NCBI RefSeq assembly: GCF_000379685.1
Contig: NZ_KB903259.1
Span: forward strand, 25,927-89,926
Direction of reading: 5' to 3'
DNA length: 64,000 nucleotides
Origin: Catelliglobosispora koreensis DSM 44566
Lineage (GTDB): Bacteria; Actinomycetota; Actinomycetes; Mycobacteriales; Micromonosporaceae
In this document: in pieces, positions 1-64,000 of the stretch
Position numbering within the stretch: position 1 is the stretch's first letter
Layout of the letters: each line of letters starts with the position of its first letter
Program-made: the position numbers and the translations under genes
Notes under the pieces: model-generated
Told to the model about the DNA's origin: nothing
Databases searched by the model: none
Seen by the model: the letters and a program-made list of their open reading frames with translations, nothing else

Positions 1-2
1 TG

Positions 3-251
3 CCCACCGCGCTGCTCGCCCGCGCCGATGTCGGCGGGTCCGTGCGGCCGCTCGGACTGCTTGTGGCCACACAGCTTCCGCTTGTTGTCACCATCACCGA
101 TGAGGCGGTGAAAGACGGTCACATGTCACCGGGCGTCGCCTCCGCCATGGTGGGCGCCGCGATGCTCAGTGTGCTGCTGTTCCCGACGCTCGCCCTAAGC
201 CGTGGCCGTCAGCTGGCCTCGGCCCCGGCTGGCCTGGACGGGCGCAGATAG
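3..251 (+). CDS. Cation:proton antiporter-like membrane protein, C-terminal part (5' end outside window)
   Basis: An open frame enters from the left edge and stops at 251. Its roughly 82 residues contain two hydrophobic stretches, with VATQLPLVVTITD in the first and a glycine/alanine-rich segment ending LLSVLLFPTLAL in the second. This pattern resembles the last membrane helices of Kef/CPA2-type monovalent cation:proton antiporters, and that assignment is an inference from a short fragment. An internal GTG at 42 is in frame, but the reading continues upstream of it. The 3' end overlaps the convergent membrane-protein gene by 43 bases. It could belong to another multi-pass transporter family. 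Confidence 0.5.
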   Translation, partial: PTALLARADVGGSVRPLGLLVATQLPLVVTITDEAVKDGHMSPGVASAMVGAAMLSVLLFPTLALSRGRQLASAPAGLDGRR

Positions 252-1141
252 CGGTAAAGCCACGTCAGGCCGGCGACGATGAGAGCGATGCCAAGGGCCC
301 AGCGGATGTCCGTCCGCAGCGGGCCAACGAGCGTGTCATAGACGGTGCCTGCGGTGTTGGGCGCCACGATTGCGCGTGCCGCGTACGTCGCCGCGCCAAG
401 CAGGATCATGGCGACGACGATGCCGAGCGCGGTGATCAGGAGGGTCCGCAAGCGGTTGGGGGACAGGAGAAGGGCGATCAGCAGCAGCACGGCAGCGAGC
501 ACGGGAACCGCCCACCGCAGCACTTGAAAGATGCCGAACCATTGCTGTGCCTTGCCGATCGAGGGCGATGTCACGACGGTGTATTGCGTTTGGACGGCTG
601 GAATCCGTTCCGCGAGCTGAAAGCCCGCCGCGACAAGACGGTTCTTGGCTGCCGCCACGATCGGCCCGATGTCGATGGTGATGCTGTCCCCGCTGGTGCC
701 GACAATCCCACGCTCACCCTGTCCGGTCAGGACGGCCAAGAATCCAGCGTGCGCCGCCCGGTTGGCGTCGGTCCAGATCTGCGCGAACGTGCCGCTGGAC
801 ACCACGCTCTGCACGGTGTTCTGCACGAAAGTCTGCAGGGCGCTTTCGATCGGGCCTTCTAAGGCGAGCAGCCCCCTCGTCGCCGTGGGCGGAAGGTCAG
901 CGGTCATCGAGGTGAGCAATGAGGACAGGTCGAGGTGGCTCATCACCTCAGTGGTCACCCGGGTCGTGACAGCGGTCTGCACGTCGGGGTCGCCGGCCAG
1001 TGGTGCGACGGTCGCCACGTAGCGGTCAGCGTTGAGCACGTCGCGATTGACCCACACGAGCAGGACGGACGGAATGGCGAGCACAGCCACTAGCACCGCG
1101 AGGACGGTCGCGGTTACGGTCCGCCCGGTCGATTTACTCAT
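209..1141 (-). CDS. Conserved actinobacterial membrane protein, function unknown
   Basis: This 310-residue protein has one N-terminal membrane segment (about residues 8-30, VLAVLVAVLAIPSVLLVWV), a long extracytoplasmic domain of about 170 residues, and two or three C-terminal hydrophobic segments (about 210-295). The middle part is rich in Thr/Val and contains DVQTAVTTRVTTEV, a layout common in uncharacterised actinobacterial envelope proteins. I know of no assigned activity. The ATG at 1141 is preceded by an AAGGT ribosome-binding sequence. It is divergent from the HdeD-like gene, so both promoters share a 68-base gap. The gene order suggests an envelope role, but this is only context. Confidence 0.75.
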   Translation of the reverse strand: MSKSTGRTVTATVLAVLVAVLAIPSVLLVWVNRDVLNADRYVATVAPLAGDPDVQTAVTTRVTTEVMSHLDLSSLLTSMTADLPPTATRGLLALEGPIESALQTFVQNTVQSVVSSGTFAQIWTDANRAAHAGFLAVLTGQGERGIVGTSGDSITIDIGPIVAAAKNRLVAAGFQLAERIPAVQTQYTVVTSPSIGKAQQWFGIFQVLRWAVPVLAAVLLLIALLLSPNRLRTLLITALGIVVAMILLGAATYAARAIVAPNTAGTVYDTLVGPLRTDIRWALGIALIVAGLTWLYRYLRPSRPAGAEAS

Positions 1142-1209
1142 ATTTCTACCTTAGGAACAAAAACCGCATAGCCTGGCGAAAGTAGCACTTAATCGTGGAG
1201 GTGTGGCGA
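1142..1209. promoter_or_regulatory. Shared divergent promoter region
   Basis: This 68-base AT-richer gap lies between the ATG of the leftward membrane protein (1141) and the ATG of the rightward HdeD-like gene (1210). It must carry both transcription starts. GGAGG at 1197-1201 is the ribosome-binding site for the rightward gene. I see no clear operator. Confidence 0.5.
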
Positions 1210-1824
1210 ATGAGCCAGACAGCGGCACAGGTAGGTGAGCCAGAGCGCGAAGCCGGAAAGTGGTGGTGGGTATTCCTTGTCACCGGTGTGCTCTGGTTGA
1301 TCATCTCCCTCATCATCCTGAGGTTCGACACGACTTCGATCGTCACGATCGGTGTCCTTGTTGGAGCGGTGATTCTTGCGGCTGGAGTCAACGAGTTCAT
1401 CACCGGGGCCCTGACCAAGTCAGGCTGGCGCTGGCTGAACTTCGTGCTTGGCGCGATCTTCGTGGTGTTCGGAACGATCGCGATGTTCAGCCCCGGCCGC
1501 ACGTTCTGGGCGATGGCCGCGATCATCGGCTGGTTCCTGCTGTTCAAGGGCACCTTCGACATCGTCATGGCGTTCGTGACGAAGCACGAGAACGAACTGT
1601 GGTGGCTGCTGCTCGGCGTCGGGATCATCGAGCTGCTGCTCGCGTTCTGGGCCGCCGGCGGGTTTGGCCGCAAGGTCCTGCTGCTCGTGGTCTGGGCGGC
1701 GGCGGCCGCGCTAGCCCGGGGCATCACCGAGATCATCACAGCGTTCCGGCTTCGCAAGCTTCACAAGGGCAGTGAGGTCCCGCCCGCGGCACCGACCGGC
1801 CGGATGACGCCGGCCGCTATCTAA
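1210..1824 (+). CDS. HdeD-family (DUF308) membrane protein
   Basis: The protein has 204 residues and six hydrophobic segments in three pairs, with internally repeated GWRWLNFVLGAIFVVFG-like units, as in the HdeD/DUF308 family. E. coli HdeD is an acid-resistance membrane protein; in actinobacteria the role is not established. I chose ATG 1210 because GGAGG at 1197-1201 sits 8 bases upstream; an in-frame GTG at 1195 would add five residues but has no ribosome-binding site. The C-terminus is a short basic, cytoplasmic-looking tail. It is followed by a strong hairpin at 1845-1875. Confidence 0.85.
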   Translation: MSQTAAQVGEPEREAGKWWWVFLVTGVLWLIISLIILRFDTTSIVTIGVLVGAVILAAGVNEFITGALTKSGWRWLNFVLGAIFVVFGTIAMFSPGRTFWAMAAIIGWFLLFKGTFDIVMAFVTKHENELWWLLLGVGIIELLLAFWAAGGFGRKVLLLVVWAAAAALARGITEIITAFRLRKLHKGSEVPPAAPTGRMTPAAI

Positions 1825-1844
1825 AGCGGACTGTCCCAAGGACA

Positions 1845-1875
1845 CGAAGGCACCGGGAAGGCCCCGGTGCCTTCG
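1845..1875 (+). terminator. Hairpin terminator after HdeD-like gene
   Basis: A perfect 13-bp stem (CGAAGGCACCGGG with its complement) closes a 5-base loop 20 bases after the stop at 1824. The following bases (TAACATTCC) are only weakly T-rich, so this is an L-shaped terminator of the kind common in high-GC bacteria. Confidence 0.75.
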
Positions 1876-1976
1876 TAACATTCCGTTAATCCTACCTTGC
1901 ACATAGGATATATATGCTTTTCCCATGAGCATCACCAAGCCGGATTGCCGGTCAAGTGACTGTCCGAAAACGACAA

Positions 1977-1999
1977 AAGGCCCCGCCGTGCGGGGCCTC
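1977..1999 (-). terminator. Terminator of the XRE-type regulator gene
   Basis: The stem AGGCCCCGC/GCGGGGCCT has a 3-base loop. Read on the minus strand it is followed by TTTTGTCG, a classic hairpin plus T-run. It lies about 27 bases beyond the stop of the leftward regulator gene. Confidence 0.8.
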
Positions 2000-2025
2000 A
2001 TGTTATCCGTCGCGAAAGGACGCCA

Positions 2026-2931
2026 CTATGCCATTGCTTCCTCGCCCTCCATGGCCTGCTCGTCGATCCTGTCGTGATCGTCAGCCCGGTGCGGCTCGTC
2101 ATCGTCGAACGTGACGTCTTGGGTGAACGGGATGGGCTCGCGCGGCCGGATGATCGGGTAGAGCGCCGTCGCCTCGTTGGAGTTGGCCACGTGGCTGCGC
2201 AGCTCTTCCATCGCCGCTTCGCTGACGGAGGCCTCGGCCTGCTCCAGCTTTTCGACGATCTGGGCGGACATCTTGCGAGTGAGCGTGGCCCGGCTGGTTT
2301 TGACACTGTCTTCGGGCTCGAGCTGAGCGTCGCGTTCCTCGGTTAGCGAACGGCCCCATAGGCTCGCCGCCGCGGCGATGACCACGATCTCGGCCACGTT
2401 GAGCTTCTTGGCCAGCTTGGCTTCGGCTTCGCCGGCGCCCTCTTCGGCTCGCTTGAGTGCCCGGACGTCGACGTCGCCAAGGCCAGCCCGGGTGATCTCA
2501 CGCATCTTCTCGGCAGCCTGAACCACGGGCGACGGTGCCGCCGCGTCAGCGTCGGCCGGGTCCGGCAGGTCGAGATCGAGGAAAGGCCTCCGGAACGGCG
2601 TCGCTGTGATGACTTCCCGCAGGTAGGACGGGCTAAGTGAGGTGCCCGGCACCGGTTCGCCGAGGTGGATGGACGCGTCCCCGAGGAAGAGATCAGACAG
2701 GCTGATCCGGTGCCCGAGGGCGCTGCTCAGCACGAAGGGCAACGCAATGAGCTGCTCGGCGGTGAGAGCTTTCTGCCCCTTCTCGACACCAGTCACCCAG
2801 GCTGGAGTCCAGGACAAGCCAAAGTTCGTGGCAGCCCTGGCAATATCTTCGGGCCCGACGCCAGCGGTAGCAGAGCGAAGCCTTTGAATATTTGCGGCTA
2901 TGAGTTCGCGCAGGTTCTTCGGGTGGTTCAC
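2026..2931 (-). CDS. XRE-like helix-turn-helix transcriptional regulator
   Basis: The protein has 301 residues. Residues about 8-75 look like a lambda-repressor-type HTH: NLRELIAANIQRL at the start, then SWTPAWVTGVEKGQKALTAEQL as the recognition-helix region. Residues 105-250 are acidic and helical with Ala/Glu/Lys-rich stretches that could form a coiled coil, and the C-terminus is highly acidic (DDDEPHRADDHDR). No effector domain is recognisable. The start is GTG at 2931. It stands alone between two transcription units, so autoregulation or control of neighbours is possible but unproven. Confidence 0.7.
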   Translation of the reverse strand: MNHPKNLRELIAANIQRLRSATAGVGPEDIARAATNFGLSWTPAWVTGVEKGQKALTAEQLIALPFVLSSALGHRISLSDLFLGDASIHLGEPVPGTSLSPSYLREVITATPFRRPFLDLDLPDPADADAAAPSPVVQAAEKMREITRAGLGDVDVRALKRAEEGAGEAEAKLAKKLNVAEIVVIAAAASLWGRSLTEERDAQLEPEDSVKTSRATLTRKMSAQIVEKLEQAEASVSEAAMEELRSHVANSNEATALYPIIRPREPIPFTQDVTFDDDEPHRADDHDRIDEQAMEGEEAMA

Positions 2932-2982
2932 GTCTGGACGCTACCGAGTGACAGCGTGTCAAATCAATGTCAGTTTTCCTAC

Positions 2983-3594
2983 CTAGATCCGTTTGCGCAG
3001 CACAAGCGTCCGTTTGGATGAGGTGTCTTCTACGTCACGATTCACTGGCACATCGTAATCAGCGACTACCTCGAATCCTTCTTTTGGTGCATATGCCCGC
3101 CCGGGATCGCCGACAAGCACCAGACTCACCGCACTTCGGTCCAAGAACGCCAGAATCCGCTCTGACATCTCCCGGCTATAGAAGATGTCACCCGCGAGAA
3201 TGACGTCGGCGTCCGAAGTGGACCCGAGGAGATCACCGAGCTCGAACTTGACCTCCACGCCGTTGGCCTTCGCGTTGACCGTGGTCGCGCTTTCGGCGTA
3301 CCCATCGATGTCATTTGCGGTGACCGAAGCGGCGCCGGACCTGGCCGCGGCGATGGCCACGAGCCCGGATCCGGAGGCTAGATCGAGCACCCGCTGGCCG
3401 GCCACCAAGGCGGGGTTATCCAGGACATAGCGGGCGAGCGCCTGGCCCCCAGCCCACGCGAAGGCCCAGAACGGCGGCGCCTCGAGTTCGGATTTCTCCC
3501 AGATCGGGACGACCTCGTCAGCCAAGTGCAGCTGGATCTCCGGAACGAACGGCAACTGCGTCAACTTGGTATGACTAAGCACGAATGTGTGCAT
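2983..3594 (-). CDS. Class I SAM-dependent methyltransferase (protein-lysine/Nnt1-like fold)
   Basis: This 203-residue protein has the Rossmann methyltransferase motif I VLDLASGSGLVAIAAA, an acidic motif II (TANDID) and ILAGDIFYS as motif IV. PFWAFAWAGGQALARYVLDNP upstream of motif I is typical of the METTL20/ETFB-lysine methyltransferase and Nnt1-like group, so a protein substrate is possible; the true substrate is unknown. I chose ATG 3594 (MHTFVLSHTK) because GGGAG lies 8 bases upstream; a TTG at 3636 would add 14 unlikely residues. It is divergent from ppdK, with 134 bases between the two starts. Confidence 0.8.
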   Translation of the reverse strand: MHTFVLSHTKLTQLPFVPEIQLHLADEVVPIWEKSELEAPPFWAFAWAGGQALARYVLDNPALVAGQRVLDLASGSGLVAIAAARSGAASVTANDIDGYAESATTVNAKANGVEVKFELGDLLGSTSDADVILAGDIFYSREMSERILAFLDRSAVSLVLVGDPGRAYAPKEGFEVVADYDVPVNRDVEDTSSKRTLVLRKRI

Positions 3595-3728
3595 GGAAAC
3601 GCTCCCGGGAAAAGGTACGAACAGCTCAGGTGCCAATTAGTGTGCCAAACCTCACGAGCTCTAACGCCGAACCTAAGCGAGCGTTTAGCTTTCGCGAAAC
3701 ACTGGAAAAGCGGAAGCGGAGGTGCTCG
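3595..3728. promoter_or_regulatory. Divergent promoter region, methyltransferase / ppdK
   Basis: This 134-base gap separates the two divergent start codons. It ends with GGAGGT at 3718-3723, five bases before the ppdK ATG. I see no palindrome that would suggest a specific regulator. Confidence 0.45.
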
Positions 3729-6290
3729 ATGACGAAGTATGTGTACGACTTCTCCGAGGGTCACAAGGGTCTCAAGGACCTGCTCGGTGGCAAGGGCGCG
3801 AACCTGGCCGAGATGGTCCGCCTTGGACTGCCAGTTCCCCCAGGTTTCATCATCACCACCGAGGCGTGCCGGACTTATCTGCACGATGGTAAGCCGCCCG
3901 TCTCGCTGGAGTCCGAGGTGGACGAGCACCTGTCCGCGCTTGAGCGCAGCATGGGCCGCAAACTGGGCGACCCGCAAGATCCGTTGCTGGTGTCGGTGCG
4001 CTCGGGCGCGAAGTTCTCGATGCCCGGCATGATGGAGACGGTGCTCAATGTCGGCCTGACCGATGAGTCGGTGCGGGGATTGGCCCGCGTGAGCGGCAAC
4101 GAGCGCTTCGCGTGGGACTCCTACCGCAGGCTCATTCAGATGTTCGGCAAGACGGTGTGCGGGGTGCCGGAGTTTCCGGCGATGGACGATCCGCGCGAGG
4201 CCGTCACCGAGTACAAGCGGATCTTTCGTGAGCACACCGGGCGTGACTTCCCGCAGGACCCCCGCGAGCAGATGGAGATGGCGATCTCTGCCGTCTTCGA
4301 CTCGTGGAACACCGAGCGTGCCGTCATCTACCGGCGCCAGGAGCGCATCCCCGCCGATCTCGGCACCGCGGTGAGCATCGTCGCGATGGTGTTCGGAAAC
4401 CTCAGCGACGACTCGGGCACCGGCGTGGCGTTCACGCGTGACCCCGCGACCGGGCAGAAGGGCGTTTACGGCGACTACCTGGCCAACGCGCAGGGCGAGG
4501 ATGTCGTGGCCGGCATCCGCAATACCGTTGCGCTAGACCAGATGCCCGCCGCTTGCTACACCGAGCTGCGCTCCATCATGTCCACATTGGAGAATCACTA
4601 CCGCGATCTTTGCGACATCGAGTTCACCGTCGAGCGCGGCAAGCTCTGGATGCTGCAGACCCGCGTGGGCAAGCGAACCGCCGCCGCCGCGTTCACCATC
4701 GCGTGCCAGCTGGTTGACGAGGGCATCATCACGCTCGATGAGGCACTGTCGCGAGTGACCGGGGCCCGGCTGGCCCAGCTGATGTTCCCCACGTTCGACA
4801 TGTCGTCGGACCCGTCACCCATAGCGTCTGGCGTTCCGGCTTCACCCGGGGCCGCGGTGGGCAAGGCCGTGTTCACGTCACAGGCCGCGGTCGCCGCTAA
4901 AGAGCCAGTCATCCTGGTACGCCGTGAGACCAACCCCGATGACCTGCCTGGAATGATTGCGGCCCAGGGGATTCTCACCTCCCGGGGCGGCAAGACGTCA
5001 CACGCCGCGGTGGTGGCGCGGGGCATGGGCAAGACCTGCGTGTGTGGCGCTGACGCGATGCAGGTCGGGCCAACCTCGTTCACCGCCAACGGTGTCACCG
5101 TGAACGAGGGTGACGTCATCTCCATCGACGGCACGACGGGCGCCGTTTACGTTGGTGCGATTCCGGTTTCAGCGTCGGAAGTCGTGCAGTACTTCGAGGG
5201 AACGCTGGAGCCCACGGCCACTCCGCTCGTGGCGGCGGTCGACCGGCTGATGACCCACGCGGACAGCCGGCGTCGGCTAGCCGTGCGCACCAACGCCGAC
5301 AACGGCGAGGACGCGGCGCGGGCGCGGCGCTTTGGGGCGCAAGGGATTGGGCTGACGCGCACGGAACACATGTTCCTTGGTGAGCGCCGCGAGATGGTGG
5401 AGCGGCTGGTCCTGGCGACCTCACCGGCTGAGCAACGGCGGGCGCTTGAAGAGCTGCTTCCGTTGCAGCGCGACGACTTCGTGTCGATCTTTAAGGCGAT
5501 GGGACCGCTGCCGGTGACGATCCGGCTCATCGACCCGCCGCTGCACGAATTCCTTCCCCCGCTTGAGGAACTGGCCGTCAAGGCGGCTCTTGGGGAGGCG
5601 TCGGAGCACGAGAAGGAACTGCTGAGCGCGGTCCGCCGGATGCACGAGCAGAACCCGATGCTCGGGCTGCGCGGCGTTCGTCTCGGGCTCGTCATCCCTG
5701 GCCTGTTCGAGATGCAGGTGCGGGCGATCGCCCAGGCGGTCCGCCAGGTGCCGGGCGCTCAGCCGGAAATCATGGTGCCCTTGGTGGGCGCGGTTCAGGA
5801 GCTCGAAGCCGTGCGCGCGGCGGCGATCTCGATCCTCGTGGACGAAGGCGCGCCCAACCTGCCGATCGGCACGATGATCGAGGTGCCCCGGGCGGCGCTG
5901 ACCGCCGGGCAGATCGCTCAGGCGGCCGACTTCTTCTCCTTCGGCACCAACGATCTGACCCAGATGGGCTGGGGCTTCTCGCGCGACGACGTGGAGGGCT
6001 CGTTCTTCAGCCGCTATCTGGAGCTGGGCATTTTCGGCGTCTCTCCATTTGAGACACTCGACAACGAGGGGATCGGCCGGCTAGTCAAGATCGCGGTCGA
6101 GGAAGGCCGGGCAGCCAAGCCTGACTTGAAGATCGGGGTCTGTGGCGAGCACGGTGGCGACCCGGCATCGGTGCATTTCTTCCACGCGTCCGGATTGGAC
6201 TACGTGTCGTGTTCACCCTTCCGGGTCCCGGTCGCCCGACTGGAAGCTGGCCGCGCTGTCCTTCTGGCGGAAGGCAATGTAGACGAATAG
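3729..6290 (+). CDS. ppdK: Pyruvate, phosphate dikinase
   Basis: PPDK interconverts pyruvate, ATP and phosphate with PEP, AMP and PPi in the cytosol. The protein has 853 residues, slightly short for the family. The N-terminal ATP-grasp domain begins YDFSEGHKGLKDLLGGKGANLAEM. The phosphohistidine swivel domain contains GGKTSHAAVVARG, with the catalytic His at about residue 425. The C-terminal TIM barrel has TRTEHMF, SFGTNDLTQM and IGVCGEHGGDP, with the catalytic Cys at about 805. The start is ATG 3729, with GGAGGT five bases upstream. The VOC gene follows 9 bases after the stop and is probably cotranscribed. All key residues appear intact. Confidence 0.97.
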   Translation: MTKYVYDFSEGHKGLKDLLGGKGANLAEMVRLGLPVPPGFIITTEACRTYLHDGKPPVSLESEVDEHLSALERSMGRKLGDPQDPLLVSVRSGAKFSMPGMMETVLNVGLTDESVRGLARVSGNERFAWDSYRRLIQMFGKTVCGVPEFPAMDDPREAVTEYKRIFREHTGRDFPQDPREQMEMAISAVFDSWNTERAVIYRRQERIPADLGTAVSIVAMVFGNLSDDSGTGVAFTRDPATGQKGVYGDYLANAQGEDVVAGIRNTVALDQMPAACYTELRSIMSTLENHYRDLCDIEFTVERGKLWMLQTRVGKRTAAAAFTIACQLVDEGIITLDEALSRVTGARLAQLMFPTFDMSSDPSPIASGVPASPGAAVGKAVFTSQAAVAAKEPVILVRRETNPDDLPGMIAAQGILTSRGGKTSHAAVVARGMGKTCVCGADAMQVGPTSFTANGVTVNEGDVISIDGTTGAVYVGAIPVSASEVVQYFEGTLEPTATPLVAAVDRLMTHADSRRRLAVRTNADNGEDAARARRFGAQGIGLTRTEHMFLGERREMVERLVLATSPAEQRRALEELLPLQRDDFVSIFKAMGPLPVTIRLIDPPLHEFLPPLEELAVKAALGEASEHEKELLSAVRRMHEQNPMLGLRGVRLGLVIPGLFEMQVRAIAQAVRQVPGAQPEIMVPLVGAVQELEAVRAAAISILVDEGAPNLPIGTMIEVPRAALTAGQIAQAADFFSFGTNDLTQMGWGFSRDDVEGSFFSRYLELGIFGVSPFETLDNEGIGRLVKIAVEEGRAAKPDLKIGVCGEHGGDPASVHFFHASGLDYVSCSPFRVPVARLEAGRAVLLAEGNVDE

Positions 6291-6299
6291 GCTTCATCA

Positions 6300-6626
6300 A
6301 TGGGACTGCGCTGGCATGGAACAGGGGTAGCTGCCATGGATCCGGCCCGGCTCGGTCGGTGGTGGGCCGAGGTGCTGGGAGTGCGCGTGGTCTACGAGAA
6401 GCCCGATATGGTGGCGCTTCCGGGCCTGATCTTCGTGCGGGCGACCGAACCGAAGGCAGGCCCGAATCGCCTCCACATTGAACTGACGTGCGATGACCTC
6501 AGAGCCGATGTCGAGCGGCTGCTCGACATGGGCGCGCGTCACGTGCAGACCAATCCCGTGCCCGCCTCCATCGTGCTCGCCGACCCGGAAGGCAACGAGT
6601 TCTGCGTTCTAGCCCCGTTGAGCTAG
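6300..6626 (+). CDS. VOC (glyoxalase/bleomycin-resistance) superfamily protein
   Basis: This 108-residue single-domain protein fits the vicinal-oxygen-chelate fold: MDPARLGRWWAEVLGVRVVYE at the start, NRLHIELTCDDLRADVERLLDMGA in the middle and the closing DPEGNEFCVLAP, where the Glu is a usual metal ligand. Substrate cannot be told from sequence. It sits 9 bases after ppdK and 4 bases before dgt, so all are probably on one transcript. No good ribosome-binding site precedes ATG 6300, which fits translational coupling. Confidence 0.85.
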   Translation: MGLRWHGTGVAAMDPARLGRWWAEVLGVRVVYEKPDMVALPGLIFVRATEPKAGPNRLHIELTCDDLRADVERLLDMGARHVQTNPVPASIVLADPEGNEFCVLAPLS

Positions 6627-6630
6627 TAGT

Positions 6631-7800
6631 GTGAGGAAGGTGGCTGACGACGAACGGTTCGCCCCCGAGCCCGCGAAAGACACCGTGCGCGGGCCTTATG
6701 AACGCGACCGGGCCCGGGTGCTGCACTCGGCCGGTTTCCGCCGCCTAGCCGCCAAGACCCAGGTCCATACCGCCGGCACGGATGACTTTCTGCGCACGAG
6801 ACTCACCCATTCCCTTGAGGTGGCTCAAATCGCCCGTGAGATGGGCTCCCGGCTGGGCTGCGATCCCGACGTCGTCGACGTCGCCGGCCTCGCGCACGAT
6901 CTCGGGCACCCGCCCTTTGGCCACAACGGTGAGGATGCTCTCGACGTGGTCGCCCAGCCTTGCGGCGGGTTTGAGGGCAACGCCCAGACGTTGCGTGTGC
7001 TGACCCGGCTGGAAGCCAAAGTGGAGGGTGCCGGGCTCAACTTGACCCGTGCCTCACTGGACGCCACGTGTAAATACCCGTGGCTGCGCCAGCCAGGCGA
7101 GCGCAAGTTTGGTGCGTATGCCGACGACGAGCCCGTTTTCGACTGGCTGCGCGAAGGGCGCGGGCCGGACCAGAAGTGCCTTGAGGCGCAGGTCATGGAC
7201 TGGGCCGACGACGTGGCCTATTCCGTGCACGACGTTGAGGACGGCATCTTCTCCGGATTCATCGACGTGGGCAAACTACTGTCCGATCCGGACGAACGAG
7301 CCGCCTTCGAGGACGCCCCGCTAGCGGAATTGCTTGCTGACCCTGCTTTCTCGGTGCTCGCGCACTACGACGGGTCGCACAAGGCGCAGATCGCCCTCAA
7401 GACGTTCACGAGTCACACGACGGGCCGTTTCGTGGCGGCCGCCGTCAACGCGACGCGGCTTAAGTACGGCTTCAACCCGTTGCGCCGCTACGACGCTGAC
7501 CTGATCATCCCGCCCGCCGAGCGAGCCCACTGCGCGCTGCTCAAGGCGATAGCGGTCCGTTACGTGATGCGCCGCCGGGGCATGGAGCCGTGGTACGAGC
7601 AGCAGCGCCAGATCCTGACCGAGCTCGTGGAAGTGTTGTCCGAGCGGGCACCGGAGGGTCTCGATCCCGTGTTCGGGCCGCTCTACAAAGAGGCAGCCGA
7701 CGATGCCGCCCGGTTGCGCGTCGTCATCGATCAGGTCGCTTGCCTGACCGACCCCGCCGCCATCCAGTGGCACCGTGAACTGACCGCCAAACGCGCCTGA
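6631..7800 (+). CDS. dgt: Deoxyguanosinetriphosphate triphosphohydrolase-like HD protein
   Basis: Dgt-type enzymes hydrolyse dNTPs to deoxynucleosides and triphosphate, limiting nucleotide pools. The 389-residue protein has the HD-domain metal ligands: H in TRLTHSLEVAQIAREM, HD in AGLAHDLGHPPFGHNGE, and a late D in MDWADDVAYSVHDVEDG. The N-terminal RGPYERDRARVLHSAGFRRL is typical of the family. The start is GTG 6631; a second GTG at 6640 is possible. It lies between the VOC gene and dnaG (13 bases downstream), an arrangement common in actinobacteria that links dNTP control with replication priming. Confidence 0.95.
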   Translation: MRKVADDERFAPEPAKDTVRGPYERDRARVLHSAGFRRLAAKTQVHTAGTDDFLRTRLTHSLEVAQIAREMGSRLGCDPDVVDVAGLAHDLGHPPFGHNGEDALDVVAQPCGGFEGNAQTLRVLTRLEAKVEGAGLNLTRASLDATCKYPWLRQPGERKFGAYADDEPVFDWLREGRGPDQKCLEAQVMDWADDVAYSVHDVEDGIFSGFIDVGKLLSDPDERAAFEDAPLAELLADPAFSVLAHYDGSHKAQIALKTFTSHTTGRFVAAAVNATRLKYGFNPLRRYDADLIIPPAERAHCALLKAIAVRYVMRRRGMEPWYEQQRQILTELVEVLSERAPEGLDPVFGPLYKEAADDAARLRVVIDQVACLTDPAAIQWHRELTAKRA

Positions 7801-7813
7801 CAGAATAGGAAGC

Positions 7814-9661
7814 ATGGCTGGTGGAGGCAGGATTCGCGATGAGGATATCGCCCTCGTCCGGGAGCGCAGCTCTATCGTGGATGTGGCCTCAGAGCAGGTA
7901 ACTCTTAAGCCAGCTGGCGGCGGCAACCTCAAGGGCCTGTGCCCTTTCCACGATGAGAAGACGCCTTCGTTCACCGTCGCCCAGGCCCGCAATGTGTATT
8001 TCTGCCACGGTTGTGGGGCCGGCGGCGATGTCATCAACTTCGTCCAGAAGATCGACCACCTGACCTTTATGGAAGCCGTTGAGCGGCTGGCCGACCGGGC
8101 GGGCATTCAGCTGCGCCGGATGGAAGGCGGGTCGGCTCCGGTCAAGCAGGCCGGGCAGCGCCAGCGCCTGGTCGAAGCGCACAAGGCCGCGGCGGCCTTC
8201 TATGCCGAGCAACTCCTCACGCCCGGGGCACGGGCTGCCCGGGAGTTCCTGGCACAGCGGGGTTTCGACCGGGCGGCGGCTGAGAAGTACGGCTGCGGTT
8301 TCGCTCCTGACGGCTGGGATCTGCTCACCAAACACTTGCGCCAGTTGGGGTTCACTACCGCCGAGCTGGAGACCGCCGGGCTCGCGAAGCCGGCTCGCTC
8401 GGGCAGCCTGATCGACCGGTTCCGCCGGCGGCTGCTGTGGCCGATCCGCGACGTGAGCGGCGATGTCATTGGCTTCGGGGCCAGGAAACTGTTCGACGAC
8501 GATGACGGCCCAAAATACCTCAACACCCCGGAAACGCCGCTATATAAGAAGTCCCACGTGCTCTACGGCGTCGACCTGGCCAAGCGGGAGATCGCCAAGC
8601 AGGGGCGTGCCGTCATCGTCGAGGGCTACACCGACGTCATGGCCTGCCACCTCGCGGGCGTCACCACGGCCGTCGCCACTTGCGGCACAGCCTTCGGTAA
8701 CGATCACATCGGCGTGCTGCGGCGGCTCCTGCTCGACAGCGACACCTTCGCCGGCGAGGTCATCTTCACCTTCGACGGTGACGCGGCCGGGCAGAAGGCC
8801 GCGCTGCGGGCCTTCGCCGACGATCAGCGGTTCGTGGGCCAGACCTTCATCGCGGTCAGCCCCGACAACATGGACCCGTGTGAATTGCGTCTGGCCAAGG
8901 GAGATCTGGCCGTGCGGGATCTGGTCGCCTCGCGTGAGCCGCTCATCGCCTTCGCCCTGCGCTCGACCATGGCGCGCTTCGATCTGGACACCGTGGAGGG
9001 CCGCGTCGCCGCGCTGCGTGCCACCGCGCCGATGGTCTCCAAAATCAAAGACAAGAGCCTCCTCAATGGGTACGCCATGCGCCTAGCCGGAGACCTCGGC
9101 GTTGAGGTTGACGAGGTCCGGCGGGCCGTGGCCACGGCAGCGGGCAAGGAAACGGCACAGGCCCCCAAGCCCCGTCAGCCCGCCGCTGGCGACCCGAGAC
9201 TGGTCGTCGAGCGGGAGGCGCTCAAGCTCGCCATCCAGTCGCCTGTGCTCGCTGGGCCGGTCTTTGACGCCGTGGACGGTTCTTACTACTCCCACATTCC
9301 ACATCAGATGGTGCGCGCCGCGATCGCCGAAGCCGGGGGAGCGGTGGCCGGCGTGAGCGGGCCCGGCTGGATCAACAGCGTGCGCGACCTGTGCCCCGAC
9401 CTCGCCGCGCAGGTGCTCGTGATGGAGCTGGCCGTCGAGCCGGTCCACTATGACAGCGAACCCGACTCGGCCTATGTCAACGTCGTGCTGGCCCGGCTGC
9501 AGCTCGCTGGGCTCAAGCAACGCATCGATGACGTTAAGTCGAAGCTGCAGCGCATCAACCCCGTCACCGAAAAGGATGAGTACCACAGCAGATTCGCCGA
9601 TCTGCTCGCCCTCGAGCAGCACTCCCGTGCGCTCAAAGAGACGGCCGCGGGAGGGCTGTGA
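7814..9661 (+). CDS. dnaG: DNA primase
   Basis: DnaG makes RNA primers for replication. The 615-residue protein shows the CHC2 zinc finger (CPFHDEKTPSFTV, then FCHGCGAGGD) at about 40-65, the primase core, a Toprim domain with VEGYTDVMA and FTFDGDAAGQKA (catalytic Glu and Asp residues), and a C-terminal DnaB-binding helical region. The length is typical for actinobacteria. The ATG start follows AGGAAG. It directly follows dgt and overlaps the next gene by one base (TGATG). Confidence 0.98.
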   Translation: MAGGGRIRDEDIALVRERSSIVDVASEQVTLKPAGGGNLKGLCPFHDEKTPSFTVAQARNVYFCHGCGAGGDVINFVQKIDHLTFMEAVERLADRAGIQLRRMEGGSAPVKQAGQRQRLVEAHKAAAAFYAEQLLTPGARAAREFLAQRGFDRAAAEKYGCGFAPDGWDLLTKHLRQLGFTTAELETAGLAKPARSGSLIDRFRRRLLWPIRDVSGDVIGFGARKLFDDDDGPKYLNTPETPLYKKSHVLYGVDLAKREIAKQGRAVIVEGYTDVMACHLAGVTTAVATCGTAFGNDHIGVLRRLLLDSDTFAGEVIFTFDGDAAGQKAALRAFADDQRFVGQTFIAVSPDNMDPCELRLAKGDLAVRDLVASREPLIAFALRSTMARFDLDTVEGRVAALRATAPMVSKIKDKSLLNGYAMRLAGDLGVEVDEVRRAVATAAGKETAQAPKPRQPAAGDPRLVVEREALKLAIQSPVLAGPVFDAVDGSYYSHIPHQMVRAAIAEAGGAVAGVSGPGWINSVRDLCPDLAAQVLVMELAVEPVHYDSEPDSAYVNVVLARLQLAGLKQRIDDVKSKLQRINPVTEKDEYHSRFADLLALEQHSRALKETAAGGL

Positions 9662-10275
9662 TGGTTTTCGGGTTCCTGAAGCGGCGCATCCTGCCCCGTG
9701 AGCACCGGCCGCCGCTGTCGCGTGATGAGCGCGTGCTCGCCTGGGCGTTCACTTCCGGCGGGGTGCCCACGAGAGGACGGGACACGGCGGAACCTGAGCC
9801 GGATTCCCGGCGGAACGGAGGCGAGACGGGCGCTGCCCAGAATTCCGGCGACCCGATCGTGGCGACCAACCTCGGGCTTTGGGTGCGCGGGACGCGCACG
9901 GACTGGCATGACATTGCCAAAGCGGTGTGGGACGGCAGTGTTCTCTCGGTGATCGTTTCCACGCCGGTCGTGGCCCGGGACGGTTATGTCGTCGTGGCTG
10001 ACGCTGAGCCCGTGCGCTATCCGGTTTCCGAGCCGGGGCACTTGCCGCACCAGGTGCGCCTGCGGGTCACCAACTCGGTGCGCAACGCCTCGCATCACGG
10101 GCTGCCCGGGGGAGGCGGGGTGTGGATCGCGGCTCGCCGAGTACCAGGAAAAGATGGGTTGTCCTGGATCGTTCGCTATGACGCCGGGACGGATGCCGAT
10201 GATCCAGCGGTGACACTGGCGACCGACGAGATCTTTAGGGAAACCCATTGGAGAACTGTCGGAGGGTCCGAGTAG
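9661..10275 (+). CDS. Conserved dnaG-linked hypothetical protein
   Basis: The protein has 204 residues. It begins with a basic segment (MVFGFLKRRILPREH), then PPLSRDERVLAWA, a Pro/Asp-rich low-complexity stretch at about 40-62, and a beta-rich C-terminal half (GLWVRGTRTDWHDIAKAVWDG, then LRVTNSVRNASHH). I do not recognise a named domain; similar proteins follow dnaG in other actinobacteria as far as I recall. The ATG at 9661 overlaps the dnaG stop (TGATG), with GGGAGGG upstream, so it is probably translationally coupled to dnaG. Function is unknown. Confidence 0.75.
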   Translation: MVFGFLKRRILPREHRPPLSRDERVLAWAFTSGGVPTRGRDTAEPEPDSRRNGGETGAAQNSGDPIVATNLGLWVRGTRTDWHDIAKAVWDGSVLSVIVSTPVVARDGYVVVADAEPVRYPVSEPGHLPHQVRLRVTNSVRNASHHGLPGGGGVWIAARRVPGKDGLSWIVRYDAGTDADDPAVTLATDEIFRETHWRTVGGSE

Positions 10276-10285
10276 CGTCGCTTTT

Positions 10286-11215
10286 GTGACACAGGAACCT
10301 CTTATCTATGCCCGTGACCTGGTCAAAAAGTTCGGGGATTTCACCGCCGTCAATGGGATTGATTTGGAAGTCGCGCCTGGAGAGGCGTTCGGGTTCCTAG
10401 GGCCAAACGGGGCCGGAAAATCCTCAACGATGCGCATGATCGGCTGCGTCTCCACGCCGACCTCCGGTGAGCTGCGCATCCTCGGCATGGATCCGGTGCG
10501 CGACGGCTCGCGCATCCGGGGCAGGCTTGGCGTGTGCCCCCAGCTCGACAACCTTGACCCTGACCTGACCGTGTTCGAAAACCTCACGACCTACGCGCGC
10601 TATTTCGGGATCCCGCGCTCCGAGGGGCGCCGCCGGGCGGCCGAGCTGCTGGAGTTCGTGCAGCTGACCGAGAAGGCCGACGGCAAGGTCGAGCCGCTGT
10701 CCGGTGGCATGAAGCGCCGCCTGACCATCGCCCGCGCGATGGTCAATGAGCCCGATCTGGTGCTGCTCGACGAGCCGACGACCGGGCTCGATCCGCAAGC
10801 CCGGCATCTGTTGTGGGAGCGGCTGTTCCGCCTCAAACAGGCCGGCACGACGCTCGTGCTCACGACCCACTACATGGACGAGGCGGAGCAGCTGTGCGAC
10901 CGGCTCGTCGTCATGGATGGCGGAAAGATCGTGGCCGAGGGCTCGCCACGGCATCTCATCGATACCTACTCCACCAAGGAAGTGGTGGAGCTGCGGTTCG
11001 GCTCCGACACGCCAGCGTCCTATGTGGACAAACTTGAGGGCATCGGCGACCGGCTCGACCCGCTGCCCGACCGGCTGCTGCTCTACAGCGCTGACGGCGA
11101 GGGCGCGGTGAGCGAGGTGCACCGCCGCGGTTACACGCCGTCGAGCGTCCTCGTGCGGCGCTCCACTTTGGAGGATGTGTTCCTCATCCTCACCGGCCGG
11201 ACGCTGGTGGATTAG
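10286..11215 (+). CDS. ABC-2 exporter ATP-binding protein (DrrA/NodI-like)
   Basis: This 309-residue ATPase energises the two permeases that follow. It has Walker A GPNGAGKSS, Q-loop region CPQLDNLDPDLTVFENL, signature LSGGMKRR, Walker B LVLLDEPTTGLD and switch His in LTTHYMDEAEQLCD. The C-terminal 80 residues (VVELRF... SSVLVRRSTLEDVFL) match the extended tail of the DrrA/NodI drug and lipo-oligosaccharide exporter group. The start is GTG 10286, with no close ribosome-binding site. The next permease starts 2 bases after the stop. Substrate is unknown. Confidence 0.95.
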   Translation: MTQEPLIYARDLVKKFGDFTAVNGIDLEVAPGEAFGFLGPNGAGKSSTMRMIGCVSTPTSGELRILGMDPVRDGSRIRGRLGVCPQLDNLDPDLTVFENLTTYARYFGIPRSEGRRRAAELLEFVQLTEKADGKVEPLSGGMKRRLTIARAMVNEPDLVLLDEPTTGLDPQARHLLWERLFRLKQAGTTLVLTTHYMDEAEQLCDRLVVMDGGKIVAEGSPRHLIDTYSTKEVVELRFGSDTPASYVDKLEGIGDRLDPLPDRLLLYSADGEGAVSEVHRRGYTPSSVLVRRSTLEDVFLILTGRTLVD

Positions 11216-11217
11216 CC

Positions 11218-11973
11218 ATGGCCGGAACGCTCGCCATCCTCGAACGGCACCTGACCATCTACAAACGCAACTGGTATGCCTCGGTCTTCTCGTCGTTCAT
11301 CCTGCCGGTGCTGTTCGTCATCAGCATCGGCATCGGCGTAGGCAGCTACGTCGGCACGGTCGACGGCTGGGAATACTTGTCCTACATCGTGCCTGGCGTG
11401 CTCGCCTCGGGCGCGTTCCAGACGGCGATCGGGGAGTCGACCTTCCCGGTGCTTGGCGACTTCAAGTGGAGCCGGGCCTATCACGCGATGCGGGCCACCC
11501 CGTTACGCATCAAGGACATGATCTTTGGCTGGCAGCTCTACATCCAGATCCGTGTCTTCATCGCCTCGGTCATCTTCCTCGTCGTGAGTGCGATTTTCGG
11601 TGCCGTGCACTCGCCGTGGGTCGTGGTCACCCCGCTCATCTGCGCCCTCGTGGCGCTAGCGACAGCAGCACCGGTAAGCGCGTTTTCGGCCGGCCTCGAA
11701 AACGACTCCTATTTCGCGCTGCTGTTCCGCTTCATCGTCATCCCGTCCACGTTGTTCGCTGGAGTGTTCTTCCCAGTGACGCAACTGCCGCTGCTCGTGC
11801 GCCCGCTCGCCTACGCCTCACCGCTGTGGCACGCGGTGGAGCTGTGCCGGGCCGCGATGCTGGGCACCCCGCCGCCCTGGCCGGTGGCCGTGCACGTGGG
11901 CTACCTGATCGTTCTCGCCGTCGGCGGCCTCTACTGGGCAGACCGCGCCTACTCCAAACGACTCAAGGACTGA
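11218..11973 (+). CDS. ABC-2 type permease 1
   Basis: The 251-residue protein has six predicted membrane segments and the ABC-2 hallmark VVIPSTLFAGVFFPVTQLP-type motif (here FIVIPSTLFAGVFFPV) before the last two helices. An N-terminal cytoplasmic stretch (LERHLTIYKRNWYASVFSSF) fits NodJ/DrrB-like permeases. It lies 2 bases after the ATPase and 2 bases before a second permease, so the transporter is probably a heterodimeric membrane domain plus an ATPase dimer. Confidence 0.92.
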   Translation: MAGTLAILERHLTIYKRNWYASVFSSFILPVLFVISIGIGVGSYVGTVDGWEYLSYIVPGVLASGAFQTAIGESTFPVLGDFKWSRAYHAMRATPLRIKDMIFGWQLYIQIRVFIASVIFLVVSAIFGAVHSPWVVVTPLICALVALATAAPVSAFSAGLENDSYFALLFRFIVIPSTLFAGVFFPVTQLPLLVRPLAYASPLWHAVELCRAAMLGTPPPWPVAVHVGYLIVLAVGGLYWADRAYSKRLKD

Positions 11974-11975
11974 CG

Positions 11976-12788
11976 ATGGTCACGACATATGCCGTCGTTC
12001 GCGGCACCGAGTTGTCCACGCCCTCCCGCGTGGCGTCCATCCTCAACCGCAACGTCTCCGCGCTGCGGTCAGGGCCGTCCTACTGGCTTGTCCTGTTCTC
12101 CGGGTTCTTCGAGCCGGTGCTCTATCTGCTGTCCATCGGCGTGGGCGTTGGTGCCCTGATCGGCAACATCGAGATCGGCGACAAGGCCCTCGGCTACGCG
12201 GCGTTCGTGGCGCCCGCGATGCTGGCCGTTTCGGCGATGTCGGGCGCGCTGGCCGAGACGACCTTCAATTTCTTCTTCAAGTTCAAATACGTCAAGACCT
12301 ATGACGGCATGCTCGCCACCCCGCTCAAGCCAACGGATATCGCGATCGGCGAGCTCGGCTGGGCCATGCTGCGGGGCTCCCTTTACACCGGGTGCTTCCT
12401 GATCGTCATGATCGCGATGAATCTGACCACTCCGTTCTGGGCATTGGCCGCGTTTCCGGCGACGATGCTCGTCGGTTTAGCCTTCGGCGCGGTCGGCATG
12501 GCGATCAGCACGATGATCCGTGGATGGCAAGATTTTGACCTCGTGTTCACGGGGCAGTTCGCGATGTTCCTGTTCTCCGGGACCTTCTCGCCGGTGCAGA
12601 ACTACCCGCTCGCGGTCGAGATTCTCATCGGCCTCACCCCGCTGTATCACGCGGTCGAATTGGTTCGCGGTTTGGCGACCGGGGTGCTGGGCTGGGGAAT
12701 GCTCGTGAATGTCGCCTATCTGGCGCTCATGACAGTGGCGGGTTTGATGGTGGCAAGCCGCCGTATGGCAAAGATGCTACTGGCCTAA
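11976..12788 (+). CDS. ABC-2 type permease 2
   Basis: This 270-residue partner permease has six hydrophobic segments and the ABC-2 motif FAMFLFSGTFSPVQNYP before the last helices. It is related in layout to permease 1 but clearly different in sequence, so the pair looks like an old duplication. The start is ATG 11976, two bases after the stop of permease 1. The frame stays open upstream through the first permease, but that extension is out of frame with a real gene and is not coding. The operon ends at the hairpin at 12807-12845. Confidence 0.92.
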   Translation: MVTTYAVVRGTELSTPSRVASILNRNVSALRSGPSYWLVLFSGFFEPVLYLLSIGVGVGALIGNIEIGDKALGYAAFVAPAMLAVSAMSGALAETTFNFFFKFKYVKTYDGMLATPLKPTDIAIGELGWAMLRGSLYTGCFLIVMIAMNLTTPFWALAAFPATMLVGLAFGAVGMAISTMIRGWQDFDLVFTGQFAMFLFSGTFSPVQNYPLAVEILIGLTPLYHAVELVRGLATGVLGWGMLVNVAYLALMTVAGLMVASRRMAKMLLA

Positions 12789-12806
12789 TGCATTTGCAGG
12801 TACGTG

Positions 12807-12845
12807 AATGAGTCGGTGAGGTGATCTTCGCTTCATCGACTCATT
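12807..12845 (+). terminator. Terminator of the ABC exporter operon
   Basis: AATGAGTCG pairs perfectly with CGACTCATT, and the stem extends inward by about six more pairs (two of them G-U), leaving a nine-base loop. It is followed by TTGTTACG. It lies 18 bases after the permease 2 stop. Confidence 0.7.
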
Positions 12846-12935
12846 TGTTACGATCGATTTGTCTGATGTGGAGGGTGCCGGTACTTTCTCGACCATTAAC
12901 TTTTGGCGTTCCAGCCGTTCGGGTGGAGGTGGCCG

Positions 12936-13769
12936 ATGCGTTTGCTGCACCCAGATGGGCAAACCGTCTACGTAGCCGAAATTCTCCCTGCGCGCCCAGA
13001 GAACGATTTGCGTTCTCTGATAGGCGAAATCGAGAATTATTCGGGCGACGTGTCGAGCCTTAGCCTGTCCCTCGGCACCTCACTGGCTTCCGACCTAGCC
13101 GGCTCGGTTGGCATGCGCCGCCGTCTCCAGGCCGCCCTCGCGGCTCGCGACTTAGAGGTCGTCACGTTCCGCGCTTCGGTGCCGCACCGCACTTGGCGCA
13201 CTTGGTGGACCTATCTGCTCGATCTGGCCCGGGTGCTGGCCGACTTACTGCACGAAGACACCACCCACGGATCGATATCAACAACCGTCCCGGCCATCGG
13301 GGAAGATCCGTGGGAAGCCGCGGCGCGCGAACTCGACGACCTCGGCAGCGGGCTGACCGAGATCGCGTGGCACACGGGCAGCTTCGTGCGGGTCGGCTGC
13401 GAACTCGGCGAAGGCACCCTGCTGACTACGGTCGACGAAGCTGTCCAGCTGCTCGGCCAGGTCGACCCGGCCCGCATCGGGCTCTGCCTCGACCCGGGGC
13501 CACTGCTTGACGCTGGAGACACGGCCCCTCAAGCGCTAGTCAAGCTGCGGCGAGCCAACCTGAGCGTGGTCAAAGTTCACCTCGACGGGAACGCCTCGTC
13601 GCGAGCGCTTCTCGGCGCCCTCCTCGGCGGCGGCCATCCCCTGTGCGACCACTACGAGGTGTCCACACCCAAGGCACTGGTCGCGGCGCAGGAGGAATTC
13701 GCGGTCCTCGGCCTCGACGGCGCCGGTGACCGGCCCATGCCAGGGCGGGGCCGGCCAGCAGCCGCCTAG
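12936..13769 (+). CDS. EboE-like xylose-isomerase-type TIM-barrel protein
   Basis: The 277-residue protein resembles EboE 'metabolite traffic' proteins of the AP-endonuclease-2/xylose isomerase fold: LLDLARVLADLL then GSISTTVPAI, CELGEGTLLTTVDEAVQLL (Glu is a usual metal ligand), RIGLCLDPGPLLDAGD and LSVVKVHLDG. EboE acts with prenyltransferase and phosphatase partners in eustigmatophyte/cyanobacterial-type ebo clusters; none of those partners are here. It is shorter than EboE proteins I know, which are near 400 residues. ATG 12936 has GGAGGT five bases upstream. Its stop shares CTAG with the convergent small gene. Substrate is unknown. Confidence 0.6.
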   Translation: MRLLHPDGQTVYVAEILPARPENDLRSLIGEIENYSGDVSSLSLSLGTSLASDLAGSVGMRRRLQAALAARDLEVVTFRASVPHRTWRTWWTYLLDLARVLADLLHEDTTHGSISTTVPAIGEDPWEAAARELDDLGSGLTEIAWHTGSFVRVGCELGEGTLLTTVDEAVQLLGQVDPARIGLCLDPGPLLDAGDTAPQALVKLRRANLSVVKVHLDGNASSRALLGALLGGGHPLCDHYEVSTPKALVAAQEEFAVLGLDGAGDRPMPGRGRPAAA

Positions 13770-13963
13770 CTCAGCTTGCGCTTGCCTTCGTCGACCAAGC
13801 GCTCGGCCTGCTCCTGAACCACACCGGCTACTTCCTGCACGGTCGGGTGGTCCCAGACCTTCCGCGCCCCGGCTACAAGATCGTCATATGCCTTCCGCCC
13901 GCCTTTGGCGCCCACGACATATCCGATCGCCAGGCCAGCGCCAAACAACAGCAGCTTTCGCAT
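13766..13963 (-). CDS. Small YtxH-like membrane protein
   Basis: This 65-residue protein has one N-terminal membrane helix (LLLFGAGLAIGYVVGAKGGRKAYD) followed by an amphipathic helical tail (VQEVAGVVQEQAERLVDEGKRKL). The GYVVGAKGGRKAYD junction is characteristic of small YtxH-type proteins of actinobacteria. Start ATG 13963 has AAGGAG six bases upstream, which rules out longer upstream readings. Its stop codon overlaps that of the EboE-like gene in the palindromic tetranucleotide CTAG. A general stress role is known for some relatives, not shown here. Confidence 0.8.
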   Translation of the reverse strand: MRKLLLFGAGLAIGYVVGAKGGRKAYDDLVAGARKVWDHPTVQEVAGVVQEQAERLVDEGKRKLS

Positions 13964-14095
13964 CCGTGTCTCCTTCGTCATCCCCGCGTGGTACGTCCTA
14001 TCCTGCCCTTTCCTGCCCCGGGAGAAACACACCGCCACGTGCCGGGTACCCGTTTGCAGGTCCGAGATCCGGTCCTGTAATCTATTGCAGGCCAT

Positions 14096-14168
14096 TCCCC
14101 TGTAGCTCAATTGGCAGAGCAGCCGGCTGTTAACCGGCAGGTTCTTGGTTCGAGTCCAAGTGGGGGAG
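14096..14168 (+). tRNA. tRNA-Asn (anticodon GTT)
   Basis: The 73-base cloverleaf has acceptor stem TCCCCTG/TGGGGGA (with G-U pairs), D-arm AGCTCAATTGGCAGAGCA, anticodon arm GCCGGCTGTTAACCGGC with GTT in the loop, variable AGGTT and T-arm CTTGGTTCGAGTCCAAG. The discriminator is G at 14168 and CCA is not encoded. It marks the left edge of the stress-gene island. Confidence 0.95.
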
Positions 14169-14451
14169 CAAGTCATTAAATGTCCGGATTCGTCCGGACA
14201 TTTTCCTTTGGGCGATGGCTCCCCGACACCAACCGAGCGGGCGCAATATGCGAGGAATGCTTTGGCGCTCGGTCTGAAGCCGACTTCAGAGCCCGGAGTG
14301 CCTCTGCGTGGGAAGAGACGTCACGGGACGGCATAACATGGCACGAAACTGAGACCCAGGGACGTTCGGAAGCTGCGGCTTGACCACTCGGGAGCCTCTC
14401 CGGCGGGGGGATGGGGGATTCCGCCAGCGACGTGTTGCTTCTGAACGAGGT
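14169..14451. other. Intergenic stretch after tRNA-Asn
   Basis: Beyond the terminator I see no gene in these 283 bases. Short frames exist on both strands but lack ribosome-binding sites and family resemblance. A repeat of the tRNA 3' end, as expected at an integration site, was not seen by eye here or at the far edge of the island. Confidence 0.5.
14178..14204 (+). terminator. Terminator of tRNA-Asn, TTCG tetraloop
   Basis: A perfect 11-bp stem (AAATGTCCGGA and its complement) closes a TTCG loop, an extra-stable tetraloop on a G-C-rich stem, and continues into TTTTCC. It begins nine bases after the tRNA 3' end. Confidence 0.85.
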
Positions 14452-15753
14452 TCAGGCTTTGCGGACCGGTGGTGGAGTCCAGCCGCCGTTGATGACTTCG
14501 GGTCTGGGTGCGTACAGGCGCATGGTGACGCCGAGTGGTCCTGGACCAGCGGGCAGCCAGTTGGATTCACGGTCCGGTCCGGGGCTTGTGCTGCGTAGGT
14601 AGAGGTCGAGTGAGCCGTCGGGATTGTAGGTCAGCGGATCCCGGTCGCCGAGGGCGAATCTGTTGATGGCGTTGGGGATCTGGAAACCCTGTGCGTCGTA
14701 CATGGTGACCGACCAGAACGCGTCGACTGGCGGGAGCCGGTCGGCGTCGAAATGCAGTACGTAGTCGTGTTCGCCGGTGAGCGGTTCCCCGTCGGCGTCG
14801 GCATCCAGGATCGGGTACACCGCGTCCTCAGGCGGGTTAGCGCCCAGCCCGATGAGCGTGACGACCGCGCGTTGCAGGTAAGAGTTACCGTACACACCGA
14901 TGGTGCTGTTGAAGATGGTCCAGCCGTTCGTTTTGGAGCCCAGCCCCGGAAGGGCTTGCTGCATCGCGGCGAGCGCATCCTTAGCCCCGGCGTCGATCGC
15001 GGCGGCATTCTGTGGGCTTGGCGGATCGAAGGGCTTACCTGGGATGATGCCCATGCCGGCGATTCGGGCCAGGATCGCGAAATCGGTTGGGTGCGGTGGG
15101 TTGTTCATCAGCACCTTTGCTGCCCGGGTGAAGAATTCCACCCCGCTCATCCGGTTGACCTGCACGAGTGCTTCCGTCGCGACATCGACATCCGGGCCGG
15201 GGATGTGCTCGACCGGCACACCAAGCGGCGTCAGGGTGAAGCCGTCCTGGATGGCATTGACCGCAGCATAATCGGCTGGGCCATTGGTCTGGGTGCGGGC
15301 GATTATCCACACATATGGTGTGGGGGCCTGAATCACGGCGTGCCCGGGTGGGAGTTCGCCGGTGAAGCCCGGTCCAGTTATCACATATTCGGTCTCGGAG
15401 GTGCCGGTGCTGCGTTTGCCGACGGTGGCGAACACGTCGGTCCACATGTCCAGCATCGGCAGCAGGTAGTACCGGTCTGCGGTGTCTGGGACGTGAAGCT
15501 TGAGCGGGCCGCGGGTCAGGTCAAGCCAGGCAACGGAATACAGCGTGTCGAAGTTGATCCGGACCACCGACCGCTCCTCAGCGGGCGGGAAGGTGCGCAT
15601 GTGATTGAACTGATTAGGCGGCCCGAAACCCGGCCGCACCCCTGCTGCCAGGCCCGTACCCTGCCCACGCGTGATATCCATCGTCACCAGCGGATACAGA
15701 TAGATGTAAGCCTCACGGCTCAGCGTTGCCAGATCATCGGCCAGCTTGCCCAC
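14452..15753 (-). CDS. DUF1254/DUF1214 domain protein
   Basis: The 433-residue protein has an N-terminal DUF1254 domain (AYIYLYPLVTMDITRGQ, then FNHMRTFPPAE and RINFDTLYSVAWLDL) and a C-terminal DUF1214 domain (PPVDAFWSVTMYDAQGF, NRFALGDRDPL, SNWLPAGPGPLGVTMRLYAP). These paired domains are widespread but have no established catalytic role. No signal peptide is visible, unlike many relatives. The start is GTG 15753, with a G-rich stretch upstream. It stands alone at the left of the stress island and no DosR-like box was found before it. Confidence 0.88.
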   Translation of the reverse strand: MGKLADDLATLSREAYIYLYPLVTMDITRGQGTGLAAGVRPGFGPPNQFNHMRTFPPAEERSVVRINFDTLYSVAWLDLTRGPLKLHVPDTADRYYLLPMLDMWTDVFATVGKRSTGTSETEYVITGPGFTGELPPGHAVIQAPTPYVWIIARTQTNGPADYAAVNAIQDGFTLTPLGVPVEHIPGPDVDVATEALVQVNRMSGVEFFTRAAKVLMNNPPHPTDFAILARIAGMGIIPGKPFDPPSPQNAAAIDAGAKDALAAMQQALPGLGSKTNGWTIFNSTIGVYGNSYLQRAVVTLIGLGANPPEDAVYPILDADADGEPLTGEHDYVLHFDADRLPPVDAFWSVTMYDAQGFQIPNAINRFALGDRDPLTYNPDGSLDLYLRSTSPGPDRESNWLPAGPGPLGVTMRLYAPRPEVINGGWTPPPVRKA

Positions 15754-15980
15754 GCCTATGCCCCCGTCATCAGCAACCGCAAGTAATCACCAACGACCTC
15801 ATGGACCCGAGGCCTGTCCACGTGAGTCTTACATGCCGCCGCGCCGCGCTAACGAGGAATCAACAAAGCTGGTGACTCCCGGGCCGCTCGTTTGGGTCGG
15901 CCGCCATACCCACAATCCGTCGTACGCAAAGCCGCTAGCCCGGATGAGACAGAAAGGAAGCCGGTGGCAGACCGGCGAGG

Positions 15981-16379
15981 TTAGGTAGCGGAAGCAGCCG
16001 TAATGATCCCCGCAACGTATACGTTGCGCGGGTTCTGAATGAGGCTGGCACCGGCACGCTGTTGTTGGGCTTGCTGGCTCGTCCCGGTGACCCGGTCAGT
16101 ACGCCGACAGCCATGGCCAGCCGGGTGGCGCATCGGCTTGTTTGGTGCGAGCGCTGGAGGCGCAGCCGAGCTCTGGGTCGCCGGTAAGGCAAGTGCCGAC
16201 GGCATGAACTGATGGTTGTTGCGGGCGCGTCGCACCTGTTCGAGGATCCAGGCACGCTCCGCCGCTATGCGCCGGCGGCGCCATGCGGGACGGCATGATG
16301 GCCGTACCTGCCCGGTGCCTGCCTCGGCCCAGGCTGCCGGTGGTGCCTGTGTCAGGGTGAGTAACCGCTTCGCATTCAT
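15981..16379 (-). CDS. Possible hypothetical protein, Arg/Ala-rich
   Basis: A 132-residue frame starts at ATG 16379 with GGAGG five bases upstream (the best argument for it). Its first half (MNAKRLLTLTQAPPAAW, later AERAWILEQVRRARNNHQ) looks protein-like, but the second half is Gln/Ala/Arg-rich and resembles no family I know, so it may be a decayed gene. It faces away from a DosR-like box at 16459-16478, 80 bases upstream of its start. Treat as unproven. Confidence 0.3.
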   Translation of the reverse strand: MNAKRLLTLTQAPPAAWAEAGTGQVRPSCRPAWRRRRIAAERAWILEQVRRARNNHQFMPSALALPATQSSAAPPALAPNKPMRHPAGHGCRRTDRVTGTSQQAQQQRAGASLIQNPRNVYVAGIITAASAT

Positions 16380-16458
16380 CGCCGCCTCCACTCAGCTAAT
16401 CGCTTGCCTCGATCATCTGCCCGGAAACCCGCTGCTAGGAGGTACCCGGACCACAACG

Positions 16459-16478
16459 GGTGGGACCTTGGACTCTTT
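16459..16478. promoter_or_regulatory. DosR/DevR-like box 1
   Basis: The core GGGACCTTGGACTC (16462-16475) matches the two half-sites of the mycobacterial DosR box (GGGACTWWAGTCCC) at 9 of 14 positions and keeps the four-base spacing. It is nearly identical to the 28649-28662 core. It lies 48 bases before the GTG at 16527. Confidence 0.55.
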
Positions 16479-16526
16479 CCCGCCAGTTGGGGTACCGGCC
16501 TACCCGGATAAGAAGGGGGTGGCGAC

Positions 16527-16814
16527 GTGAAATACACCATCGAGGAACACACTGTGTCGTTACAGCCGACAGCGGCGATTCATGCCAGCGTGCCCCTGGC
16601 AGATGTGGGGTGGTGGATTGCGCATCTTGGGCAGCGCTACGACGCCTTTATCTGGTGTGAGCAAACAACTGCGGTGCACCCGCTGCACACGCAGCCCGCA
16701 CACGGCGAACTGGAGACCTACCCTCAGGCGTCTAGGCCGGCACCTCGGGCACCAGGTCAGGCGCGGGAACGACAGCGCGCGTACACGTACGATCCAGGCG
16801 CCTGTCCCTCATAG
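16527..16814 (+). CDS. Short hypothetical protein, possible truncated GyrI-like domain
   Basis: The frame has 95 residues from GTG 16527. The N-terminal 40 residues (YTIEEHTVSLQPTAAIHA, then DVGWWIAHLG) resemble the first strands of GyrI-like effector-binding domains, in which the family usually runs to about 150 residues. After about residue 55 the sequence becomes Pro/Ala/Arg-rich and domain similarity is lost, suggesting a 3' truncation or frameshift. It also overlaps the convergent methyltransferase by 58 bases, which favours decay. A DosR-like box precedes it. The GyrI assignment is tentative. Confidence 0.4.
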   Translation: MKYTIEEHTVSLQPTAAIHASVPLADVGWWIAHLGQRYDAFIWCEQTTAVHPLHTQPAHGELETYPQASRPAPRAPGQARERQRAYTYDPGACPS

Positions 16815-17371
16815 ACTGAAATCTCGATGCTGGTGAACCCCGTTCGGCTCAGGACAACCCGCAGCTGCTCTCGCGGGTAGGCGGTGAACGGAATCAGCGA
16901 GTCCAGATACCTGCGCGGCTCCAAGTCGCAGTCGCCCTCCAGCATCCCCATCAGTAACGCACCACCTGGCTTTAGCTGCTGGGAGATCGCTGACAGCATT
17001 CCCGCCACCTGGGCTCTCGGCTGTCCCTGCCAGCCGAACAAGCTCACCGCCCCGGCGAAGCGGGACCCCACGGGATGCAGGCCATCCAGATCGTGCAGGT
17101 CGCGTTCGGCGAAGATGGCGTCAGGCGCCTCATGGCGGGCGATGTCGAGCAAGACCGGTGACGGCTCAACACCTACGACCGTATACCCAGCATGGGTCAG
17201 CCTCGCAGCGGTGGCTCCCGTCCCGCAGCCCACCTCAATGACAGCAGTCGCCGGGCCGCCTGGGCCAAGCGCGGACTCAAACCAGGCAAGTTCGGCGCCA
17301 TAGCCTGGATTTGCGGCCAGTGGAGCACCGGACAGTAAGCCAGCCAGGTCCGGGCGGATATCGCTGTTCAC
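16757..17371 (-). CDS. Class I SAM-dependent methyltransferase
   Basis: The 204-residue protein has motif I VIEVGCGTGATAARL, motif II VVGVEPSPVLLDIA, the acidic loop FAERDLHDLDGL, motif IV GAVSLFGWQGQP and post-motif LKPGGALLMGMLEGD. These are the marks of a small-molecule Rossmann methyltransferase, substrate unknown. The start is GTG 17371. The mycobacterial DosR regulon includes a methyltransferase (Rv2003c), which makes the location suggestive, but I saw no box directly upstream. Its 3' end overlaps the doubtful rightward frame at 16527-16814. Confidence 0.85.
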   Translation of the reverse strand: MNSDIRPDLAGLLSGAPLAANPGYGAELAWFESALGPGGPATAVIEVGCGTGATAARLTHAGYTVVGVEPSPVLLDIARHEAPDAIFAERDLHDLDGLHPVGSRFAGAVSLFGWQGQPRAQVAGMLSAISQQLKPGGALLMGMLEGDCDLEPRRYLDSLIPFTAYPREQLRVVLSRTGFTSIEISVYEGQAPGSYVYARCRSRA

Positions 17372-17454
17372 ACTTACATGGTCGCAGCCCGTCAGGCGCC
17401 GCGAATGTCATTCCGCGACCATGCGCGTACGTTGCCAGCGCGCTACCTGGCTGG

Positions 17455-17781
17455 CTACCAGGCGCCACCGCCAAGTTCACGTTCTGGATACAGCCCGATT
17501 CTGGCTAGCGCCTCCCGGCGTTCCTGCCACATCGCATTCTCATGTTGCTGGAGCAAGGCGTACTGGGCACGTTCCTGGTCGGCCGGCACGCTGGTAAATC
17601 CCGCAACGAAAGCGTCTGTAGAGCGCACCGCGGCGACGTAGGCGCCCGAAGCCACAACCGCTTCGGCCACTAGCGGATCTCGCTGCTCTGATTCAATCGT
17701 AAGTGCGGCTAATGGGGCCTCGTCCTCGGCCGCGGCCTTGTATTCAGCGCTCTCCTCGACCGGCCTTACCGGCTCACTCAT
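17455..17781 (-). CDS. Hypothetical protein
   Basis: This 108-residue soluble, acidic protein (MSEPVRPVEESAEYKAAAEDEAP at the start; QYALLQQHENAMWQERREALARIGLYPE near the end) has no domain I recognise. It is mostly helical. ATG 17781 has GGGAGGGAGG just upstream, which sets the start firmly; longer upstream readings are improbable. It lies between the methyltransferase and a decayed acyltransferase and is divergent from the latter. Confidence 0.65.
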   Translation of the reverse strand: MSEPVRPVEESAEYKAAAEDEAPLAALTIESEQRDPLVAEAVVASGAYVAAVRSTDAFVAGFTSVPADQERAQYALLQQHENAMWQERREALARIGLYPERELGGGAW

Positions 17782-17874
17782 GGTGCCTCCCTCCCAGCTG
17801 ATGGGATCAGTAAAGGTGATCAGGACCGCCGGGAAGAAGGGCCGATTGGCCCGGTTCATCGGTAATAACAGCCT

Positions 17875-18514
17875 GTGGGTCACGCCGGGGCTTATGGCTG
17901 GCTCACCTGGAGGCGGGTGCGCCCTGCCCCTCCTACGGGCGGCAGCCGGCTGGACCTGGGCCATCTGCTGGGCATCGGATCCGGTATCGCGGTGGCGTCG
18001 TTCGTGGTGCGCGTATGGTTCCCGCTCGGCTCCTCTCAGTACGGCGAACTCCACCTGAGCCAATGGCCGCAATATGTTGCCCTGTTCAGCTTAGGCATCG
18101 CGGCCGGGCGGCGCGGATGGCTCGATCCAGTGCCAGGTAAGCTTCGCCGTCACTGCGGTGCCGCCGCTTTGGCTGCTGCTCTTGCCATCGGAGCCTTCGC
18201 CGTCATCGTCGCCTCCGTTGACGTGCCGGCTGAAGAATTTCTCGGCGGCGGCAGAGGCCGTCCATCGGTGTGGCGCTCGCCGAAGGCATTCTGGCAGTAA
18301 CCGTCTCCATATGGCTGCTCGGCACCGCGCAGCGCCGGCTAAACCGCACTTGGGGCAACGGTCATGCCGCGCGCAGCGCATATGCCGCATTCGTGTTGCA
18401 GGGCTTCGTGCTAGTCGGTTTGGCGTTGCTGATGCGGCCGTTGGCGGTACCGGCTGAGGTGACGGCTGCGTGGTCAGCATCCTGGGAGTCCTGCTGACCT
18501 TCCGCCTGGCATGA
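17875..18514 (+). pseudogene. Decayed acyltransferase-3-like membrane protein
   Basis: Fragments in three frames read in order as the C-terminal half of an acyltransferase-3 type membrane protein. Frame one (to about 18255) has GIAVASFVVRVWFPLG and WPQYVALFSLGIAAGRRGW. Frame two (about 18255-18470) has LAEGILAVTVSIWLLGTAQRRLNRTWG and AFVLQGFVLVGLALLMRP. A third frame closes with SILGVLLTFRLA and a TGA at 18512-18514. The N-terminal half, including the catalytic His region, is missing. At least two frameshifts plus a 5' deletion make this a pseudogene, unless base errors are involved. Confidence 0.65.
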
Positions 18515-18558
18515 GTTCTTGTAACCCGCACACCGCTGGCGCGCATCCTGTGACGGCA

Positions 18559-18572
18559 GGGTCTTTCGCCTC
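18559..18572. promoter_or_regulatory. Weak DosR-like site before the CapA-like gene
   Basis: GGGTCTTTCGCCTC matches the DosR core GGGACTWWAGTCCC at 10 of 14 positions. It lies about 105 bases upstream of the preferred ATG (18677). The match alone is weak; its place in the island gives it some value. Confidence 0.3.
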
Positions 18573-18676
18573 TACACCCGCATTGGGTGCCAGACGACGC
18601 TGGCTGTTATGAGGATTCTGCCCAGAACCAGGGGGCGCCGCTGGTCATCGGGCATCGTCAGCCGGCTGGTGTTTCC

Positions 18677-19777
18677 ATGCTGACAAGCAGACGGCAAGTC
18701 GCGCTGGTTTGCTGCGGCGATGTGATGACCGGCCGGGGTGTGGACCAGATCCTGGCCCATCCGGGCGACCCAGCGCTGCGTGAACCGCTGGTCAAAGACG
18801 CCCGCGTGTATGTTGGCTTGGCCGAGGAAATCAACGGTGCTATCCCGCGCCCGGTGGACCCGTGGTGGTTGTGGGGTGACGCCCTCGCGGTAATCGAAGC
18901 AACTCGGCCTGACCTGCGGCTGATCAATCTGGAGACTTCGATAACCATCAGTGACGACTTCGCCCCCGGCAAGGCCGTGCACTACCGGATGCACCCGGCC
19001 AACATAGGCTGCCTCACCGTCGCCCGTCCCGATATCTGCACTCTGGCCAACAACCACATACTGGACTTCGGTGTGCGGGGTCTGCGGGAAACGCTTACAA
19101 CGCTGGCGTCTGCTGGCATCACTGCGGTGGGTGCCGGGCTGAACTCGTGGGAAGCAGCGCACCCGGCAACGGTGCGGGCCGCAAACGGTACCCGGATGAC
19201 GGTCTTAGGTTTGGCCATGCTCTCAAGCGGCGTCCCGCAGTCATGGGCGTCCACCCTGGACCGGCCCGGTATCAATCTCCAGTCCACCACGGCGATCGCG
19301 AGGACCGTTGCGGGCATCCGAGAGGCCAAGGCTGCCAGCGACATTGTGGTGGTATCCGTCCACTGGGGATCGAACTGGGGGTACGAAATACCGCCGGATC
19401 AGATCCGGCTGGCACACGAGCTCGTTGATGCTGGCGCCGACTTCATCCACGGCCACTCCTCGCACCATCCCCGCCCGGCCGAGGTCTATCGCGGCCGGCT
19501 GATCCTTTATGGCTGTGGCGATTTCATCACCGACTACGAAGGCATAGGCGGTCATCACGAATACCGCGAAGATCTGAGACTGCTTTATCTGCCGGTGTTT
19601 GAGGCCACGGGCGAGTTCGCCGCGATGACCATCGTTGTGCTGCAAGCCCGCCAGATGCGGCTGGACCGCGCCGGGGCGAGAGATCTGCGATGGACACAGT
19701 CCACTTTGGACAGAATAAGCCGGCCCCTCGGTGCACGAATCCGTCACGGCCAGGACGGGACGCTCGACTGCCGCTAA
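18677..19777 (+). CDS. CapA-family (PGA_cap) metallophosphatase-like protein
   Basis: The 366-residue protein opens with CGDVMTGRGVDQIL and contains LRLINLETSIT, LANNHILDFGVRGLRETL, VVVSVHWGSNWGYEI and FIHGHSSHHPRPAEVYRGRLILYGCGDFI, the conserved blocks of CapA/poly-gamma-glutamate synthesis proteins with their metal-binding His/Asn/Asp residues. No signal peptide is seen, so it may be cytoplasmic. The mycobacterial Rv0574c of the DosR regulon belongs to the same family. I chose ATG 18677 because the domain begins there; GTG 18587 would add 30 residues. No convincing ribosome-binding site favours either. Confidence 0.85.
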   Translation: MLTSRRQVALVCCGDVMTGRGVDQILAHPGDPALREPLVKDARVYVGLAEEINGAIPRPVDPWWLWGDALAVIEATRPDLRLINLETSITISDDFAPGKAVHYRMHPANIGCLTVARPDICTLANNHILDFGVRGLRETLTTLASAGITAVGAGLNSWEAAHPATVRAANGTRMTVLGLAMLSSGVPQSWASTLDRPGINLQSTTAIARTVAGIREAKAASDIVVVSVHWGSNWGYEIPPDQIRLAHELVDAGADFIHGHSSHHPRPAEVYRGRLILYGCGDFITDYEGIGGHHEYREDLRLLYLPVFEATGEFAAMTIVVLQARQMRLDRAGARDLRWTQSTLDRISRPLGARIRHGQDGTLDCR

Positions 19778-19812
19778 CCAGGGCACGCAGGATCCCGGAT
19801 CGCAACGTCACG

Positions 19813-20634
19813 TTAGGACGCATGCACGATGGCCACTGGCCCGGCGCCTTCGCGAACGAGATGCTGGCTCACCGAACCAAGCAGGAGGGCCAGGTAACCA
19901 GCGTGGCCGTGTGAGCCGACCACGGTCAGGCTGGCATGCTCAGACTCGTCGGCCATGACATATTCCGGGCTGGCACTGTGGATGGGGCGAATGACGGTCT
20001 TTAGCTGGGGAAAGGCGTGTTCCCATATCATGAGGGATGTGCTTAGTAGCCCATCGGCTTCATTTGCCAAACCCGTATAGACGTTGATGGCTACCAGCGG
20101 CACGTCCAGTGCGAGCGCTTGGCTAACCGCGAACCCTAGGGCCGCCTGCCCCGGGCGGGAGCCATCGACACCGGCGATCACTGGGCCGCCGTCTCGCCCA
20201 CCGGCGTTGACGACGATGATGCCGTGGTGGCCGTGTGCAGCGACGGTTGCCGGGATCGAGTGTGGGCTGGTGGCGTGGTTTTGCCTTTCTGGGGCCGGGC
20301 CGAGGACGGTTATCGCCGCCTGCCTGGATTCTGCGGACAACACCCGCGCGACCTCTCCTTCGCTCACCTCCGCTGTCACGGTGAGGCCGGGCCACGCTAG
20401 CCGTTGCTGCCTCGCGGTTTCCTCCGCCAAGGCGACTGCCTTTGCGCGTGCGCCCGGTTCGGCAATGGTGGTACCGCCGGCTGCGGAATGCGGCCGGTAG
20501 CCGAGAAACGGTTCCTCGTAGATGTGCAGCAGGTGCAGTTCGGCACCGTGAGCGCTGGCAAGGTGTGCCGCGTAGGTGACCGCGGAACGGGACCCGGCCG
20601 AGTCTTCAACCCCAGCAAGAATTCGCATTCCCAT
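19813..20634 (-). CDS. Tandem universal stress protein (two Usp domains)
   Basis: The 273-residue protein has two Usp domains. The first (about 1-140) starts MRILAGVEDSAGSRSAVTYA and has a degenerate ATP loop. The second (about 150-273) has VIAGVDGSRPGQAALGFA and the intact nucleotide motif VVGSHGHAGYLALLLGSVSQHLV followed by VAIVHAS. Tandem Usp proteins of this type (Rv2005c, Rv2623) bind ATP and are DosR-regulated in mycobacteria. Two ATGs, 20634 and 20628, are possible. A perfect-core DosR-like palindrome lies 55 bases upstream. Dormancy or hypoxia induction is therefore likely but inferred. Confidence 0.9.
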   Translation of the reverse strand: MGMRILAGVEDSAGSRSAVTYAAHLASAHGAELHLLHIYEEPFLGYRPHSAAGGTTIAEPGARAKAVALAEETARQQRLAWPGLTVTAEVSEGEVARVLSAESRQAAITVLGPAPERQNHATSPHSIPATVAAHGHHGIIVVNAGGRDGGPVIAGVDGSRPGQAALGFAVSQALALDVPLVAINVYTGLANEADGLLSTSLMIWEHAFPQLKTVIRPIHSASPEYVMADESEHASLTVVGSHGHAGYLALLLGSVSQHLVREGAGPVAIVHAS

Positions 20635-20689
20635 ATGCCCAACAGTGCCCGCAGGAAAGCGCGGCGGGATAGGTGGCAAGGGCCTGCGC

Positions 20690-20709
20690 GCCGGGACTTT
20701 AGTCCCGTT
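20690..20709. promoter_or_regulatory. DosR/DevR-like box 2, perfect core
   Basis: GGGACTTTAGTCCC at 20693-20706 matches every position of the DosR core GGGACTWWAGTCCC. Flanks are GCC and GTT. It lies 55 bases upstream of the leftward Usp start and just before a rightward Usp remnant. Confidence 0.8.
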
Positions 20710-20734
20710 GCCGTAGCCGGGATCCCCGGGTCAA

Positions 20735-20868
20735 TCCTTACCATCGTGGGATCTCGCGGCCTCGGCGGTTTCACCGGCCAGGCGCTTATCCACCACGCGG
20801 GCTGCCCCGTGGTCATCGCCCGGTTGCGGCGCGGTGAGCACGGCGCGTGGGCGCATCTGCCGTCCTAG
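20735..20868 (+). pseudogene. Remnant of a universal stress protein, C-terminal end
   Basis: About 40 residues on the plus strand read ILTIVGSRGLGGFTG then QALIHHAGCPVVIAR, the signature end of a Usp domain. The usual LLLGSVS segment between the two halves is missing, so there is an internal deletion, and nothing Usp-like precedes it in any frame. It is the tail of a lost gene that once ran away from the neighbouring Usp gene, with the DosR-like box between them. The frame stops at 20868. Confidence 0.65.
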
Positions 20869-20974
20869 GCGCCCGGGATTGAACGCGACTCTCTGGGAGG
20901 ACTTGCGGGCCCGTCAACAGCGAGGCAGTTGCGTTCAACAGGATTGCGCCGACTGGCCGAACCGGCTTGCCGGT

Positions 20975-22084
20975 CTAGAACTTGCGCTTGAGTTCGCGCG
21001 CAGCCGCCAGGCGCTGCCAAGCCATGGCGTTAGCAGCGTGCCGTGGTGTGCCGTCGGACAGGCGCATACGGTCAAGCAGCTCGGCACTGTTAGCCCGGAT
21101 CCGCCCATCGATGGTACTGAGCGCCTGGGTCTTGTCGCTGCCGCGGTATTCGGCCCAGGCACAAATAACGCCACCCGCGTTGGCCAGGAAGTCTGGCATA
21201 CAAAGGATTCCGCGTTTGTGCAAGGTAAGCTCCGCAGATTCGGTGACGGCAATATTGGCCCCGGGCAAAACCACTTTGGCGAGTACCCGGTCAGCGTTGC
21301 CATCGTGGATGACGTCAGGCTGCGCGGCCGGCACCAGAACCTCGCAGGTGAGGGTCAACAGTTCGTCGCCCGAGATGTGCTGGGCATCGGGAGTCATGGC
21401 CAGTGGCCGGCCCTGCTTCTTGGCGAGGGCCAATGCGTTGACGTCGAGACCGGCCGGGTCGGTAATGGCGCCGCTGCGATCCGACACAGCGACGACGCGG
21501 GCACCCAGGCCTTGCAGGAAACAAGCTGCGGCCCGGCCAACAGACCCGAACCCCTGCACCGCAACACGTGCACCGGCCAGGTCGAACTTGCCTGCCGCAG
21601 CCAGCGCCTGGGCGCAGGCAGCAAGCCCATAGCCGGTGGCCCCGATCTCGTCTAGCGCAAGACCACCCAACACCGCCGGAAGGCCAACGGCCCGGCCGGT
21701 CTCATCGTGTATCCACGCCATCGCGGTCTCATCGGTCCCCATGTCCGGACCAGGAATGTAGTCACGCAGGTCCCGGATGGCACAGGCGAACGCGCGGATC
21801 ACCGGCTCTTTCCGTTCCGCAGGAAAGTCTTGCGGTACAAGGATTCCCGCCTTCCCGCCACCAAACGGCAGGCCGGAAATCGCGTTCTTCAACGTCATCG
21901 CCCGGGCCAGCCGGCTAACGTCACTGGCAGTCACCTCACTGCTCATACGCACACCACCTGCGGCCGGGCCGAGTGATGTGTCGTCGATGGCGACCATCCC
22001 GCGGCAGCCCGACGGGAGCTTCAGGACGGTCATTGAAGCGGGCCCGAAGTCGTCGGCCATCCAGGTGACGTTGACAGGTTCCAT
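20975..22084 (-). CDS. Glu/Leu/Phe/Val dehydrogenase
   Basis: The 369-residue enzyme catalyses NAD(P)-dependent oxidative deamination of an amino acid. It shows the catalytic-lysine region LPFGGGKAGILVP, DYIPGPDMGTDETAMAW, the nucleotide-binding ARVAVQGFGSVGRAAACFL and the C-terminal domain-closing FLANAGGVICAWAEYRG. At this length it is nearer the Leu/Val/Phe dehydrogenases than hexameric glutamate dehydrogenase (about 450). Substrate cannot be fixed from sequence. ATG 22084 is preceded by AAGGGTG. It is divergent from a Usp gene with a DosR-like box in the shared 207-base gap. Confidence 0.9.
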   Translation of the reverse strand: MEPVNVTWMADDFGPASMTVLKLPSGCRGMVAIDDTSLGPAAGGVRMSSEVTASDVSRLARAMTLKNAISGLPFGGGKAGILVPQDFPAERKEPVIRAFACAIRDLRDYIPGPDMGTDETAMAWIHDETGRAVGLPAVLGGLALDEIGATGYGLAACAQALAAAGKFDLAGARVAVQGFGSVGRAAACFLQGLGARVVAVSDRSGAITDPAGLDVNALALAKKQGRPLAMTPDAQHISGDELLTLTCEVLVPAAQPDVIHDGNADRVLAKVVLPGANIAVTESAELTLHKRGILCMPDFLANAGGVICAWAEYRGSDKTQALSTIDGRIRANSAELLDRMRLSDGTPRHAANAMAWQRLAAARELKRKF

Positions 22085-22239
22085 GTCTTCACCCTTGCCC
22101 GCAAAATCATGCAGCGGCAGAGCACTGCGTCGCCTGCCCTGGGACCTTCGGCCTGGTCTGCCCCCGGAGTTGGCTGAGGTCAAGATCCGCGTCGGCTGTG
22201 TGGATGTTGAGGTGGGCGTGTGAAGCGGAACTCGGCAAG

Positions 22240-22259
22240 TCCGGGACTAAATGCCCCTG
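22240..22259. promoter_or_regulatory. DosR/DevR-like box 3
   Basis: TCCGGGACTAAATGCCCCTG follows the 20-bp DosR consensus with GGGACT, AA and A-T-CCC conserved; the right half is TGCCCC instead of AGTCCC. It ends 32 bases before the ATG of the rightward Usp gene and is 155 bases from the dehydrogenase start. Confidence 0.6.
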
Positions 22260-22291
22260 TGACATCGCCGCAAGGGGCATAACCTCAGACC

Positions 22292-23146
22292 ATGCAGGCT
22301 GCATCAAAGCGCCTAGCACCCATCACCGTCGGCTCGGTCGTCATCGGCTACGACGGATCCACATCCGGCGATCTGGCACTGCGCTGGGCGATGTGCGAAG
22401 GCAAGCTGCGCAGCCTCCCGGTGCATGTGATGCACATCGTGCAGTGGCCCGTCAGCGTGATACCCGGCGAAACAGAATGGCTGAGCGCGGAACAGCGCGC
22501 CATTATCGGCAAAGACATTGACGAAGCAATCGCGGCAGCCGGATGCGCGCGGCCCGAAGTGTCCATTGTGGAAGGTCCCGTCGCCGGTACCTTATGCGAC
22601 TACTCAGATCAAGCCAGCATGATCGTGCTCGGAGCCCGGGGAAGAGGCGGGTTTTCCGGACTGCTCCTCGGCTCGGTCGGCCTGTCCGTTGCTGTGCACG
22701 CGCACTGCCCTGTAATCGTTGTCCGCGGCCAGGAACACGCCGACCTTCCTGACCGGCACGTGGCCGTCGGTGTTGATGATTCGCCACAGGCCGTGGCCGC
22801 CGTTGATTTCGCACTCGCGGAGGCAGCCAGTCGCGGATGTGCGGTCGTGGCGGTGCGGGCCTGGCAACCACCCTCCAACGTGCGCGAGGCCGGCGAGCTA
22901 GAGGCAGCTAAACACCGTACGCTGCACCAGATTCTTGAACAGCGCCGCACACGCTATCCAGATGTTGAAGTGTCCACCCGGCTGGTCTGCGGTCCCGCCG
23001 CCGCTATGCTCGTCGAGGCGTCAATGCAAGCCCAGCTGATCGTGGTCGGCGCGCGCGGCAGAGGCGGCTTCGCCGGCCTGCTGCTCGGCTCGGTCGGCGA
23101 GCAGCTGCTGCACCACGCCGAATGCCCCGTGGCGATCATCCGTTAG
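22292..23146 (+). CDS. Tandem universal stress protein (two Usp domains)
   Basis: The 284-residue protein holds two complete Usp domains. Domain one (about 12-150) has VVIGYDGSTSGDLALRWA and IVLGARGRGGFSGLLLGSVGLSVAVHAHCPVIVVR; domain two (about 157-284) has VAVGVDDSPQAVAAVDFA and IVVGARGRGGFAGLLLGSVGEQLLHHAECPVAIIR. Both ATP-binding G-x2-G-x9-G-S loops are intact, unlike the first domain of the 19813-20634 gene. A DosR-like box precedes it closely. In mycobacteria such proteins bind ATP and influence growth arrest. Confidence 0.95.
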   Translation: MQAASKRLAPITVGSVVIGYDGSTSGDLALRWAMCEGKLRSLPVHVMHIVQWPVSVIPGETEWLSAEQRAIIGKDIDEAIAAAGCARPEVSIVEGPVAGTLCDYSDQASMIVLGARGRGGFSGLLLGSVGLSVAVHAHCPVIVVRGQEHADLPDRHVAVGVDDSPQAVAAVDFALAEAASRGCAVVAVRAWQPPSNVREAGELEAAKHRTLHQILEQRRTRYPDVEVSTRLVCGPAAAMLVEASMQAQLIVVGARGRGGFAGLLLGSVGEQLLHHAECPVAIIR

Positions 23147-23356
23147 CCCGCAGCGGCCGACTGTGGCGTTTTGCCAGCACACTGCGAGAAAACAGCCGAC
23201 AATAGGTGAGTCCCGGGGCCGCAGGTTAGTCGCAGTGGAAGCCTGGCAGGGATTGACACAAATCGAGCCTATGGCCGCCCACCGAACGCCTGCGGACAGT
23301 ACGAGGCGAGGGGCCCCTGCTGGGACGCCAACGAAAGTGGGGTGTGGGAGATGGAG

Positions 23357-23647
23357 ATGCCCGTGGTGAACAACTGCGCGGCTGGGCAGTGTGCATACAA
23401 CATCGCCAAGGTGTGCCACGCACTGGCGATCACTGTCGGCAACAAAGGCCAGGCCAGCTGCGAGACGTACTTCGGGGTCGCGATGAAGGGCGGGGACCGT
23501 TCCACCCCCGGCCACGTCGGTGCCTGCAAGATGCTGGACTGCGCGCACAACGTCGATCTGGAGTGCCAGGCGCCAGGTATCTCCGTGGGCATGCAGGCAG
23601 ACCTGCCCAGCTGCGTGACCTACCAGCCCGTTCTCCAGCCCGTGTGA
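23357..23647 (+). CDS. DUF1540 double-domain cysteine-rich protein
   Basis: The 96-residue protein has two Cys-rich DUF1540 repeats. Repeat one has NCAAGQCAYN, VCHALAITVG and SCETYF; repeat two has ACKMLDCAHN, ECQAPGISVG and SCVTY. The four-Cys spacing suggests metal binding. No function is established. I chose ATG 23357 because GGGAG lies six bases upstream; ATG 23351 and GTG 23342 are in frame but too close to it. It stands in the stress island, 210 bases after the Usp gene. Confidence 0.8.
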   Translation: MPVVNNCAAGQCAYNIAKVCHALAITVGNKGQASCETYFGVAMKGGDRSTPGHVGACKMLDCAHNVDLECQAPGISVGMQADLPSCVTYQPVLQPV

Positions 23648-23696
23648 TGCCTTCCAGGCCCTCACGGGGCCAGTTGCCGCGTACTGGGCTGAGGCC

Positions 23697-24398
23697 ATGT
23701 CAATGCATGCTCGCCAGCGCATGGCGCTAGCGCGAAAGGTCGTGGACGTCTTCGGGGGCCGGGTATCGTGCACGCTCGGCATCGATGTTGACGGCGGCGA
23801 CGATGAGGTGGAGCGGTGGTTTCTGGCAGCCACGCTGTTCGGCGCCCGCATCTCGGCCAGGATTGTGGGGCAGGCGTTTCATGAGCTTGACCGGGCCGGT
23901 CTCGTCAGAGTCGATCAGGCCAGGCATCTATTGTGGGCGGATCTTGTCCGCCTCCTGGACCAGGGCGGTTACGTCCGCTACGACTTCCGGACGGCAACCA
24001 GGCTGCTGGACCTTTCCGAACGTGTTCACGAGCGATACGGCGGGCGGGTATCGGCCATTGCCCGCGAGGCGGACACCTATCCAGCGTTACATGCCGCCCT
24101 CGACGCACTGCCGGGCTGGGGACCCGTCACCGCCGGTATTTTCCTGCGTGAGCTGCGCGGGGTCTGGGACGGTGCCGACCCGCCGCTGGACGAGCACGCG
24201 CTGGCCGCCGCTCACCATCTGCGTCTGCTCACGGACACGGACCCGCCGCTGACGCAAATCACTGGACTCGCCCACGCCGCAGGGCTGGATCCACGGGATC
24301 TAGAAGGCGGCCTGGTTCAGCTTGCCCTTCGCCACGCCGCACACATGGGCGGATGTCCGGGCGGCCCCGCATGCGCCGCAATTAATCAGGGGCAGTGA
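23697..24398 (+). CDS. Helix-hairpin-helix DNA-glycosylase-like protein
   Basis: The 233-residue protein shows an endonuclease III/HhH-GPD-like layout: FLAATLFGARISARIVGQAFHEL at about 42-64, and a helix-hairpin-helix LPGWGPVTAGIFLRELRG at about 140-157 followed by PPLDEHALAAAHHL. The Asp/Glu after the hairpin could be the catalytic acid. It ends CPGGPAC, too few cysteines for the usual four-Cys iron-sulfur loop. DNA base-excision repair is the best guess. ATG 23697 has GAGG upstream; ATG 23703 is an alternative. Confidence 0.7.
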   Translation: MSMHARQRMALARKVVDVFGGRVSCTLGIDVDGGDDEVERWFLAATLFGARISARIVGQAFHELDRAGLVRVDQARHLLWADLVRLLDQGGYVRYDFRTATRLLDLSERVHERYGGRVSAIAREADTYPALHAALDALPGWGPVTAGIFLRELRGVWDGADPPLDEHALAAAHHLRLLTDTDPPLTQITGLAHAAGLDPRDLEGGLVQLALRHAAHMGGCPGGPACAAINQGQ

Positions 24399-24647
24399 AT
24401 GGGTGCGCCACAGCGGTCCCCCAGCCGGCCTGTTCATCACATCCCTGGCCTGTATCAGCACTTCCTTATCCGAAACGCCCGGGCTGCCGAATACGGTTTC
24501 CGCCCACCCATGCAGGCGCCAGCGTCAGGCACAGGCGGCCCCGCGCCACGATATGTGCCTCGCGGCTGTCATCATGCTCTGCCTAACCGTGGCCGACGCT
24601 ACTCCCCGCACAGACTATTCAGGCCGAAGTTGATGACCGCCGGCCAT
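24399..24647. other. Gap without a gene
   Basis: These 249 bases separate the HhH gene from the convergent Hsp20 gene. Frames on either strand lack ribosome-binding sites and resemble nothing I know. No terminator hairpin with a clear stem was spotted. Confidence 0.4.
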
Positions 24648-25085
24648 TCACTTGCGGTTGGCGGAAACGGCCTTTGGTTTGCCGGCACTGGATTCTGGCT
24701 TGGCTGTTTCGATCGCGATCGTGCGGCCCGCTGGAGCCTTCTTGGCCACGGGGATGGTGACTTCCAGGATCCCCTTGTCGTAGCTGGCGTGAATGTTGGC
24801 CTCGTCGGCGCCCGGTGGCAGCGTCGCCGACCGGTGCAGTGCGCCGTACCGGAATTCGGTGCGGTGGTTTCCTTTCTTGTGCTTGGTGCGTTCGGCATCG
24901 ATGCTGAGCATGCCGTGGTCCACGGAGACCTTGATGTCAGCAGGCTCCATGCCAGGCAGCTCGGCGCGGATCTTGTAGGCGTTGTCTTCGACGCTTTCCT
25001 CTACCCGGATCAGGTGCGTGTGCGCGGGATCCCAATCCAGCAGATCATCCAGCCGCCCAAATAGGCGTGGTACCAGCGTAGTCAT
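24648..25085 (-). CDS. Small heat-shock protein, Hsp20/alpha-crystallin family
   Basis: The 145-residue chaperone has the alpha-crystallin domain at about 30-125: IRVEESVEDNAYKIRAELPGM, VSVDHGMLSIDAERT, then the hallmark SATLPPGADEANIHASYDKGILEVTIPV. A basic Lys/Ala/Ser tail follows. It resembles mycobacterial HspX (Rv2031c), a dominant DosR-regulated protein that holds unfolding proteins during dormancy. ATG 25085 has GGGGGAAGAG upstream. A DosR-like half-site (25104-25117) lies 18 bases before the start, unusually close. Confidence 0.95.
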   Translation of the reverse strand: MTTLVPRLFGRLDDLLDWDPAHTHLIRVEESVEDNAYKIRAELPGMEPADIKVSVDHGMLSIDAERTKHKKGNHRTEFRYGALHRSATLPPGADEANIHASYDKGILEVTIPVAKKAPAGRTIAIETAKPESSAGKPKAVSANRK

Positions 25086-25103
25086 CACTCTTCCCCCATG
25101 CCT

Positions 25104-25117
25104 GAGTCCAAAACCCT
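25104..25117. promoter_or_regulatory. Possible DosR-like half-site before Hsp20
   Basis: Read on the minus strand, AGGGTTTTGGACTC shares its right half TTGGACTC with the box at 16459-16478, but its left half is poorly conserved. It is a weak candidate near the Hsp20 start. Confidence 0.3.
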
Positions 25118-25235
25118 TCAATCACATCTCATCAGACGATTGCCGGTCACCTGGGCCAAACCACAGATGAGCCCGACCCGGCTCGGCCTTGAAATGTGCA
25201 CGGTTCGACAAGGCGCACCGGCGGTGAGGCGCTGT

Positions 25236-26273
25236 CTAGGTGAGGCGATCAGGGATCAGGATGCCGCGGCCACGCAGGCGCCCGGCGTCGAGATCGTCCA
25301 TGGCGTCGTTGACCGCGTCGAGTGGGTACTGGTGGGTCAGCAGCTTCACTTGCCCGGTTGCGGCCAGTGCCATCAGCTCAGCGAGGTCGTTGTAGGAGCC
25401 GACGAGGTTGCCGATGACGTTGCGTTCAGTGGAGATGACGTCAATCGCGGGCAGCTGGATGGTGCCACCGTATCCGATGACGTAGTGACTGCCGGCGCGC
25501 CTGGTCATGGCCCACGAGTCTTGCTCGGCGCCACGTTCGCCCACAAAGTCGAGGACTACTTCGGCGCCTTTGCCGTCGGTGAGTTCCAGTACCCGTTGGA
25601 CGTGTGTGCCGTCAGCGAGGATGGTTTCGCTGGCGCCCCAGTCAGGCGTAAGTGCGAGTGCTTCCTCGTTCGGGTCCAGGACCACGATGCGTGTCGCGGT
25701 CAGCGCCCGAAGGCACTGGACGCCGATGTGCCCCAAGCCGCCGGCGCCCACGACGACACAGGTCGTTCCTGGGTACAGGTGCGGCACGGCTTTCTTGACC
25801 GCGTGGTAGGCCGTCAGGCCTGCGTCGGCGAGTGCCGCGACATCGGCCGGGCTGATGTGCGGTGGCAGCTTGACGACCGAGCGGGCAGTCGTGCGCAGAA
25901 CCTGCGCCATTCCGCCGTCGGTGTCGATGCCCGGGAACTTGCTGGCCTGGCAGTGGACGTCGTCACCGGCCCGGCAAGCCCGGCAGAAGCCGCAGGTGAT
26001 TAGCGGATGCAAAATGACGGTGTCACCAGGCCGCAAATGCTCCACCGCCGGGCCGGCCTGCCGGACCCAGCCGGCGTTCTCATGGCCCAGCGTGTACGGC
26101 AGCCGGACATGGCTACGATCGGCCCACTGCCCTTCGACGATGTGTAAGTCGGTGCGGCACAAGCCGGCGCCACCGATATCGACCAGAACGTCATACGGCG
26201 ATTCGATCGCCGGGATGGTGATTTGTTCCAGGCGTGGACGCTCATGGTAAGCGTGGAGCCGGACGGCCTTCAC
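25236..26273 (-). CDS. Zinc-dependent alcohol dehydrogenase (MDR family)
   Basis: The 345-residue enzyme oxidises alcohols or reduces aldehydes with NAD(P). Catalytic zinc ligands appear in AGLCRTDLH and TLGHENAGWV; the structural zinc loop is CGFCRACRAGDDVHC; the Rossmann fold motif is VVGAGGLGHIGVQ with an acidic ILD end, favouring NAD. Length is normal. It starts at GTG 26273 inside the 5' region of a divergent small gene. Its place beside Hsp20 and Usp genes suggests redox balance under oxygen limitation, an inference. Confidence 0.93.
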   Translation of the reverse strand: MKAVRLHAYHERPRLEQITIPAIESPYDVLVDIGGAGLCRTDLHIVEGQWADRSHVRLPYTLGHENAGWVRQAGPAVEHLRPGDTVILHPLITCGFCRACRAGDDVHCQASKFPGIDTDGGMAQVLRTTARSVVKLPPHISPADVAALADAGLTAYHAVKKAVPHLYPGTTCVVVGAGGLGHIGVQCLRALTATRIVVLDPNEEALALTPDWGASETILADGTHVQRVLELTDGKGAEVVLDFVGERGAEQDSWAMTRRAGSHYVIGYGGTIQLPAIDVISTERNVIGNLVGSYNDLAELMALAATGQVKLLTHQYPLDAVNDAMDDLDAGRLRGRGILIPDRLT

Positions 26274-26357
26274 CGCTTCAGCCTAGTCGATATCGCTGCC
26301 CCGGCCGCCGCACACATGGAGAATCAAAGTGAGCATCCTGATCCGCCGGGGGTAGCC

Positions 26358-26705
26358 ATGACAGCAATGCGCAGTGCCGAGGAAGTGTTCACGCACCACG
26401 GGCAAGCCCTGGGTGCCGAGAACCTCGAAGATATCGTCTCCGATTACGCCGACGACGCCATCCTTGTGGTGCAAGGCAAGATCTACCGGGGCAAAGACGG
26501 CGCAAGGGCCGTCTTCACCCAGCTCCTGCAAGATGTGCCGCAGGCGGCATGGGACCTTGACACCGTCTTCGCCGACGACGTGCTGTACCTGGAATGGAAG
26601 GCACGCAGCAAAGGCCGTCACGTCGACGACGGAGTCGATACATTCATCTTTCACAACGGTCAAATCCGTGTTCAGACCGTCAAATACACCGTTCAGCAAG
26701 ACTAA
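26358..26705 (+). CDS. SnoaL-like/NTF2-fold protein
   Basis: This 115-residue protein fits the SnoaL-like NTF2 fold: SAEEVFTHHGQALGAENLEDIVSDYADDAILVV then YRGKDGARAVFTQLLQ, and a final strand VDTFIFHNGQIRVQTVKYTV. Family members include isomerases and many proteins of unknown role. ATG 26358 is preceded by GGGGGTAGCC; an in-frame ATG at 26316 would add 14 residues. It is divergent from the alcohol dehydrogenase with about 84 bases between starts. No DosR-like box was found. Confidence 0.85.
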   Translation: MTAMRSAEEVFTHHGQALGAENLEDIVSDYADDAILVVQGKIYRGKDGARAVFTQLLQDVPQAAWDLDTVFADDVLYLEWKARSKGRHVDDGVDTFIFHNGQIRVQTVKYTVQQD

Positions 26706-27062
26706 TTGGGCACGCAAAAGGCGTAAGCCTCAACGCATCGCATTCGAGGCCGGGGCGGCCGAACGCCGGTGAGCGTAATAGCCGGCCTCAATGCACGGCA
26801 GAAGAACTCGGTGCCGAACCCACTGCGGCAACGGGTGTCCCTGATGTCCGCGGGGCTACCGGAAGAGACGAGTAAGCATGCGCCGCAGCTTGCGGCTGTA
26901 ATGCGGCTGAGCCCGGTTGCCGGCCTCCATAACGCGGTGGTCGCCTCGTCCCTGCCGGCCCGAGGGCCACAACTGCTGCCATCCCTGGCGTAGCCATGGC
27001 AGCTTCGCCGAAAGCCTCATCAGATCCTCCATTCCGGGGAGTTAGCCGATCGGCTGAAGGTG
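26706..27062. other. Gap of 357 bases without a gene
   Basis: The stretch lies between the convergent SnoaL-like gene and the phosphoribosyltransferase fusion. Frames on both strands are short or biased and have no ribosome-binding site. I see no repeat, palindrome or RNA-like structure in it. Confidence 0.4.
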
Positions 27063-28373
27063 TCAAATGGTGCCTGTCGCGTGTTTGAGATGCTGGGTGA
27101 ACCAGTCGCGGGCCAGATGTGCCATCGAGGCAAGGGTTCCCGGCTCCTCAAACAGGTGTGTCGCCTCCGCAACGACGGAAAGCTCGTGCGGGCACCGCAG
27201 TTCGTCAGCCGCTTCACGGTTGAGCTCAAGCACCATGTCGTCGGCGCCGCCGACGATGAGCAGCGTGGGTGCGCGTACGGCAGACAGGCGGCTCATCGCG
27301 AGGTCTGGCCGTCCGCCCCGGGAAACGACAGCAGCCACATCAGCACCGGGCTCGGCTGCGGCCCACAGCGCAGCACCGCCGCCGGTGCTGGCGCCGAACC
27401 AGCCGATCGGCAGCGTGGCCGCCCACGGCTGGGCGCGCACCCACGCGGTTACCGCAGTTAGCCGCCCGGCGAGCAGTTCGATGTCGAAAACGTTCGCCCG
27501 GTTTGCCTCTTCGCCGGTGGTGAGCAGATCGAACAGAAGCGTGGCGATACCCGCTTCGTTAAGCACCTGGGCAACGTAGGTGTTGCGGGGGCTGTGGCGG
27601 CTGCTGCCACTGCCGTGCACGAAGATGACCACACTTGACGCGCCCGCCGGCACGGTGAGGTTCCCGGCCAGAGCAACGGCTCCCGCGTTCACCTGCACCT
27701 CACCTTCGATCGTGGAAGGCAAGCCGGATGAACCGGCCGGTCCTGTTGTCGCCTTGGAGAGCAAGGCGACAACATCGTCGTCGGAAACCTGGCGGAAGTC
27801 GGCATACCATTCGCCGACAGCCTGAAACCGCAGTGGCGTATGGGCGCATACGACTTCGTCAGCGGTGGCGCGAAGCCTGTCGAGCGCGTCGGCGGAAGCG
27901 ACTGGTACCGCAAGGACAACCTTTGCCGCACCGTAGGCCCTGGCCACTTGGCAGGCCGCCGCGGCGGTGGATCCCGTGGCGATGCCGTCGTCGACGATGA
28001 CAGCGATCCGCCCGGCCAGCGCTACAGGTGCCCGGCCGGAGCGAAACAGGGTTGCCCGCCGGTGCACCTGCCCGGTTTCAGCGTGCTGGGCGCTGGCCAG
28101 TTCTTCCTCAGTCACCCCGGCCATCCGGATCACCGGCAGGTTGAGAACCAGCACGTCTCCTTCGCCAACGGCGCCCATGGCCAGTTCCGGCTGCCCGGGC
28201 ACGCCAAGTTTTCGCACCACAATGACATCCAGCGGGGCCTGCAAAGCTTGCGCGACTTCGAAAGCCACGGGTACCCCGCCACGGGGCAGGCCCAGGATCA
28301 CCACATCCTGTCCCCGCAACCCCGACAGCCGTCTGGCAAGTTCCTGTCCAGCGTGGCGGCGATCGGCGAACAT
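27063..28373 (-). CDS. Phosphoribosyltransferase / dienelactone-hydrolase-like fusion (Rv0571c type)
   Basis: The 436-residue protein fuses two enzymes. Residues about 1-215 form a type I phosphoribosyltransferase: ILGLPRGGVPVAFEVA, DVIVVRKLGVPGQPELAMGA and the PRPP loop VIVDDGIATGSTAAAA. Residues about 225-436 form an alpha/beta hydrolase: VIFVHGSGSSRHSPRN, nucleophile elbow GWFGASTGGGAAL, DD in VGGADDMVLELN and a catalytic His in EATHLFEEPG. Mycobacterial Rv0571c, a DosR regulon member, has the same two-domain build. ATG 28373 overlaps the DUF1918 stop (TGATG). Substrates are unknown. Confidence 0.92.
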   Translation of the reverse strand: MFADRRHAGQELARRLSGLRGQDVVILGLPRGGVPVAFEVAQALQAPLDVIVVRKLGVPGQPELAMGAVGEGDVLVLNLPVIRMAGVTEEELASAQHAETGQVHRRATLFRSGRAPVALAGRIAVIVDDGIATGSTAAAACQVARAYGAAKVVLAVPVASADALDRLRATADEVVCAHTPLRFQAVGEWYADFRQVSDDDVVALLSKATTGPAGSSGLPSTIEGEVQVNAGAVALAGNLTVPAGASSVVIFVHGSGSSRHSPRNTYVAQVLNEAGIATLLFDLLTTGEEANRANVFDIELLAGRLTAVTAWVRAQPWAATLPIGWFGASTGGGAALWAAAEPGADVAAVVSRGGRPDLAMSRLSAVRAPTLLIVGGADDMVLELNREAADELRCPHELSVVAEATHLFEEPGTLASMAHLARDWFTQHLKHATGTI

Positions 28374-28576
28374 CACGCCTGCCCGCCAGAGGGTTTGAAT
28401 TCGATATGACAGTCAGGCCCAGGGACATACAGCGCCTCATGCGCGGTGTCGAGCCACCGGACCCAGTACGGTGGGCTGCCGTCCTCGTGCTGCAGGCGCG
28501 TCACGACGCCTACCCTGCGCGCGACGTCAAGCTGATGGCTTTCCAGCACCAGTCTGTCTCCGACTTTTGCCTTCAT
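28373..28576 (-). CDS. DUF1918 protein
   Basis: The 67-residue protein matches the DUF1918 pattern: MKAKVGDRLVLESHQLDVARRVGVV near the start, then PPYWVRWLDTAHEALYVPGPD. It is a small beta-barrel-like (SH3-type) domain of unknown function found beside stress genes in actinobacteria. ATG 28576 has AAGGGA upstream. The stop overlaps the start of the phosphoribosyltransferase fusion, indicating translational coupling. The DosR-like box at 28646-28665 lies 69 bases upstream. Confidence 0.9.
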   Translation of the reverse strand: MKAKVGDRLVLESHQLDVARRVGVVTRLQHEDGSPPYWVRWLDTAHEALYVPGPDCHIEFKPSGGQA

Positions 28577-28645
28577 GATCAGTCCCTTAGATGGCCGGCG
28601 AATGCTGCTCCCCGCTTCACTGTGAGCCTGACTTGCGCCAGGCCG

Positions 28646-28665
28646 GTAGGGACCTTGGACCCTTA
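28646..28665. promoter_or_regulatory. DosR/DevR-like box 4 between divergent genes
   Basis: The core GGGACCTTGGACCC (28649-28662) keeps GGGAC, the four-base spacer and GACCC. It is 69 bases from the leftward DUF1918 start and 86 bases from the rightward Rv2629-like start, so it could control both. Confidence 0.65.
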
Positions 28666-28751
28666 TGCCCGGGTATTGACGGGCGAAGGTCACCGCACCG
28701 CAGGCCGGATGGCACTGAATCCGGTCAGGCGCTAAGCGAAGGCTTGCAGGT

Positions 28752-29885
28752 ATGACTACCGCATCGATCGCCCCTGCCGATTTACTTGACCTGGTACGTG
28801 ACTTGCAGCCACGTGCAAGCGTGTTCCTTCACGCAGTACCGAAAGCTGTGGACCTCGACATCGGAGAAGACCTGCGAACCCGCTGGCGGAAGCTGGCAGA
28901 GCAACTGCGTGCGCAGGGCATCGACAAACCAACCCTGGCCGTTATTGAGCAACATATCGCCGCGCTGGCTGTCACACCTGTGGCGGCGGCCGGGTACGCG
29001 TTGCTGGCCTCAGCGGGGACCATCCACTTGGCGCAGCCTATGCCTGGTGTAGTGACAGCCGACCGGGCCCGGTATTCAGCGCCGCCGGAGCTGCTGCCGC
29101 TGCTGGCCTGGTGGCAGCAACATCCCGCCTACGTATCTGTGCTTATCGATCGTGCGGGCGCCGAGGTGACGGCCGTACCCGCCGCAGCGCTCGCGGGTAA
29201 CACCGTCACGGTGACCGGGCCCGACGATGAGATCGAACGCAACGCCCCCGGCGGCTGGGCTCAGGCCCGCTACCAGCGGCGTGCGGAAGACTCGTGGCAC
29301 CACAACGCCGTGGCCGTCGCCCAGTCGGCTGTCGAAGCATTTGACGCGGTCAAAGCCGACCTGCTGGTGATCGCAGGCGATGTGCGGGCCGTCCAGATGC
29401 TCCGCGACCACCTGCACAAACACGTGCGACGCGACCTGCACGTGAGCGTGGTACGCGGCGGGCGCAGCCCAGATGGCTCGACGCAGGCACACCTGCGCGC
29501 CGTCGCCGATGCCGTCGCCGAGTATGCCAACACCCGCACCGCGGCGCTACTAGACCAAAGCACCTCCAGCCCCATCGGAGATGCCGTGGAGGGTGTGCCC
29601 GCCACACTGGCAGCGCTGGCTGAAGGTCGGCTGCAAACGCTGTTCGTCACCGGCGAACCCGCTAGCGAACGGCAGGCCTGGGCCGGGCCAGGCATCTTGT
29701 GTACCGAGCGTCCGCAAGCCACACCAGACGTGCCGCTGATCGCCGGAGGGCTGGCAGATATCGCCGTTCGGGCAGCGCTGCTCACCGGCGCCAGCGTGCA
29801 CGTGCTCACCGCCGCCCAAGCCGCGGCATTCGACGGCCACATTGGCGGGCTATGCCGCTATCGCCCGGCGCCCGCCGTGAGCTGA
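28752..29885 (+). CDS. Rv2629-like eRF1/Vms1-family (baeRF) protein
   Basis: The 377-residue protein resembles mycobacterial Rv2629, a DosR regulon member of near-equal length, placed in the bacterial/archaeal eRF1-like (Vms1) superfamily. Key block: GGWAQARYQRRAEDSWHHNAVAVAQ at about 171-195, the position of the GGQ-like catalytic loop of release factors, followed by LLVIAGDVRAVQMLRDHL and an eL30-like C-terminal domain with LIAGGLADIAVRAALLTGASVHVL. The glycine pair precedes W-A-Q, so peptidyl-tRNA hydrolysis is possible but unproven. It is divergent from DUF1918 across a DosR-like box. Confidence 0.88.
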   Translation: MTTASIAPADLLDLVRDLQPRASVFLHAVPKAVDLDIGEDLRTRWRKLAEQLRAQGIDKPTLAVIEQHIAALAVTPVAAAGYALLASAGTIHLAQPMPGVVTADRARYSAPPELLPLLAWWQQHPAYVSVLIDRAGAEVTAVPAAALAGNTVTVTGPDDEIERNAPGGWAQARYQRRAEDSWHHNAVAVAQSAVEAFDAVKADLLVIAGDVRAVQMLRDHLHKHVRRDLHVSVVRGGRSPDGSTQAHLRAVADAVAEYANTRTAALLDQSTSSPIGDAVEGVPATLAALAEGRLQTLFVTGEPASERQAWAGPGILCTERPQATPDVPLIAGGLADIAVRAALLTGASVHVLTAAQAAAFDGHIGGLCRYRPAPAVS

Positions 29886-30342
29886 TGCGTGCCGTAGACC
29901 AAAACGGGGCGAGTTACGGCGGGGTGCTGCCGGGTGGGGTCTACCGCGCCGGACCCGTTGGGCATCCCCGAACCCCGCACCCGTTGCCTGATCCCATCCG
30001 GGCGTGCGGCAAACCGCGGGCTCGCCGATCGGGCCGGGAAAGCCTGCGCGCTGGGGCCGGGAACCAGGCTAAGTCAGCGTCTAGACGCCGGCCGGCGTCG
30101 CGTACTTCCCCGGCTGGGCCGATGTGCCTTAGGCGCCGTCCGGAGCGCATCATCGTCACTACCACGCCAGCGCCGTCATATTTGACGTAGATGGTTGCGA
30201 TAACGAGCCAATCCTGTACGCCCGGGTATAGCTCACTCACGCCGCGGATCCTGTGGAGAGTCTGGGACCTGTTCGTCCGTTGTTGACCCGGTGGGCCGGG
30301 TGCTTGATATGACAATGGAGGTATCGAAGTAGGGAGTTGGTG
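29886..30342. other. Gap of 457 bases without a confident gene
   Basis: On the minus strand (about 30205-29941) a frame reads IATIYVKYDGAGVVVTMMRSG then RRLRHIGPAGEV, which looks protein-like but matches no family I know and has no clear start. An imperfect site GGGAC-N6-GTCC lies at 30264-30278, about 65 bases before the formate dehydrogenase operon. The remainder shows nothing. Confidence 0.4.
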
Positions 30343-31899
30343 GTGGGGGAGTTCGCTGCTGGGCATCGCGTGACGGAGGGCCTTCGCAGTGCTCAGGCCT
30401 GGCCTGGCGTCATCACGGCGCCGGGTGAGCAGGACCTTGCCCGTGTGCTTGAGGTGCCGGTGGCCGTCGTGCATGGGGCCGCTTCGTATTATGCGGACTT
30501 CGCGGGGCGGTGGGGCCGTCGGCATATCCGCGTTTGCACCGGAACGGCGTGCTTTGCCGCTAGCGGTGGTGGCGGGCATGTCCGTGACGTGGAGAATGCC
30601 GTGCAGGTCACGGTGGGCGGGTGTTCGGCCGACGGTGAGGTTTCGCTGCAGGGTGTGCATTGTCTTGGCTATTGCTATGCCGGCCCGGCCGCGCTCGATG
30701 GTGAAACCCCTTGCGCTGGGCCAGATTTGGCGGCCCAGCTTGCCGGGCAGGCGCCCCGGAAGGCACCGGCGGTCCCGGTGAGTGTCCTTTCGCATCCGTC
30801 GCTCATCGACTCGGCGCCGCCGTGGACGGCTTGGAGCCAGGTGCGCAGCTCGGGTGGCAAGTATCAGGTGCTGCGTGAGGTCGCGGTCGCCGGGTTGCGG
30901 GGGCGTGGTGGAGCGGGCTTTTCCACGGCGAAGAAGTGGCAGGCGGTCGCGGGGTTTCCCGGGGTGCGCTATGTGGTGGCGAATGGCGATGAGGGCGATC
31001 CGGGATCGTTTTCAGACCGTCTGCTGATGGAGCGGTACCCGGAGAAGGTTCTTGAAGGTCTTGCTCTTGCCGGTCTGGCCTGTGGGGCGAAGGAGGGCTT
31101 CGTTTACGTCCGTTCGGAGTATCCCGCCGCGTTCGTGTCGATGACGTCGGCAGTGAAGCGGGCTCGGGACTCCGGGTTCCTCACTCCAGAAGTGTTTGAG
31201 GTGATGGTGATACGTGGCGCGGGTTCCTATGTGGCTGGAGAGGAGACATCGTTGCTGCGGTCGCTGGCGGGACGGCGGGCGACCGTGACAGCCAAGCCGC
31301 CATACCCCGCGCAGCAAGGAGTCGCGGTCAATAACGTGGAGACCTTGGCCAGTGTTCCCACCATCGTCAGCGGCGGTGGCGCAGCCTATGCCCGCCTCGG
31401 GCAGGCACCGGAAACAGGAACGATCCTGGTGTGCCTCAGCGAAATGTTCCGCCGGCCGGGGGCTTACGAGGTGGAGTTGGGGTCAGTGACGGTCCGCCAG
31501 CTTGTCGAGGACCTTGGTGGAGGACTGCGAGATGGGTTGCGCTTGGCCGCGGTGCAGATCGGCGGGCCGCTTGGCGGATTCCTTGGCCTGCACCAGCTTG
31601 ACGTTCCGTTGCTCGACTCGGCCTTAACCGCCGCCGGTGCCGCCCTCGGGCATGGCGGGATCGTCGCTATCGATGAGCGGGTTTCACCTGTGGCACTGGA
31701 GCATCATCTGTGGGAGTTCGCGGCCTCAGAAAGCTGCGGCACATGTACGCCGTGCCGGGAAGGCACCGCACTGGGTGCCGCTGACCCGGCGGCTGCGGAG
31801 AAATACCTGGGCCTGATGGAAAAAGCGAGTCTGTGCGCGTTTGGCCGCGGCGTCCCGCGTGCGGTGCGCAGCTTGCGGAAAGCTCTGGGGCAGCGATGA
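30343..31899 (+). CDS. NADH-binding subunit of formate dehydrogenase (NuoE-NuoF fusion)
   Basis: The 518-residue flavoprotein passes electrons between the formate-oxidising subunit and NAD. The N-terminal thioredoxin-like [2Fe-2S] domain has Cys at about 65 and 70 (CTGTACF) and 107 and 111 (CLGYC). The NuoF part has GLRGRGGAGFSTAKKW for NADH, VVANGDEGDPGSFSDR for FMN and the 4Fe-4S site ESCGTCTPCREGT with a later Cys. FdsB/HoxF-type proteins share this build. I chose GTG 30343, with AGGGAG six bases upstream. It overlaps the next gene by ATGA. Confidence 0.93.
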   Translation: MGEFAAGHRVTEGLRSAQAWPGVITAPGEQDLARVLEVPVAVVHGAASYYADFAGRWGRRHIRVCTGTACFAASGGGGHVRDVENAVQVTVGGCSADGEVSLQGVHCLGYCYAGPAALDGETPCAGPDLAAQLAGQAPRKAPAVPVSVLSHPSLIDSAPPWTAWSQVRSSGGKYQVLREVAVAGLRGRGGAGFSTAKKWQAVAGFPGVRYVVANGDEGDPGSFSDRLLMERYPEKVLEGLALAGLACGAKEGFVYVRSEYPAAFVSMTSAVKRARDSGFLTPEVFEVMVIRGAGSYVAGEETSLLRSLAGRRATVTAKPPYPAQQGVAVNNVETLASVPTIVSGGGAAYARLGQAPETGTILVCLSEMFRRPGAYEVELGSVTVRQLVEDLGGGLRDGLRLAAVQIGGPLGGFLGLHQLDVPLLDSALTAAGAALGHGGIVAIDERVSPVALEHHLWEFAASESCGTCTPCREGTALGAADPAAAEKYLGLMEKASLCAFGRGVPRAVRSLRKALGQR

Positions 31900-34520
31900 A
31901 ACTCACCGTCGACGGGAAGCCGGTGACCGTGCCCGATGGAGCATCCATTCTGGACGCCGTCCGGATTGCCGGTCATGACGTGGCAACGGTTTGCCACGAT
32001 GACAGACTAAAACCCACCGGCGCCTGCCGTGTGTGCCTGGTCAAGACTGACCAGCAGGGGGTTGTGGCGGCGTGCGTTACGCGTGCCTCGGAGGCGCTGA
32101 ACATCAGCACCGCCGATACGCAGACCGTGGCGCTGGTCCGCCAGACACTTGAGCTCATGGTGTCACGGCTGCCCGCGTCCGCGCTGGGTATGCCGACCGA
32201 ACTGGCGCGGGCATGCCGGAAGCTGGGTGTTACCACGGCTGGTACGGCGCGAGGGCAGGGTGTCGACGAAACCCATCCGTATGTCCATCTCGACCGGGAT
32301 CTGTGTGTCGCATGTGGACGGTGTGTGCGCATGTGCGATGAGGTACAGGGTACGTTCGCGCTCACGCTGGCGGGGCGCGGCGCGCACGCCGTCGTTGCGC
32401 CTGGCCCGGGGTCGTGGGCGCAGTCAGACTGTGTGGCCTGCGGGGCATGCGTTGACTCTTGCCCGTCCGGTGCGCTCACCAGCCCGGGATCGCTGGACGA
32501 AGCATCCCGGGTGGTGACGACGACGTGTGGCTATTGCGGTGTCGGATGCTCGGTCGATGTCCACCTTGGAGGCAACGGCATCACGCAGATCACGCCGCAC
32601 CGCAACGGGCCGGTAAACCGTGGCCATGCCTGCGTCAAAGGACGATTCGCCTTCGGCTTTGTGACCTCACCTGACCGGCTGACCACACCGCTGATTCGCC
32701 GCGACGGAAGTCTGCGGCCGGCCTCGTGGGACGAGGCCATAGCCTATACGGCGCAACGGCTTCGGCAAATCATCGCCGATCACGGGCCAGACTCGGTGGC
32801 GGTCATCTCCTCGGCGCGGGCGACGAACGAAGAGAACTACCTGATGCAGAAACTGGCCCGGGTCGCCATCGGCACCAACAACATCGACAACTGCTCGCGG
32901 ATCTGCCATGCGCCGTCTGCGGCCGGGCTCACCGCATCATTCGGGCTCGCCGGGGGCACCAATGCCGCCGAAGACATCGACAAGGCGGACTGTTTCCTGA
33001 TCGTCGGCGCCAATCCCACCGAAGCGCATCCCGTCATCGGTGCCCGCATCAAGCAACGCGTCCTGGCGGGCGCCAAGCTTGTTGTGATCGACCCTCGCCG
33101 CACGGAACTCGCCCGCATGGCGGATGTGCATGTGCGCTGTGCCCCCGGAGACAACGTTGCCGTGTTCAACGGGCTGGCTCACCTGCTATGGGAGAACGGC
33201 TGGATCGACCGGGAGTTCCTTGAAACCCGTGCCGAGGGGCTTGAGGAGCTTTGTGAGCTGCTTTCCGCGTACCCCGAAAAGGAACTGCCCACAGGGGAGC
33301 TGGAGCGGGCCGCGCAACTGTATGGCACGGCGGCCTTCCCGATGATCTTCTATGGCCTTGGGGTGACCGAGCACGCGCACGGCACCGACGGTGTGCGGAC
33401 GCTGGCCAACCTCGCCATCCTGCGCGGTGCCGTCGGAACGGCCAGCGGTGGCGGGGCGAATCCCTTGCGGGGCCAGAACAATGTGCAGGGTGCTTCAGAT
33501 ATGGGTGCGCTGCCCGACTTGCTCCCGGGCTACCAGCCGGTGGCTGATGCCCAACTGCGGGCAGCAGTTGAATCGTGTTGGGGGTCAAGCATTCCGGCGA
33601 CTCCGGGGCTCCGGATTCCGCAGATGTTCGACGCGGCGATGGCCGGCCAGCTCAAGGCACTGTGGGTTTTCGGTGAGAACATCCTGCAAACTGATCCTGA
33701 CGCCGGCCACGTGAGGGCGGCCTTGAACGCCTGCGATCTCGTGATAAGCCAGGAGATCTTCCTGTCTGACACCGCGGCCGTGGCAGACGTCGTGCTGCCC
33801 GGAGCTTCCTTCCTGGAAAAAGACGGCACGTTCGTCAACTTTGACCGGCGCTTCCAGCGCGTCCGCCCGGCCCTCGCCTCAGCCCACACCGACTTCGACG
33901 TGATCCACGCAATGGCCGCAGCACTCGGAGCCGACCTCGGCTGCCGCACACCCGCCGACGCGATGGACGAATGCGCCCGCATAGCCCCCCTATTTCGCGG
34001 CGTTAGCCATGCCCGGCTCGACCATGAAGGTGCCCTGCACTGGCCTTGCCCGCACCCGGAAGCGGCAGGGGAGGCGCAGCTATACCGGGACAGGTTCGCC
34101 ACGCCGACCGGCCGGGCACGCCTAGCGGCACGCCCCTGGCTCCCCCCAGGCGAACAGCCGAGCGCGGAGTTCCCTTTCACCTTGATAACGGGAAGGCGGC
34201 TCGTGCATTACAACGCTGGCACCATGACCCGCCGCACACCCAACCTGGGCCTGCTCAGCGGCGAAACGATCGACATCCACCCTTCGGACGGCGCCAAGCT
34301 GGGCATCACCGACGGAACCATCGTGCGAATTTCGAGCCGCCGGGGCATCGTCTGGGTGCCTGCCCGGCTGACCGATCAGGTAGCACCCGGACAGGTTTTC
34401 ATGGCGTTTCACTTCCCAGACGTAGCTACAAACCTGCTCACGTCGGATTGCCGTGACGAGGTCACCTCATGCCCCGAATTCAAGGTGACGGCGGTAAGCC
34501 TGGAAGGTGATCTGGCTTAG
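31896..34520 (+). CDS. Formate dehydrogenase catalytic subunit, molybdopterin, Cys-type
   Basis: The 874-residue enzyme oxidises formate to CO2 using a Mo/W-bis-MGD cofactor. N-terminal ferredoxin domain: [2Fe-2S] (CHDDRLKPTGACRVC), His-Cys cluster, and two 4Fe-4S sets (CVACGRCVRMC and CVACGACVDSCP). The catalytic part begins with CGYCGVGC, and RICHAPSAAGL places the metal-ligand Cys at about residue 337, where E. coli FdhF has selenocysteine. The adjacent NADH subunit makes it FdsA-like, NAD-linked and soluble. No FdhD or gamma subunit gene is in the window. ATG 31896 overlaps the upstream stop. Confidence 0.94.
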   Translation: MKLTVDGKPVTVPDGASILDAVRIAGHDVATVCHDDRLKPTGACRVCLVKTDQQGVVAACVTRASEALNISTADTQTVALVRQTLELMVSRLPASALGMPTELARACRKLGVTTAGTARGQGVDETHPYVHLDRDLCVACGRCVRMCDEVQGTFALTLAGRGAHAVVAPGPGSWAQSDCVACGACVDSCPSGALTSPGSLDEASRVVTTTCGYCGVGCSVDVHLGGNGITQITPHRNGPVNRGHACVKGRFAFGFVTSPDRLTTPLIRRDGSLRPASWDEAIAYTAQRLRQIIADHGPDSVAVISSARATNEENYLMQKLARVAIGTNNIDNCSRICHAPSAAGLTASFGLAGGTNAAEDIDKADCFLIVGANPTEAHPVIGARIKQRVLAGAKLVVIDPRRTELARMADVHVRCAPGDNVAVFNGLAHLLWENGWIDREFLETRAEGLEELCELLSAYPEKELPTGELERAAQLYGTAAFPMIFYGLGVTEHAHGTDGVRTLANLAILRGAVGTASGGGANPLRGQNNVQGASDMGALPDLLPGYQPVADAQLRAAVESCWGSSIPATPGLRIPQMFDAAMAGQLKALWVFGENILQTDPDAGHVRAALNACDLVISQEIFLSDTAAVADVVLPGASFLEKDGTFVNFDRRFQRVRPALASAHTDFDVIHAMAAALGADLGCRTPADAMDECARIAPLFRGVSHARLDHEGALHWPCPHPEAAGEAQLYRDRFATPTGRARLAARPWLPPGEQPSAEFPFTLITGRRLVHYNAGTMTRRTPNLGLLSGETIDIHPSDGAKLGITDGTIVRISSRRGIVWVPARLTDQVAPGQVFMAFHFPDVATNLLTSDCRDEVTSCPEFKVTAVSLEGDLA

Positions 34521-34606
34521 CGGGTGCAGCGCTATTTCTGTGATGGGCTGGCCGCCGCCGCAAGAATAGTCATTTGGGCGGCGGCGGTCGGTAAGTGTCC
34601 CTGTTG

Positions 34607-35281
34607 CTACGGGTTGACGTGCAATTGGTTGCTGAGGCTTGTCACGCCGGGGACGTTCCAGGCGGCATGCTCGGCCTGTCGGTGTTCGGCCCAGGACCGT
34701 ACGGTGCCGTGCAGGACCAGGTGGTGATCCTTGACCTCAACGGTGATGTTGCTGGCATCAATCTGGGCATTGCGCTGGAAAGCCGATTCGATCGCTTCTT
34801 TGACACCTTTGACCGAGATCGGCTGGTCGAGAGTGATCTGGTTGTCCACGGCGACGAGTCCGCGCAGGTACCGGACGCAGCGTTCAGCGGCACGGCGCTG
34901 ATAGTCCCAGCGGACCTTGCCGGTCAGGGTGAGCACCTGATTACGGACTTTGGCCTGCACGGAGTCTGGAGGGACGTCAACGGCCGAGTCCAGGTTGGCG
35001 ACTGCGGCCTGGGCGATATCGATATCGGAGGTACCGACCGTGCCGGGCAGCCTGACGATAATCTCGTCAGCCACCGCCTTGACACCGCTGACACGCAACG
35101 CGGCCCGTTCGGCCGCCAGACGTTCAGGCAGGCTGTCGACCTCACCCGACAGGGTAATCACGCCATCGTTTGCGGACACACCAACGTGGGCGTGATTCAC
35201 CTCGGAGGTAAACGCCAGCTCGTCGAGCACGTCCGCCTGCAGATCACCATCCTTGATGGTGACGCTCTTCTGGATAGTCAT
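34607..35281 (-). CDS. Triple BON-domain protein
   Basis: This 224-residue protein consists of three BON domains, each about 65 residues (starts near 15, 85 and 155): for example ANDGVITLSGEVDSLPERLAAERAA, NQVLTLTGKVRWDYQRRAAERCV and DHHLVLHGTVRSWAEHRQAEHAA. BON domains bind phospholipid or other membrane surfaces, as in OsmY. There is no signal peptide, so it may be cytoplasmic. ATG 35281 overlaps the stop of the upstream gene by 4 bases. It is convergent with the formate dehydrogenase operon. Confidence 0.9.
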   Translation of the reverse strand: MTIQKSVTIKDGDLQADVLDELAFTSEVNHAHVGVSANDGVITLSGEVDSLPERLAAERAALRVSGVKAVADEIIVRLPGTVGTSDIDIAQAAVANLDSAVDVPPDSVQAKVRNQVLTLTGKVRWDYQRRAAERCVRYLRGLVAVDNQITLDQPISVKGVKEAIESAFQRNAQIDASNITVEVKDHHLVLHGTVRSWAEHRQAEHAAWNVPGVTSLSNQLHVNP

Positions 35282-35879
35282 ACCGTTACCGTCCTGTCCC
35301 GGCCATCGGTTCGGGCAGTGCCAAACGGCCCTTCGTGGCAGGACTTCCGCCGCTGACCACCCTCTATGTATCTGGTGGCTGCTTCGGTGAAGCAGTCGAA
35401 GAATATCCATCCTGGGCTGGAAGGTGTTGCGTAGCAAGGGATACGTTTGCCTATTATCAGGCTCGGCGGCCCGAACAGATGCTCGGCCTCGCTGCGGCGG
35501 ACATCATGGCCATCGAACTGCTTACGCAGGTCGCCATTGAGTAGATCCCACTCGGCCTCATTCAGTAGCCGGTCGACGGGCAGGTAGCCGAGCTGGTGGA
35601 ACTGTTCGGCGTATACCGACGCCACCTCTTCAACGCAGCGGCGCTCTTTACCGAATACAGCCATGAATGGTCCCGCGACGCCCAGTTTGCAAACGCGCCA
35701 AGGACTTTCGTCACTCCGTCGTAGCCGGCATCGCGGCCGTCAAGGAAACACAGGTCATCCATGAGGCCACGCGCCTGTATGTCGAAACCCTGCCCAGTCG
35801 TTGCCCACATCCCCGGCCTTGTCAAAAGCATGGGGAGCCGTTCAAGCCAGCGCTGCCGAAGATCCTCCGCTGAACGCAC
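35278..35879 (-). pseudogene. Frame-split conserved hypothetical gene
   Basis: Two frames read as one protein. The N-terminal part from GTG 35879 (SAEDLRQRWLERLPMLLTRPGMW, FLDGRDAGYDGVTKVLGAFA) switches frame near 35690, and the rest reads GVAGPF, MAVFGKERRCVEEVASVYAEQF, LLNEAEWDLLNGDL, SEAEHLFGPPSLIIGKR and GWIFFDCF to the stop at 35278. The combined product would be about 200 residues. The family is familiar from actinobacteria but unnamed. If the frame split is real the gene is broken, although a start at ATG 35664 could still make the last 128 residues. A base error is possible. The stop overlaps the BON gene start. Confidence 0.6.
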
Positions 35880-35922
35880 CCGGCCACGCTACCGAACCGG
35901 CGGACGCTGTTTAGAACAAGCG

Positions 35923-38796
35923 CTACGCCGTGCCGGGTTGCTCGCTGAGCATTTCCGCGAGGTGGTGGCGTGAGCTGACGTTGAGCTTGCGATAGATGTT
36001 GCCCAAGTGGACTTCGACGGTCTTTGGCGTGATGAAGAGCGCCTGCGGGATCTGGCGGTTCGTCTGTCCGGTGACGGCCAGTTCGGCGACACGCCATTCG
36101 CTTGGGGTGAGCACGGTTTCGGCGCTGGCGGCATGTTTGCCGGGATGTCCTCCAGCGGCGAGGAGTTCCGTGCGCACGCGTTCGAAAAGCGTTGTGGCAC
36201 CACACTGTTCGGCGACCTCTAGGGCCAGCGTCAGATGTTCGCGGGCTTCTTTGCGCTGACCGCTGCGGCGGATCGCCGCGCCCAAGTCATAGAGCGCGTG
36301 AGCGTAGTCCAGCCGGGCGGGGGAGGCGGCCAGGTCGCTGACGGCCTCGTCGAGCAGGGCTAGACCGTCTGACTCGCCGAGCCGCGCTAGGGCGAGAACG
36401 TGTTTGGCGTGGCCGATCGGCCGGTTCGCGCGCCACTTGACGGCTAGGTCCAGTTCTCGCGACGCGTACTCGGCGGCCTCTTCTTTCTTCCCCAAGGCGA
36501 TCAGATTCAGAGCGGCTTCACTGCGCCACGGCACGATCGCGGGATTGAACCCGCCCAAGGCCTCGTCGGAGTTTCCGGCTCGGAGCGCCGCTTCACAGGC
36601 GCCGAGGTGGTCGCCCCGCGCACGCAACAGCCGCGCGTGGCACAGCAAGGTCTGATACCCCACCGGCTGGTACTCGAGGTTGACGATGCCTTCGGGCGTG
36701 GCGACCTGAGCGAGCACTTGAGCCGCCTCGTCAACGCGGCCCTGTGCTAGGAGCGCCTCGGCAAGGGTAGTCACGACCTGTGCTTGCGCCGAGGCCATGT
36801 GGGTCGACTCCACGAGTGCCAGCGCTTGGCGGGCATCGAGTTCCGCGTCGCGCAGCGCCCCGCGCCATAGCCAGCCGAGCGCACGGAACATTGTCGCGAG
36901 GGCGGCACCGGTCGACGATCCGCGACGGTGCACATCGGCGACCGCGTCATTGAGGATCGCCATGACCTCAGGGGCATCGGCTGCCAGCAGCGTCATCCAG
37001 ATCGGGAAGATCGCCTCGGAGGAACGGTCGATTTGGACGGCTCCACCTTCTAGGGCACGGCGAGCCCGGTCGACCGCATGCGGTTCCAGTGCGTGGCATT
37101 CCCACAGCGCGAGGATGCCGTCGAGCACTTTGCCGCCATAGGTCGGCACGGGTGTCAGTGCCCGGCACTGGTCGATGAACTCAGGTATCCCGTTCTCGTG
37201 CGGAACCATCAGCATCACAACCGCTTGAGCGGCGAAGCACCGGCGGCGGGTGTCCTGTTCGGACGATGGGAGCAGCGTGATCGCCTCAGCCAGATAGGAC
37301 CGGCCGTCGACGTAACGGCCCGCGCGCAGCAGTCCGACGCCTAATTCCGTTGCGGTGCGGGCTTTTTCGGTCCGGTCAGTCTCCAGCTCGTACGCTTCCC
37401 GTGCCCGCGCGACGAAACTTGTCAGGTCGACACGGTAAACCGCGGCCCGTGCCCGGTGCAGCAGACTCAGGCGCTGACCTGACGTGAGCGGCTCCGCTAG
37501 CGCGCGGTTGAGGTACTGGTACGCGTTTTGGTTGGCGCCACGCGCGAGTGCTTGAGTCGCCGCGCTCTCCAAGCTGTGCACTACGGCGGGATCGTCCTGT
37601 GGGGGCAATCGCAAGAGATGCGCCGCGACAGCTTCGGCCGGCTGGTGGCTCGACTCCAGCAGGCGCCATGCCCGGCGGTGCTCCTCAATGCGTTGTGTCG
37701 CCGGGATGTTGCCGTAGATCGTGGCCTGGACGAGGGGGTGAACAAACTGGCAGGAGTTGGGTGCCTTGGCGGAATCCGGCGCGAGGATGTTCGCCGCTTG
37801 AAGGCGCCTCACCGCATCTAGGACCGCGGTTTCGCCGAGATCGGATAGCTTGGCGGCGAACGGGATCGAGGCACTGTCCCCGAGCACGGCGACGGCTTCG
37901 GCGACCCGGGTGCATTCGGCTGGCAGCGCCCGCAGCCAAGACCGCACCCGCCGGTTGAGCAAACCGTTGGCGCCCTTGGTAATGAGTTCCTTATTCGCGG
38001 AGGTGGGCGAGAAGCCCTGCTGCTTGGCGGCTTCGGCACATTCCAGTAGGAGCAGCGGATTGCCGCGGCTAGCCGTGTGGCACGTGGCGATGAAATCACC
38101 GTCCGGTGTGGAGTCCAGCATGGCCTCGATCAGGGCTGAAGTGGACGCGACCGACAGAGGGCCCGGCCGGACCGTCACACATGCCGGGTCAGACACGATC
38201 ATGTCCAAGAGCGGGCTGCTGTCGTCAACTGTGGCTGGCCGCAGTCCGGCGAAGACGGCCGCCGGCAACTCGCCAAGGCGCGGCAAGAGATAGGCCAAGA
38301 ACCGAAGCGACGGTTCGTCGGCCCAGTGCAGGTCGTCGCAGATAAGCGTGAGCGGGCCGTCCTGGCAGAGGTTGACCGTGAGCCAGTAGAGCCCATGCAG
38401 CACGGCGAAGTCTCCGACCGGCTGCGTGGCGAGGCTCTCTGGCCCGATCACGGCCGTGGCCTGACTGGCCGTGCCGTTGAGCCAGCGGCTGCGCTGATCG
38501 TTGTCCGCGGCCATCAGCAACGGGTCGAAGAGCTGGCGGACCAGACCATAGCTGTGTGCGCGCTCCAGCTCAGAGGCCCGAGCCGTGCGCACGAGAGATC
38601 CAGCCACGCCTGATAGCACTGCGGCTTCACTGAGGAGACGGCTCTTACCCATGCCGGCCGGGCCCTCGAAAGCGATGAACCCGCCATCGCCCGCCACAGA
38701 GGCCGCGACCGCATCCTGGATGATCGCGAGCTCAGCGGCCCGGTCGTACAAATGGGCGTTTTCGGGGTCTTTGGGCTGCCCCATACCCATAAGCAT
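35923..38796 (-). CDS. LAL-type LuxR transcriptional regulator with AAA ATPase
   Basis: The 957-residue regulator has an N-terminal ATPase with Walker A GPAGMGKSR (about 45-53) and Walker B LTLICDDLHWADEPS (about 155-169), a long helical TPR-like middle with many Ala/Leu repeats, and a C-terminal LuxR HTH from about 890: LTPSEWRVAELAVTGQTNRQIPQALFITPKTVEVHLGNIYRKL. Such large ATP-binding LuxR proteins activate pathways such as maltose use or antibiotic clusters; the target here is unknown. It starts at ATG 38796, 15 bases after a small membrane-protein gene, and ends 44 bases after the frame-split gene's start. Confidence 0.92.
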   Translation of the reverse strand: MLMGMGQPKDPENAHLYDRAAELAIIQDAVAASVAGDGGFIAFEGPAGMGKSRLLSEAAVLSGVAGSLVRTARASELERAHSYGLVRQLFDPLLMAADNDQRSRWLNGTASQATAVIGPESLATQPVGDFAVLHGLYWLTVNLCQDGPLTLICDDLHWADEPSLRFLAYLLPRLGELPAAVFAGLRPATVDDSSPLLDMIVSDPACVTVRPGPLSVASTSALIEAMLDSTPDGDFIATCHTASRGNPLLLLECAEAAKQQGFSPTSANKELITKGANGLLNRRVRSWLRALPAECTRVAEAVAVLGDSASIPFAAKLSDLGETAVLDAVRRLQAANILAPDSAKAPNSCQFVHPLVQATIYGNIPATQRIEEHRRAWRLLESSHQPAEAVAAHLLRLPPQDDPAVVHSLESAATQALARGANQNAYQYLNRALAEPLTSGQRLSLLHRARAAVYRVDLTSFVARAREAYELETDRTEKARTATELGVGLLRAGRYVDGRSYLAEAITLLPSSEQDTRRRCFAAQAVVMLMVPHENGIPEFIDQCRALTPVPTYGGKVLDGILALWECHALEPHAVDRARRALEGGAVQIDRSSEAIFPIWMTLLAADAPEVMAILNDAVADVHRRGSSTGAALATMFRALGWLWRGALRDAELDARQALALVESTHMASAQAQVVTTLAEALLAQGRVDEAAQVLAQVATPEGIVNLEYQPVGYQTLLCHARLLRARGDHLGACEAALRAGNSDEALGGFNPAIVPWRSEAALNLIALGKKEEAAEYASRELDLAVKWRANRPIGHAKHVLALARLGESDGLALLDEAVSDLAASPARLDYAHALYDLGAAIRRSGQRKEAREHLTLALEVAEQCGATTLFERVRTELLAAGGHPGKHAASAETVLTPSEWRVAELAVTGQTNRQIPQALFITPKTVEVHLGNIYRKLNVSSRHHLAEMLSEQPGTA

Positions 38797-38811
38797 AGAG
38801 CTCGCTCTGCG

Positions 38812-38991
38812 TTATTCGCGGACCGACTCCGCGTCGTCTTGGATCAGAACGACCGCCACGAGACCCGCGACCACCAGGCTAAATAACCATGTCGCATCTT
38901 CGAGGAGCCGTGCGGCGGCGATGCCGTTGCCGATCAGCAGAACAAAACTTGTCCACAGCAGCCGGCGCTGTGCCTTGCTCAGAAAACCCAT
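38812..38991 (-). CDS. Small two-helix membrane protein
   Basis: This 59-residue protein (starts MGFLSKAQRRLLWTSFV, ends QDDAESVRE) has two hydrophobic helices at about 13-27 and 35-51 with a short polar loop. It has no family I recognise. ATG 38991 has only a weak GGTGGG upstream. It lies 15 bases before the LuxR regulator on the same strand and is probably cotranscribed, perhaps acting as a membrane partner; that is a guess. It is divergent from the penicillin-binding protein gene. Confidence 0.6.
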   Translation of the reverse strand: MGFLSKAQRRLLWTSFVLLIGNGIAAARLLEDATWLFSLVVAGLVAVVLIQDDAESVRE

Positions 38992-39127
38992 AGCGCACCC
39001 ACCCGGAAAGTGTGCCGGGGGATACTAGCGGTGCCCTCCACCGATCATCCGAATTCGGCAGCGACAAAAGAGCCGCTTTTGGGGTATGTGTGTTGGCAAA
39101 CGCCCCCGACTGAGATGGTGCCCCCCG

Positions 39128-41344
39128 ATGAATCTGCAGTCCCAGGTAGCGAAATGGCTGGCCGACAACCCCGCGGCCGGCGAATTCTGGCGCCGGTTCC
39201 GCAGACGGCTCACCGGCCGTCACAAGAAGCGGGTCGTGATGCTCGCCGTTGCTGGCATCGTCGCCGGTGGCGGGCTCATCGGAGGCGCCTACTTCTACGA
39301 CTCGGTGCAGGAGCCGGGCGAGCTGAACTTGACGAACAACACAGAGATCTTCGCACGCGACAACGCGACCCAGCTGGCCCGGCTCGGCTCTCAAAACCGG
39401 GTCGAAGTGCCGCTGGAGAAACTCACGCCTCAGGTGCAGAAGGCGCTGATCGCGGGCGAGGACAAGCATTTCTACGAGCACGACGGCATCGATCTCGGCG
39501 GCATCGCCCGCGCCGCGTGGAACAACTTCACCGGCGGTGAGACACAGGGTGGTTCCACGATTACGCAGCAGTATGCACGCCAGGCCGCTGGTGACTTGGA
39601 GATCTCATACGCGCGCAAGCTTCGCGAAGCCATCATGGCTCGCAAGTTAGAGGACAACTACTCCAAGGAGCAGATCCTCAGCTTCTACCTCAACACCGTC
39701 TACTTTGGACGGGGAGCTCACGGGATTGGGGCGGCGGCCGAGACGTATTTCGCTATCCCGCCGGACAAGCTCGAGACGCTCACGGTCGCTCAAGCGGCGG
39801 TGCTCGGCGCGGTGCTGCGCCAGCCCGAAGGCAAAGACGGCTATGACCCGGCTCAGAACCCGCAGAACGCGCAAGACCGCTGGGCCTACGTCCTGAACAA
39901 CATGATCGAGATGGATTGGCTGTCCCAGCAGGACCGCGACGCCATGAAGTATCCAGCGCCCGCCGACCCCAAGGCTCCCAAGGCCGGTGAGCTGCAAAGC
40001 CCAGAGAGTGCCAAGTCGGCGGCCTGGGGCTACAACGACCGTGCCACGGGACACATCATCAAATACATCGAGGCCGAGCTGGAACAGCGTGGTGTCAAGC
40101 AAGAGCTGCGTGACCGCGGCCTTAACGACTGGATGAGCGCGGGCCTGCGCATCGTGACCACGATTGACCCGCGGGCTCAGGCGGCACTCGAAGCACAGCT
40201 CAACCGGGGCGCGGAGGGTTCGCCCATGCGGGCGCAAAAGGACAACCTGCTCGCCGCGGGAGTCGCGATCGAGCCCGGCAATGGGCGTGTGCTGGCCTAT
40301 TACGGCGGCAACAACAAGGGCACCGACACCGACTGGGCCAGCGATGCCGAGCCACACCCGCCGGCCTCGTCGTTCAAGCCCTACACGCTGGCAGCGGCAC
40401 TGGCCGCCAACATCTCGACACAGTCCATTTGGGACGCCAGTGAGATGAAGAAGGGCGTCAACGGCGCACAGTTTGACGTGGCGAACGCGGGCCGCGAGAA
40501 CAGCTCGCTGTCCTGCGGAACGCGCTGCACCTTGGAAACCTTGATGATTCAGTCGTTCAACGTGGCGTTCTTCAAAGTCGCGCAGAAGATCGGCCCGGAC
40601 AAGGTCGCCACGATGGCCAAGAACGCTGGCGTCAAGACAATGTGGACAACCGCGCCGTTCCAGCCAGTGCATCTAGACAAGGGTGTACCGGCCGGGCGCA
40701 GCACCTTCGATTACCACGTTGGCTTCGGGCAGTACCCGGTGTCGGTGATCGATCATGCCAGTGGCATGGCGACACTGGCCGGGCACGGCGTGTATGCCAC
40801 ACCGCACTTCCTGCTGTCGGTCGACCGCAAGAACCGCCAGACCGGCGCCTGGGAGAAGATGGCGTCAGGTGACGAGCGGCTGGCTCCCAAGCAGACCATC
40901 CCGCGGGCGGTCGCCGATGAGGTGACCTATGTGCTCAAGAAGGTGCCGTCGACGCAAGGACACACCCTGAGCGGACGTCAGGTCGCCTCCAAGAGCGGCA
41001 CGTGGGAAAACGGCCAGAACGCGGGCACCAACGCGCACGCTTGGTATGTCGGCTACACCGAGCAGATCGCTACGGCGATTTGGGTTGGCAGCCGTGACCA
41101 CAATGCCACGCCCATCAAAGATCCAAAGGGCAACAACATCTTTGGCTCCGGGTTGCCCGGCCAGATGTGGGAGAACTTTATGAACGAAGCCCACAAGGTG
41201 TTGCAACTGCCCGCTAAGCGGATGACCGATGGCACGGGCGGAAGACTCGGCGACCGCAACGCGGGCGAATTCCCCGCCACCTTCGGCCGCGACCGCGAGT
41301 GGCCCAAGCCTGACCGCAGCAAGCCGCCGCGCTGGCCGAGGTAG
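39128..41344 (+). CDS. Class A penicillin-binding protein (transglycosylase/transpeptidase)
   Basis: The 738-residue enzyme polymerises and cross-links peptidoglycan outside the membrane. It has a basic cytoplasmic N-terminus, one membrane anchor (about 40-62, VVMLAVAGIVAGGGLIGGAYF), a GT51 domain with AGEDKHFYEHDGID (catalytic Glu about 111), QGGSTITQQYAR and KLREAIMARKLE, and a transpeptidase with SSFK at about 414-417, SFN in place of SxN and KSGTWENG at about 622. ATG 39128 starts the cytoplasmic tail; longer readings upstream are unlikely. The C-terminus is Pro/Lys/Arg-rich. Confidence 0.95.
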   Translation: MNLQSQVAKWLADNPAAGEFWRRFRRRLTGRHKKRVVMLAVAGIVAGGGLIGGAYFYDSVQEPGELNLTNNTEIFARDNATQLARLGSQNRVEVPLEKLTPQVQKALIAGEDKHFYEHDGIDLGGIARAAWNNFTGGETQGGSTITQQYARQAAGDLEISYARKLREAIMARKLEDNYSKEQILSFYLNTVYFGRGAHGIGAAAETYFAIPPDKLETLTVAQAAVLGAVLRQPEGKDGYDPAQNPQNAQDRWAYVLNNMIEMDWLSQQDRDAMKYPAPADPKAPKAGELQSPESAKSAAWGYNDRATGHIIKYIEAELEQRGVKQELRDRGLNDWMSAGLRIVTTIDPRAQAALEAQLNRGAEGSPMRAQKDNLLAAGVAIEPGNGRVLAYYGGNNKGTDTDWASDAEPHPPASSFKPYTLAAALAANISTQSIWDASEMKKGVNGAQFDVANAGRENSSLSCGTRCTLETLMIQSFNVAFFKVAQKIGPDKVATMAKNAGVKTMWTTAPFQPVHLDKGVPAGRSTFDYHVGFGQYPVSVIDHASGMATLAGHGVYATPHFLLSVDRKNRQTGAWEKMASGDERLAPKQTIPRAVADEVTYVLKKVPSTQGHTLSGRQVASKSGTWENGQNAGTNAHAWYVGYTEQIATAIWVGSRDHNATPIKDPKGNNIFGSGLPGQMWENFMNEAHKVLQLPAKRMTDGTGGRLGDRNAGEFPATFGRDREWPKPDRSKPPRWPR

Positions 41345-41347
41345 CCG

Positions 41348-42136
41348 CTAGACCGTCGCGCGGATCGCCCAGGCACGGGCGGTCAGCGCGATCGTGCCGT
41401 CAGCGGCGACAGGAAGACGTTCCCGGAGGAGATCGCGCAGGGCATCGCGATCTTTGTCCGGCAACGACATCGTGTATGCCGGCGCTGGCCCTTGCCCGCC
41501 GAGGAACGGCGTCCAGTAGTCGTCGAAGTGCTTGAAAACGGTAGGGATCTCAATCGCCGTGACGGTGATGTCAGCCAGCCCGGCGTCAGACCACAGCTGC
41601 CGCAACGGTTCTGGCCGGCACAACGGAAACCGCAGTCCCTCGTCAACATTGGCCTTGCGGGGATCGAGTTCGCCTGCGGCATTCCAGAAGTGCCGCATCA
41701 TCTCCATGCCCTCGGCATAGTCCCAAACGTAAGCCGCCATAACGCCTTCGGGTTTCAGCACACGGGCGAATTCTTCAAGAGCAAGAGCGGGTTCTGGTAC
41801 GAAGTTGAGGACGAGCCCGCAAACGGCGACGTCCGCACTGCGGTCCGCCAACGGCAACTCCTGTGCGTTGCCAACGTGAAACGTGGCCCGTGGATCGGTG
41901 ACCGTCTCACGGGCCACGGAGATGAACCCAGCTGACGGGTCAACACCCGTGATACTCGCCGGCTCGCCGTGCGTGAGAATCGTCTCGGTGAGGGCGCCTG
42001 TCCCGCAACCGGCATCGAGCCAGTGCTGACCCGACGGCACCCGCACCCATCGCACGAACTTTTGCGCGACCAGACGGCTCCACCGGCCCACATACCGCTC
42101 ATAGGCCTGCCCGTCAGCCCAGATCCGCTCACTCAT
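41348..42136 (-). CDS. SAM-dependent methyltransferase (UbiE/Methyltransf_11 type)
   Basis: The 262-residue protein has motif I WLDAGCGTGALTETIL, motif II ITGVDPSAGFISVAR, motif III FHVGNAQELPLADRSADVAVCG and post-motif FARVLKPEGVMAAYVWD. The preamble YERYVGRWSRLVAQKFVRWV is typical of methyltransferases of unknown small-molecule substrate. The start is ATG 42136; an upstream in-frame ATG at 42148 would add four residues. It is convergent with the penicillin-binding protein gene (3 bases apart) and divergent from the MFS gene. Confidence 0.85.
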   Translation of the reverse strand: MSERIWADGQAYERYVGRWSRLVAQKFVRWVRVPSGQHWLDAGCGTGALTETILTHGEPASITGVDPSAGFISVARETVTDPRATFHVGNAQELPLADRSADVAVCGLVLNFVPEPALALEEFARVLKPEGVMAAYVWDYAEGMEMMRHFWNAAGELDPRKANVDEGLRFPLCRPEPLRQLWSDAGLADITVTAIEIPTVFKHFDDYWTPFLGGQGPAPAYTMSLPDKDRDALRDLLRERLPVAADGTIALTARAWAIRATV

Positions 42137-42232
42137 GACCGTCAACATATCGTGCGGCGGCCATTGGCTGACGAGGTCAGACGTGAAATCGCGTTTGCGT
42201 TCACGGTGTGGGCGGCATAGGGTCACGATCTT

Positions 42233-43465
42233 GTGACAAGGCTTAGTGAGACGCTCGTGCCTCATCGGCTCGGAACTGGTTTCCGCTGGCTGATGGCGTC
42301 CTCGTGGGCATCTAACCTGGGCGATGGAATCGCGATCGCCGCCGGCCCGTTGCTCATGGCCACTCTTACGGATGACCCTTTCCTGATCTCGATGGCCGCC
42401 CTGCTGCGCTGGGCGCCACCTCTCGTGTTCGGCCTCTATGCCGGTGTTTTGTCGGACCGGTTCAACCGGCGCCGGATCATCATCGTGGCCAACCTTTTCC
42501 GCCTTGCCGTGCTGGCGGGGCTTGTCGCCACCATCGCGACCGATGTCGTCACCGGGACGCTGGTTCTCATCGCGCTCGGCCTGATCTCGACCGCTGAAGT
42601 GTTTGTGGACAATACCGCCGGGACGCTGACCCCGATGCTGGTGTCCCGGGCCGATCTGTCGGTCGCCAACCAGCGGCTGCAGACCGGATTCCTGACCTTG
42701 AACCAGCTCGCGGGCCCGCCCATTGGTGCGGCTCTGTTCGCTGCCGGTGCCGTCTGGCCGTTCGCGGGTGAGGCCCTTTTGGTCGCCGCCGCGGTGCTGC
42801 TCGTGTCGCGAGTCTCCTTGCCTCCCAAGGACGATGGCGAGGAGAAGAAGCCGGTAAGCCTGCGCCGTGATATCGCCGAAGGTATCGCTTGGACGATCCG
42901 GCATCCCGCGGTGCGTACCCTCTCGCTTACGATCTTGATCTTCAATGTCACGTTCGGGGCGGCTTGGTCGATCCTGGTGCTCTACGCCCAAGACCGGCTC
43001 GGCATGGGTGCGGTTGGATTCGGTCTACTCACGACGGTATCCGCCCTTGGCGGCCTCGCCGGGACGGCGTCCTACGGCTGGATCACGCGGCGGATGAGCC
43101 TCGGCAACGTCATGCGGGTCGGCCTGATCATCGAGACGCTGACGCACCTGTGCCTGGCCATCACGACGTCGGCCTGGTTCGCCTCCGTCGTCATGTTCAT
43201 CTTCGGCGCGCACGCCTTCATCTGGGGCACCACGTCGATTACCGTCCGGCAACGGGCCGTTCCCGCGCACCTGCAGGGCCGGGTCAACAGCGTCAACACC
43301 ATCAGTGTCTACGGCGGACTCGTCGTGGGCTCGGCGATCGGCGGTCTGCTGGCCACGCGTTTCGGTGTCACAGCACCGTTCTGGTTCGCCTTCGGCGGTT
43401 CGGTGGTCTTCGTGCTGCTGCTGTGGCGTGAACTGACCCGCATCGCGCACTCCGACGAGACCTGA
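42233..43465 (+). CDS. MFS exporter (MFS_3/macrolide-efflux-like)
   Basis: The 410-residue transporter has about 12 membrane segments. The N-terminal half has SNLGDGIAIAAGPLLMATLT and the MFS loop 2-3 motif GVLSDRFNRRRIIIV; a conserved RADLSVANQRLQTGFLTLNQLAGPPIGAAL follows TM4-5, typical of the enterobactin/macrolide exporter group. The substrate is unknown. It starts at GTG 42233, with the methyltransferase divergent 96 bases away, so both may be co-controlled. A strong terminator follows the stop. Confidence 0.93.
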   Translation: MTRLSETLVPHRLGTGFRWLMASSWASNLGDGIAIAAGPLLMATLTDDPFLISMAALLRWAPPLVFGLYAGVLSDRFNRRRIIIVANLFRLAVLAGLVATIATDVVTGTLVLIALGLISTAEVFVDNTAGTLTPMLVSRADLSVANQRLQTGFLTLNQLAGPPIGAALFAAGAVWPFAGEALLVAAAVLLVSRVSLPPKDDGEEKKPVSLRRDIAEGIAWTIRHPAVRTLSLTILIFNVTFGAAWSILVLYAQDRLGMGAVGFGLLTTVSALGGLAGTASYGWITRRMSLGNVMRVGLIIETLTHLCLAITTSAWFASVVMFIFGAHAFIWGTTSITVRQRAVPAHLQGRVNSVNTISVYGGLVVGSAIGGLLATRFGVTAPFWFAFGGSVVFVLLLWRELTRIAHSDET

Positions 43466-43480
43466 GTTCAGTCGACCATC

Positions 43481-43513
43481 AGCAGCCCCAGGCGGGAATC
43501 GCCTGGGGCTGCT
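43481..43513 (+). terminator. Terminator after MFS gene
   Basis: A 14-bp perfect stem AGCAGCCCCAGGCG/CGCCTGGGGCTGCT with a five-base loop sits 16 bases after the MFS stop and is followed by GCGTTTCC. Confidence 0.85.
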
Positions 43514-43524
43514 GCGTTTCCACC

Positions 43525-43564
43525 ATATGCACTCACAGTGCGAAAAATATGCATTCATTGTGCG
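43525..43564. repeat. Two 22-base-spaced near-repeats upstream of the YD-repeat gene
   Basis: ATATGCACTCACAGTGCG (43525-43542) recurs as ATATGCATTCATTGTGCG (43547-43564), 15 of 18 bases identical and starting 22 bases apart, two helical turns. The first copy contains the inverted repeat GCACT-N3-AGTGC. It lies 85 bases before the YD-repeat start codon. It looks like a tandem operator, for example of a TetR-type regulator, but none is nearby. Confidence 0.55.
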
Positions 43565-43648
43565 TACCGTGTGCGGCCCGTAGGCATCCTCTGGACAACA
43601 CGTGTGCGGCATGAGTGCCGTTAACACGCATCCAAATTGGAGGATGTC

Positions 43649-46600
43649 TTGTTACGAAGATGGGTCGCCGCTTTGCCGCTGGCGCTCACGGCGACACTGC
43701 TCATCGGGTCGCCGGGAGTCGCCGCGCCGCAACAGTTGCAGGCGCAGCAACCGGAATCGGTCAAGTCGTTTCCGGTCACGGGGCAGGGACGCCCCAAGGA
43801 TTTGTCACAAGGTGCCAGCGAGTCTGGCGCGATACTTCGCAAGCTGATTCGCTGGCCCGGCGCGGGAAGTGCCGAGGTGCGACTCGACGCGCAAAGCCGT
43901 CAGGCCGGGCAGCTGCCGGTTTCCTTCGGCGCGGCGAAACAGCCGGGCAAGGTGAGGGTGGAAGTGCTCGACCGGGCGACGCTGCCCGGCGGCTGGCGCA
44001 ACGGCGTGGTCTTCCGTGTCACCGGGTCGACGGACGCTGAGGTCAGCGTCGACTACTCCGGCTTCGAAACGGCATTCGGCGGTGACTGGGCCGGGCGGCT
44101 CAAGCTCTACCAGCTGCCCGAGTGCGCACTGTCCACCCCGGAGGCCGCGGACTGCCAGGCCAAGCCCGTCAAGAGCAGCAACAACCGGGCGGCCAAGAAG
44201 GTCACTTCCGCAGCCGGTGCGCTGCAAGCTAAGCCAGCGGCGGGCGTGGAACTGCAGTCAGCCGCGCCAAGCGGAATGCTCATGGCGATGACGGCTGGAA
44301 CATCAAGCGAGACAGGAGATTACGCGGCGACGAAACTCCAGGCGTCTTCGACGTGGACAGCGGGGGGTTCATCCGGCGATTTCTCATGGAACTATCCACT
44401 CGGTATGCCGCCGTCGCTCGGTGGGCCGTCACCGACGATCGCGCTCGGCTACTCCTCATCGGCCGTTGACGGGCGGACCAAGGCCACGAACAACCAGCCG
44501 TCATGGATTGGCCAGGGGTTCGAATACGACCCGGGGCACATCGCCCGGCAGTACACCCCCTGTGCCGATGACATGGGCACCTCGGGTGCCAACAACACCA
44601 CCAAGACCGGGGATCTGTGCTTCGGCATGGACAACGCCAGCTTCAGCCTCAACGGCCGGGGCGGGGAACTGGTCAAGGATGATGTCTCGGGCAAGTGGCG
44701 GCTAAAGAGTGACGACGGATCGCGCATCGAGCGGCTCGACGACACATCAGTGCCGGGTGACAACACCGTCAACGGGGCATGGAGCAACGAGTACTGGAAG
44801 GTCACCACTCCCGATGGCACGCAATACTTCTTCGGCCTCAACCGGCTGACCGGCTGGGCGTCCGGGAACGCCGTCACCAACTCGGTGCTGACCGTTCCGG
44901 TGGCGGGCAACAACCCCGGCGAGCGGTGCAAGCAGACGCTGTTCAAGGACAGCTTCTGCGCGCAGGCACACCGCTGGAACCTGGACTACGTGATCGACCC
45001 GCACGGCAACACGATGTCGTACTGGTACACGAAGTCCACCAACAAGTATGCGAAGAACCAGAGCACGACTGAGGCCACCTCGTATGACCGTGAGGGTGTG
45101 CTGACGCGCATCGACTACGGCACGGACAACCGTTCCGGCGTCGACACCGTTTACACGGCCACGAAAGCGCCGATGCAGGTGGACTTCTCCACCAGCAACC
45201 GGTGCCTCACCACCTCATGCGGCACCAAGGACGAGGTGAACTGGCCGGACACGCCATGGGATCAGGAGTGCACGGGCACGACGTGTCTCGGGCTCGCCTC
45301 ACCGTCGTTCTTCTCAACGGTCCGTCTGACGGGTGTCACCACGAAAGTCTGGGGTGGCTCGGCTTACCGGCCCGTCGACTCGTGGGCGTTCACCCATCAG
45401 TTCCCGCCGACGGGATCTGGTACCCCCAAGGGTCTTTGGCTGGAATCGATTGTCCGCACCGGGCACATCGGCACGCCAATCGCGATGCCCGAGGTGAACT
45501 TCGACTGGGTCGCGCTGGAGAACCGGGTCGACACCTATAACGGCACGAAGCCCACGATGAACTGGCACCGGATGAGCACCATCTGGACCGAAACCGGTGG
45601 CAAGATTAGCGTTCGCTACACCGACAAGCAGTGCGCGCCAGGCAACCTCCCGAGTGCGGCGCACACCAACACGATGCGCTGCTACCCGGTGCTGTTTGAG
45701 GAAGACGACGTCATGAAGACGGAGTATTTCCACAAGTATCTGGTGACGGAACTTTACGAAGCGGACCTGACCGGTGGGGGCACCGACAAGGTCACCAAGT
45801 ATGAGTACCCAGGCACTCCCGCTTGGCGCTTCGCTGATGACAACGGCATCACGAAGGACAAGTTCCGCACGTGGGCCGATTACCGGGGCTACGACCGGGT
45901 TCTGATGAAGACGGGAGCGCCGGGCCAGGAAACGCTGACGGAGACGAAGTATTTCCGCGGCATGCACGGCAGCAAGGACACCCCGAGCGGGGGCAGCCGT
46001 GCGGTCAACGTCGCGGCTTCCATCGGCGCGTCCGTCCCCGACGAGGACGCCTATTCCGGAAAGGCGAGGGAGCAAACGACTTTCAACGGCTCGGAGACGG
46101 CACCGGTGACGCGGACCGTTAATGTGCCGTGGCAGTCGGCCGCGACGGCCAGCCAGGACCTGGGTGACACGACGAACCACGCCCGGTTCACCGCTGACGA
46201 CGCCATTGTCTACTCGTCGGTCTTCCTCGACGGCGGCCGGGGCTGGCTCACCACCAAGAAGTCGAGCACCTTCGACGCGATGGGACTGGTCGACTTCGGC
46301 ACCGATCACGGGAAGGTGAGCGCGGATGGGCTGACCGAGGTCTCCGGTGACGAGACGTGCAGCGACAACACCTATGTGCACAACACCACCAAGAACATCA
46401 TCGGCCTGATTTCCCGTACGCAGTCGTTCGCGTTGGCCTGCACCGTGAACGGGGCACCGACACCGTCCACAAAGGACGACGTCATCGGCGATGAACGGAC
46501 CGCCTTCGACGGGCTCGGCTTTGGCGCGACCCCGCTCAAGGGTCTGATCACTCAGACCGACGAGCTGAAGAGCTGGGCTTCCGGAACCGGAACGTCTTGG

Positions 46601-49600
46601 CTGACAACAGGAGTGGTCACGTATGACGTTTACGGCCGGCAGAAGCAACTCACCGACGTGCGCGGCAACATCACCACGACGACGTACACGCCGGAGCTCG
46701 GCGGGCCACTGACCAAAGTGGACACAGCCACTGCGCTGGGAACGGCGACGGAAGAACGCGAACCGGCGTGGGGTGTTCCAACCGCTTCCATTGACATCAA
46801 CGGCAAGCGCACGGATATGGAGTATGACGCGCTCGGGCGGCTCGCCAATGTCTGGCTGCCGAACCGGCTCAAGAGCGGCAACCCTACTTCGCCCAGCATC
46901 AAGCACACATATCTCATCCGTAACACGGGAGGCGTTAACGCTGTCACGTCAAGCAGACTGAATGCCGCTGGCAACTATGTGCACTCGTATGCCCTCTACG
47001 ACGGGCTGCTGCGCACACGCCAGACACAGGCCGCCGCGCAAGCCGGGGGCGGGACGGTGTTCACCGAAATCAAGTACGACGCGGCCGGGCGCGAGAGCGT
47101 TTCCAACGCCTTCTTCTACGACGCGACAGTAGCGCCGGGAACGGGGCTGCGGACCATCCTGGACTGGCAGCACAAGGCGCAAACGGTCACCGAATACGAC
47201 CGGGCGAGCCGCGTGGTCGCCAAGGTGGTCAAGGCTTCCGGAGCGGAGAAGTTCCGCACCAGCACTAGCTATGGCGGTGACCGCAACTACGTTACCCCGC
47301 CGGCCGGTGCGACGCCGCTGACCACACTCACCGACGCCAGGGGACGCAAAACCGAGCTGCGCCAGCACTACGGCGGCTCACTGTCGGGTTCCTTTGACGC
47401 CACCACTTATGAGTACGACCGCAAGGGTCAGCTCATCAAGATCCTGGACGCCGCGAACAATGAGTGGCGGACGGAATATGGCATGCAGGGTCAGGTCCTG
47501 GCCAATGTGGACCCGGACAAGGGCCGCACCGAGTACAAGTACAACGACTACGGCGACCAGACCGAAGTGCTGGACGCGAGGGGCGAGAAGCTCGTCGTCG
47601 AATACGACACGCTCGGCCGTAAGCTCGCCGTTTACGACGACGCCATCAGCCCGGCCAAGAAGCGGTCGTCCTGGGCCTACGACCCCACAGGGTTCAAGGG
47701 TCAGCTGGCTTCGGCGAGCCGGTGGACCGGAACGAACCGTGAACACGAGTACAAACTACGGTTCCGCGGGTACACACCGCTTTACGCCTCAACGGGTGAG
47801 GACTACATCATCCCGGCCGTGGAGACCGGCCTCAGCGGTACGTACACGTTCACGCGAACCTACAAAGTGGACGGTAGCCCGGCCACGGTCGGCTACCCGA
47901 ACGCTGGTGGCCTCGGTGGCGAAACCGTGACCTACACCTACGACAGCACGACTGGCCTGCCCGAGCAGGTGCAGACGAACTGGCCGGGTGCGGGGCAGTA
48001 CATCACCAACATCGACCACACCGCGTTCGGTGAAGTCGGGTTCATGCAGTATCAGCAGACCGCGGGCAGCTGGCTCCAGCGTTCCCTCGTACACGACGAG
48101 ACCACTCGCCGTGTCGTGCAGGACACGACGATTCGCCAGACCGCCCCGCAGTCGATTTCTGATGTGCACTACACCTTCGACGCTGTCGGAGCGGTCAAGA
48201 AGATCGCTGACACGGCCTCCAACGACACCCAGTGCTTCACGTCCGACGACCTCGGACGGCTGCAGTGGGCGTGGACACCGTCCAATGGAGACTGTGGTCC
48301 GGCTCCGGCCACGGCTGCCCTCGGCGGACCGGCGCCCTACCGGTACAAGTGGGATGTCAACAAGGTCGGCAACCGCACCAAGCAAACGGGAGAAGGAACC
48401 GAATCCACCTACACCTACCCGGCGGCGACGCAGGCGCGTCCGCACGCGGCCACCTCGGTGACCACGACGGGGTCAGGCGCGGGCACGAAGAACTACGCGT
48501 TCGACGTGGCCGGTTTCATGACCTGCCGCCCAGCGGCCGGCGCGCTGAGCAACACGTGCGGCGGAGCCAACAGCCAGGATCTTGTCTGGGACGCCGAAGG
48601 GCGCCTGGAGAGTGCGGCTAACGCCACGAACACCTACCTTTACACCGCTGACGGGGCGCGGCTCATCGCCCGCGATCCGTCGGGAACGACGCTGTATCTG
48701 TCCAACATGGAACTTCGGCGCCCGTCTAGCGGAGCGGTCACGGCCACTCGTTTCTACGCGCAGGGCGGGGCGACCTTCGCTCAGCGCACGAGCGGTGGCG
48801 TGGCCTGGCTCGCGGGCGATCACCAAGGGACGCAATCGATTTCGGTGGCGGCTGGCAATCAGGCTGTCACACAGCGACGGCAAACCCCTTACGGTGAAGA
48901 CCGCGGAAGTGCCGTTACCTGGCCGAACAGCAAGGGTTTCGTGGGCGGGGACAAGGACCCGACCGGCCTGACCCATATCGGCGCCCGCGAGTACGACCCC
49001 GTACTGGGCAAGTTCACCAGCGTGGACCCGTTGTTCAACTCTGACGAACCGCAGACGATGAACAACTACGCCTACGCGAACAACAATCCGGTGACGCGCT
49101 CGGACCCGTCTGGAGCCTGTATCCCCGACGATGACAACCCTGGCCGCTGCATCCCCGGAACCCACGGGCGCAGCACACCGCCGGCACCGCTGCCAGAACA
49201 GAAATGCACCCCGTCCACCAGGAACTACTGCCACCCCCCGGGCGGCAATAAGACGACCACGCGGGAACTGGTGTTCGCCTGGATAACGGGTGCGATGCTG
49301 GGATGCCGGGGCAAGGGCTTGTCGAGTGGGCCGAACGATAGCTGTTACCTCACCGAGTACTTCCGCGACGGTGATGACTTCACCAAGAAGATCCAGGCTC
49401 TGCCGCACTTGGCCTACGCTCGCGCGGTCATTGCCGAACAGCTGCGAAACGGCGGGAAGGCGGCCTACGGGCACGAGCCCGGCGAGGTCCACAACCACAA
49501 CAAGGACAAGAACGCCGTAGAGAAGATAGACACCTTGATCGGTGACATGCTCGGCATCGCCTCGTGGGGCGGCGTCGGTCACGAGGATCCCGCCTTCTTC

Positions 49601-49927
49601 CTCGGCTCCTTCGACCTCAACTGGGAAGTCGTGGGACATAGCGCCAACGGCGACCCGGTGGTTGAATTCCACTTGCTCAACGCGACGACGCAGGAGTCGG
49701 GCTCGCTGAAGCCGTCCAAGCTATGGAAATACAGCGCGGGCGGATTGGCGGGCGACGGTAACGACGCCAAGCCAGGCGAACGGTGGCTACAGCAGAGCGT
49801 GCGGTGGCGGGAAACCATCGACATGACGGTCCGGCCACTGCCGACACCGATGCCGGGGCCACCGTCGTCAACGGCACCGACCATCCTCGGGACGCCCAAC
49901 CCGACGCCAGGCCCTGCGGTCAGATAG
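43649..49927 (+). CDS. Secreted YD/RHS-repeat protein with C-terminal tip domain
   Basis: The 2092-residue protein starts with a signal peptide (MLRRWVAALPLALTATLLIG, cut near AA-PQQ). TTG 43649 has GGAGG five bases upstream. Residues about 220-330 resemble the SpvB-like entry region (DFSWNYPLGMPPSLGGPSPTIALGYSS). The middle has many YD repeats such as YDALGRLANVW and YEYDRKGQLIK, forming the expected beta-cocoon. The RHS core ends near 1820 (YDPVLGKFTSVDPLF, NNYAYANNNPVTRSDPSG). The last 270 residues are unrelated and could be a polymorphic toxin or enzyme; I recognise no motif. A small lipoprotein gene follows. Confidence 0.9.
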   Translation: MLRRWVAALPLALTATLLIGSPGVAAPQQLQAQQPESVKSFPVTGQGRPKDLSQGASESGAILRKLIRWPGAGSAEVRLDAQSRQAGQLPVSFGAAKQPGKVRVEVLDRATLPGGWRNGVVFRVTGSTDAEVSVDYSGFETAFGGDWAGRLKLYQLPECALSTPEAADCQAKPVKSSNNRAAKKVTSAAGALQAKPAAGVELQSAAPSGMLMAMTAGTSSETGDYAATKLQASSTWTAGGSSGDFSWNYPLGMPPSLGGPSPTIALGYSSSAVDGRTKATNNQPSWIGQGFEYDPGHIARQYTPCADDMGTSGANNTTKTGDLCFGMDNASFSLNGRGGELVKDDVSGKWRLKSDDGSRIERLDDTSVPGDNTVNGAWSNEYWKVTTPDGTQYFFGLNRLTGWASGNAVTNSVLTVPVAGNNPGERCKQTLFKDSFCAQAHRWNLDYVIDPHGNTMSYWYTKSTNKYAKNQSTTEATSYDREGVLTRIDYGTDNRSGVDTVYTATKAPMQVDFSTSNRCLTTSCGTKDEVNWPDTPWDQECTGTTCLGLASPSFFSTVRLTGVTTKVWGGSAYRPVDSWAFTHQFPPTGSGTPKGLWLESIVRTGHIGTPIAMPEVNFDWVALENRVDTYNGTKPTMNWHRMSTIWTETGGKISVRYTDKQCAPGNLPSAAHTNTMRCYPVLFEEDDVMKTEYFHKYLVTELYEADLTGGGTDKVTKYEYPGTPAWRFADDNGITKDKFRTWADYRGYDRVLMKTGAPGQETLTETKYFRGMHGSKDTPSGGSRAVNVAASIGASVPDEDAYSGKAREQTTFNGSETAPVTRTVNVPWQSAATASQDLGDTTNHARFTADDAIVYSSVFLDGGRGWLTTKKSSTFDAMGLVDFGTDHGKVSADGLTEVSGDETCSDNTYVHNTTKNIIGLISRTQSFALACTVNGAPTPSTKDDVIGDERTAFDGLGFGATPLKGLITQTDELKSWASGTGTSWLTTGVVTYDVYGRQKQLTDVRGNITTTTYTPELGGPLTKVDTATALGTATEEREPAWGVPTASIDINGKRTDMEYDALGRLANVWLPNRLKSGNPTSPSIKHTYLIRNTGGVNAVTSSRLNAAGNYVHSYALYDGLLRTRQTQAAAQAGGGTVFTEIKYDAAGRESVSNAFFYDATVAPGTGLRTILDWQHKAQTVTEYDRASRVVAKVVKASGAEKFRTSTSYGGDRNYVTPPAGATPLTTLTDARGRKTELRQHYGGSLSGSFDATTYEYDRKGQLIKILDAANNEWRTEYGMQGQVLANVDPDKGRTEYKYNDYGDQTEVLDARGEKLVVEYDTLGRKLAVYDDAISPAKKRSSWAYDPTGFKGQLASASRWTGTNREHEYKLRFRGYTPLYASTGEDYIIPAVETGLSGTYTFTRTYKVDGSPATVGYPNAGGLGGETVTYTYDSTTGLPEQVQTNWPGAGQYITNIDHTAFGEVGFMQYQQTAGSWLQRSLVHDETTRRVVQDTTIRQTAPQSISDVHYTFDAVGAVKKIADTASNDTQCFTSDDLGRLQWAWTPSNGDCGPAPATAALGGPAPYRYKWDVNKVGNRTKQTGEGTESTYTYPAATQARPHAATSVTTTGSGAGTKNYAFDVAGFMTCRPAAGALSNTCGGANSQDLVWDAEGRLESAANATNTYLYTADGARLIARDPSGTTLYLSNMELRRPSSGAVTATRFYAQGGATFAQRTSGGVAWLAGDHQGTQSISVAAGNQAVTQRRQTPYGEDRGSAVTWPNSKGFVGGDKDPTGLTHIGAREYDPVLGKFTSVDPLFNSDEPQTMNNYAYANNNPVTRSDPSGACIPDDDNPGRCIPGTHGRSTPPAPLPEQKCTPSTRNYCHPPGGNKTTTRELVFAWITGAMLGCRGKGLSSGPNDSCYLTEYFRDGDDFTKKIQALPHLAYARAVIAEQLRNGGKAAYGHEPGEVHNHNKDKNAVEKIDTLIGDMLGIASWGGVGHEDPAFFLGSFDLNWEVVGHSANGDPVVEFHLLNATTQESGSLKPSKLWKYSAGGLAGDGNDAKPGERWLQQSVRWRETIDMTVRPLPTPMPGPPSSTAPTILGTPNPTPGPAVR

Positions 49928-49938
49928 GAGAGATGACG

Positions 49939-50397
49939 ATGCGCCGATGGTGGTGCCTAGCCCTGGTGCTGTTCGCCCTCACGGGATGCGGGCTGCTCAA
50001 GGACACCAGGATCGATGCTAAGCAGAGCGACGTGACGGGAACCTGGCGCGATCCAGACACCGGCATCGAACTCGTGCTCAGCGAGGCGATGACCTTCGAA
50101 ACCAGCGACGCCGCACTGTACTTCCGGGGCTGCACCTCCTGCCTCCCGGAAGGTTTTACGGGCACGGTCAAGGGATCGGGGACCTGGGAGCTAGGCCCAC
50201 CTACCGGCAAGAAGTCCGGGCCGAAGAACTACGTCCACCTGACCTTCACGAAGGTGGAAAACGATCACTTGGCTAAGTACATCCCGAGCACACTGGGTGT
50301 GCGCGTAGAACGTGACCCCGAGGGGACGCTTGTGCTTTCCGCTTACGACGGCAATGCCGAAACGGGATACGGGCACATTCTTTATAAAACCTCTTAG
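49939..50397 (+). CDS. Small lipoprotein next to the YD-repeat protein, candidate immunity protein
   Basis: The 152-residue protein has a lipoprotein signal (MRRWWCLALVLFALTGC, lipobox LTGC) and a small beta-rich domain with VTGTWRDPDTGIELVLSEAM and GTVKGSGTWELGPP, a lipocalin-like pattern. It starts only 12 bases after the YD-repeat stop; AGGAG lies eight bases before ATG 49939 (ATG 49933 is in frame but too close). The close linkage fits an immunity or chaperone partner for the YD-repeat tip, but no sequence proves this. Confidence 0.75.
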   Translation: MRRWWCLALVLFALTGCGLLKDTRIDAKQSDVTGTWRDPDTGIELVLSEAMTFETSDAALYFRGCTSCLPEGFTGTVKGSGTWELGPPTGKKSGPKNYVHLTFTKVENDHLAKYIPSTLGVRVERDPEGTLVLSAYDGNAETGYGHILYKTS

Positions 50398-50412
50398 TGG
50401 GTACGCGGTGAG

Positions 50413-50448
50413 CGCCCCGTTCCCGGCCATCGCGGCCGGGGCGGGGCG
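50413..50448. terminator. Bidirectional GC-rich hairpin
   Basis: CGCCCCG pairs with CGGGGCG around an inner stem CCCGGCC/GGCCGGG with a five-base loop. It lies between two convergent genes (stops at 50397 and 50459) and lacks a T-run, so it probably terminates both as an L-shaped hairpin. Confidence 0.6.
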
Positions 50449-50458
50449 TTCGCCGTTG

Positions 50459-51346
50459 TCAGCGCCGCAGATGGGCCTGGATCGCTTGCACCACAGCGAG
50501 TGTCTGCGCCGTGGCGTGCTCAGCTGACCAGACGATGCCATAGGTCAGCGACATACCCAGGTCGAACGGCACGAACACCACATCAGGGCGGCGAACCATC
50601 TCGGCCAAGGGTGCCGGAGCAGGCAGCACGCCACGGCGCGCCGCGACAAGGTCGAGTGCCGTGCTCCAGCTGTCGTGCTCATCGCCCTCGCGAAAGCCAA
50701 CGCCTTCGGCCTGAAGGCGGCTGAGGAACTGGGCCCAGAAACTGCCCGGTGGCCGGTGCCGTGGCATCAGGAGGGTCCGGCGGGCTAACTGTCCGATGTG
50801 GACACGGGTCGCGGCGGCCAGCGGATCGACGGCTGGCACGGCCAGATGAGCGACAGGAATGTGGAAGCGGCCGGTCGTGGAATAGCCCGCTGGCAACGGC
50901 GTCGTCATGATCGCGACGGCGTCGCGGCCCAGTTCGGCTGTCGCTGAACTCCAGTCGGCGGGACGCAGCTCCACATTGATCGGTGGGGTCCGGCGGCCGA
51001 GCCACTGGGCGATCTGGGCCGCCAGGGTGCCCGTCAATGGGCAATAAGCCAGGCGAATAGTTTCCCCGGTCTCCACGGCCAGGCGCGTGGCTTCGGCGGT
51101 GAACGACTGAGCCCAGTCCAGCAGCTCCTCAGCATGTGGCAGGAGCATCTTGCCCGCCTCGGTGAGCTGCACGAAGCGGCTGCTGCGGTCAAAGAGCCGA
51201 AGATCCAGGGTGCGCTCAAGCCGCGCGATGGTCTGGCTGACCGCCGACTGGGACATGCCAAGCTCAGTGGCCGCCTTGGAAAAGCTCATGCGCTGTGCCA
51301 CCAGCACGTAGCAGGCGATGTCCCGAAGCGGTGGGCCCGTCTCCAT
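50459..51346 (-). CDS. LysR-family transcriptional regulator
   Basis: The 295-residue regulator has the LysR HTH at residues 6-65: LRDIACYVLVAQRMSFSKAATELGMSQSAVSQTIARLERTL, then LRLFDRSSRFVQLTEAG, and a C-terminal ligand-binding domain. It is divergent from metE, with 84 bases between the starts, so it may control metE, as MetR does in E. coli; the evidence is location only. ATG 51346 was chosen because longer readings run into unlikely sequence. Confidence 0.88.
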   Translation of the reverse strand: METGPPLRDIACYVLVAQRMSFSKAATELGMSQSAVSQTIARLERTLDLRLFDRSSRFVQLTEAGKMLLPHAEELLDWAQSFTAEATRLAVETGETIRLAYCPLTGTLAAQIAQWLGRRTPPINVELRPADWSSATAELGRDAVAIMTTPLPAGYSTTGRFHIPVAHLAVPAVDPLAAATRVHIGQLARRTLLMPRHRPPGSFWAQFLSRLQAEGVGFREGDEHDSWSTALDLVAARRGVLPAPAPLAEMVRRPDVVFVPFDLGMSLTYGIVWSAEHATAQTLAVVQAIQAHLRR

Positions 51347-51430
51347 CGCCACAGTATGCCCAGGCCAAGCGGCTATAAGCGAGCGTGATAGTCGCCGCAG
51401 GCCCGGGCGGCCGGCCGGCACAATGCCGCT

Positions 51431-53770
51431 GTGACGATCTCCAACTACACCTCGACCGTGCTTGGCTATCCGAGGATCGGGCCGCGGCGAGAACTCAAAC
51501 GCGCCCTGGAGTCCTATTGGGACGGCTCGCTCGATGTTGGGCAACTCCACGCCACGGCCCGCTCGCTGCGTCGGCAAACGTGGACCCAGCTGCGCGATCT
51601 GGGCCTGGATCTGTTGCCCTCTAACACGTTTTCTTACTACGACCAGGTGCTTGACACCGCTGTGCTGCTGGACCTGATTCCGGACCGGCACCGGGTGGGC
51701 GATGACCTGGCCAGCTACTTCGCGATGGCACGCGGAACCAAGGAGGTCGCCCCGCTGCCGATGACGAAGTGGTTCGACACCAACTACCACTACATCGTGC
51801 CAGAGATCGGCGCCGCGACGACGGTGAAGCTGAACGCGGCCAAGGTGCTCGGGGAGCTCGCCGAGGCACGCGAGCTGGGCCTGGAAACCCGGCCGGTGCT
51901 CGTTGGCCCGGTGACGTTCCTCCTGCTGTCGGACCCTTCGCCCGGGAGCGCCCCGGGATTCACGCCTTTGGACCGGCTAGACGATGTGCTCGCGATCTAT
52001 GCCGAGCTGCTGGCCCTGCTGGCCGCCGAGGGAGTCGGCTGGGTGCAACTGGACGAACCGTCGCTCGTGACAGATCTGTCCGACCGTGAACTAGCCGCGG
52101 TCACTCAGGCCTATTCGTTTTTGGGCGGATTGCCCACGCGGCCCCAGCTCCTTGTCGCCAGCTACTTTGGCTCGCTGGGCGAGGCACTGCCCGCGCTAGC
52201 GAGCACAGCTATCGACGCGGTCGCCGTTGACCTGGTTCGCGGAACGACCGACAGCCTGGACCTGTTGGCAGGCAAGACCATCGTGGCCGGTGTCGTTTCC
52301 GGGCGTGACGTCTGGCGCACCGATCTCGCCCGAGCCTCGGAAACCTTGCGCGGCCTCGGATCTGACGTCATCGTCAGCACTTCGTGCTCGCTTTTGCACG
52401 TTCCCTACGACGTCGACGCTGAGTCAAATCTCGACCCCGCTTTGGCTTCGCGCCTCGCCTTCGCCCGGCAGAAGGTCGCCGAAGTCGTCGCCCTCGCCCG
52501 GGGCGAAGTAACCGCCTTGCGGGCCGAAGACGCGGCCAGGGCCGGCGCCGCGGCGCGGGAAGGGGTGACGCGGGAGGGCGTGGCGTCGGAAGGGGTGGCA
52601 TCAGAACGCGTGGCGCGGGAAGGCGCGGCACGGGAACGCGTGGCAGCGGCAGGGGAAGGCTTCGCGCCGGCGGGCCCGGCCAGCGAGCCTGTGCGGGAGT
52701 GGGTGCCGCGCAAGGCGGAGCGGCGGAGTCCTTATACGACACGGGCCGCCGCGCAGGCCGCGCACTTGAACTTGCCCGTGCTGCCGGTGACGACGATCGG
52801 GTCGTTTCCGCAAACGGGAGACCTGCGGGCGGTCCGGGCAGGGGCGGTGGCTGGGCGGGTGAACGAACAGCAATACGAAGCCGCCATCGAGGACGAGATC
52901 GCCAAGGTGATCCGGCTTCAGGAAGAGCTGGGCCTCGACGTCCTCGTGCACGGGGAACCCGAGCGCAACGACATGGTGCAGTACTTCGCTGAGCGCCTAG
53001 AAGGATTCGCCACGACGCAGCACGGCTGGGTCCAGTCCTACGGCTCACGCTGCACCCGGCCACCGATCATGCACGGTGACGTGAGCCGTCCCGTACCAAT
53101 GACGGTCCGCTGGGCCCGCTATGCCCAGTCACGCACGAGCAAACCGGTCAAGGGCATGCTGACCGGCCCGGTCACGATCGTCGCGTGGTCGTTCAAACGG
53201 GCCGACATCACGCTCGCGGAGTCGGTTTGGCAAGTGGCGCAAGCACTTCGCGATGAGGTGCGTGACCTTGAGGACGCCGGCATCTCGATCATCCAAGTGG
53301 ACGAGCCGGCCCTGCGGGAGCTTCTGCCCCTGCGACGGTCCGCCCAAGCCGCGTATCTGGACTGGGCGGTCGAGGCTTACCGGCACACCACCTCGGGCGC
53401 CGCTGACCGTACCCAGATCCACACGCACCTGTGTTACTCCGACGCGGGAACGGTATTCGCCGCTATCGACGCCCTCGACGCCGATGTCACCACGATCGAA
53501 TCGGCTCGTTCACATGGCCGGATTCTGGGCGGCGCGGCGGAATTCGAACGTGGCCTCGGCCCCGGCGTGTACGACATCCACTCGCCCCGCGTGCCCACGC
53601 TCGATGAAGTCACGGCCTCGGTCGCGGCCGCCGCGAAGGTGATCCCGCGTGAACGGTTGTGGGTCAATCCTGACTGTGGTCTCAAGACCAGGACCTATCC
53701 ACAGGTCGAGGCGTCATTGAAGCATCTGGTCACGGCGGCACGGGCCGCCCGCGACCAAAAAGACCAATAA
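51431..53770 (+). CDS. metE: Cobalamin-independent methionine synthase
   Basis: MetE transfers the methyl group of 5-methyltetrahydrofolate (polyglutamate) to homocysteine. The 779-residue protein has an N-terminal half beginning TVLGYPRIGPRRELKRALESYW and a catalytic C-terminal half starting LPVTTIGSFPQTGDLR. Zinc ligands appear in HTHLCYSD (His 666, Cys 668) and NPDCGLKTR (Cys 749). Residues about 373-410, between the halves, hold a degenerate pentapeptide run (A-R-E-G-V type) not normal for the family, making the protein somewhat long. The start is GTG 51431. LysR is divergent. Confidence 0.96.
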   Translation: MTISNYTSTVLGYPRIGPRRELKRALESYWDGSLDVGQLHATARSLRRQTWTQLRDLGLDLLPSNTFSYYDQVLDTAVLLDLIPDRHRVGDDLASYFAMARGTKEVAPLPMTKWFDTNYHYIVPEIGAATTVKLNAAKVLGELAEARELGLETRPVLVGPVTFLLLSDPSPGSAPGFTPLDRLDDVLAIYAELLALLAAEGVGWVQLDEPSLVTDLSDRELAAVTQAYSFLGGLPTRPQLLVASYFGSLGEALPALASTAIDAVAVDLVRGTTDSLDLLAGKTIVAGVVSGRDVWRTDLARASETLRGLGSDVIVSTSCSLLHVPYDVDAESNLDPALASRLAFARQKVAEVVALARGEVTALRAEDAARAGAAAREGVTREGVASEGVASERVAREGAARERVAAAGEGFAPAGPASEPVREWVPRKAERRSPYTTRAAAQAAHLNLPVLPVTTIGSFPQTGDLRAVRAGAVAGRVNEQQYEAAIEDEIAKVIRLQEELGLDVLVHGEPERNDMVQYFAERLEGFATTQHGWVQSYGSRCTRPPIMHGDVSRPVPMTVRWARYAQSRTSKPVKGMLTGPVTIVAWSFKRADITLAESVWQVAQALRDEVRDLEDAGISIIQVDEPALRELLPLRRSAQAAYLDWAVEAYRHTTSGAADRTQIHTHLCYSDAGTVFAAIDALDADVTTIESARSHGRILGGAAEFERGLGPGVYDIHSPRVPTLDEVTASVAAAAKVIPRERLWVNPDCGLKTRTYPQVEASLKHLVTAARAARDQKDQ
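52535..52670 (+). repeat. Degenerate 15-base tandem repeat in metE
   Basis: About seven 15-base units, variants of GCG-CGG-GAA-GGG-GTG, encode AREGV, TREGV, ASEGV, ASERV, AREGA, ARERV and AAAGE in the linker between the two MetE halves. The unit length keeps the frame. Confidence 0.8.
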
Positions 53771-53787
53771 GCCTTCTGCATTCACAA

Positions 53788-53805
53788 GCGTGACCGCGGT
53801 CACGC
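53788..53805. promoter_or_regulatory. CRP/GlxR-like palindrome before tctC
   Basis: GCGTGACCGCGGTCACGC is a perfect 18-bp palindrome containing GTGA-N6-TCAC, the shape of a CRP/GlxR site. It ends 50 bases before the tctC ATG, where an activator or repressor site would be expected. Confidence 0.6.
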
Positions 53806-53855
53806 CGTGGGGCATGGTGCGTAACACGCTTGCCATCTTTTCGTGACAAGGAGCC

Positions 53856-54887
53856 ATGCCCCTCATGTTTAAGCGCATTCTCGCCGCGGCCGTGCCGGCA
53901 CTCATGCTGGTGACGGCCGCGGCCTGTGCCGAGCAATCCGTCGGAGAGGCGAACCCGGGCGCATCAGCCGTCGCCTATCCGAGCAAGACACTGCAAATCA
54001 TGGCACCGGCCGGAGCCGGTGGCGGCTGGGACCTGACGGCCCGTTCCATGCAGAAGGCGTTGCAGGAGGCGAACCTCCTCAACGGACAGTCGGCTGAAGT
54101 CCGCAATGTCACGGGGGCGGCGGGCACGATCGGGCTCGCGGAACTCGTGACGAGCCACGCCAAGGACGCGCACCAGCTCATGGTCACGGGTCTGGTCATG
54201 GTCGGTGGCGTCGTAACCAACAAGGCTCAGGTCGACCTGACGAAGACCACCCCGATCGCGACGCTGACCGCTGAGGCCGAAGTTATCGTGGTGCGCAACG
54301 ATTCCAAATACACCAGCCTCAAGCAGCTCGTCGATGACGTGAAGGCCAACCCAACGTCGGTCAAGTGGGGCGGCGGTTCGGCCGGTGGCACCGACCAGAT
54401 TCTTGTTGGCCTGCTAGCCAAAGCCGCCGGCGCTGACACCAAAACGGTAGCCAAGCAATACGTCGCCTACTCAGGCGGCGGGGAAACCAAGGCCGCCTTG
54501 CTTTCCGGTGACGTGAGCGTCGCGGTTTCGGGCGTCAGCGAATTCGCCGATCTGGTCAAGGCCGGCACCGTGCGGGCACTGGCCGTTTCCGGTGCCAGCA
54601 AGCAGGACGCGGGCAACGGCACGCCCGCACCGACCATTAAGGACGCCGGCTATGCCGTCGAGCTGATGAACTGGCGCGGAATCGTCGCCGCTCCTGGCAT
54701 CAGCGACGCGGAACGCAAAGCCGTGATCGCGATGATCGACAAGCTGCACACCTCGGCCCAGTGGAAGCAGACGCTCACCGACAAGAAGTGGGACGACTTC
54801 TACAAGTCCGGTGACGAGGCCAAGGCGTTCTTCGAGTCGGAGACAACACGCATCAAGACAGTGCTGACCGAGATCGGTCTCGGCTAG
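53856..54887 (+). CDS. tctC: Tripartite tricarboxylate transporter substrate-binding lipoprotein
   Basis: The 343-residue TctC-type binding protein delivers a carboxylate to TctAB. The signal (FKRILAAAVPALMLVTAAAC) ends at a lipoprotein-type Cys. The domain shows PSKTLQIMAPAGAGGGWDLTARSMQKAL, NVTGAAGTIGLAEL, GGGSAGGTDQILVGLLAKAAG and MNWRGIVAAPGIS, all family blocks. Start: ATG 53856 has AAGGAG only two bases upstream, while ATG 53865 has it 11 bases away; either may be used. TctB overlaps its stop by one base. The substrate is not predictable. Confidence 0.92.
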   Translation: MPLMFKRILAAAVPALMLVTAAACAEQSVGEANPGASAVAYPSKTLQIMAPAGAGGGWDLTARSMQKALQEANLLNGQSAEVRNVTGAAGTIGLAELVTSHAKDAHQLMVTGLVMVGGVVTNKAQVDLTKTTPIATLTAEAEVIVVRNDSKYTSLKQLVDDVKANPTSVKWGGGSAGGTDQILVGLLAKAAGADTKTVAKQYVAYSGGGETKAALLSGDVSVAVSGVSEFADLVKAGTVRALAVSGASKQDAGNGTPAPTIKDAGYAVELMNWRGIVAAPGISDAERKAVIAMIDKLHTSAQWKQTLTDKKWDDFYKSGDEAKAFFESETTRIKTVLTEIGLG

Positions 54888-55372
54888 TGACCGCGCCAAC
54901 TCCGGGGGCGGCTAAGGCCGCCCCCGGTCCCTTGATCGCCGGGGTAGTCCTGCTCGGTGCTGGCGTTTACCTTCTCGTGCACGCGTTGTCGGCCGGGGAC
55001 TTGACGCTTGGCGGGCCGGGGCTAGCGCCCGTCATCGTGACGGGTCTATGGGTCGCGGTGGCGGCATGTTATGTCGTGACAGCGTTTCTTGAACGGATCG
55101 CGGAAGCGGAAGACAAACCACGGTGGCTGACGCCTTTCCTGCTTTTGGGCGGGCTCATCGCGTACTCGCTGATATTGAAATTCACGGTTGTCGGCTATGT
55201 CCTGGCGACGGTGGTGTTCTTCGTGGGCTCCGCGCGGCTGCTGAGCGTTCGCCCTTGGCGTGAAGTGATAGTGCGCGACGTGAGTGTCGCGATAGGACTC
55301 TCGCTCGCCATCTACTTCGTCTTCACCCGATTGCTGGGCATCGCGTTGCCAGCGGGGGTGCTGCCGCTATGA
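54887..55372 (+). CDS. tctB: Tripartite tricarboxylate transporter small membrane subunit
   Basis: The 161-residue protein has four hydrophobic segments (about 10-28, 40-62, 82-100 and 105-155 as a split pair), the usual TctB layout. It begins at GTG 54887, sharing one base with the tctC stop, and its last four bases overlap tctA (ATGA). An N-terminal Gly/Ala/Pro run is the only odd part. Confidence 0.9.
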
Positions 55373-56895
55373 GCGCGTTCACTGATCTGCTCAATGGGTT
55401 CGCGACCGTGCTGAGTCCGCAGAACCTGCTCTACGCGGCCATTGGTGTCACGATCGGCACGCTCATCGGGGTGCTGCCAGGCATCGGGCCCGCGCTGACG
55501 ATCGCCTTGCTGCTGCCGGTGGCACTCAAGCTCGATGACCCCACGGGCACGCTCATCATGTTCGCCGGGATCTATTACGGCGCTATGTATGGCGGGTCAA
55601 CGACGTCCATCCTGCTTAATACGCCGGGCGAATCCGCTTCTGTGGCAACCTCCATTGAGGGGTACCAGATGGCGCGCCGCGGCCGGGCGAGAGCCGCCTT
55701 GGCGACCGCCGCGATCGGCTCTTTTGTCGCGGGAACGATTTCCACGATCCTGCTGACGTTCGCCGCGGGCCCGATGGCGAGCCTCGCCGTGACGTTTCGC
55801 GCGTCGGACTACTTCGCGCTCGCGGTGCTGGCCATGGTGACGGTCACCGCGATGGTCGGCACGTCAATGGTCCGGGGCTTGATGTCACTGACGTTCGGGC
55901 TTTTTCTCGGCCTGATCGGCATCGATTCGCTAACGGGCCAAGCGCGGTTCACCTTCGGCATGCCGGAACTCCTTGATGGCGTGGACATTGTCGTCGTCAT
56001 CGTCGGCCTGTTCGCGATCGGGGAGACGCTTTACATCGCGTCCCGGTTGCGCGAATTGCCCGCGAAGGTAGCGCCGCTGGAACCACCAGCGCACGGTGGG
56101 TTCGCGTGGATGAGCCGTCAAGACTGGTCGCGTTCGTGGCGGCCCTGGTTGCGGGGGACGGCGATTGGATTCCCCTTTGGCGCCTTGCCCTCCGGGGGAG
56201 CGGAGATCCCCACGTTCCTGTCCTACACCTACGAGAAGCGCCGCTCCAAGCACAGCAAGGAGTTTGGCGAAGGAGCGATCGAAGGTGTCGCTGGACCCGA
56301 GGCGGCCAACAACGCCTCGTTCTCCGGCGTGCTCGTTCCGTTGCTGACACTTGGCATTCCGACCTCGGCCACGGCGGCCGTGCTGCTCGCCGCGTTCGGC
56401 TACTTCGATCTGTCACCCGGGCCGCAGCTGTTCGAGAAGTCCCCGACGCTTGTGTGGGCACTGATCGCGTCGCTGTTCGTCGGCAATCTGATGCTGCTCG
56501 CCCTGAACCTGCCGATGATCCGGATCTGGGTTAAGGTGTTGCAGGTTCCCCGGCCCGTGCTGTACACCGGCATTCTCGTTTTCGCGACGCTGGGCGTTTA
56601 CGCCGTGTCGGGCAACATCATCGACGTCATCATCGCCTTCGCGCTCGGTGTCATCGCGATGTTCATGCGGCACTTCAACTTCCCGTTAGCACCGGTGATT
56701 CTCGGGGTGATCCTGGGACCGATGATGGAGACCCAATTCCGGCGGGCGCTACTGCTGTCGGACAACGACCTTTCCATCTTCGTCAAGCGCCCGCTCACGC
56801 TCACCTTGCTGGTGCTCGCGGTGCTGGCGTTCGCGCTGCCGCACGTGCCGAAGCTGTTCAGACGCAAGCGGCTCGCCTTCGGGGAGGAAGACTAG
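55369..56895 (+). CDS. tctA: Tripartite tricarboxylate transporter large membrane subunit
   Basis: The 508-residue channel protein has about 10-12 membrane segments. TctA family blocks include [71 protein letters not shown] and the C-terminal [22 protein letters not shown] 55369 overlaps tctB. The last four bases (CTAG, 56892-56895) overlap the convergent response-regulator gene, so no separate terminator exists. Confidence 0.95.
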
Positions 56896-57560
56896 CGAAT
56901 CCAGCTGTAGCGGTGTTCTGGGCGGCCCGTCCCGCCGTAGCGTAAGCGCACCATGGCTTTTCCCGACTGCACCAGGTATTCGAGGTACCGCCTGGTGCTC
57001 ACGCGGGAAAGCCCGGCGCGCTCAGCGCACTCGGCAGCGGACAGGTCGCCCTCGGCTTGCCTTAGCACGCCGACGACAAGCTCGGCCGTCGCGCCCGTGA
57101 GTCCCTTGGGCAGCGCGGTTTCGCCCGGCCGGAGCGTGCCAAACAGCCGGTCCACATCGGATTGTGCCGCTTCACCGGTGCCCTCAAGGCGGTTGAGCGC
57201 GGCCGCGTATCGTTCGAGCCGGTCGCGCAATGTCTCGAAGGTGAACGGCTTGATGATGTAGTGCACGACCCCGCCACGCAGCGCCGCCCGGATCGTGTCC
57301 ACGTCGCGTGCGGCCGTGATCGCCAGGACGTCCACTTGGCTTGAGTCTTCGCGCAAGCGCTGCAACACTTCCAGCCCTGACATGTCGGGCAGGTAGATGT
57401 CGAGGAGCGCCAGATCTGGTTTCAGCTTCGCGGCCGCTTCGAGTGCCTCGGCCCCAGTGTGGGCGACCGCGGCCACGGTGAAGCCCGGGATGCGCTCGAC
57501 GAATCCTTTGTGGATGCGCGCCACCATGAAATCGTCATCGACGACGAGCACCCGGGTCAT
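56892..57560 (-). CDS. CitB/DcuR-type response regulator
   Basis: The 222-residue regulator has a receiver domain with [16 protein letters not shown], phospho-acceptor Asp 54 ([13 protein letters not shown]) and the conserved Lys near 104 (YIIKPF). A linker and a C-terminal winged-helix/HTH ([25 protein letters not shown]) follow, typical of CitB/DpiA/DcuR regulators of carboxylate use. Its ATG overlaps the kinase stop (ATGA). It most likely activates the adjacent tct operon, by analogy with TctD and CitB systems. Confidence 0.93.
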
Positions 57561-59116
57561 GGCTTCGCCTTGCGGGGAAGGGGAATCCGGGCCGTGAACA
57601 CGGCACCGTTCACATGCGCCTGGCCGCCGCGGGCGGCGCAGATGCGGCTCACCAGGGCCAGCCCGATGCCGCGGTGGCCGTCGGCATCCTTGGTCGTAAA
57701 GCCGCTGCGGAACACGTGCCCAGCGAGGGTCTCGTCCACGCCATGGCCGGAGTCGGTCACCTCCACGGTGACCGCGTCATCGTCTTGTGAGATAAGCACT
57801 TTCACCCATCCACCCGGCCCGGCCGCGTCAATGGCATTGTCCACCAGGTTTCCGGTCACCGTCACCAAATCGGCCGACAGGTGCTCGCCCGCTTGACCTG
57901 CCAGGCGGGAAGCCGGATCCACGATCAGTTCGACGCGCTGTTCGGCGGCCACGCTGGCCTTCGCGATCACGAGCGCCGCCAATGACGGATCACCGATGCG
58001 GGACTGGACGTCATGGCTGAGCGCTTCGTGTGTCTCGCCCGCCTGCACGATGAAACTGACCGCCTCGTCGTACTGACCGAGCTGCATGAGGCCGGCGATG
58101 GTGTGCAGGCGGTTGGTGAACTCGTGCGCCTGTGCCCGCAAGGTGTCGGTGGTCGTGCGGCTGACGTCAAGCTCGCGCTCCAGTGACGTCAGCTCGGTCT
58201 GGTCTCTGAGCGTCGTCACCGATCCGACCGTACGCCCGCGTACGACCACGGGCATCCGGTTCAGCACGAGCACACGGGAGTCGTGCACGACAACGTGGTC
58301 TGGTTCCCCCGAACCCTGCGTCAGCAGAGCGGACAGTTCCGGCCCGAGTCCCAGCGCGGTCACCGCCTTGCCCGCGGCGTCGCGCGGAAGGTTAAGCAGG
58401 CGAAGGGCTTCATCGTTGGCCAGGGTCACCCGCCCGGTGGCGTCAAGGCTGATCAGCCCTTCCTTGATGCCGTGCAGCATGGCTTCGCGGTGTTCCACCA
58501 AACCAGCGATCTCGGCCGGTTCCAGCCCAAGGGTCTGCCGCTTGATTCGGCGCGCCAGCAGCCACGAGCCCGTCACGCCAAGCGCGGACCCGAGCAGCAG
58601 ATAGGTCACGAGGTCGGGCGCCGCGTTACCCAGCAGTTCCGGCAAGGAGGGGTATTCCTTGCCCACGATCACAATGCCGAGAAACTTGCCGGTTCCCGCT
58701 TCGAGCACTGGCGCGTGTGCCACGAGCGCTTTGGTGCCGTCCTCGATGACTCCAGTCCACGACTTGCCTTCGAGCGCTTCACTGTCAGCCAGCTGCGCCG
58801 GCCGTCCTCTGAGCTGACCCGTCACGACGATGCCGTGGGTGTCCGCCACCATCACGAAGTTCGCGCCTGAGGTGCCACGGGTCATTTCCGCGGCGGCCGC
58901 GAGGGGGCCGTACCAGACACTGCCTGCCATCCCGTGCCGCACGGTGTCATTGGTGGCGAGGCTCTCGGCGTGCAGCAGAAGCTTCTTGCCTTCGTCCCGG
59001 CGGAACGCCGCGTCGGACTGAGCCACGGACACAGCCGCGACCGCGAGCACGGCCAGGAGCACGATGCCAAGCTGAAGCAGCAGGATCTGCCGTGCCAGCG
59101 ACAGCTGCCAGCGCAT
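57557..59116 (-). CDS. CitA/DcuS-type sensor histidine kinase
   Basis: The 519-residue kinase has TM1 (about 10-32), an extracytoplasmic Cache/PAS-type sensor (about 40-170), TM2 (about 173-192), a cytoplasmic PAS (about 210-290), a SpoOB-like dimerisation region with AHEFTNRLHTIAGLMQLG (His near 330), and an ATPase with NLVDNAIDA, VTDSGHGVD and HRGIGLALVS. This matches the citrate/C4-dicarboxylate sensor family. ATG 59116 has AAGGAG six bases upstream. It is divergent from a second TctC-like gene across only 34 bases, suggesting the latter may feed ligand information to the sensor. Confidence 0.94.
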   Translation of the reverse strand: MRWQLSLARQILLLQLGIVLLAVLAVAAVSVAQSDAAFRRDEGKKLLLHAESLATNDTVRHGMAGSVWYGPLAAAAEMTRGTSGANFVMVADTHGIVVTGQLRGRPAQLADSEALEGKSWTGVIEDGTKALVAHAPVLEAGTGKFLGIVIVGKEYPSLPELLGNAAPDLVTYLLLGSALGVTGSWLLARRIKRQTLGLEPAEIAGLVEHREAMLHGIKEGLISLDATGRVTLANDEALRLLNLPRDAAGKAVTALGLGPELSALLTQGSGEPDHVVVHDSRVLVLNRMPVVVRGRTVGSVTTLRDQTELTSLERELDVSRTTTDTLRAQAHEFTNRLHTIAGLMQLGQYDEAVSFIVQAGETHEALSHDVQSRIGDPSLAALVIAKASVAAEQRVELIVDPASRLAGQAGEHLSADLVTVTGNLVDNAIDAAGPGGWVKVLISQDDDAVTVEVTDSGHGVDETLAGHVFRSGFTTKDADGHRGIGLALVSRICAARGGQAHVNGAVFTARIPLPRKAKP

Positions 59117-59150
59117 AGCGGCTCCTTCCCGGGCTGGTTACTGTTGGCGG

Positions 59151-60107
59151 GTGCTTCGCCGTACGGTACTCGCTGCACCGCTGCTAACGCTCCTCGCAGC
59201 GGCAGGATGCCGGTCCAGCGAAGAGGGCGATTTGCGGATTATGGTGCCCAATGCCCCTGGCAGTGGGTACGACATAACCGCTCGCACGATCGCCACAGCG
59301 CTCGACATGTCGAAGATCCGGCAGGGCATCGAGGTCTTCAACCTTCCCGGCGGCGGTGGCATGGCGGGGCTACAGCGCATGGTTTACGAGCGGGGCAACG
59401 GCTCGCTGCTGATGCTCATGGGACTGGGCCTCGTCGGCGTGCAGCACACGTCCCAAGCGGCGGTCACCCTCAACGAGGTGACCCCGATCGCGCGGCTCAT
59501 CGAGGAACCCGAAATCGTCGTTGTCACCCCGGACTCTCCAATGCGGACACTCGCCGACCTCATGCGGGCGTGGACCGCTGACCCGGCTGCTCTTGCCGTG
59601 GGCGGCGGATCGGCTCCGGGCGGCCCAGACCATCTCGCCCCGATGCTGATGGCCAAGGCGGCCGGCATCGCCCCAACGGAAGTTCGCTACAAGCAATACG
59701 ACGGCGGCGGCGCCTTGCTCGCGGCTGTTTTGTCCAAGCAGGTGACCTTCGCCGTGTCGAGCCTTGGCGAATATGCCGAGCAGGTCGACTCCGGTCAGCT
59801 GCGCGTCCTGGCGGTCACCAGCGGTCAGGCGTCGCCGGGCGTTGACGCGCCAACGTTGCGGGAAGCGGGCCTCGACGTGGTGTTCGCCAACTGGCGTGGT
59901 CTCGTCGCCCCGCCCAGACTTTCCGCCGCAGACGCGACGGCCTTGCTCACCTTGGCTGACCGCCTGCACGGCTCGGACGCTTGGCGCCAGGCCATCGCCA
60001 GCTACCGCTGGACCGATAGGTTCTTGGCTGGCAAAGACTTTGGGACATTCATGCGCGACGAGAACGCTCGCGTCGAGCAGATCCTTGCCGAGCTCGGGCT
60101 TAGATAG
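59151..60107 (+). CDS. Second TctC-like lipoprotein, possible periplasmic co-sensor
   Basis: The 318-residue protein begins with a lipoprotein signal (LLTLLAAAGC) and shows TctC-family blocks: LRIMVPNAPGSGYDITARTIATAL, NLPGGGGMAGLQRM, GGGSAPGGPDHLAPMLMAKAAG and FANWRGLVAPP. It is a separate paralogue of the tctC at 53856, with no TctA/TctB of its own. Divergence from the kinase at 34 bases suggests a sensing role, as proposed for some Bordetella TctC proteins (BctC with its kinase). The start is GTG 59151. A terminator follows. Confidence 0.9.
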   Translation: MLRRTVLAAPLLTLLAAAGCRSSEEGDLRIMVPNAPGSGYDITARTIATALDMSKIRQGIEVFNLPGGGGMAGLQRMVYERGNGSLLMLMGLGLVGVQHTSQAAVTLNEVTPIARLIEEPEIVVVTPDSPMRTLADLMRAWTADPAALAVGGGSAPGGPDHLAPMLMAKAAGIAPTEVRYKQYDGGGALLAAVLSKQVTFAVSSLGEYAEQVDSGQLRVLAVTSGQASPGVDAPTLREAGLDVVFANWRGLVAPPRLSAADATALLTLADRLHGSDAWRQAIASYRWTDRFLAGKDFGTFMRDENARVEQILAELGLR

Positions 60108-60131
60108 CGGTTTTACAGCGCGGCTTCTGGC

Positions 60132-60177
60132 GACAGTGGTGGCGCCGCCCTCAGACGGCAGACGCCACCACCGTGTC
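60132..60177. terminator. Convergent terminator
   Basis: GACAGTGGTGGCG pairs with CGCCACCACCGTGTC with a small bulge and a GC-rich 18-base inner loop. It lies between stops at 60107 and 60180 and could serve both genes. Confidence 0.55.
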
Positions 60178-60179
60178 TG

Positions 60180-62756
60180 TTAGCCGGCCATCGCCTCAGC
60201 GGTGGTGCGCACCACCGTGCCGCGTGCGGCTAGCCATTGCACGAGCGCCGTGAAGTCGGCAAGCGTTACCGAATAGGCGTCACAGCGATCGCACACGCGA
60301 TGGAACACGATCTGCACCCAGCCACCGCCGTTGGTTTCCGCCGCGGTGACGTAGGACTGCATCGTGGCCAAGGTGGTGCCACTCTTCACGTTCGCCGGAG
60401 TTCTCGTGGCGAACGCGTCAACCGGTGGCAACGTTTCGGCGAACGTCCGCCGTCCGTCCACTCCAGACACTCCGCGCCCGGTCGTATATCCGCATTCCGC
60501 GACGATCTGTTTCGCCGCCGCGTCAAAGGCTCCGAACGGATATGCGAACGAGACCGCCGCATAACCTCGTGACGTGAGAGCCGCCCGGTCGTCACAGACT
60601 TGATGCCGCAACGCGTCGGGTTTGAGCTTCTTCAGATTGAGATGGTCCACCGTGTGACCCGTGATCTCGTTTCCGTTGGCGGCCAGTGTCGCGAGCTGTT
60701 CCCACGACAGCGAACCTGGTGTGCCGATGGTGCCGCTGTTGACGTAGAACGTCGCTCGCAGTCCGTGCGCGGCAAGCACTTCGTTCACCTGAAACTGGTC
60801 GGCCGACCCGTCATCGAACTGCAAACTGACTACTGTTCCAGCTGCCGTTGTCATCAGATTCGGCGTGGCCACTGGCGTCACCGTCTGCCAGGCGAACGCC
60901 AGCGGTGAGGCGGCCGTCAAGTCGATCGCCGGTTCGATGTTCGGATAGGACTCGACGTTGTCGAGGAACTTGCTTCCGTGCCCGTCAAAGGCACCGAAAC
61001 GGTTAGCCCCGCCCGGGGGACAGGCCCGTGTTCCGGTGACAGACCCGCGTCCCGTGATCGAGTTGGGTCCTTCCACCGCCGCGCCAACGAGTTGCGGCGC
61101 CGTGCCATCGAGCGTTCCCGCCAAGTTGGCGAGCTGATGATGCGGACAGTGTGGCCACACCTGTCCCGTACCGATGATGAACGACGAGCCCCAGGCGTTG
61201 GCGCCCAAGATGTTCCCGAGCCAGCGGTTGGCGTACACGCTATAGGAGTTGTTTCCCGTCAACGCGCCATACTCGGCCGCCATGACGGACAGGCCGGCAC
61301 CGTGACTGGTCGTGTCCCAGGTGTTCCAAGGGAATCCGAACCCGAAGGGCTCCGTGCCGCCCTGTGCGACGGCGCGGTCTAGGGCCGCCTTCAAGTCGGC
61401 CACGAGAGCGGCTCGCGTGACGGGCAAACCCACTTCCGAGCCAGCGGTGGTGATAGCGCGGTGCAACTCGTAGTGCGCGAGGCCCGAAACGTCGTACAAA
61501 TTAAGGGAATCTTTGGTTGTCACTCCAATATAGGCATTGGCCCAATGTGCCGCCTTCTGGAGGTAGAAAGCCGGATCGTTGTGGGGCAGTCCCGCTGGCG
61601 GCGGTCCAGCTTGCAGTGCGCGGGCAAGCTCGGCCGCACCCAGCTCCAGGTCATCACGCCACTCCGTCTCGGGATAGAACGAGAACGGGATGACGGTCAC
61701 CAGATTGCCGGACGGGTTCGTGTTCGCGAGATCGAAAATGTGCTGCCCTTTGAGCAGACACGAGTTCGCGTAGACTGGGTCGCTGACGCGCCAGATCTGA
61801 TAGCACAGAGCGAACGCTGCGGCCATTCTTCCGGCGAGGTTAGGGCTGATGAGGGTACCGGGTGAGTTGCTCCGGAAGACCGGCCGGTTGCGCAGATAGC
61901 GGTAACGCGGATCCGTTCCGCCGTAAGTGTCGTCGGCCTGCGGCAGCCGCCACACATCGTGATCGCCGTAGGTCTTCGCGTTCCCGCTGCCGATACCAAC
62001 CTGATAGTAGAGCACGCCGTTGGCGTCGTCCCACATCTTCAGCAGCCAGTCGTTGCCGTGCCTGACCTCGTTGGTGAAACTCCCCATCGCGGCAGGGAAA
62101 TCGCGGACTCCCACGGCTAGCAGATCCACCGTGTACGACGCTCCGTGCAGGAACTTCAAGTAATCGCCAGCGTCAGCCCAGCCGCCCGAGGCGTCGAGCG
62201 TCGCTCCGGTTGGCGTCAGATCGCCGGAGAACCGCCCAGAGGAGTTGACGTTGGGCGTGACGTAGGCCTTACCGTTCAGATCATTGAGATGCCCCGCAGC
62301 GGTCCGCAAAGCACTGGGGATGTAGTTCGGCCCGTCCCGCTGCACTTCGTAGTACTTCCGCGCGTTCGACAACGCCGTGGCATAGACAGCCGCTCCACTG
62401 CCGACAGTTACCGGCAGCGATGTCGCCGGAACACTGCCTGTGGTGCTGATGACGTATGTCCCGGCTGTGGTCACGGCGTCGAAGTCGATCGGGTGAACCG
62501 CTGGGAAAGCGCTGCTCCAGCTGCCAAGCGACGCGCCAACGGTTCCGGTTAGGACGGTCGTCCCCGAACTGGTCTTCACCGTGAACGGTGCTCCCGCCTG
62601 ACTGGCCGAGGCCATCAGGTAGGCGCGTTTGGGGCCGGTCGCCGAGTACCCCACCTGGTTGATCCTGATGTGCGCGGCATCCGCGGCGGCCGCTGGGACA
62701 GCGACCAGGAACGAAGCGGATAAGGCCATCAGGACGACTATGGGCAATTTCCTCAT
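60180..62756 (-). CDS. Secreted GH9 glycosidase fused to a polysaccharide-deacetylase-like domain
   Basis: The 858-residue protein has a signal peptide (about 1-26, LMALSASFLVAVPAAAA), an Ig-like CelD-N domain (about 28-118, IRINQVGYSATGPKRAYL), a GH9 catalytic domain (about 120-640) with GGWADAGDYLKF (Asp 195 and 198 as base), WPHCPHHQL and NIEPAIDLTAASPLAFAW (likely acid Glu), and a C-terminal NodB domain (about 660-858) with FDDGSADQF and TGHTVDHLNL. GH9 enzymes cut beta-1,4-glucans; NodB domains deacetylate. The fusion points to attack on a decorated polymer. ATG 62756 has GGAGG upstream. Confidence 0.92.
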   Translation of the reverse strand: MRKLPIVVLMALSASFLVAVPAAAADAAHIRINQVGYSATGPKRAYLMASASQAGAPFTVKTSSGTTVLTGTVGASLGSWSSAFPAVHPIDFDAVTTAGTYVISTTGSVPATSLPVTVGSGAAVYATALSNARKYYEVQRDGPNYIPSALRTAAGHLNDLNGKAYVTPNVNSSGRFSGDLTPTGATLDASGGWADAGDYLKFLHGASYTVDLLAVGVRDFPAAMGSFTNEVRHGNDWLLKMWDDANGVLYYQVGIGSGNAKTYGDHDVWRLPQADDTYGGTDPRYRYLRNRPVFRSNSPGTLISPNLAGRMAAAFALCYQIWRVSDPVYANSCLLKGQHIFDLANTNPSGNLVTVIPFSFYPETEWRDDLELGAAELARALQAGPPPAGLPHNDPAFYLQKAAHWANAYIGVTTKDSLNLYDVSGLAHYELHRAITTAGSEVGLPVTRAALVADLKAALDRAVAQGGTEPFGFGFPWNTWDTTSHGAGLSVMAAEYGALTGNNSYSVYANRWLGNILGANAWGSSFIIGTGQVWPHCPHHQLANLAGTLDGTAPQLVGAAVEGPNSITGRGSVTGTRACPPGGANRFGAFDGHGSKFLDNVESYPNIEPAIDLTAASPLAFAWQTVTPVATPNLMTTAAGTVVSLQFDDGSADQFQVNEVLAAHGLRATFYVNSGTIGTPGSLSWEQLATLAANGNEITGHTVDHLNLKKLKPDALRHQVCDDRAALTSRGYAAVSFAYPFGAFDAAAKQIVAECGYTTGRGVSGVDGRRTFAETLPPVDAFATRTPANVKSGTTLATMQSYVTAAETNGGGWVQIVFHRVCDRCDAYSVTLADFTALVQWLAARGTVVRTTAEAMAG

Positions 62757-62764
62757 GGTGCCTC

Positions 62765-62794
62765 CTAATAATTAGGCAGACTGACTAACAATTA
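62765..62794. promoter_or_regulatory. AT-rich tandem operator-like sequence before the GH9 gene
   Basis: CTAATAATTA (62765-62774) recurs as CTAACAATTA (62785-62794), exactly 20 bases apart. On the minus strand TTAGTCAGTCTGCCTAA also forms an inverted pair TTAG/CTAA with 17-base span. It overlaps the likely promoter of the leftward glycosidase gene and contrasts with the GC-rich surroundings. Confidence 0.5.
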
Positions 62795-62839
62795 AGGCAT
62801 TCATGAAGATCTTTAGCAAGAGCGGTTTAAAGTGGCCAG

Positions 62840-63829
62840 GTGCGAGAGCTTGCAGACCTCGACCTCATCGACTGGTCCGAATTGGAGCACGCCTACGGCG
62901 AGGCCGCCGACGTCCCGGACCTATTGCGATCACTCGACGGCGACCCCGAAGCGTTCGGTGACCTGCTAGGAGCCTTATGCCACCAGGGCCACCGCTACTC
63001 CGCCAGCGCCGCCGCCGTGCCCTTCCTCGCCGGCCTAGTCTCGAAGACGGATGATCCGCCTTTCGTCCTATCTGTACTGATGTCGCTCGGCTACCTCGCC
63101 ATCGGCGAAGACGACATCAACTCCTTCCCCGCCACCTGGGAAGCCCAAGGCACCGCCGACGCCGACGCGACAGCCGCCTACCTCGCCGTCCAACCCGAGA
63201 TCCCATCGCTTGCCGCTTTCATCGCCCACCCCGACGGCATGGTCTCGTCGGCCGCCATCTGGCTCGTCTCCTGGTTCCCAGCCTTGACCAGCCAAACGCT
63301 GCCCCTCGTCACCGCCGCACCCGCCTCCACCCCCCGCACCATCGCCCGCGGCCTCCTCCGCGACCCTTCCATCCTTCTAACCGATGCGATTGCGCCAGAC
63401 AGCGTGCCCTTCACCGAACCGGGCGCACAGGCCCGCGCTGTAACCGACCCGCTTCACCTTTCTCCGCTTGGCGACGTTCTGCTCTCGGGCTCAGGGCTTT
63501 CGGCGTCGGGCGAGCCAGTCGACAGTGCCGATCCCGAAGTTGCTGGCGAAGCCTGGCCTGAGGCAGTGGCAGCGATGTGTGTGGACCCAAGCGAGTCGTC
63601 ATTCGACCGTCTTGCTGCTTGTGCTCGCCTTCTGCGGGAACCGGAACTCACCGATCCCACGATTCCTTACATGCAAGGCGATGTAGCCAAGATTCTGGCC
63701 GCTGCTTTGCGTCTCGCACCGGCATCACGCCATTCTGAAGCCAAGCAAGCGATCCGCATCATCGCGAGCAGGCTGAAGGGATCAGGCACCGTTCACCTAA
63801 CCCGCATCCTTGAGGAACTCACGCCCTAG
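62840..63829 (+). CDS. HEAT-repeat-like hypothetical protein
   Basis: The 329-residue soluble protein starts LADLDLIDWSELEHAYGEAADVPDLL and contains HQGHRYSASAAAVPFLAGLVS, then alternating helical pairs as in HEAT/ARM-like actinobacterial proteins. The middle has an Ala/Asp-rich linker. No catalytic motif is visible. It starts at GTG 62840 without a clear ribosome-binding site, 83 bases from the divergent GH9 start. Function is unknown; family members often sit near secretion or toxin loci, which is only an impression. Confidence 0.7.
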   Translation: MRELADLDLIDWSELEHAYGEAADVPDLLRSLDGDPEAFGDLLGALCHQGHRYSASAAAVPFLAGLVSKTDDPPFVLSVLMSLGYLAIGEDDINSFPATWEAQGTADADATAAYLAVQPEIPSLAAFIAHPDGMVSSAAIWLVSWFPALTSQTLPLVTAAPASTPRTIARGLLRDPSILLTDAIAPDSVPFTEPGAQARAVTDPLHLSPLGDVLLSGSGLSASGEPVDSADPEVAGEAWPEAVAAMCVDPSESSFDRLAACARLLREPELTDPTIPYMQGDVAKILAAALRLAPASRHSEAKQAIRIIASRLKGSGTVHLTRILEELTP

Positions 63830-63830
63830 C

Positions 63831-63846
63831 CGAACGATCACGTTCG
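63831..63846. terminator. Short hairpin between convergent genes
   Basis: CGAACG and CGTTCG form a perfect six-base stem with an ATCA loop, directly after the HEAT-like stop and over the stop codon of the leftward HNH gene. It is short, so termination is uncertain. Confidence 0.4.
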
Positions 63847-64000
63847 TAAGTGGTAGAGGTTGCGTTGTGGTCTTTGTGTCGGGTCGGGCCATGCCGGTGG
63901 GGTGAATTCGGGGTGGCCGTTGTTGGTGATGGTGACGTGCCATTCGTTGTGGTGTAGGAGTCGGTGGTGGAAGCCGCAGATGAGGACGCTGTTGTTTAGG
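63838..64000 (-). CDS. DUF222/HNH endonuclease, C-terminal end (5' part outside window)
   Basis: The minus-strand frame from the right edge to the TGA at 63838 reads LNNSVLICGFHHRLLHHNEWHVT, then FTPPAWPDPTQRPQRN and LYHLRT. CGFHH is the last part of an HNH nuclease motif, and the P-x-Q-R-P-x-R-N ending is typical of the very common actinobacterial DUF222/13E12-type repeat proteins. Only about 53 residues are present. These genes are often duplicated and mobile. Confidence 0.8.
   Translation of the reverse strand, partial: LNNSVLICGFHHRLLHHNEWHVTITNNGHPEFTPPAWPDPTQRPQRNLYHLRT

Follow-up and report, generated by a model that had tools for sequence, protein, structure and literature searches.

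A block of dormancy-type genes beside tRNA-Asn in Catelliglobosispora koreensis as a probable satellite of a DosR-type regulon

A 21-kb block of genes beside a tRNA-Asn gene of Catelliglobosispora koreensis DSM 44566, hereafter the island, is probably a satellite of a DosR-type regulon. It is likely switched on in trans by a DosR homologue encoded on another contig (C41), and it likely grew partly by copying. We hold this reading with good confidence; DosR binding to the boxes, induction of the genes, and how and in which direction copying took place are predicted from the sequence. The window is the whole stretch of 64,000 nucleotides that was analysed. The initial annotation placed a clustered DosR-type regulon in it; the families and boxes are clustered here, but the regulon centre is located on C41 and not in the window.

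Genes and DosR-like boxes of the island

The features of the island are listed in Table 1. A Pfam scan locates all families named in the initial annotation where it had placed them. With the proposed Rv0574c (CapA-like protein) and Rv0571c (phosphoribosyltransferase-hydrolase fusion) types, the agreement is one of domain content, and the HspX-like candidate is an Hsp20 protein. The methyltransferase, proposed to be of Rv2003c type, is present as well, but only as a generic one. The Usp proteins, described as tandem, are two double-domain proteins that are not adjacent, with the gene for the glutamate-type dehydrogenase between them. The NCBIfam matches of this dehydrogenase are all below the cut-offs. 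The DUF1918 and fusion genes likely form one operon, and the NuoE-NuoF fusion is likely the partner of the formate dehydrogenase.

Table 1. Features of the island in window coordinates (box scores are matrix scores)
Feature	Position	Strand	Remarks
tRNA-Asn(gtt)	14096..14169	+	ARAGORN; left edge of island
DUF1254/DUF1214 protein	14452..15753	-	Pfam; best upstream box score 2.1, no DosR-like box
Decayed phosphoribosyltransferase-hydrolase remnant	15948..16295	+	three frame pieces; matches fall within residues 263-430 of C41_241338
DosR-like box	16459..16478		11.9; precedes remnant; 62-bp spacing as at C41 box 246981
5'-end remnant of GyrI-like gene (C41 246852-246919)	16540..16605	+	blastn 79% over 68; GyrI-like by Pfam
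3'-end remnant of erythromycin-esterase-family gene (C41_232599)	16626..16738	+	blastn 83% over 114; family by Pfam
Generic SAM methyltransferase	16757..17371	-	Pfam; no box
108-aa protein	17455..17781	-	no Pfam match; box centred about 63 bp upstream
DosR-like box	17836..17855		12.1
DosR-like box	18556..18575		13.9; upstream of CapA-like gene
CapA-like (PGA_cap) protein	18587..19777	+	Pfam 257 bits; likely start near 18677
Double Usp protein	19813..20679	-	Pfam; likely start near 20634; 70% identity to C41_242743
DosR-like box	20690..20709		21.7, strongest of island; within blastn alignment to C41 Usp copy and its box
3'-end remnant of Usp gene (C41_229165)	20773..20868	+	blastn 79% over 96
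Glutamate-type amino acid dehydrogenase (Glu/Leu/Phe/Val)	20975..22183	-	Pfam; likely start near 22084
DosR-like box	22138..22157		12.9; upstream of glutamate-type dehydrogenase
DosR-like box	22240..22259		10.7; upstream of second Usp gene
Double Usp protein, TB31.7 relative	22292..23146	+	Pfam; PDB 3cis and 2jax, 134 bits
DUF1540 protein	23342..23647	+	Pfam; no box
Hsp20	24648..25121	-	Pfam; 70% identity to C41_234005; no box
Zinc alcohol dehydrogenase	25236..26273	-	Pfam; no box
SnoaL-like protein	26223..26705	+	Pfam; no box
Phosphoribosyltransferase-hydrolase fusion	27063..28376	-	Pfam; 63% identity to C41_241338
DUF1918 small protein	28373..28576	-	Pfam 81 bits; overlaps start of fusion gene
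DosR-like box	28646..28665		16.4; between DUF1918 operon and Balon-like gene
Balon/Rv2629-like putative ribosome hibernation factor	28752..29885	+	Pfam baeRF; PDB 8v9k; NCBIfam
NuoE-NuoF fusion	30337..31899	+	Pfam; no box
Formate dehydrogenase alpha subunit	31833..34520	+	TIGR01591 757 bits, cut-off 666; likely start near 31896; no box
Three-BON-domain protein	34607..35437	-	Pfam; likely start near 35281
Weak DosR-like box	35315..35334		9.5; upstream of BON gene
DosR-like box	35698..35717		13.6; no recognised gene start close by

The boxes were scored with a matrix trained on sites of contig C41 (C41:215-345 kb), the seed pattern of which was written after the window had been read, so that the training sequences are independent of the window and the idea of the motif is not. 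Sites with a score of at least 11 number 7 in the 21.5 kb of the island and 0 in the 42.5 kb of its flanks, as compared with 6 in 400 kb of 20 other stretches, 2 in the 187 kb examined of the rest of C41, and 37 in C41:215-345 kb, which is the training set itself. The enrichment of such a matrix in the island, as expected by the initial annotation, is therefore observed. At a score of at least 9, the island contains 9 sites and the flanks 1. The Poisson probability of at least 7 island sites at the 400-kb rate is 5e-8. Sequences from a first-order Markov null of the island, generated in 300 runs, contain on average 0.54 sites of at least 11 and never more than 4. The four palindromes reported earlier are an undercount.

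A box of at least 11 lies within 250 bp of 7 of the 19 island starts, as compared with 0 of 30 flank genes. A box of at least 9 is absent within this distance at 11 of the 19 starts, although the fusion gene, which probably shares the DUF1918 box, is counted among the 11. The genes for Hsp20, alcohol dehydrogenase, formate dehydrogenase/NuoEF, methyltransferase and DUF1254 protein have no upstream box in this 250-bp scan. The proposed extension of the set to anaerobic metabolism is therefore backed by a box at the glutamate-type dehydrogenase, but not at the alcohol and formate dehydrogenases. Likewise, a conserved spacing is seen for four boxes, the centres of which lie 63 to 78 bp ahead of a likely start codon, but not for the others, at -43, -96 and -111; the start codons for these distances were picked by eye, and the starts 20633 and 22083 are one base off the listed frames.

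Of the 7 exact occurrences of GGGACNTTNGNCCC in the genome (7.69 Mb), the island contains 2 and C41:224-337 kb the other 5. The degenerate palindrome (strict sites) gives 41 rows, which reduce to 30 distinct places; 18 of these are located in C41:215-337 kb, 10 lie elsewhere and 2 belong to the island. Genome-wide, the patterns are not commoner than their reversed controls (55+70 vs 63+75, and 22+19 vs 19+22), so that the case for the boxes depends on where the sites lie. Four relatives have 3 to 6 distinct sites each, as compared with 30 in this genome, but no claim is drawn from this comparison because it was this genome that served to shape the pattern.

Main cluster on C41 and members of the set in relatives

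The initial annotation proposed a search for dosR/devS homologues, and both are found on C41. The DosR homologue (C41:277126-277941) matches DevR (PDB 3c3w) with 245 bits, the next PDB relative reaching 154. Its recognition-helix region is nearly identical to that of DevR, and the receiver Asp and helix segment, which we take to be what matters in the DosR receiver and recognition helix, are conserved by eye in the alignment. When the own genome is searched with this protein, it scores 568 bits against itself, and no other response regulator exceeds 167. By these scores, the genome encodes one strong DosR homologue. Immediately ahead of its likely start is a box (277254) that scores 21.7. The sensor (C41:277919-279631) has GAF, HisKA_3 and HATPase domains, matches the GAF domain of DosT with 185 bits, and keeps the HPPM segment, the His of which presumably binds heme; it is a predicted sensor of the DosS/DosT type with a heme-GAF-type domain. 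The coordinates and domains indicate that the two genes are convergent. The C41 cluster, about 120 kb in length, contains both genes, 26 of the 36 Usp matches of the genome and 18 of the 30 strict sites. Usp genes and boxes are thus gathered around a regulator gene on C41, and the island contains no DosR. Because the regulator, the sensor and most of the Usp matches and strict sites are located on C41, the island is a satellite that is probably controlled in trans.

A fall of oxygen, or a rise of nitric oxide, would cause the heme-GAF-type sensor to phosphorylate DosR, and phosphorylated DosR would bind the palindromes of the island. This binding would increase the expression of the two Usp proteins, the CapA-like protein, the glutamate-type dehydrogenase, the DUF1918/fusion operon, the Balon-like protein and perhaps the BON protein. 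The boxless genes (Hsp20, alcohol dehydrogenase, formate dehydrogenase and methyltransferase) may be passengers or may be driven otherwise.

The reported relation of the protein at 28752..29885 to Rv2629 is real but distant, because it matches PDB 8v9k with 43 bits and the NCBIfam Rv2629 family (NF052289) with 153.1 bits, as compared with a cut-off of 320. Although it is below this cut-off, it may work alike. It is at most 38% identical to the Balon-like proteins of 60 relatives, and none of its named relatives is confirmed. A conserved DosR-Balon link was rejected, because a box is found at 1 of 26 scored and oriented loci (L080 of genome G054, 270 bp upstream) and is absent from the other 25; 2 of the 28 loci in total could not be scored. 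A box lies ahead of the fusion gene at 2 of 8 loci in other genomes and is absent at 6.

The pyruvate formate-lyase of C41 looks, from its upstream sites, like a real DosR target: the best upstream site has a shuffle p of at most 0.024 in 6 of 10 relatives. A formate loop, in which this lyase and the full-length formate dehydrogenase of the window form one DosR-driven pathway, was rejected and is kept as a lead only. The dehydrogenase operon is boxless. Among the same 61 genomes, the lyase is encoded in 11, the full-length dehydrogenase in 7 and both in 3 (one-sided Fisher p=0.10). The best relative of the dehydrogenase (62%) is encoded in genome G002, on a contig that also bears a phosphoketolase gene with a box in front; no site of at least 10 is adjacent to the G002 dehydrogenase gene. 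This placement near a box-bearing gene, in one relative, is only indirect support for counting the dehydrogenase in the set.

Decayed copies, the tRNA edge and the origin of the island

The first Usp protein, the fusion and Hsp20 of the island have paralogues encoded on C41 (63% to 70% identity), and the blastn alignment of the Usp gene with its C41 copy extends through the box. Four decayed pieces of dormancy-type genes are found in the island. Among 101 genomes, the remnant at 16450-16745 is closest to the own C41 (117 bits, as compared with 67 for the next genome), and its two parts derive from different C41 genes. A tblastx comparison of the island with C41 was set aside owing to inflated statistics. 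In the fusion-protein tree, the window copy falls together with that of the own C41 and that of a genome from another family (93/98), a grouping that does not decide between local duplication and horizontal gain.

Relatives keep the tRNA-Asn gene and the synteny on its left, and the right side is mostly different. A tRNA-Asn match is found in 19 of 80 DnaG loci of relatives. With locus L173, which was reversed, left out, island proteins are found on the right side at 0 of 18 readable loci (0.4-6.1 kb each, L126 giving just 384 bases past the tRNA). ORFs are present there at 17 of the 18; five Catellatospora loci share them, as does one further pair of loci, and no other sharing is seen. None of the relatives has an empty site with the right neighbour found here. 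The mean GC3 of the island is 0.73, lower than that of the flanks (0.79-0.81) and of the 400-kb set (0.775). Codon usage, tested for ORFs of at least 150 aa with GC3-GC2 above 0.10 and little overlap, is C41-like in 12 of 16 ORFs of the island as compared with 3 of 24 in the flanks (Mann-Whitney p=4.9e-6), and thus nearer to that of the C41 cluster than to that of the own flanks. Of the marks of a tRNA-integrated island, the tRNA edge with a variable site and a distinct composition are found, but an integrase or a repeat of the tRNA end is not; no integrase, transposase, attachment repeat or duplicated tRNA end is present in the scanned ORFs and window.

It is possible, but rather doubtful, that part of a dormancy cluster was gained whole by horizontal transfer at tRNA-Asn to form the block, which would then not have been built from the own C41. 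The tRNA edge with its variable right side, a codon usage different from that of the flanks, the genome of another family in the fusion-tree group and the G002 contig that carries the best relative of the formate dehydrogenase are consistent with such a transfer, but the lack of an integrase and attachment repeat in the scanned region and the composite remnant, which matches the own C41 best, argue against it. It is unlikely that the island is mostly a graveyard, that is, a once-regulated satellite that is decaying and has little function: the four decayed pieces and the lack of a box at Hsp20, the C41 copy of which has one, fit such decay, but the frames of the island are long and intact with normal codon structure, and 7 of its 19 starts have boxes of at least 11. 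It is very unlikely that general stress genes are together by chance and that the palindromes serve another GerE-type regulator without any DosR regulon, because, although the block has a large LuxR-type regulator (35923-38796) as its neighbour and most starts are boxless, the boxes share their matrix with the cluster around DosR and with the promoter of DosR itself, the recognition-helix region of which is nearly that of DevR, and the families resemble those of known DosR regulons.

A satellite grown partly by copying would probably have arisen by accretion at a variable site adjacent to the tRNA. Genes, some with boxes, would have been added as copies related to genes of the main cluster, and several of these copies would later have decayed. 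More tentatively, and with somewhat less than even confidence, we propose that the regulon spreads by copying units of promoter and gene, so that boxes travel with genes and give rise to islands (C11 and C1:841-849 kb) at permissive places, tRNA-Asn being one, where the copies survive, diverge or decay; C41 would then have supplied the copies, and the satellites would document how the regulon grew.

Comparison with known systems

The gain and loss of dormancy-regulon members have so far mostly been inferred from gene lists. A single genome in which a main cluster and satellites occur together with boxes, and in which decayed copies retain a readable box spacing, makes the growth of a regulon testable gene by gene. 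It also suggests that DosR likely reaches, outside mycobacteria, a Balon-like hibernation factor as well as the pyruvate formate-lyase of the main cluster.

The members of the DosR regulon of M. tuberculosis are scattered. The present system resembles the DosR/DevR regulon in its regulator (245 bits), its heme-GAF-type sensor, a TB31.7-type Usp protein and an Rv2629-type protein, but differs from it in that islands hold most of the members together and the genes for regulator and sensor have a convergent orientation. The Balon/Rv2629 hibernation factors are related in sequence to the island protein, which remains below the family cut-off; according to the available part of PMC10901736, Balon genes are often located in stress operons.

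The Moco-1 island (rv3108-26c) of M. tuberculosis is described, in the available part of PMC5720804, as a hypoxia-responsive genomic island with its own regulator, MoaR1. The present island would similarly be a hypoxia-responsive island joined to a dormancy programme, with its response predicted from the boxes. Unlike Moco-1 with MoaR1, no regulator is recognised inside it, and its boxes are DosR-like.

A clustered DosR-type regulon per se is already known: the available part of PMC5069765 describes the OsdR/OsdK regulon cluster of Streptomyces coelicolor (SCO0167-SCO0219), with boxes such as AGGGACCTTCGGCCCC. As in the C41 cluster, a DosR-type regulator and a sensor lie there amid many Usp genes and boxes. 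Unlike the OsdR/OsdK cluster, the present system has a second island on another contig, which lacks its own DosR, is located at a tRNA gene, carries decayed copies related to the main cluster, and contains CapA-like, fusion, Balon-like and formate dehydrogenase genes.

DosR-like boxes in the island

The gene families that the initial annotation had named in the island of dormancy-type genes are present between tRNA-Asn and a large LuxR-type regulator. The window spans C11:25927-89926; the DnaG of its genome shares 85% identity with that of Rhizocola hellebori, 82-84% with six Catellatospora records and 84% (partial) with Allorhizocola, which makes the Micromonosporaceae the likely family of the organism. 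The Rv2629-like protein is upheld by a PDB match to the Balon homologue Rv2629 (43 bits), but not by NCBIfam, where it scores 153 bits against a cut-off of 320 bits, and the methyltransferase is present, but only as a generic one. A small DUF1918 gene, absent from that list, overlaps the start of the fusion (phosphoribosyltransferase-hydrolase) gene.

DosR-like boxes were scored with a 20-bp symmetric matrix, trained on sites from C41:215-345 kb, on another contig of this genome (G000; 7.69 Mb, completeness 99.65%), and then applied to other DNA. Its seed is the C41 sites near a pattern composed after the window had been read. At a score of at least 11, the island contains 7 sites in 21.5 kb, whereas the flanks contain none in 42.5 kb, so that the matrix enrichment proposed initially as a check is found. 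Twenty other 20-kb stretches together contain 6 such sites, and C41 contains 37 in the training region and 2 in the 187 kb examined of its rest. The island and the flanks have 9 and 1 sites at a score of at least 9, and 12 and 9 at a score of at least 6. When the null expectation is drawn from 300 runs of a first-order Markov model of the island, the mean number of sites scoring at least 11 is 0.54 and the maximum is 4. The exact sequence GGGACNTTNGNCCC occurs seven times genome-wide, twice in the island and five times in C41:224-337 kb, and a degenerate palindrome occurs at 30 distinct places, 20 of which are within the island and the C41 cluster. In whole-genome totals neither pattern is more frequent than its reversed control, indicating that the signal is the location of the sites, not their number.

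A box scoring at least 11 is located within 250 bp of 7 of the 19 island starts, but of none of the 30 flank genes (best flank score 9.9). The box centres are 43 to 111 bp ahead of the likely start, four of them at 63-78 bp. The second Usp gene has its own box as well (10.7), and the BON gene has a weaker one (9.5). Among the island starts scored, those of the Hsp20, alcohol dehydrogenase, methyltransferase, DUF1254, DUF1540, SnoaL-like and formate dehydrogenase genes have no box. The regulon does not demonstrably take in every gene of the block.

Regulator and main cluster on C41

The DosR homologue for which a search had been suggested is found on C41. It matches M. tuberculosis DevR with 245 bits, 91 bits above the next PDB relative, and its recognition segment is nearly identical. 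The next best response regulator of the genome reaches 167 bits, compared with 568 bits for the DosR homologue, and matches of at least 200 bits to it are detected in 31 of 37 family genomes, G000 counted. A box of score 21.7 is located just ahead of its likely start. A convergent sensor gene encodes a GAF domain that matches DosT and DosS and retains the HPPM segment, together with HisKA_3 and HATPase domains. Because the regulator is encoded on C41, it would act on the island in trans, so far as this can be judged from the contigs of a draft genome.

A second DosS-like protein is encoded on C41, with a box of score 20.0 near its start. Its GAF domain has a match of 168 bits to DosT, its PDB matches are exclusively to GAF domains, the frame stops where HATPase would follow, and the H-box His is missing as judged by eye. 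It could be a decoy or a feedback part. Its best relatives are in the genomes G021 and G027 (48%), and the G027 frame is just 484 aa long.

Of 36 Usp matches, 26 are on C41, between 224 and 319 kb. Phosphoketolase, PEP carboxykinase, nitroreductases and a long-form hibernation-promoting-factor-like protein are detected in C41:215-340 kb by Pfam or NCBIfam, together with an acyl-CoA ligase of ADP-forming type that is under the NCBIfam cut-offs. Pyruvate formate-lyase and its activase are both above curated cut-offs, and a box at 315345 is directly upstream of the lyase gene. In six of the ten relatives that have pyruvate formate-lyase, the best site at most 300 bp upstream beats shuffles (p<=0.024); it is not above shuffles in G019, G020, G023 and G033. 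By titles and abstract openings among the matches listed, the actinobacterial hypoxia literature does not announce a link between pyruvate formate-lyase and DosR. Formate dehydrogenase and pyruvate formate-lyase do not co-occur significantly (p=0.10). The formate dehydrogenase pair of the island is closest to that of the genome G002 (62%), where the pair itself has no box but is on a contig with a box-preceded phosphoketolase.

In loci of other genomes, a box precedes the Balon-like gene in 1 of 26 and the fusion gene in 2 of 8, indicating that DosR control is not general for these genes among the relatives compared.

Features in the window (bare positions), elsewhere in the genome and in one other genome
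Feature	Position	Remark
Pyruvate phosphate dikinase	3585-6290	left flank; 64% identical to second copy in C41 cluster
tRNA-Asn	14096-14169	left border of named genes
Decayed piece of fusion gene	15948-16295	between intact genes
Decayed GyrI-like gene start	16540-16605	behind box, 62-bp spacing as in C41
Decayed esterase end	16626-16738	between intact genes
Open frames, possibly another remnant	17875-18546	between intact genes; no Pfam match
Decayed Usp end	20773-20868	between intact genes
Formate dehydrogenase alpha and NuoE-NuoF fusion	30337-34520	alpha over curated cut-off
Large LuxR-type regulator	35923-38796	right border of named genes
Single open frame of 2096 codons	43637-49927	right flank
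Glycosyl hydrolase family 9 joined to polysaccharide deacetylase domain	60180-62756	
DosR homologue	C41:277126-277941	response regulator
Second DosS-like protein	G000:C41:260036-261685	L034:5036-6685
Pyruvate formate-lyase and activase	C41:315370-318374	
Broken copy of second DosS-like sensor	C1:841055-841926	about 5 kb from Usp gene
Usp gene and phosphoribosyltransferase-hydrolase-type piece	G000:C1:417154-419090	no box of at least 11 in stretch scanned
Balon-like gene of another family (L080)	G054:C1:4191656-4192657	strong box (17.8) 270 bp upstream

Origin of the island

Three intact island genes have copies on C41 that are 63-70% identical, and decayed gene pieces are readable in the island. 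The region 16450-16745 matches C41 of its own genome with 117 bits, compared with 67 bits for the best match among 100 other genomes, at most seven candidates being scored per genome. A third patch, on contig C1 (841-849 kb), contains a Usp gene, two boxes (846401 and 848131) and a broken copy of the second DosS-like sensor of C41, in pieces that share up to 90% identity with it. The remnants, the C41 copies and the C1 patch point to an origin by copying within the genome. The tree of the fusion gene does not decide on this.

The codon usage of the island ORFs is at a distance of 1.52 from the C41 cluster, 2.25 from a 400-kb set and 3.3-3.4 from the flanks. A C41-like codon score is obtained for 12 of 16 island ORFs but only 3 of 24 flank ORFs. 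In the 400-kb set, 67 of 285 ORFs have such a score, as do 56 of 141 in the remainder of C41.

The gene order to the left of tRNA-Asn is common to relatives, and the tRNA is matched at 19 of 80 DnaG loci. Island proteins have no match to the right of the tRNA in 18 readable stretches of 0.4 to 6.1 kb each, a reach that larger insertions farther out would escape. In the 17 right-side stretches with ORFs, proteins are common only to five Catellatospora loci and to one other pair. Neither an integrase nor a repeat of the tRNA end is found in the scanned ORFs and the window, respectively.

Comparison with known systems

The initial observation of clustered dormancy genes is confirmed, and its interpretation holds in part: the regulon has its centre elsewhere, and the block is likely a satellite of it. 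No title describing such a satellite is found in the literature on DosR, genomic islands, horizontal transfer and dormancy, or, among the matches listed, in that on DosR, Micromonospora and dormancy regulons. According to excerpts of published work, the DosR-type regulon of Streptomyces coelicolor is clustered around its regulator (PMC5069765), M. tuberculosis has a horizontally gained hypoxia-responsive island (PMC5720804), and Balon homologues occur in stress operons (PMC10901736). The block described here differs from these three in that it is a satellite without DosR, located at a tRNA gene and containing readable remnants.
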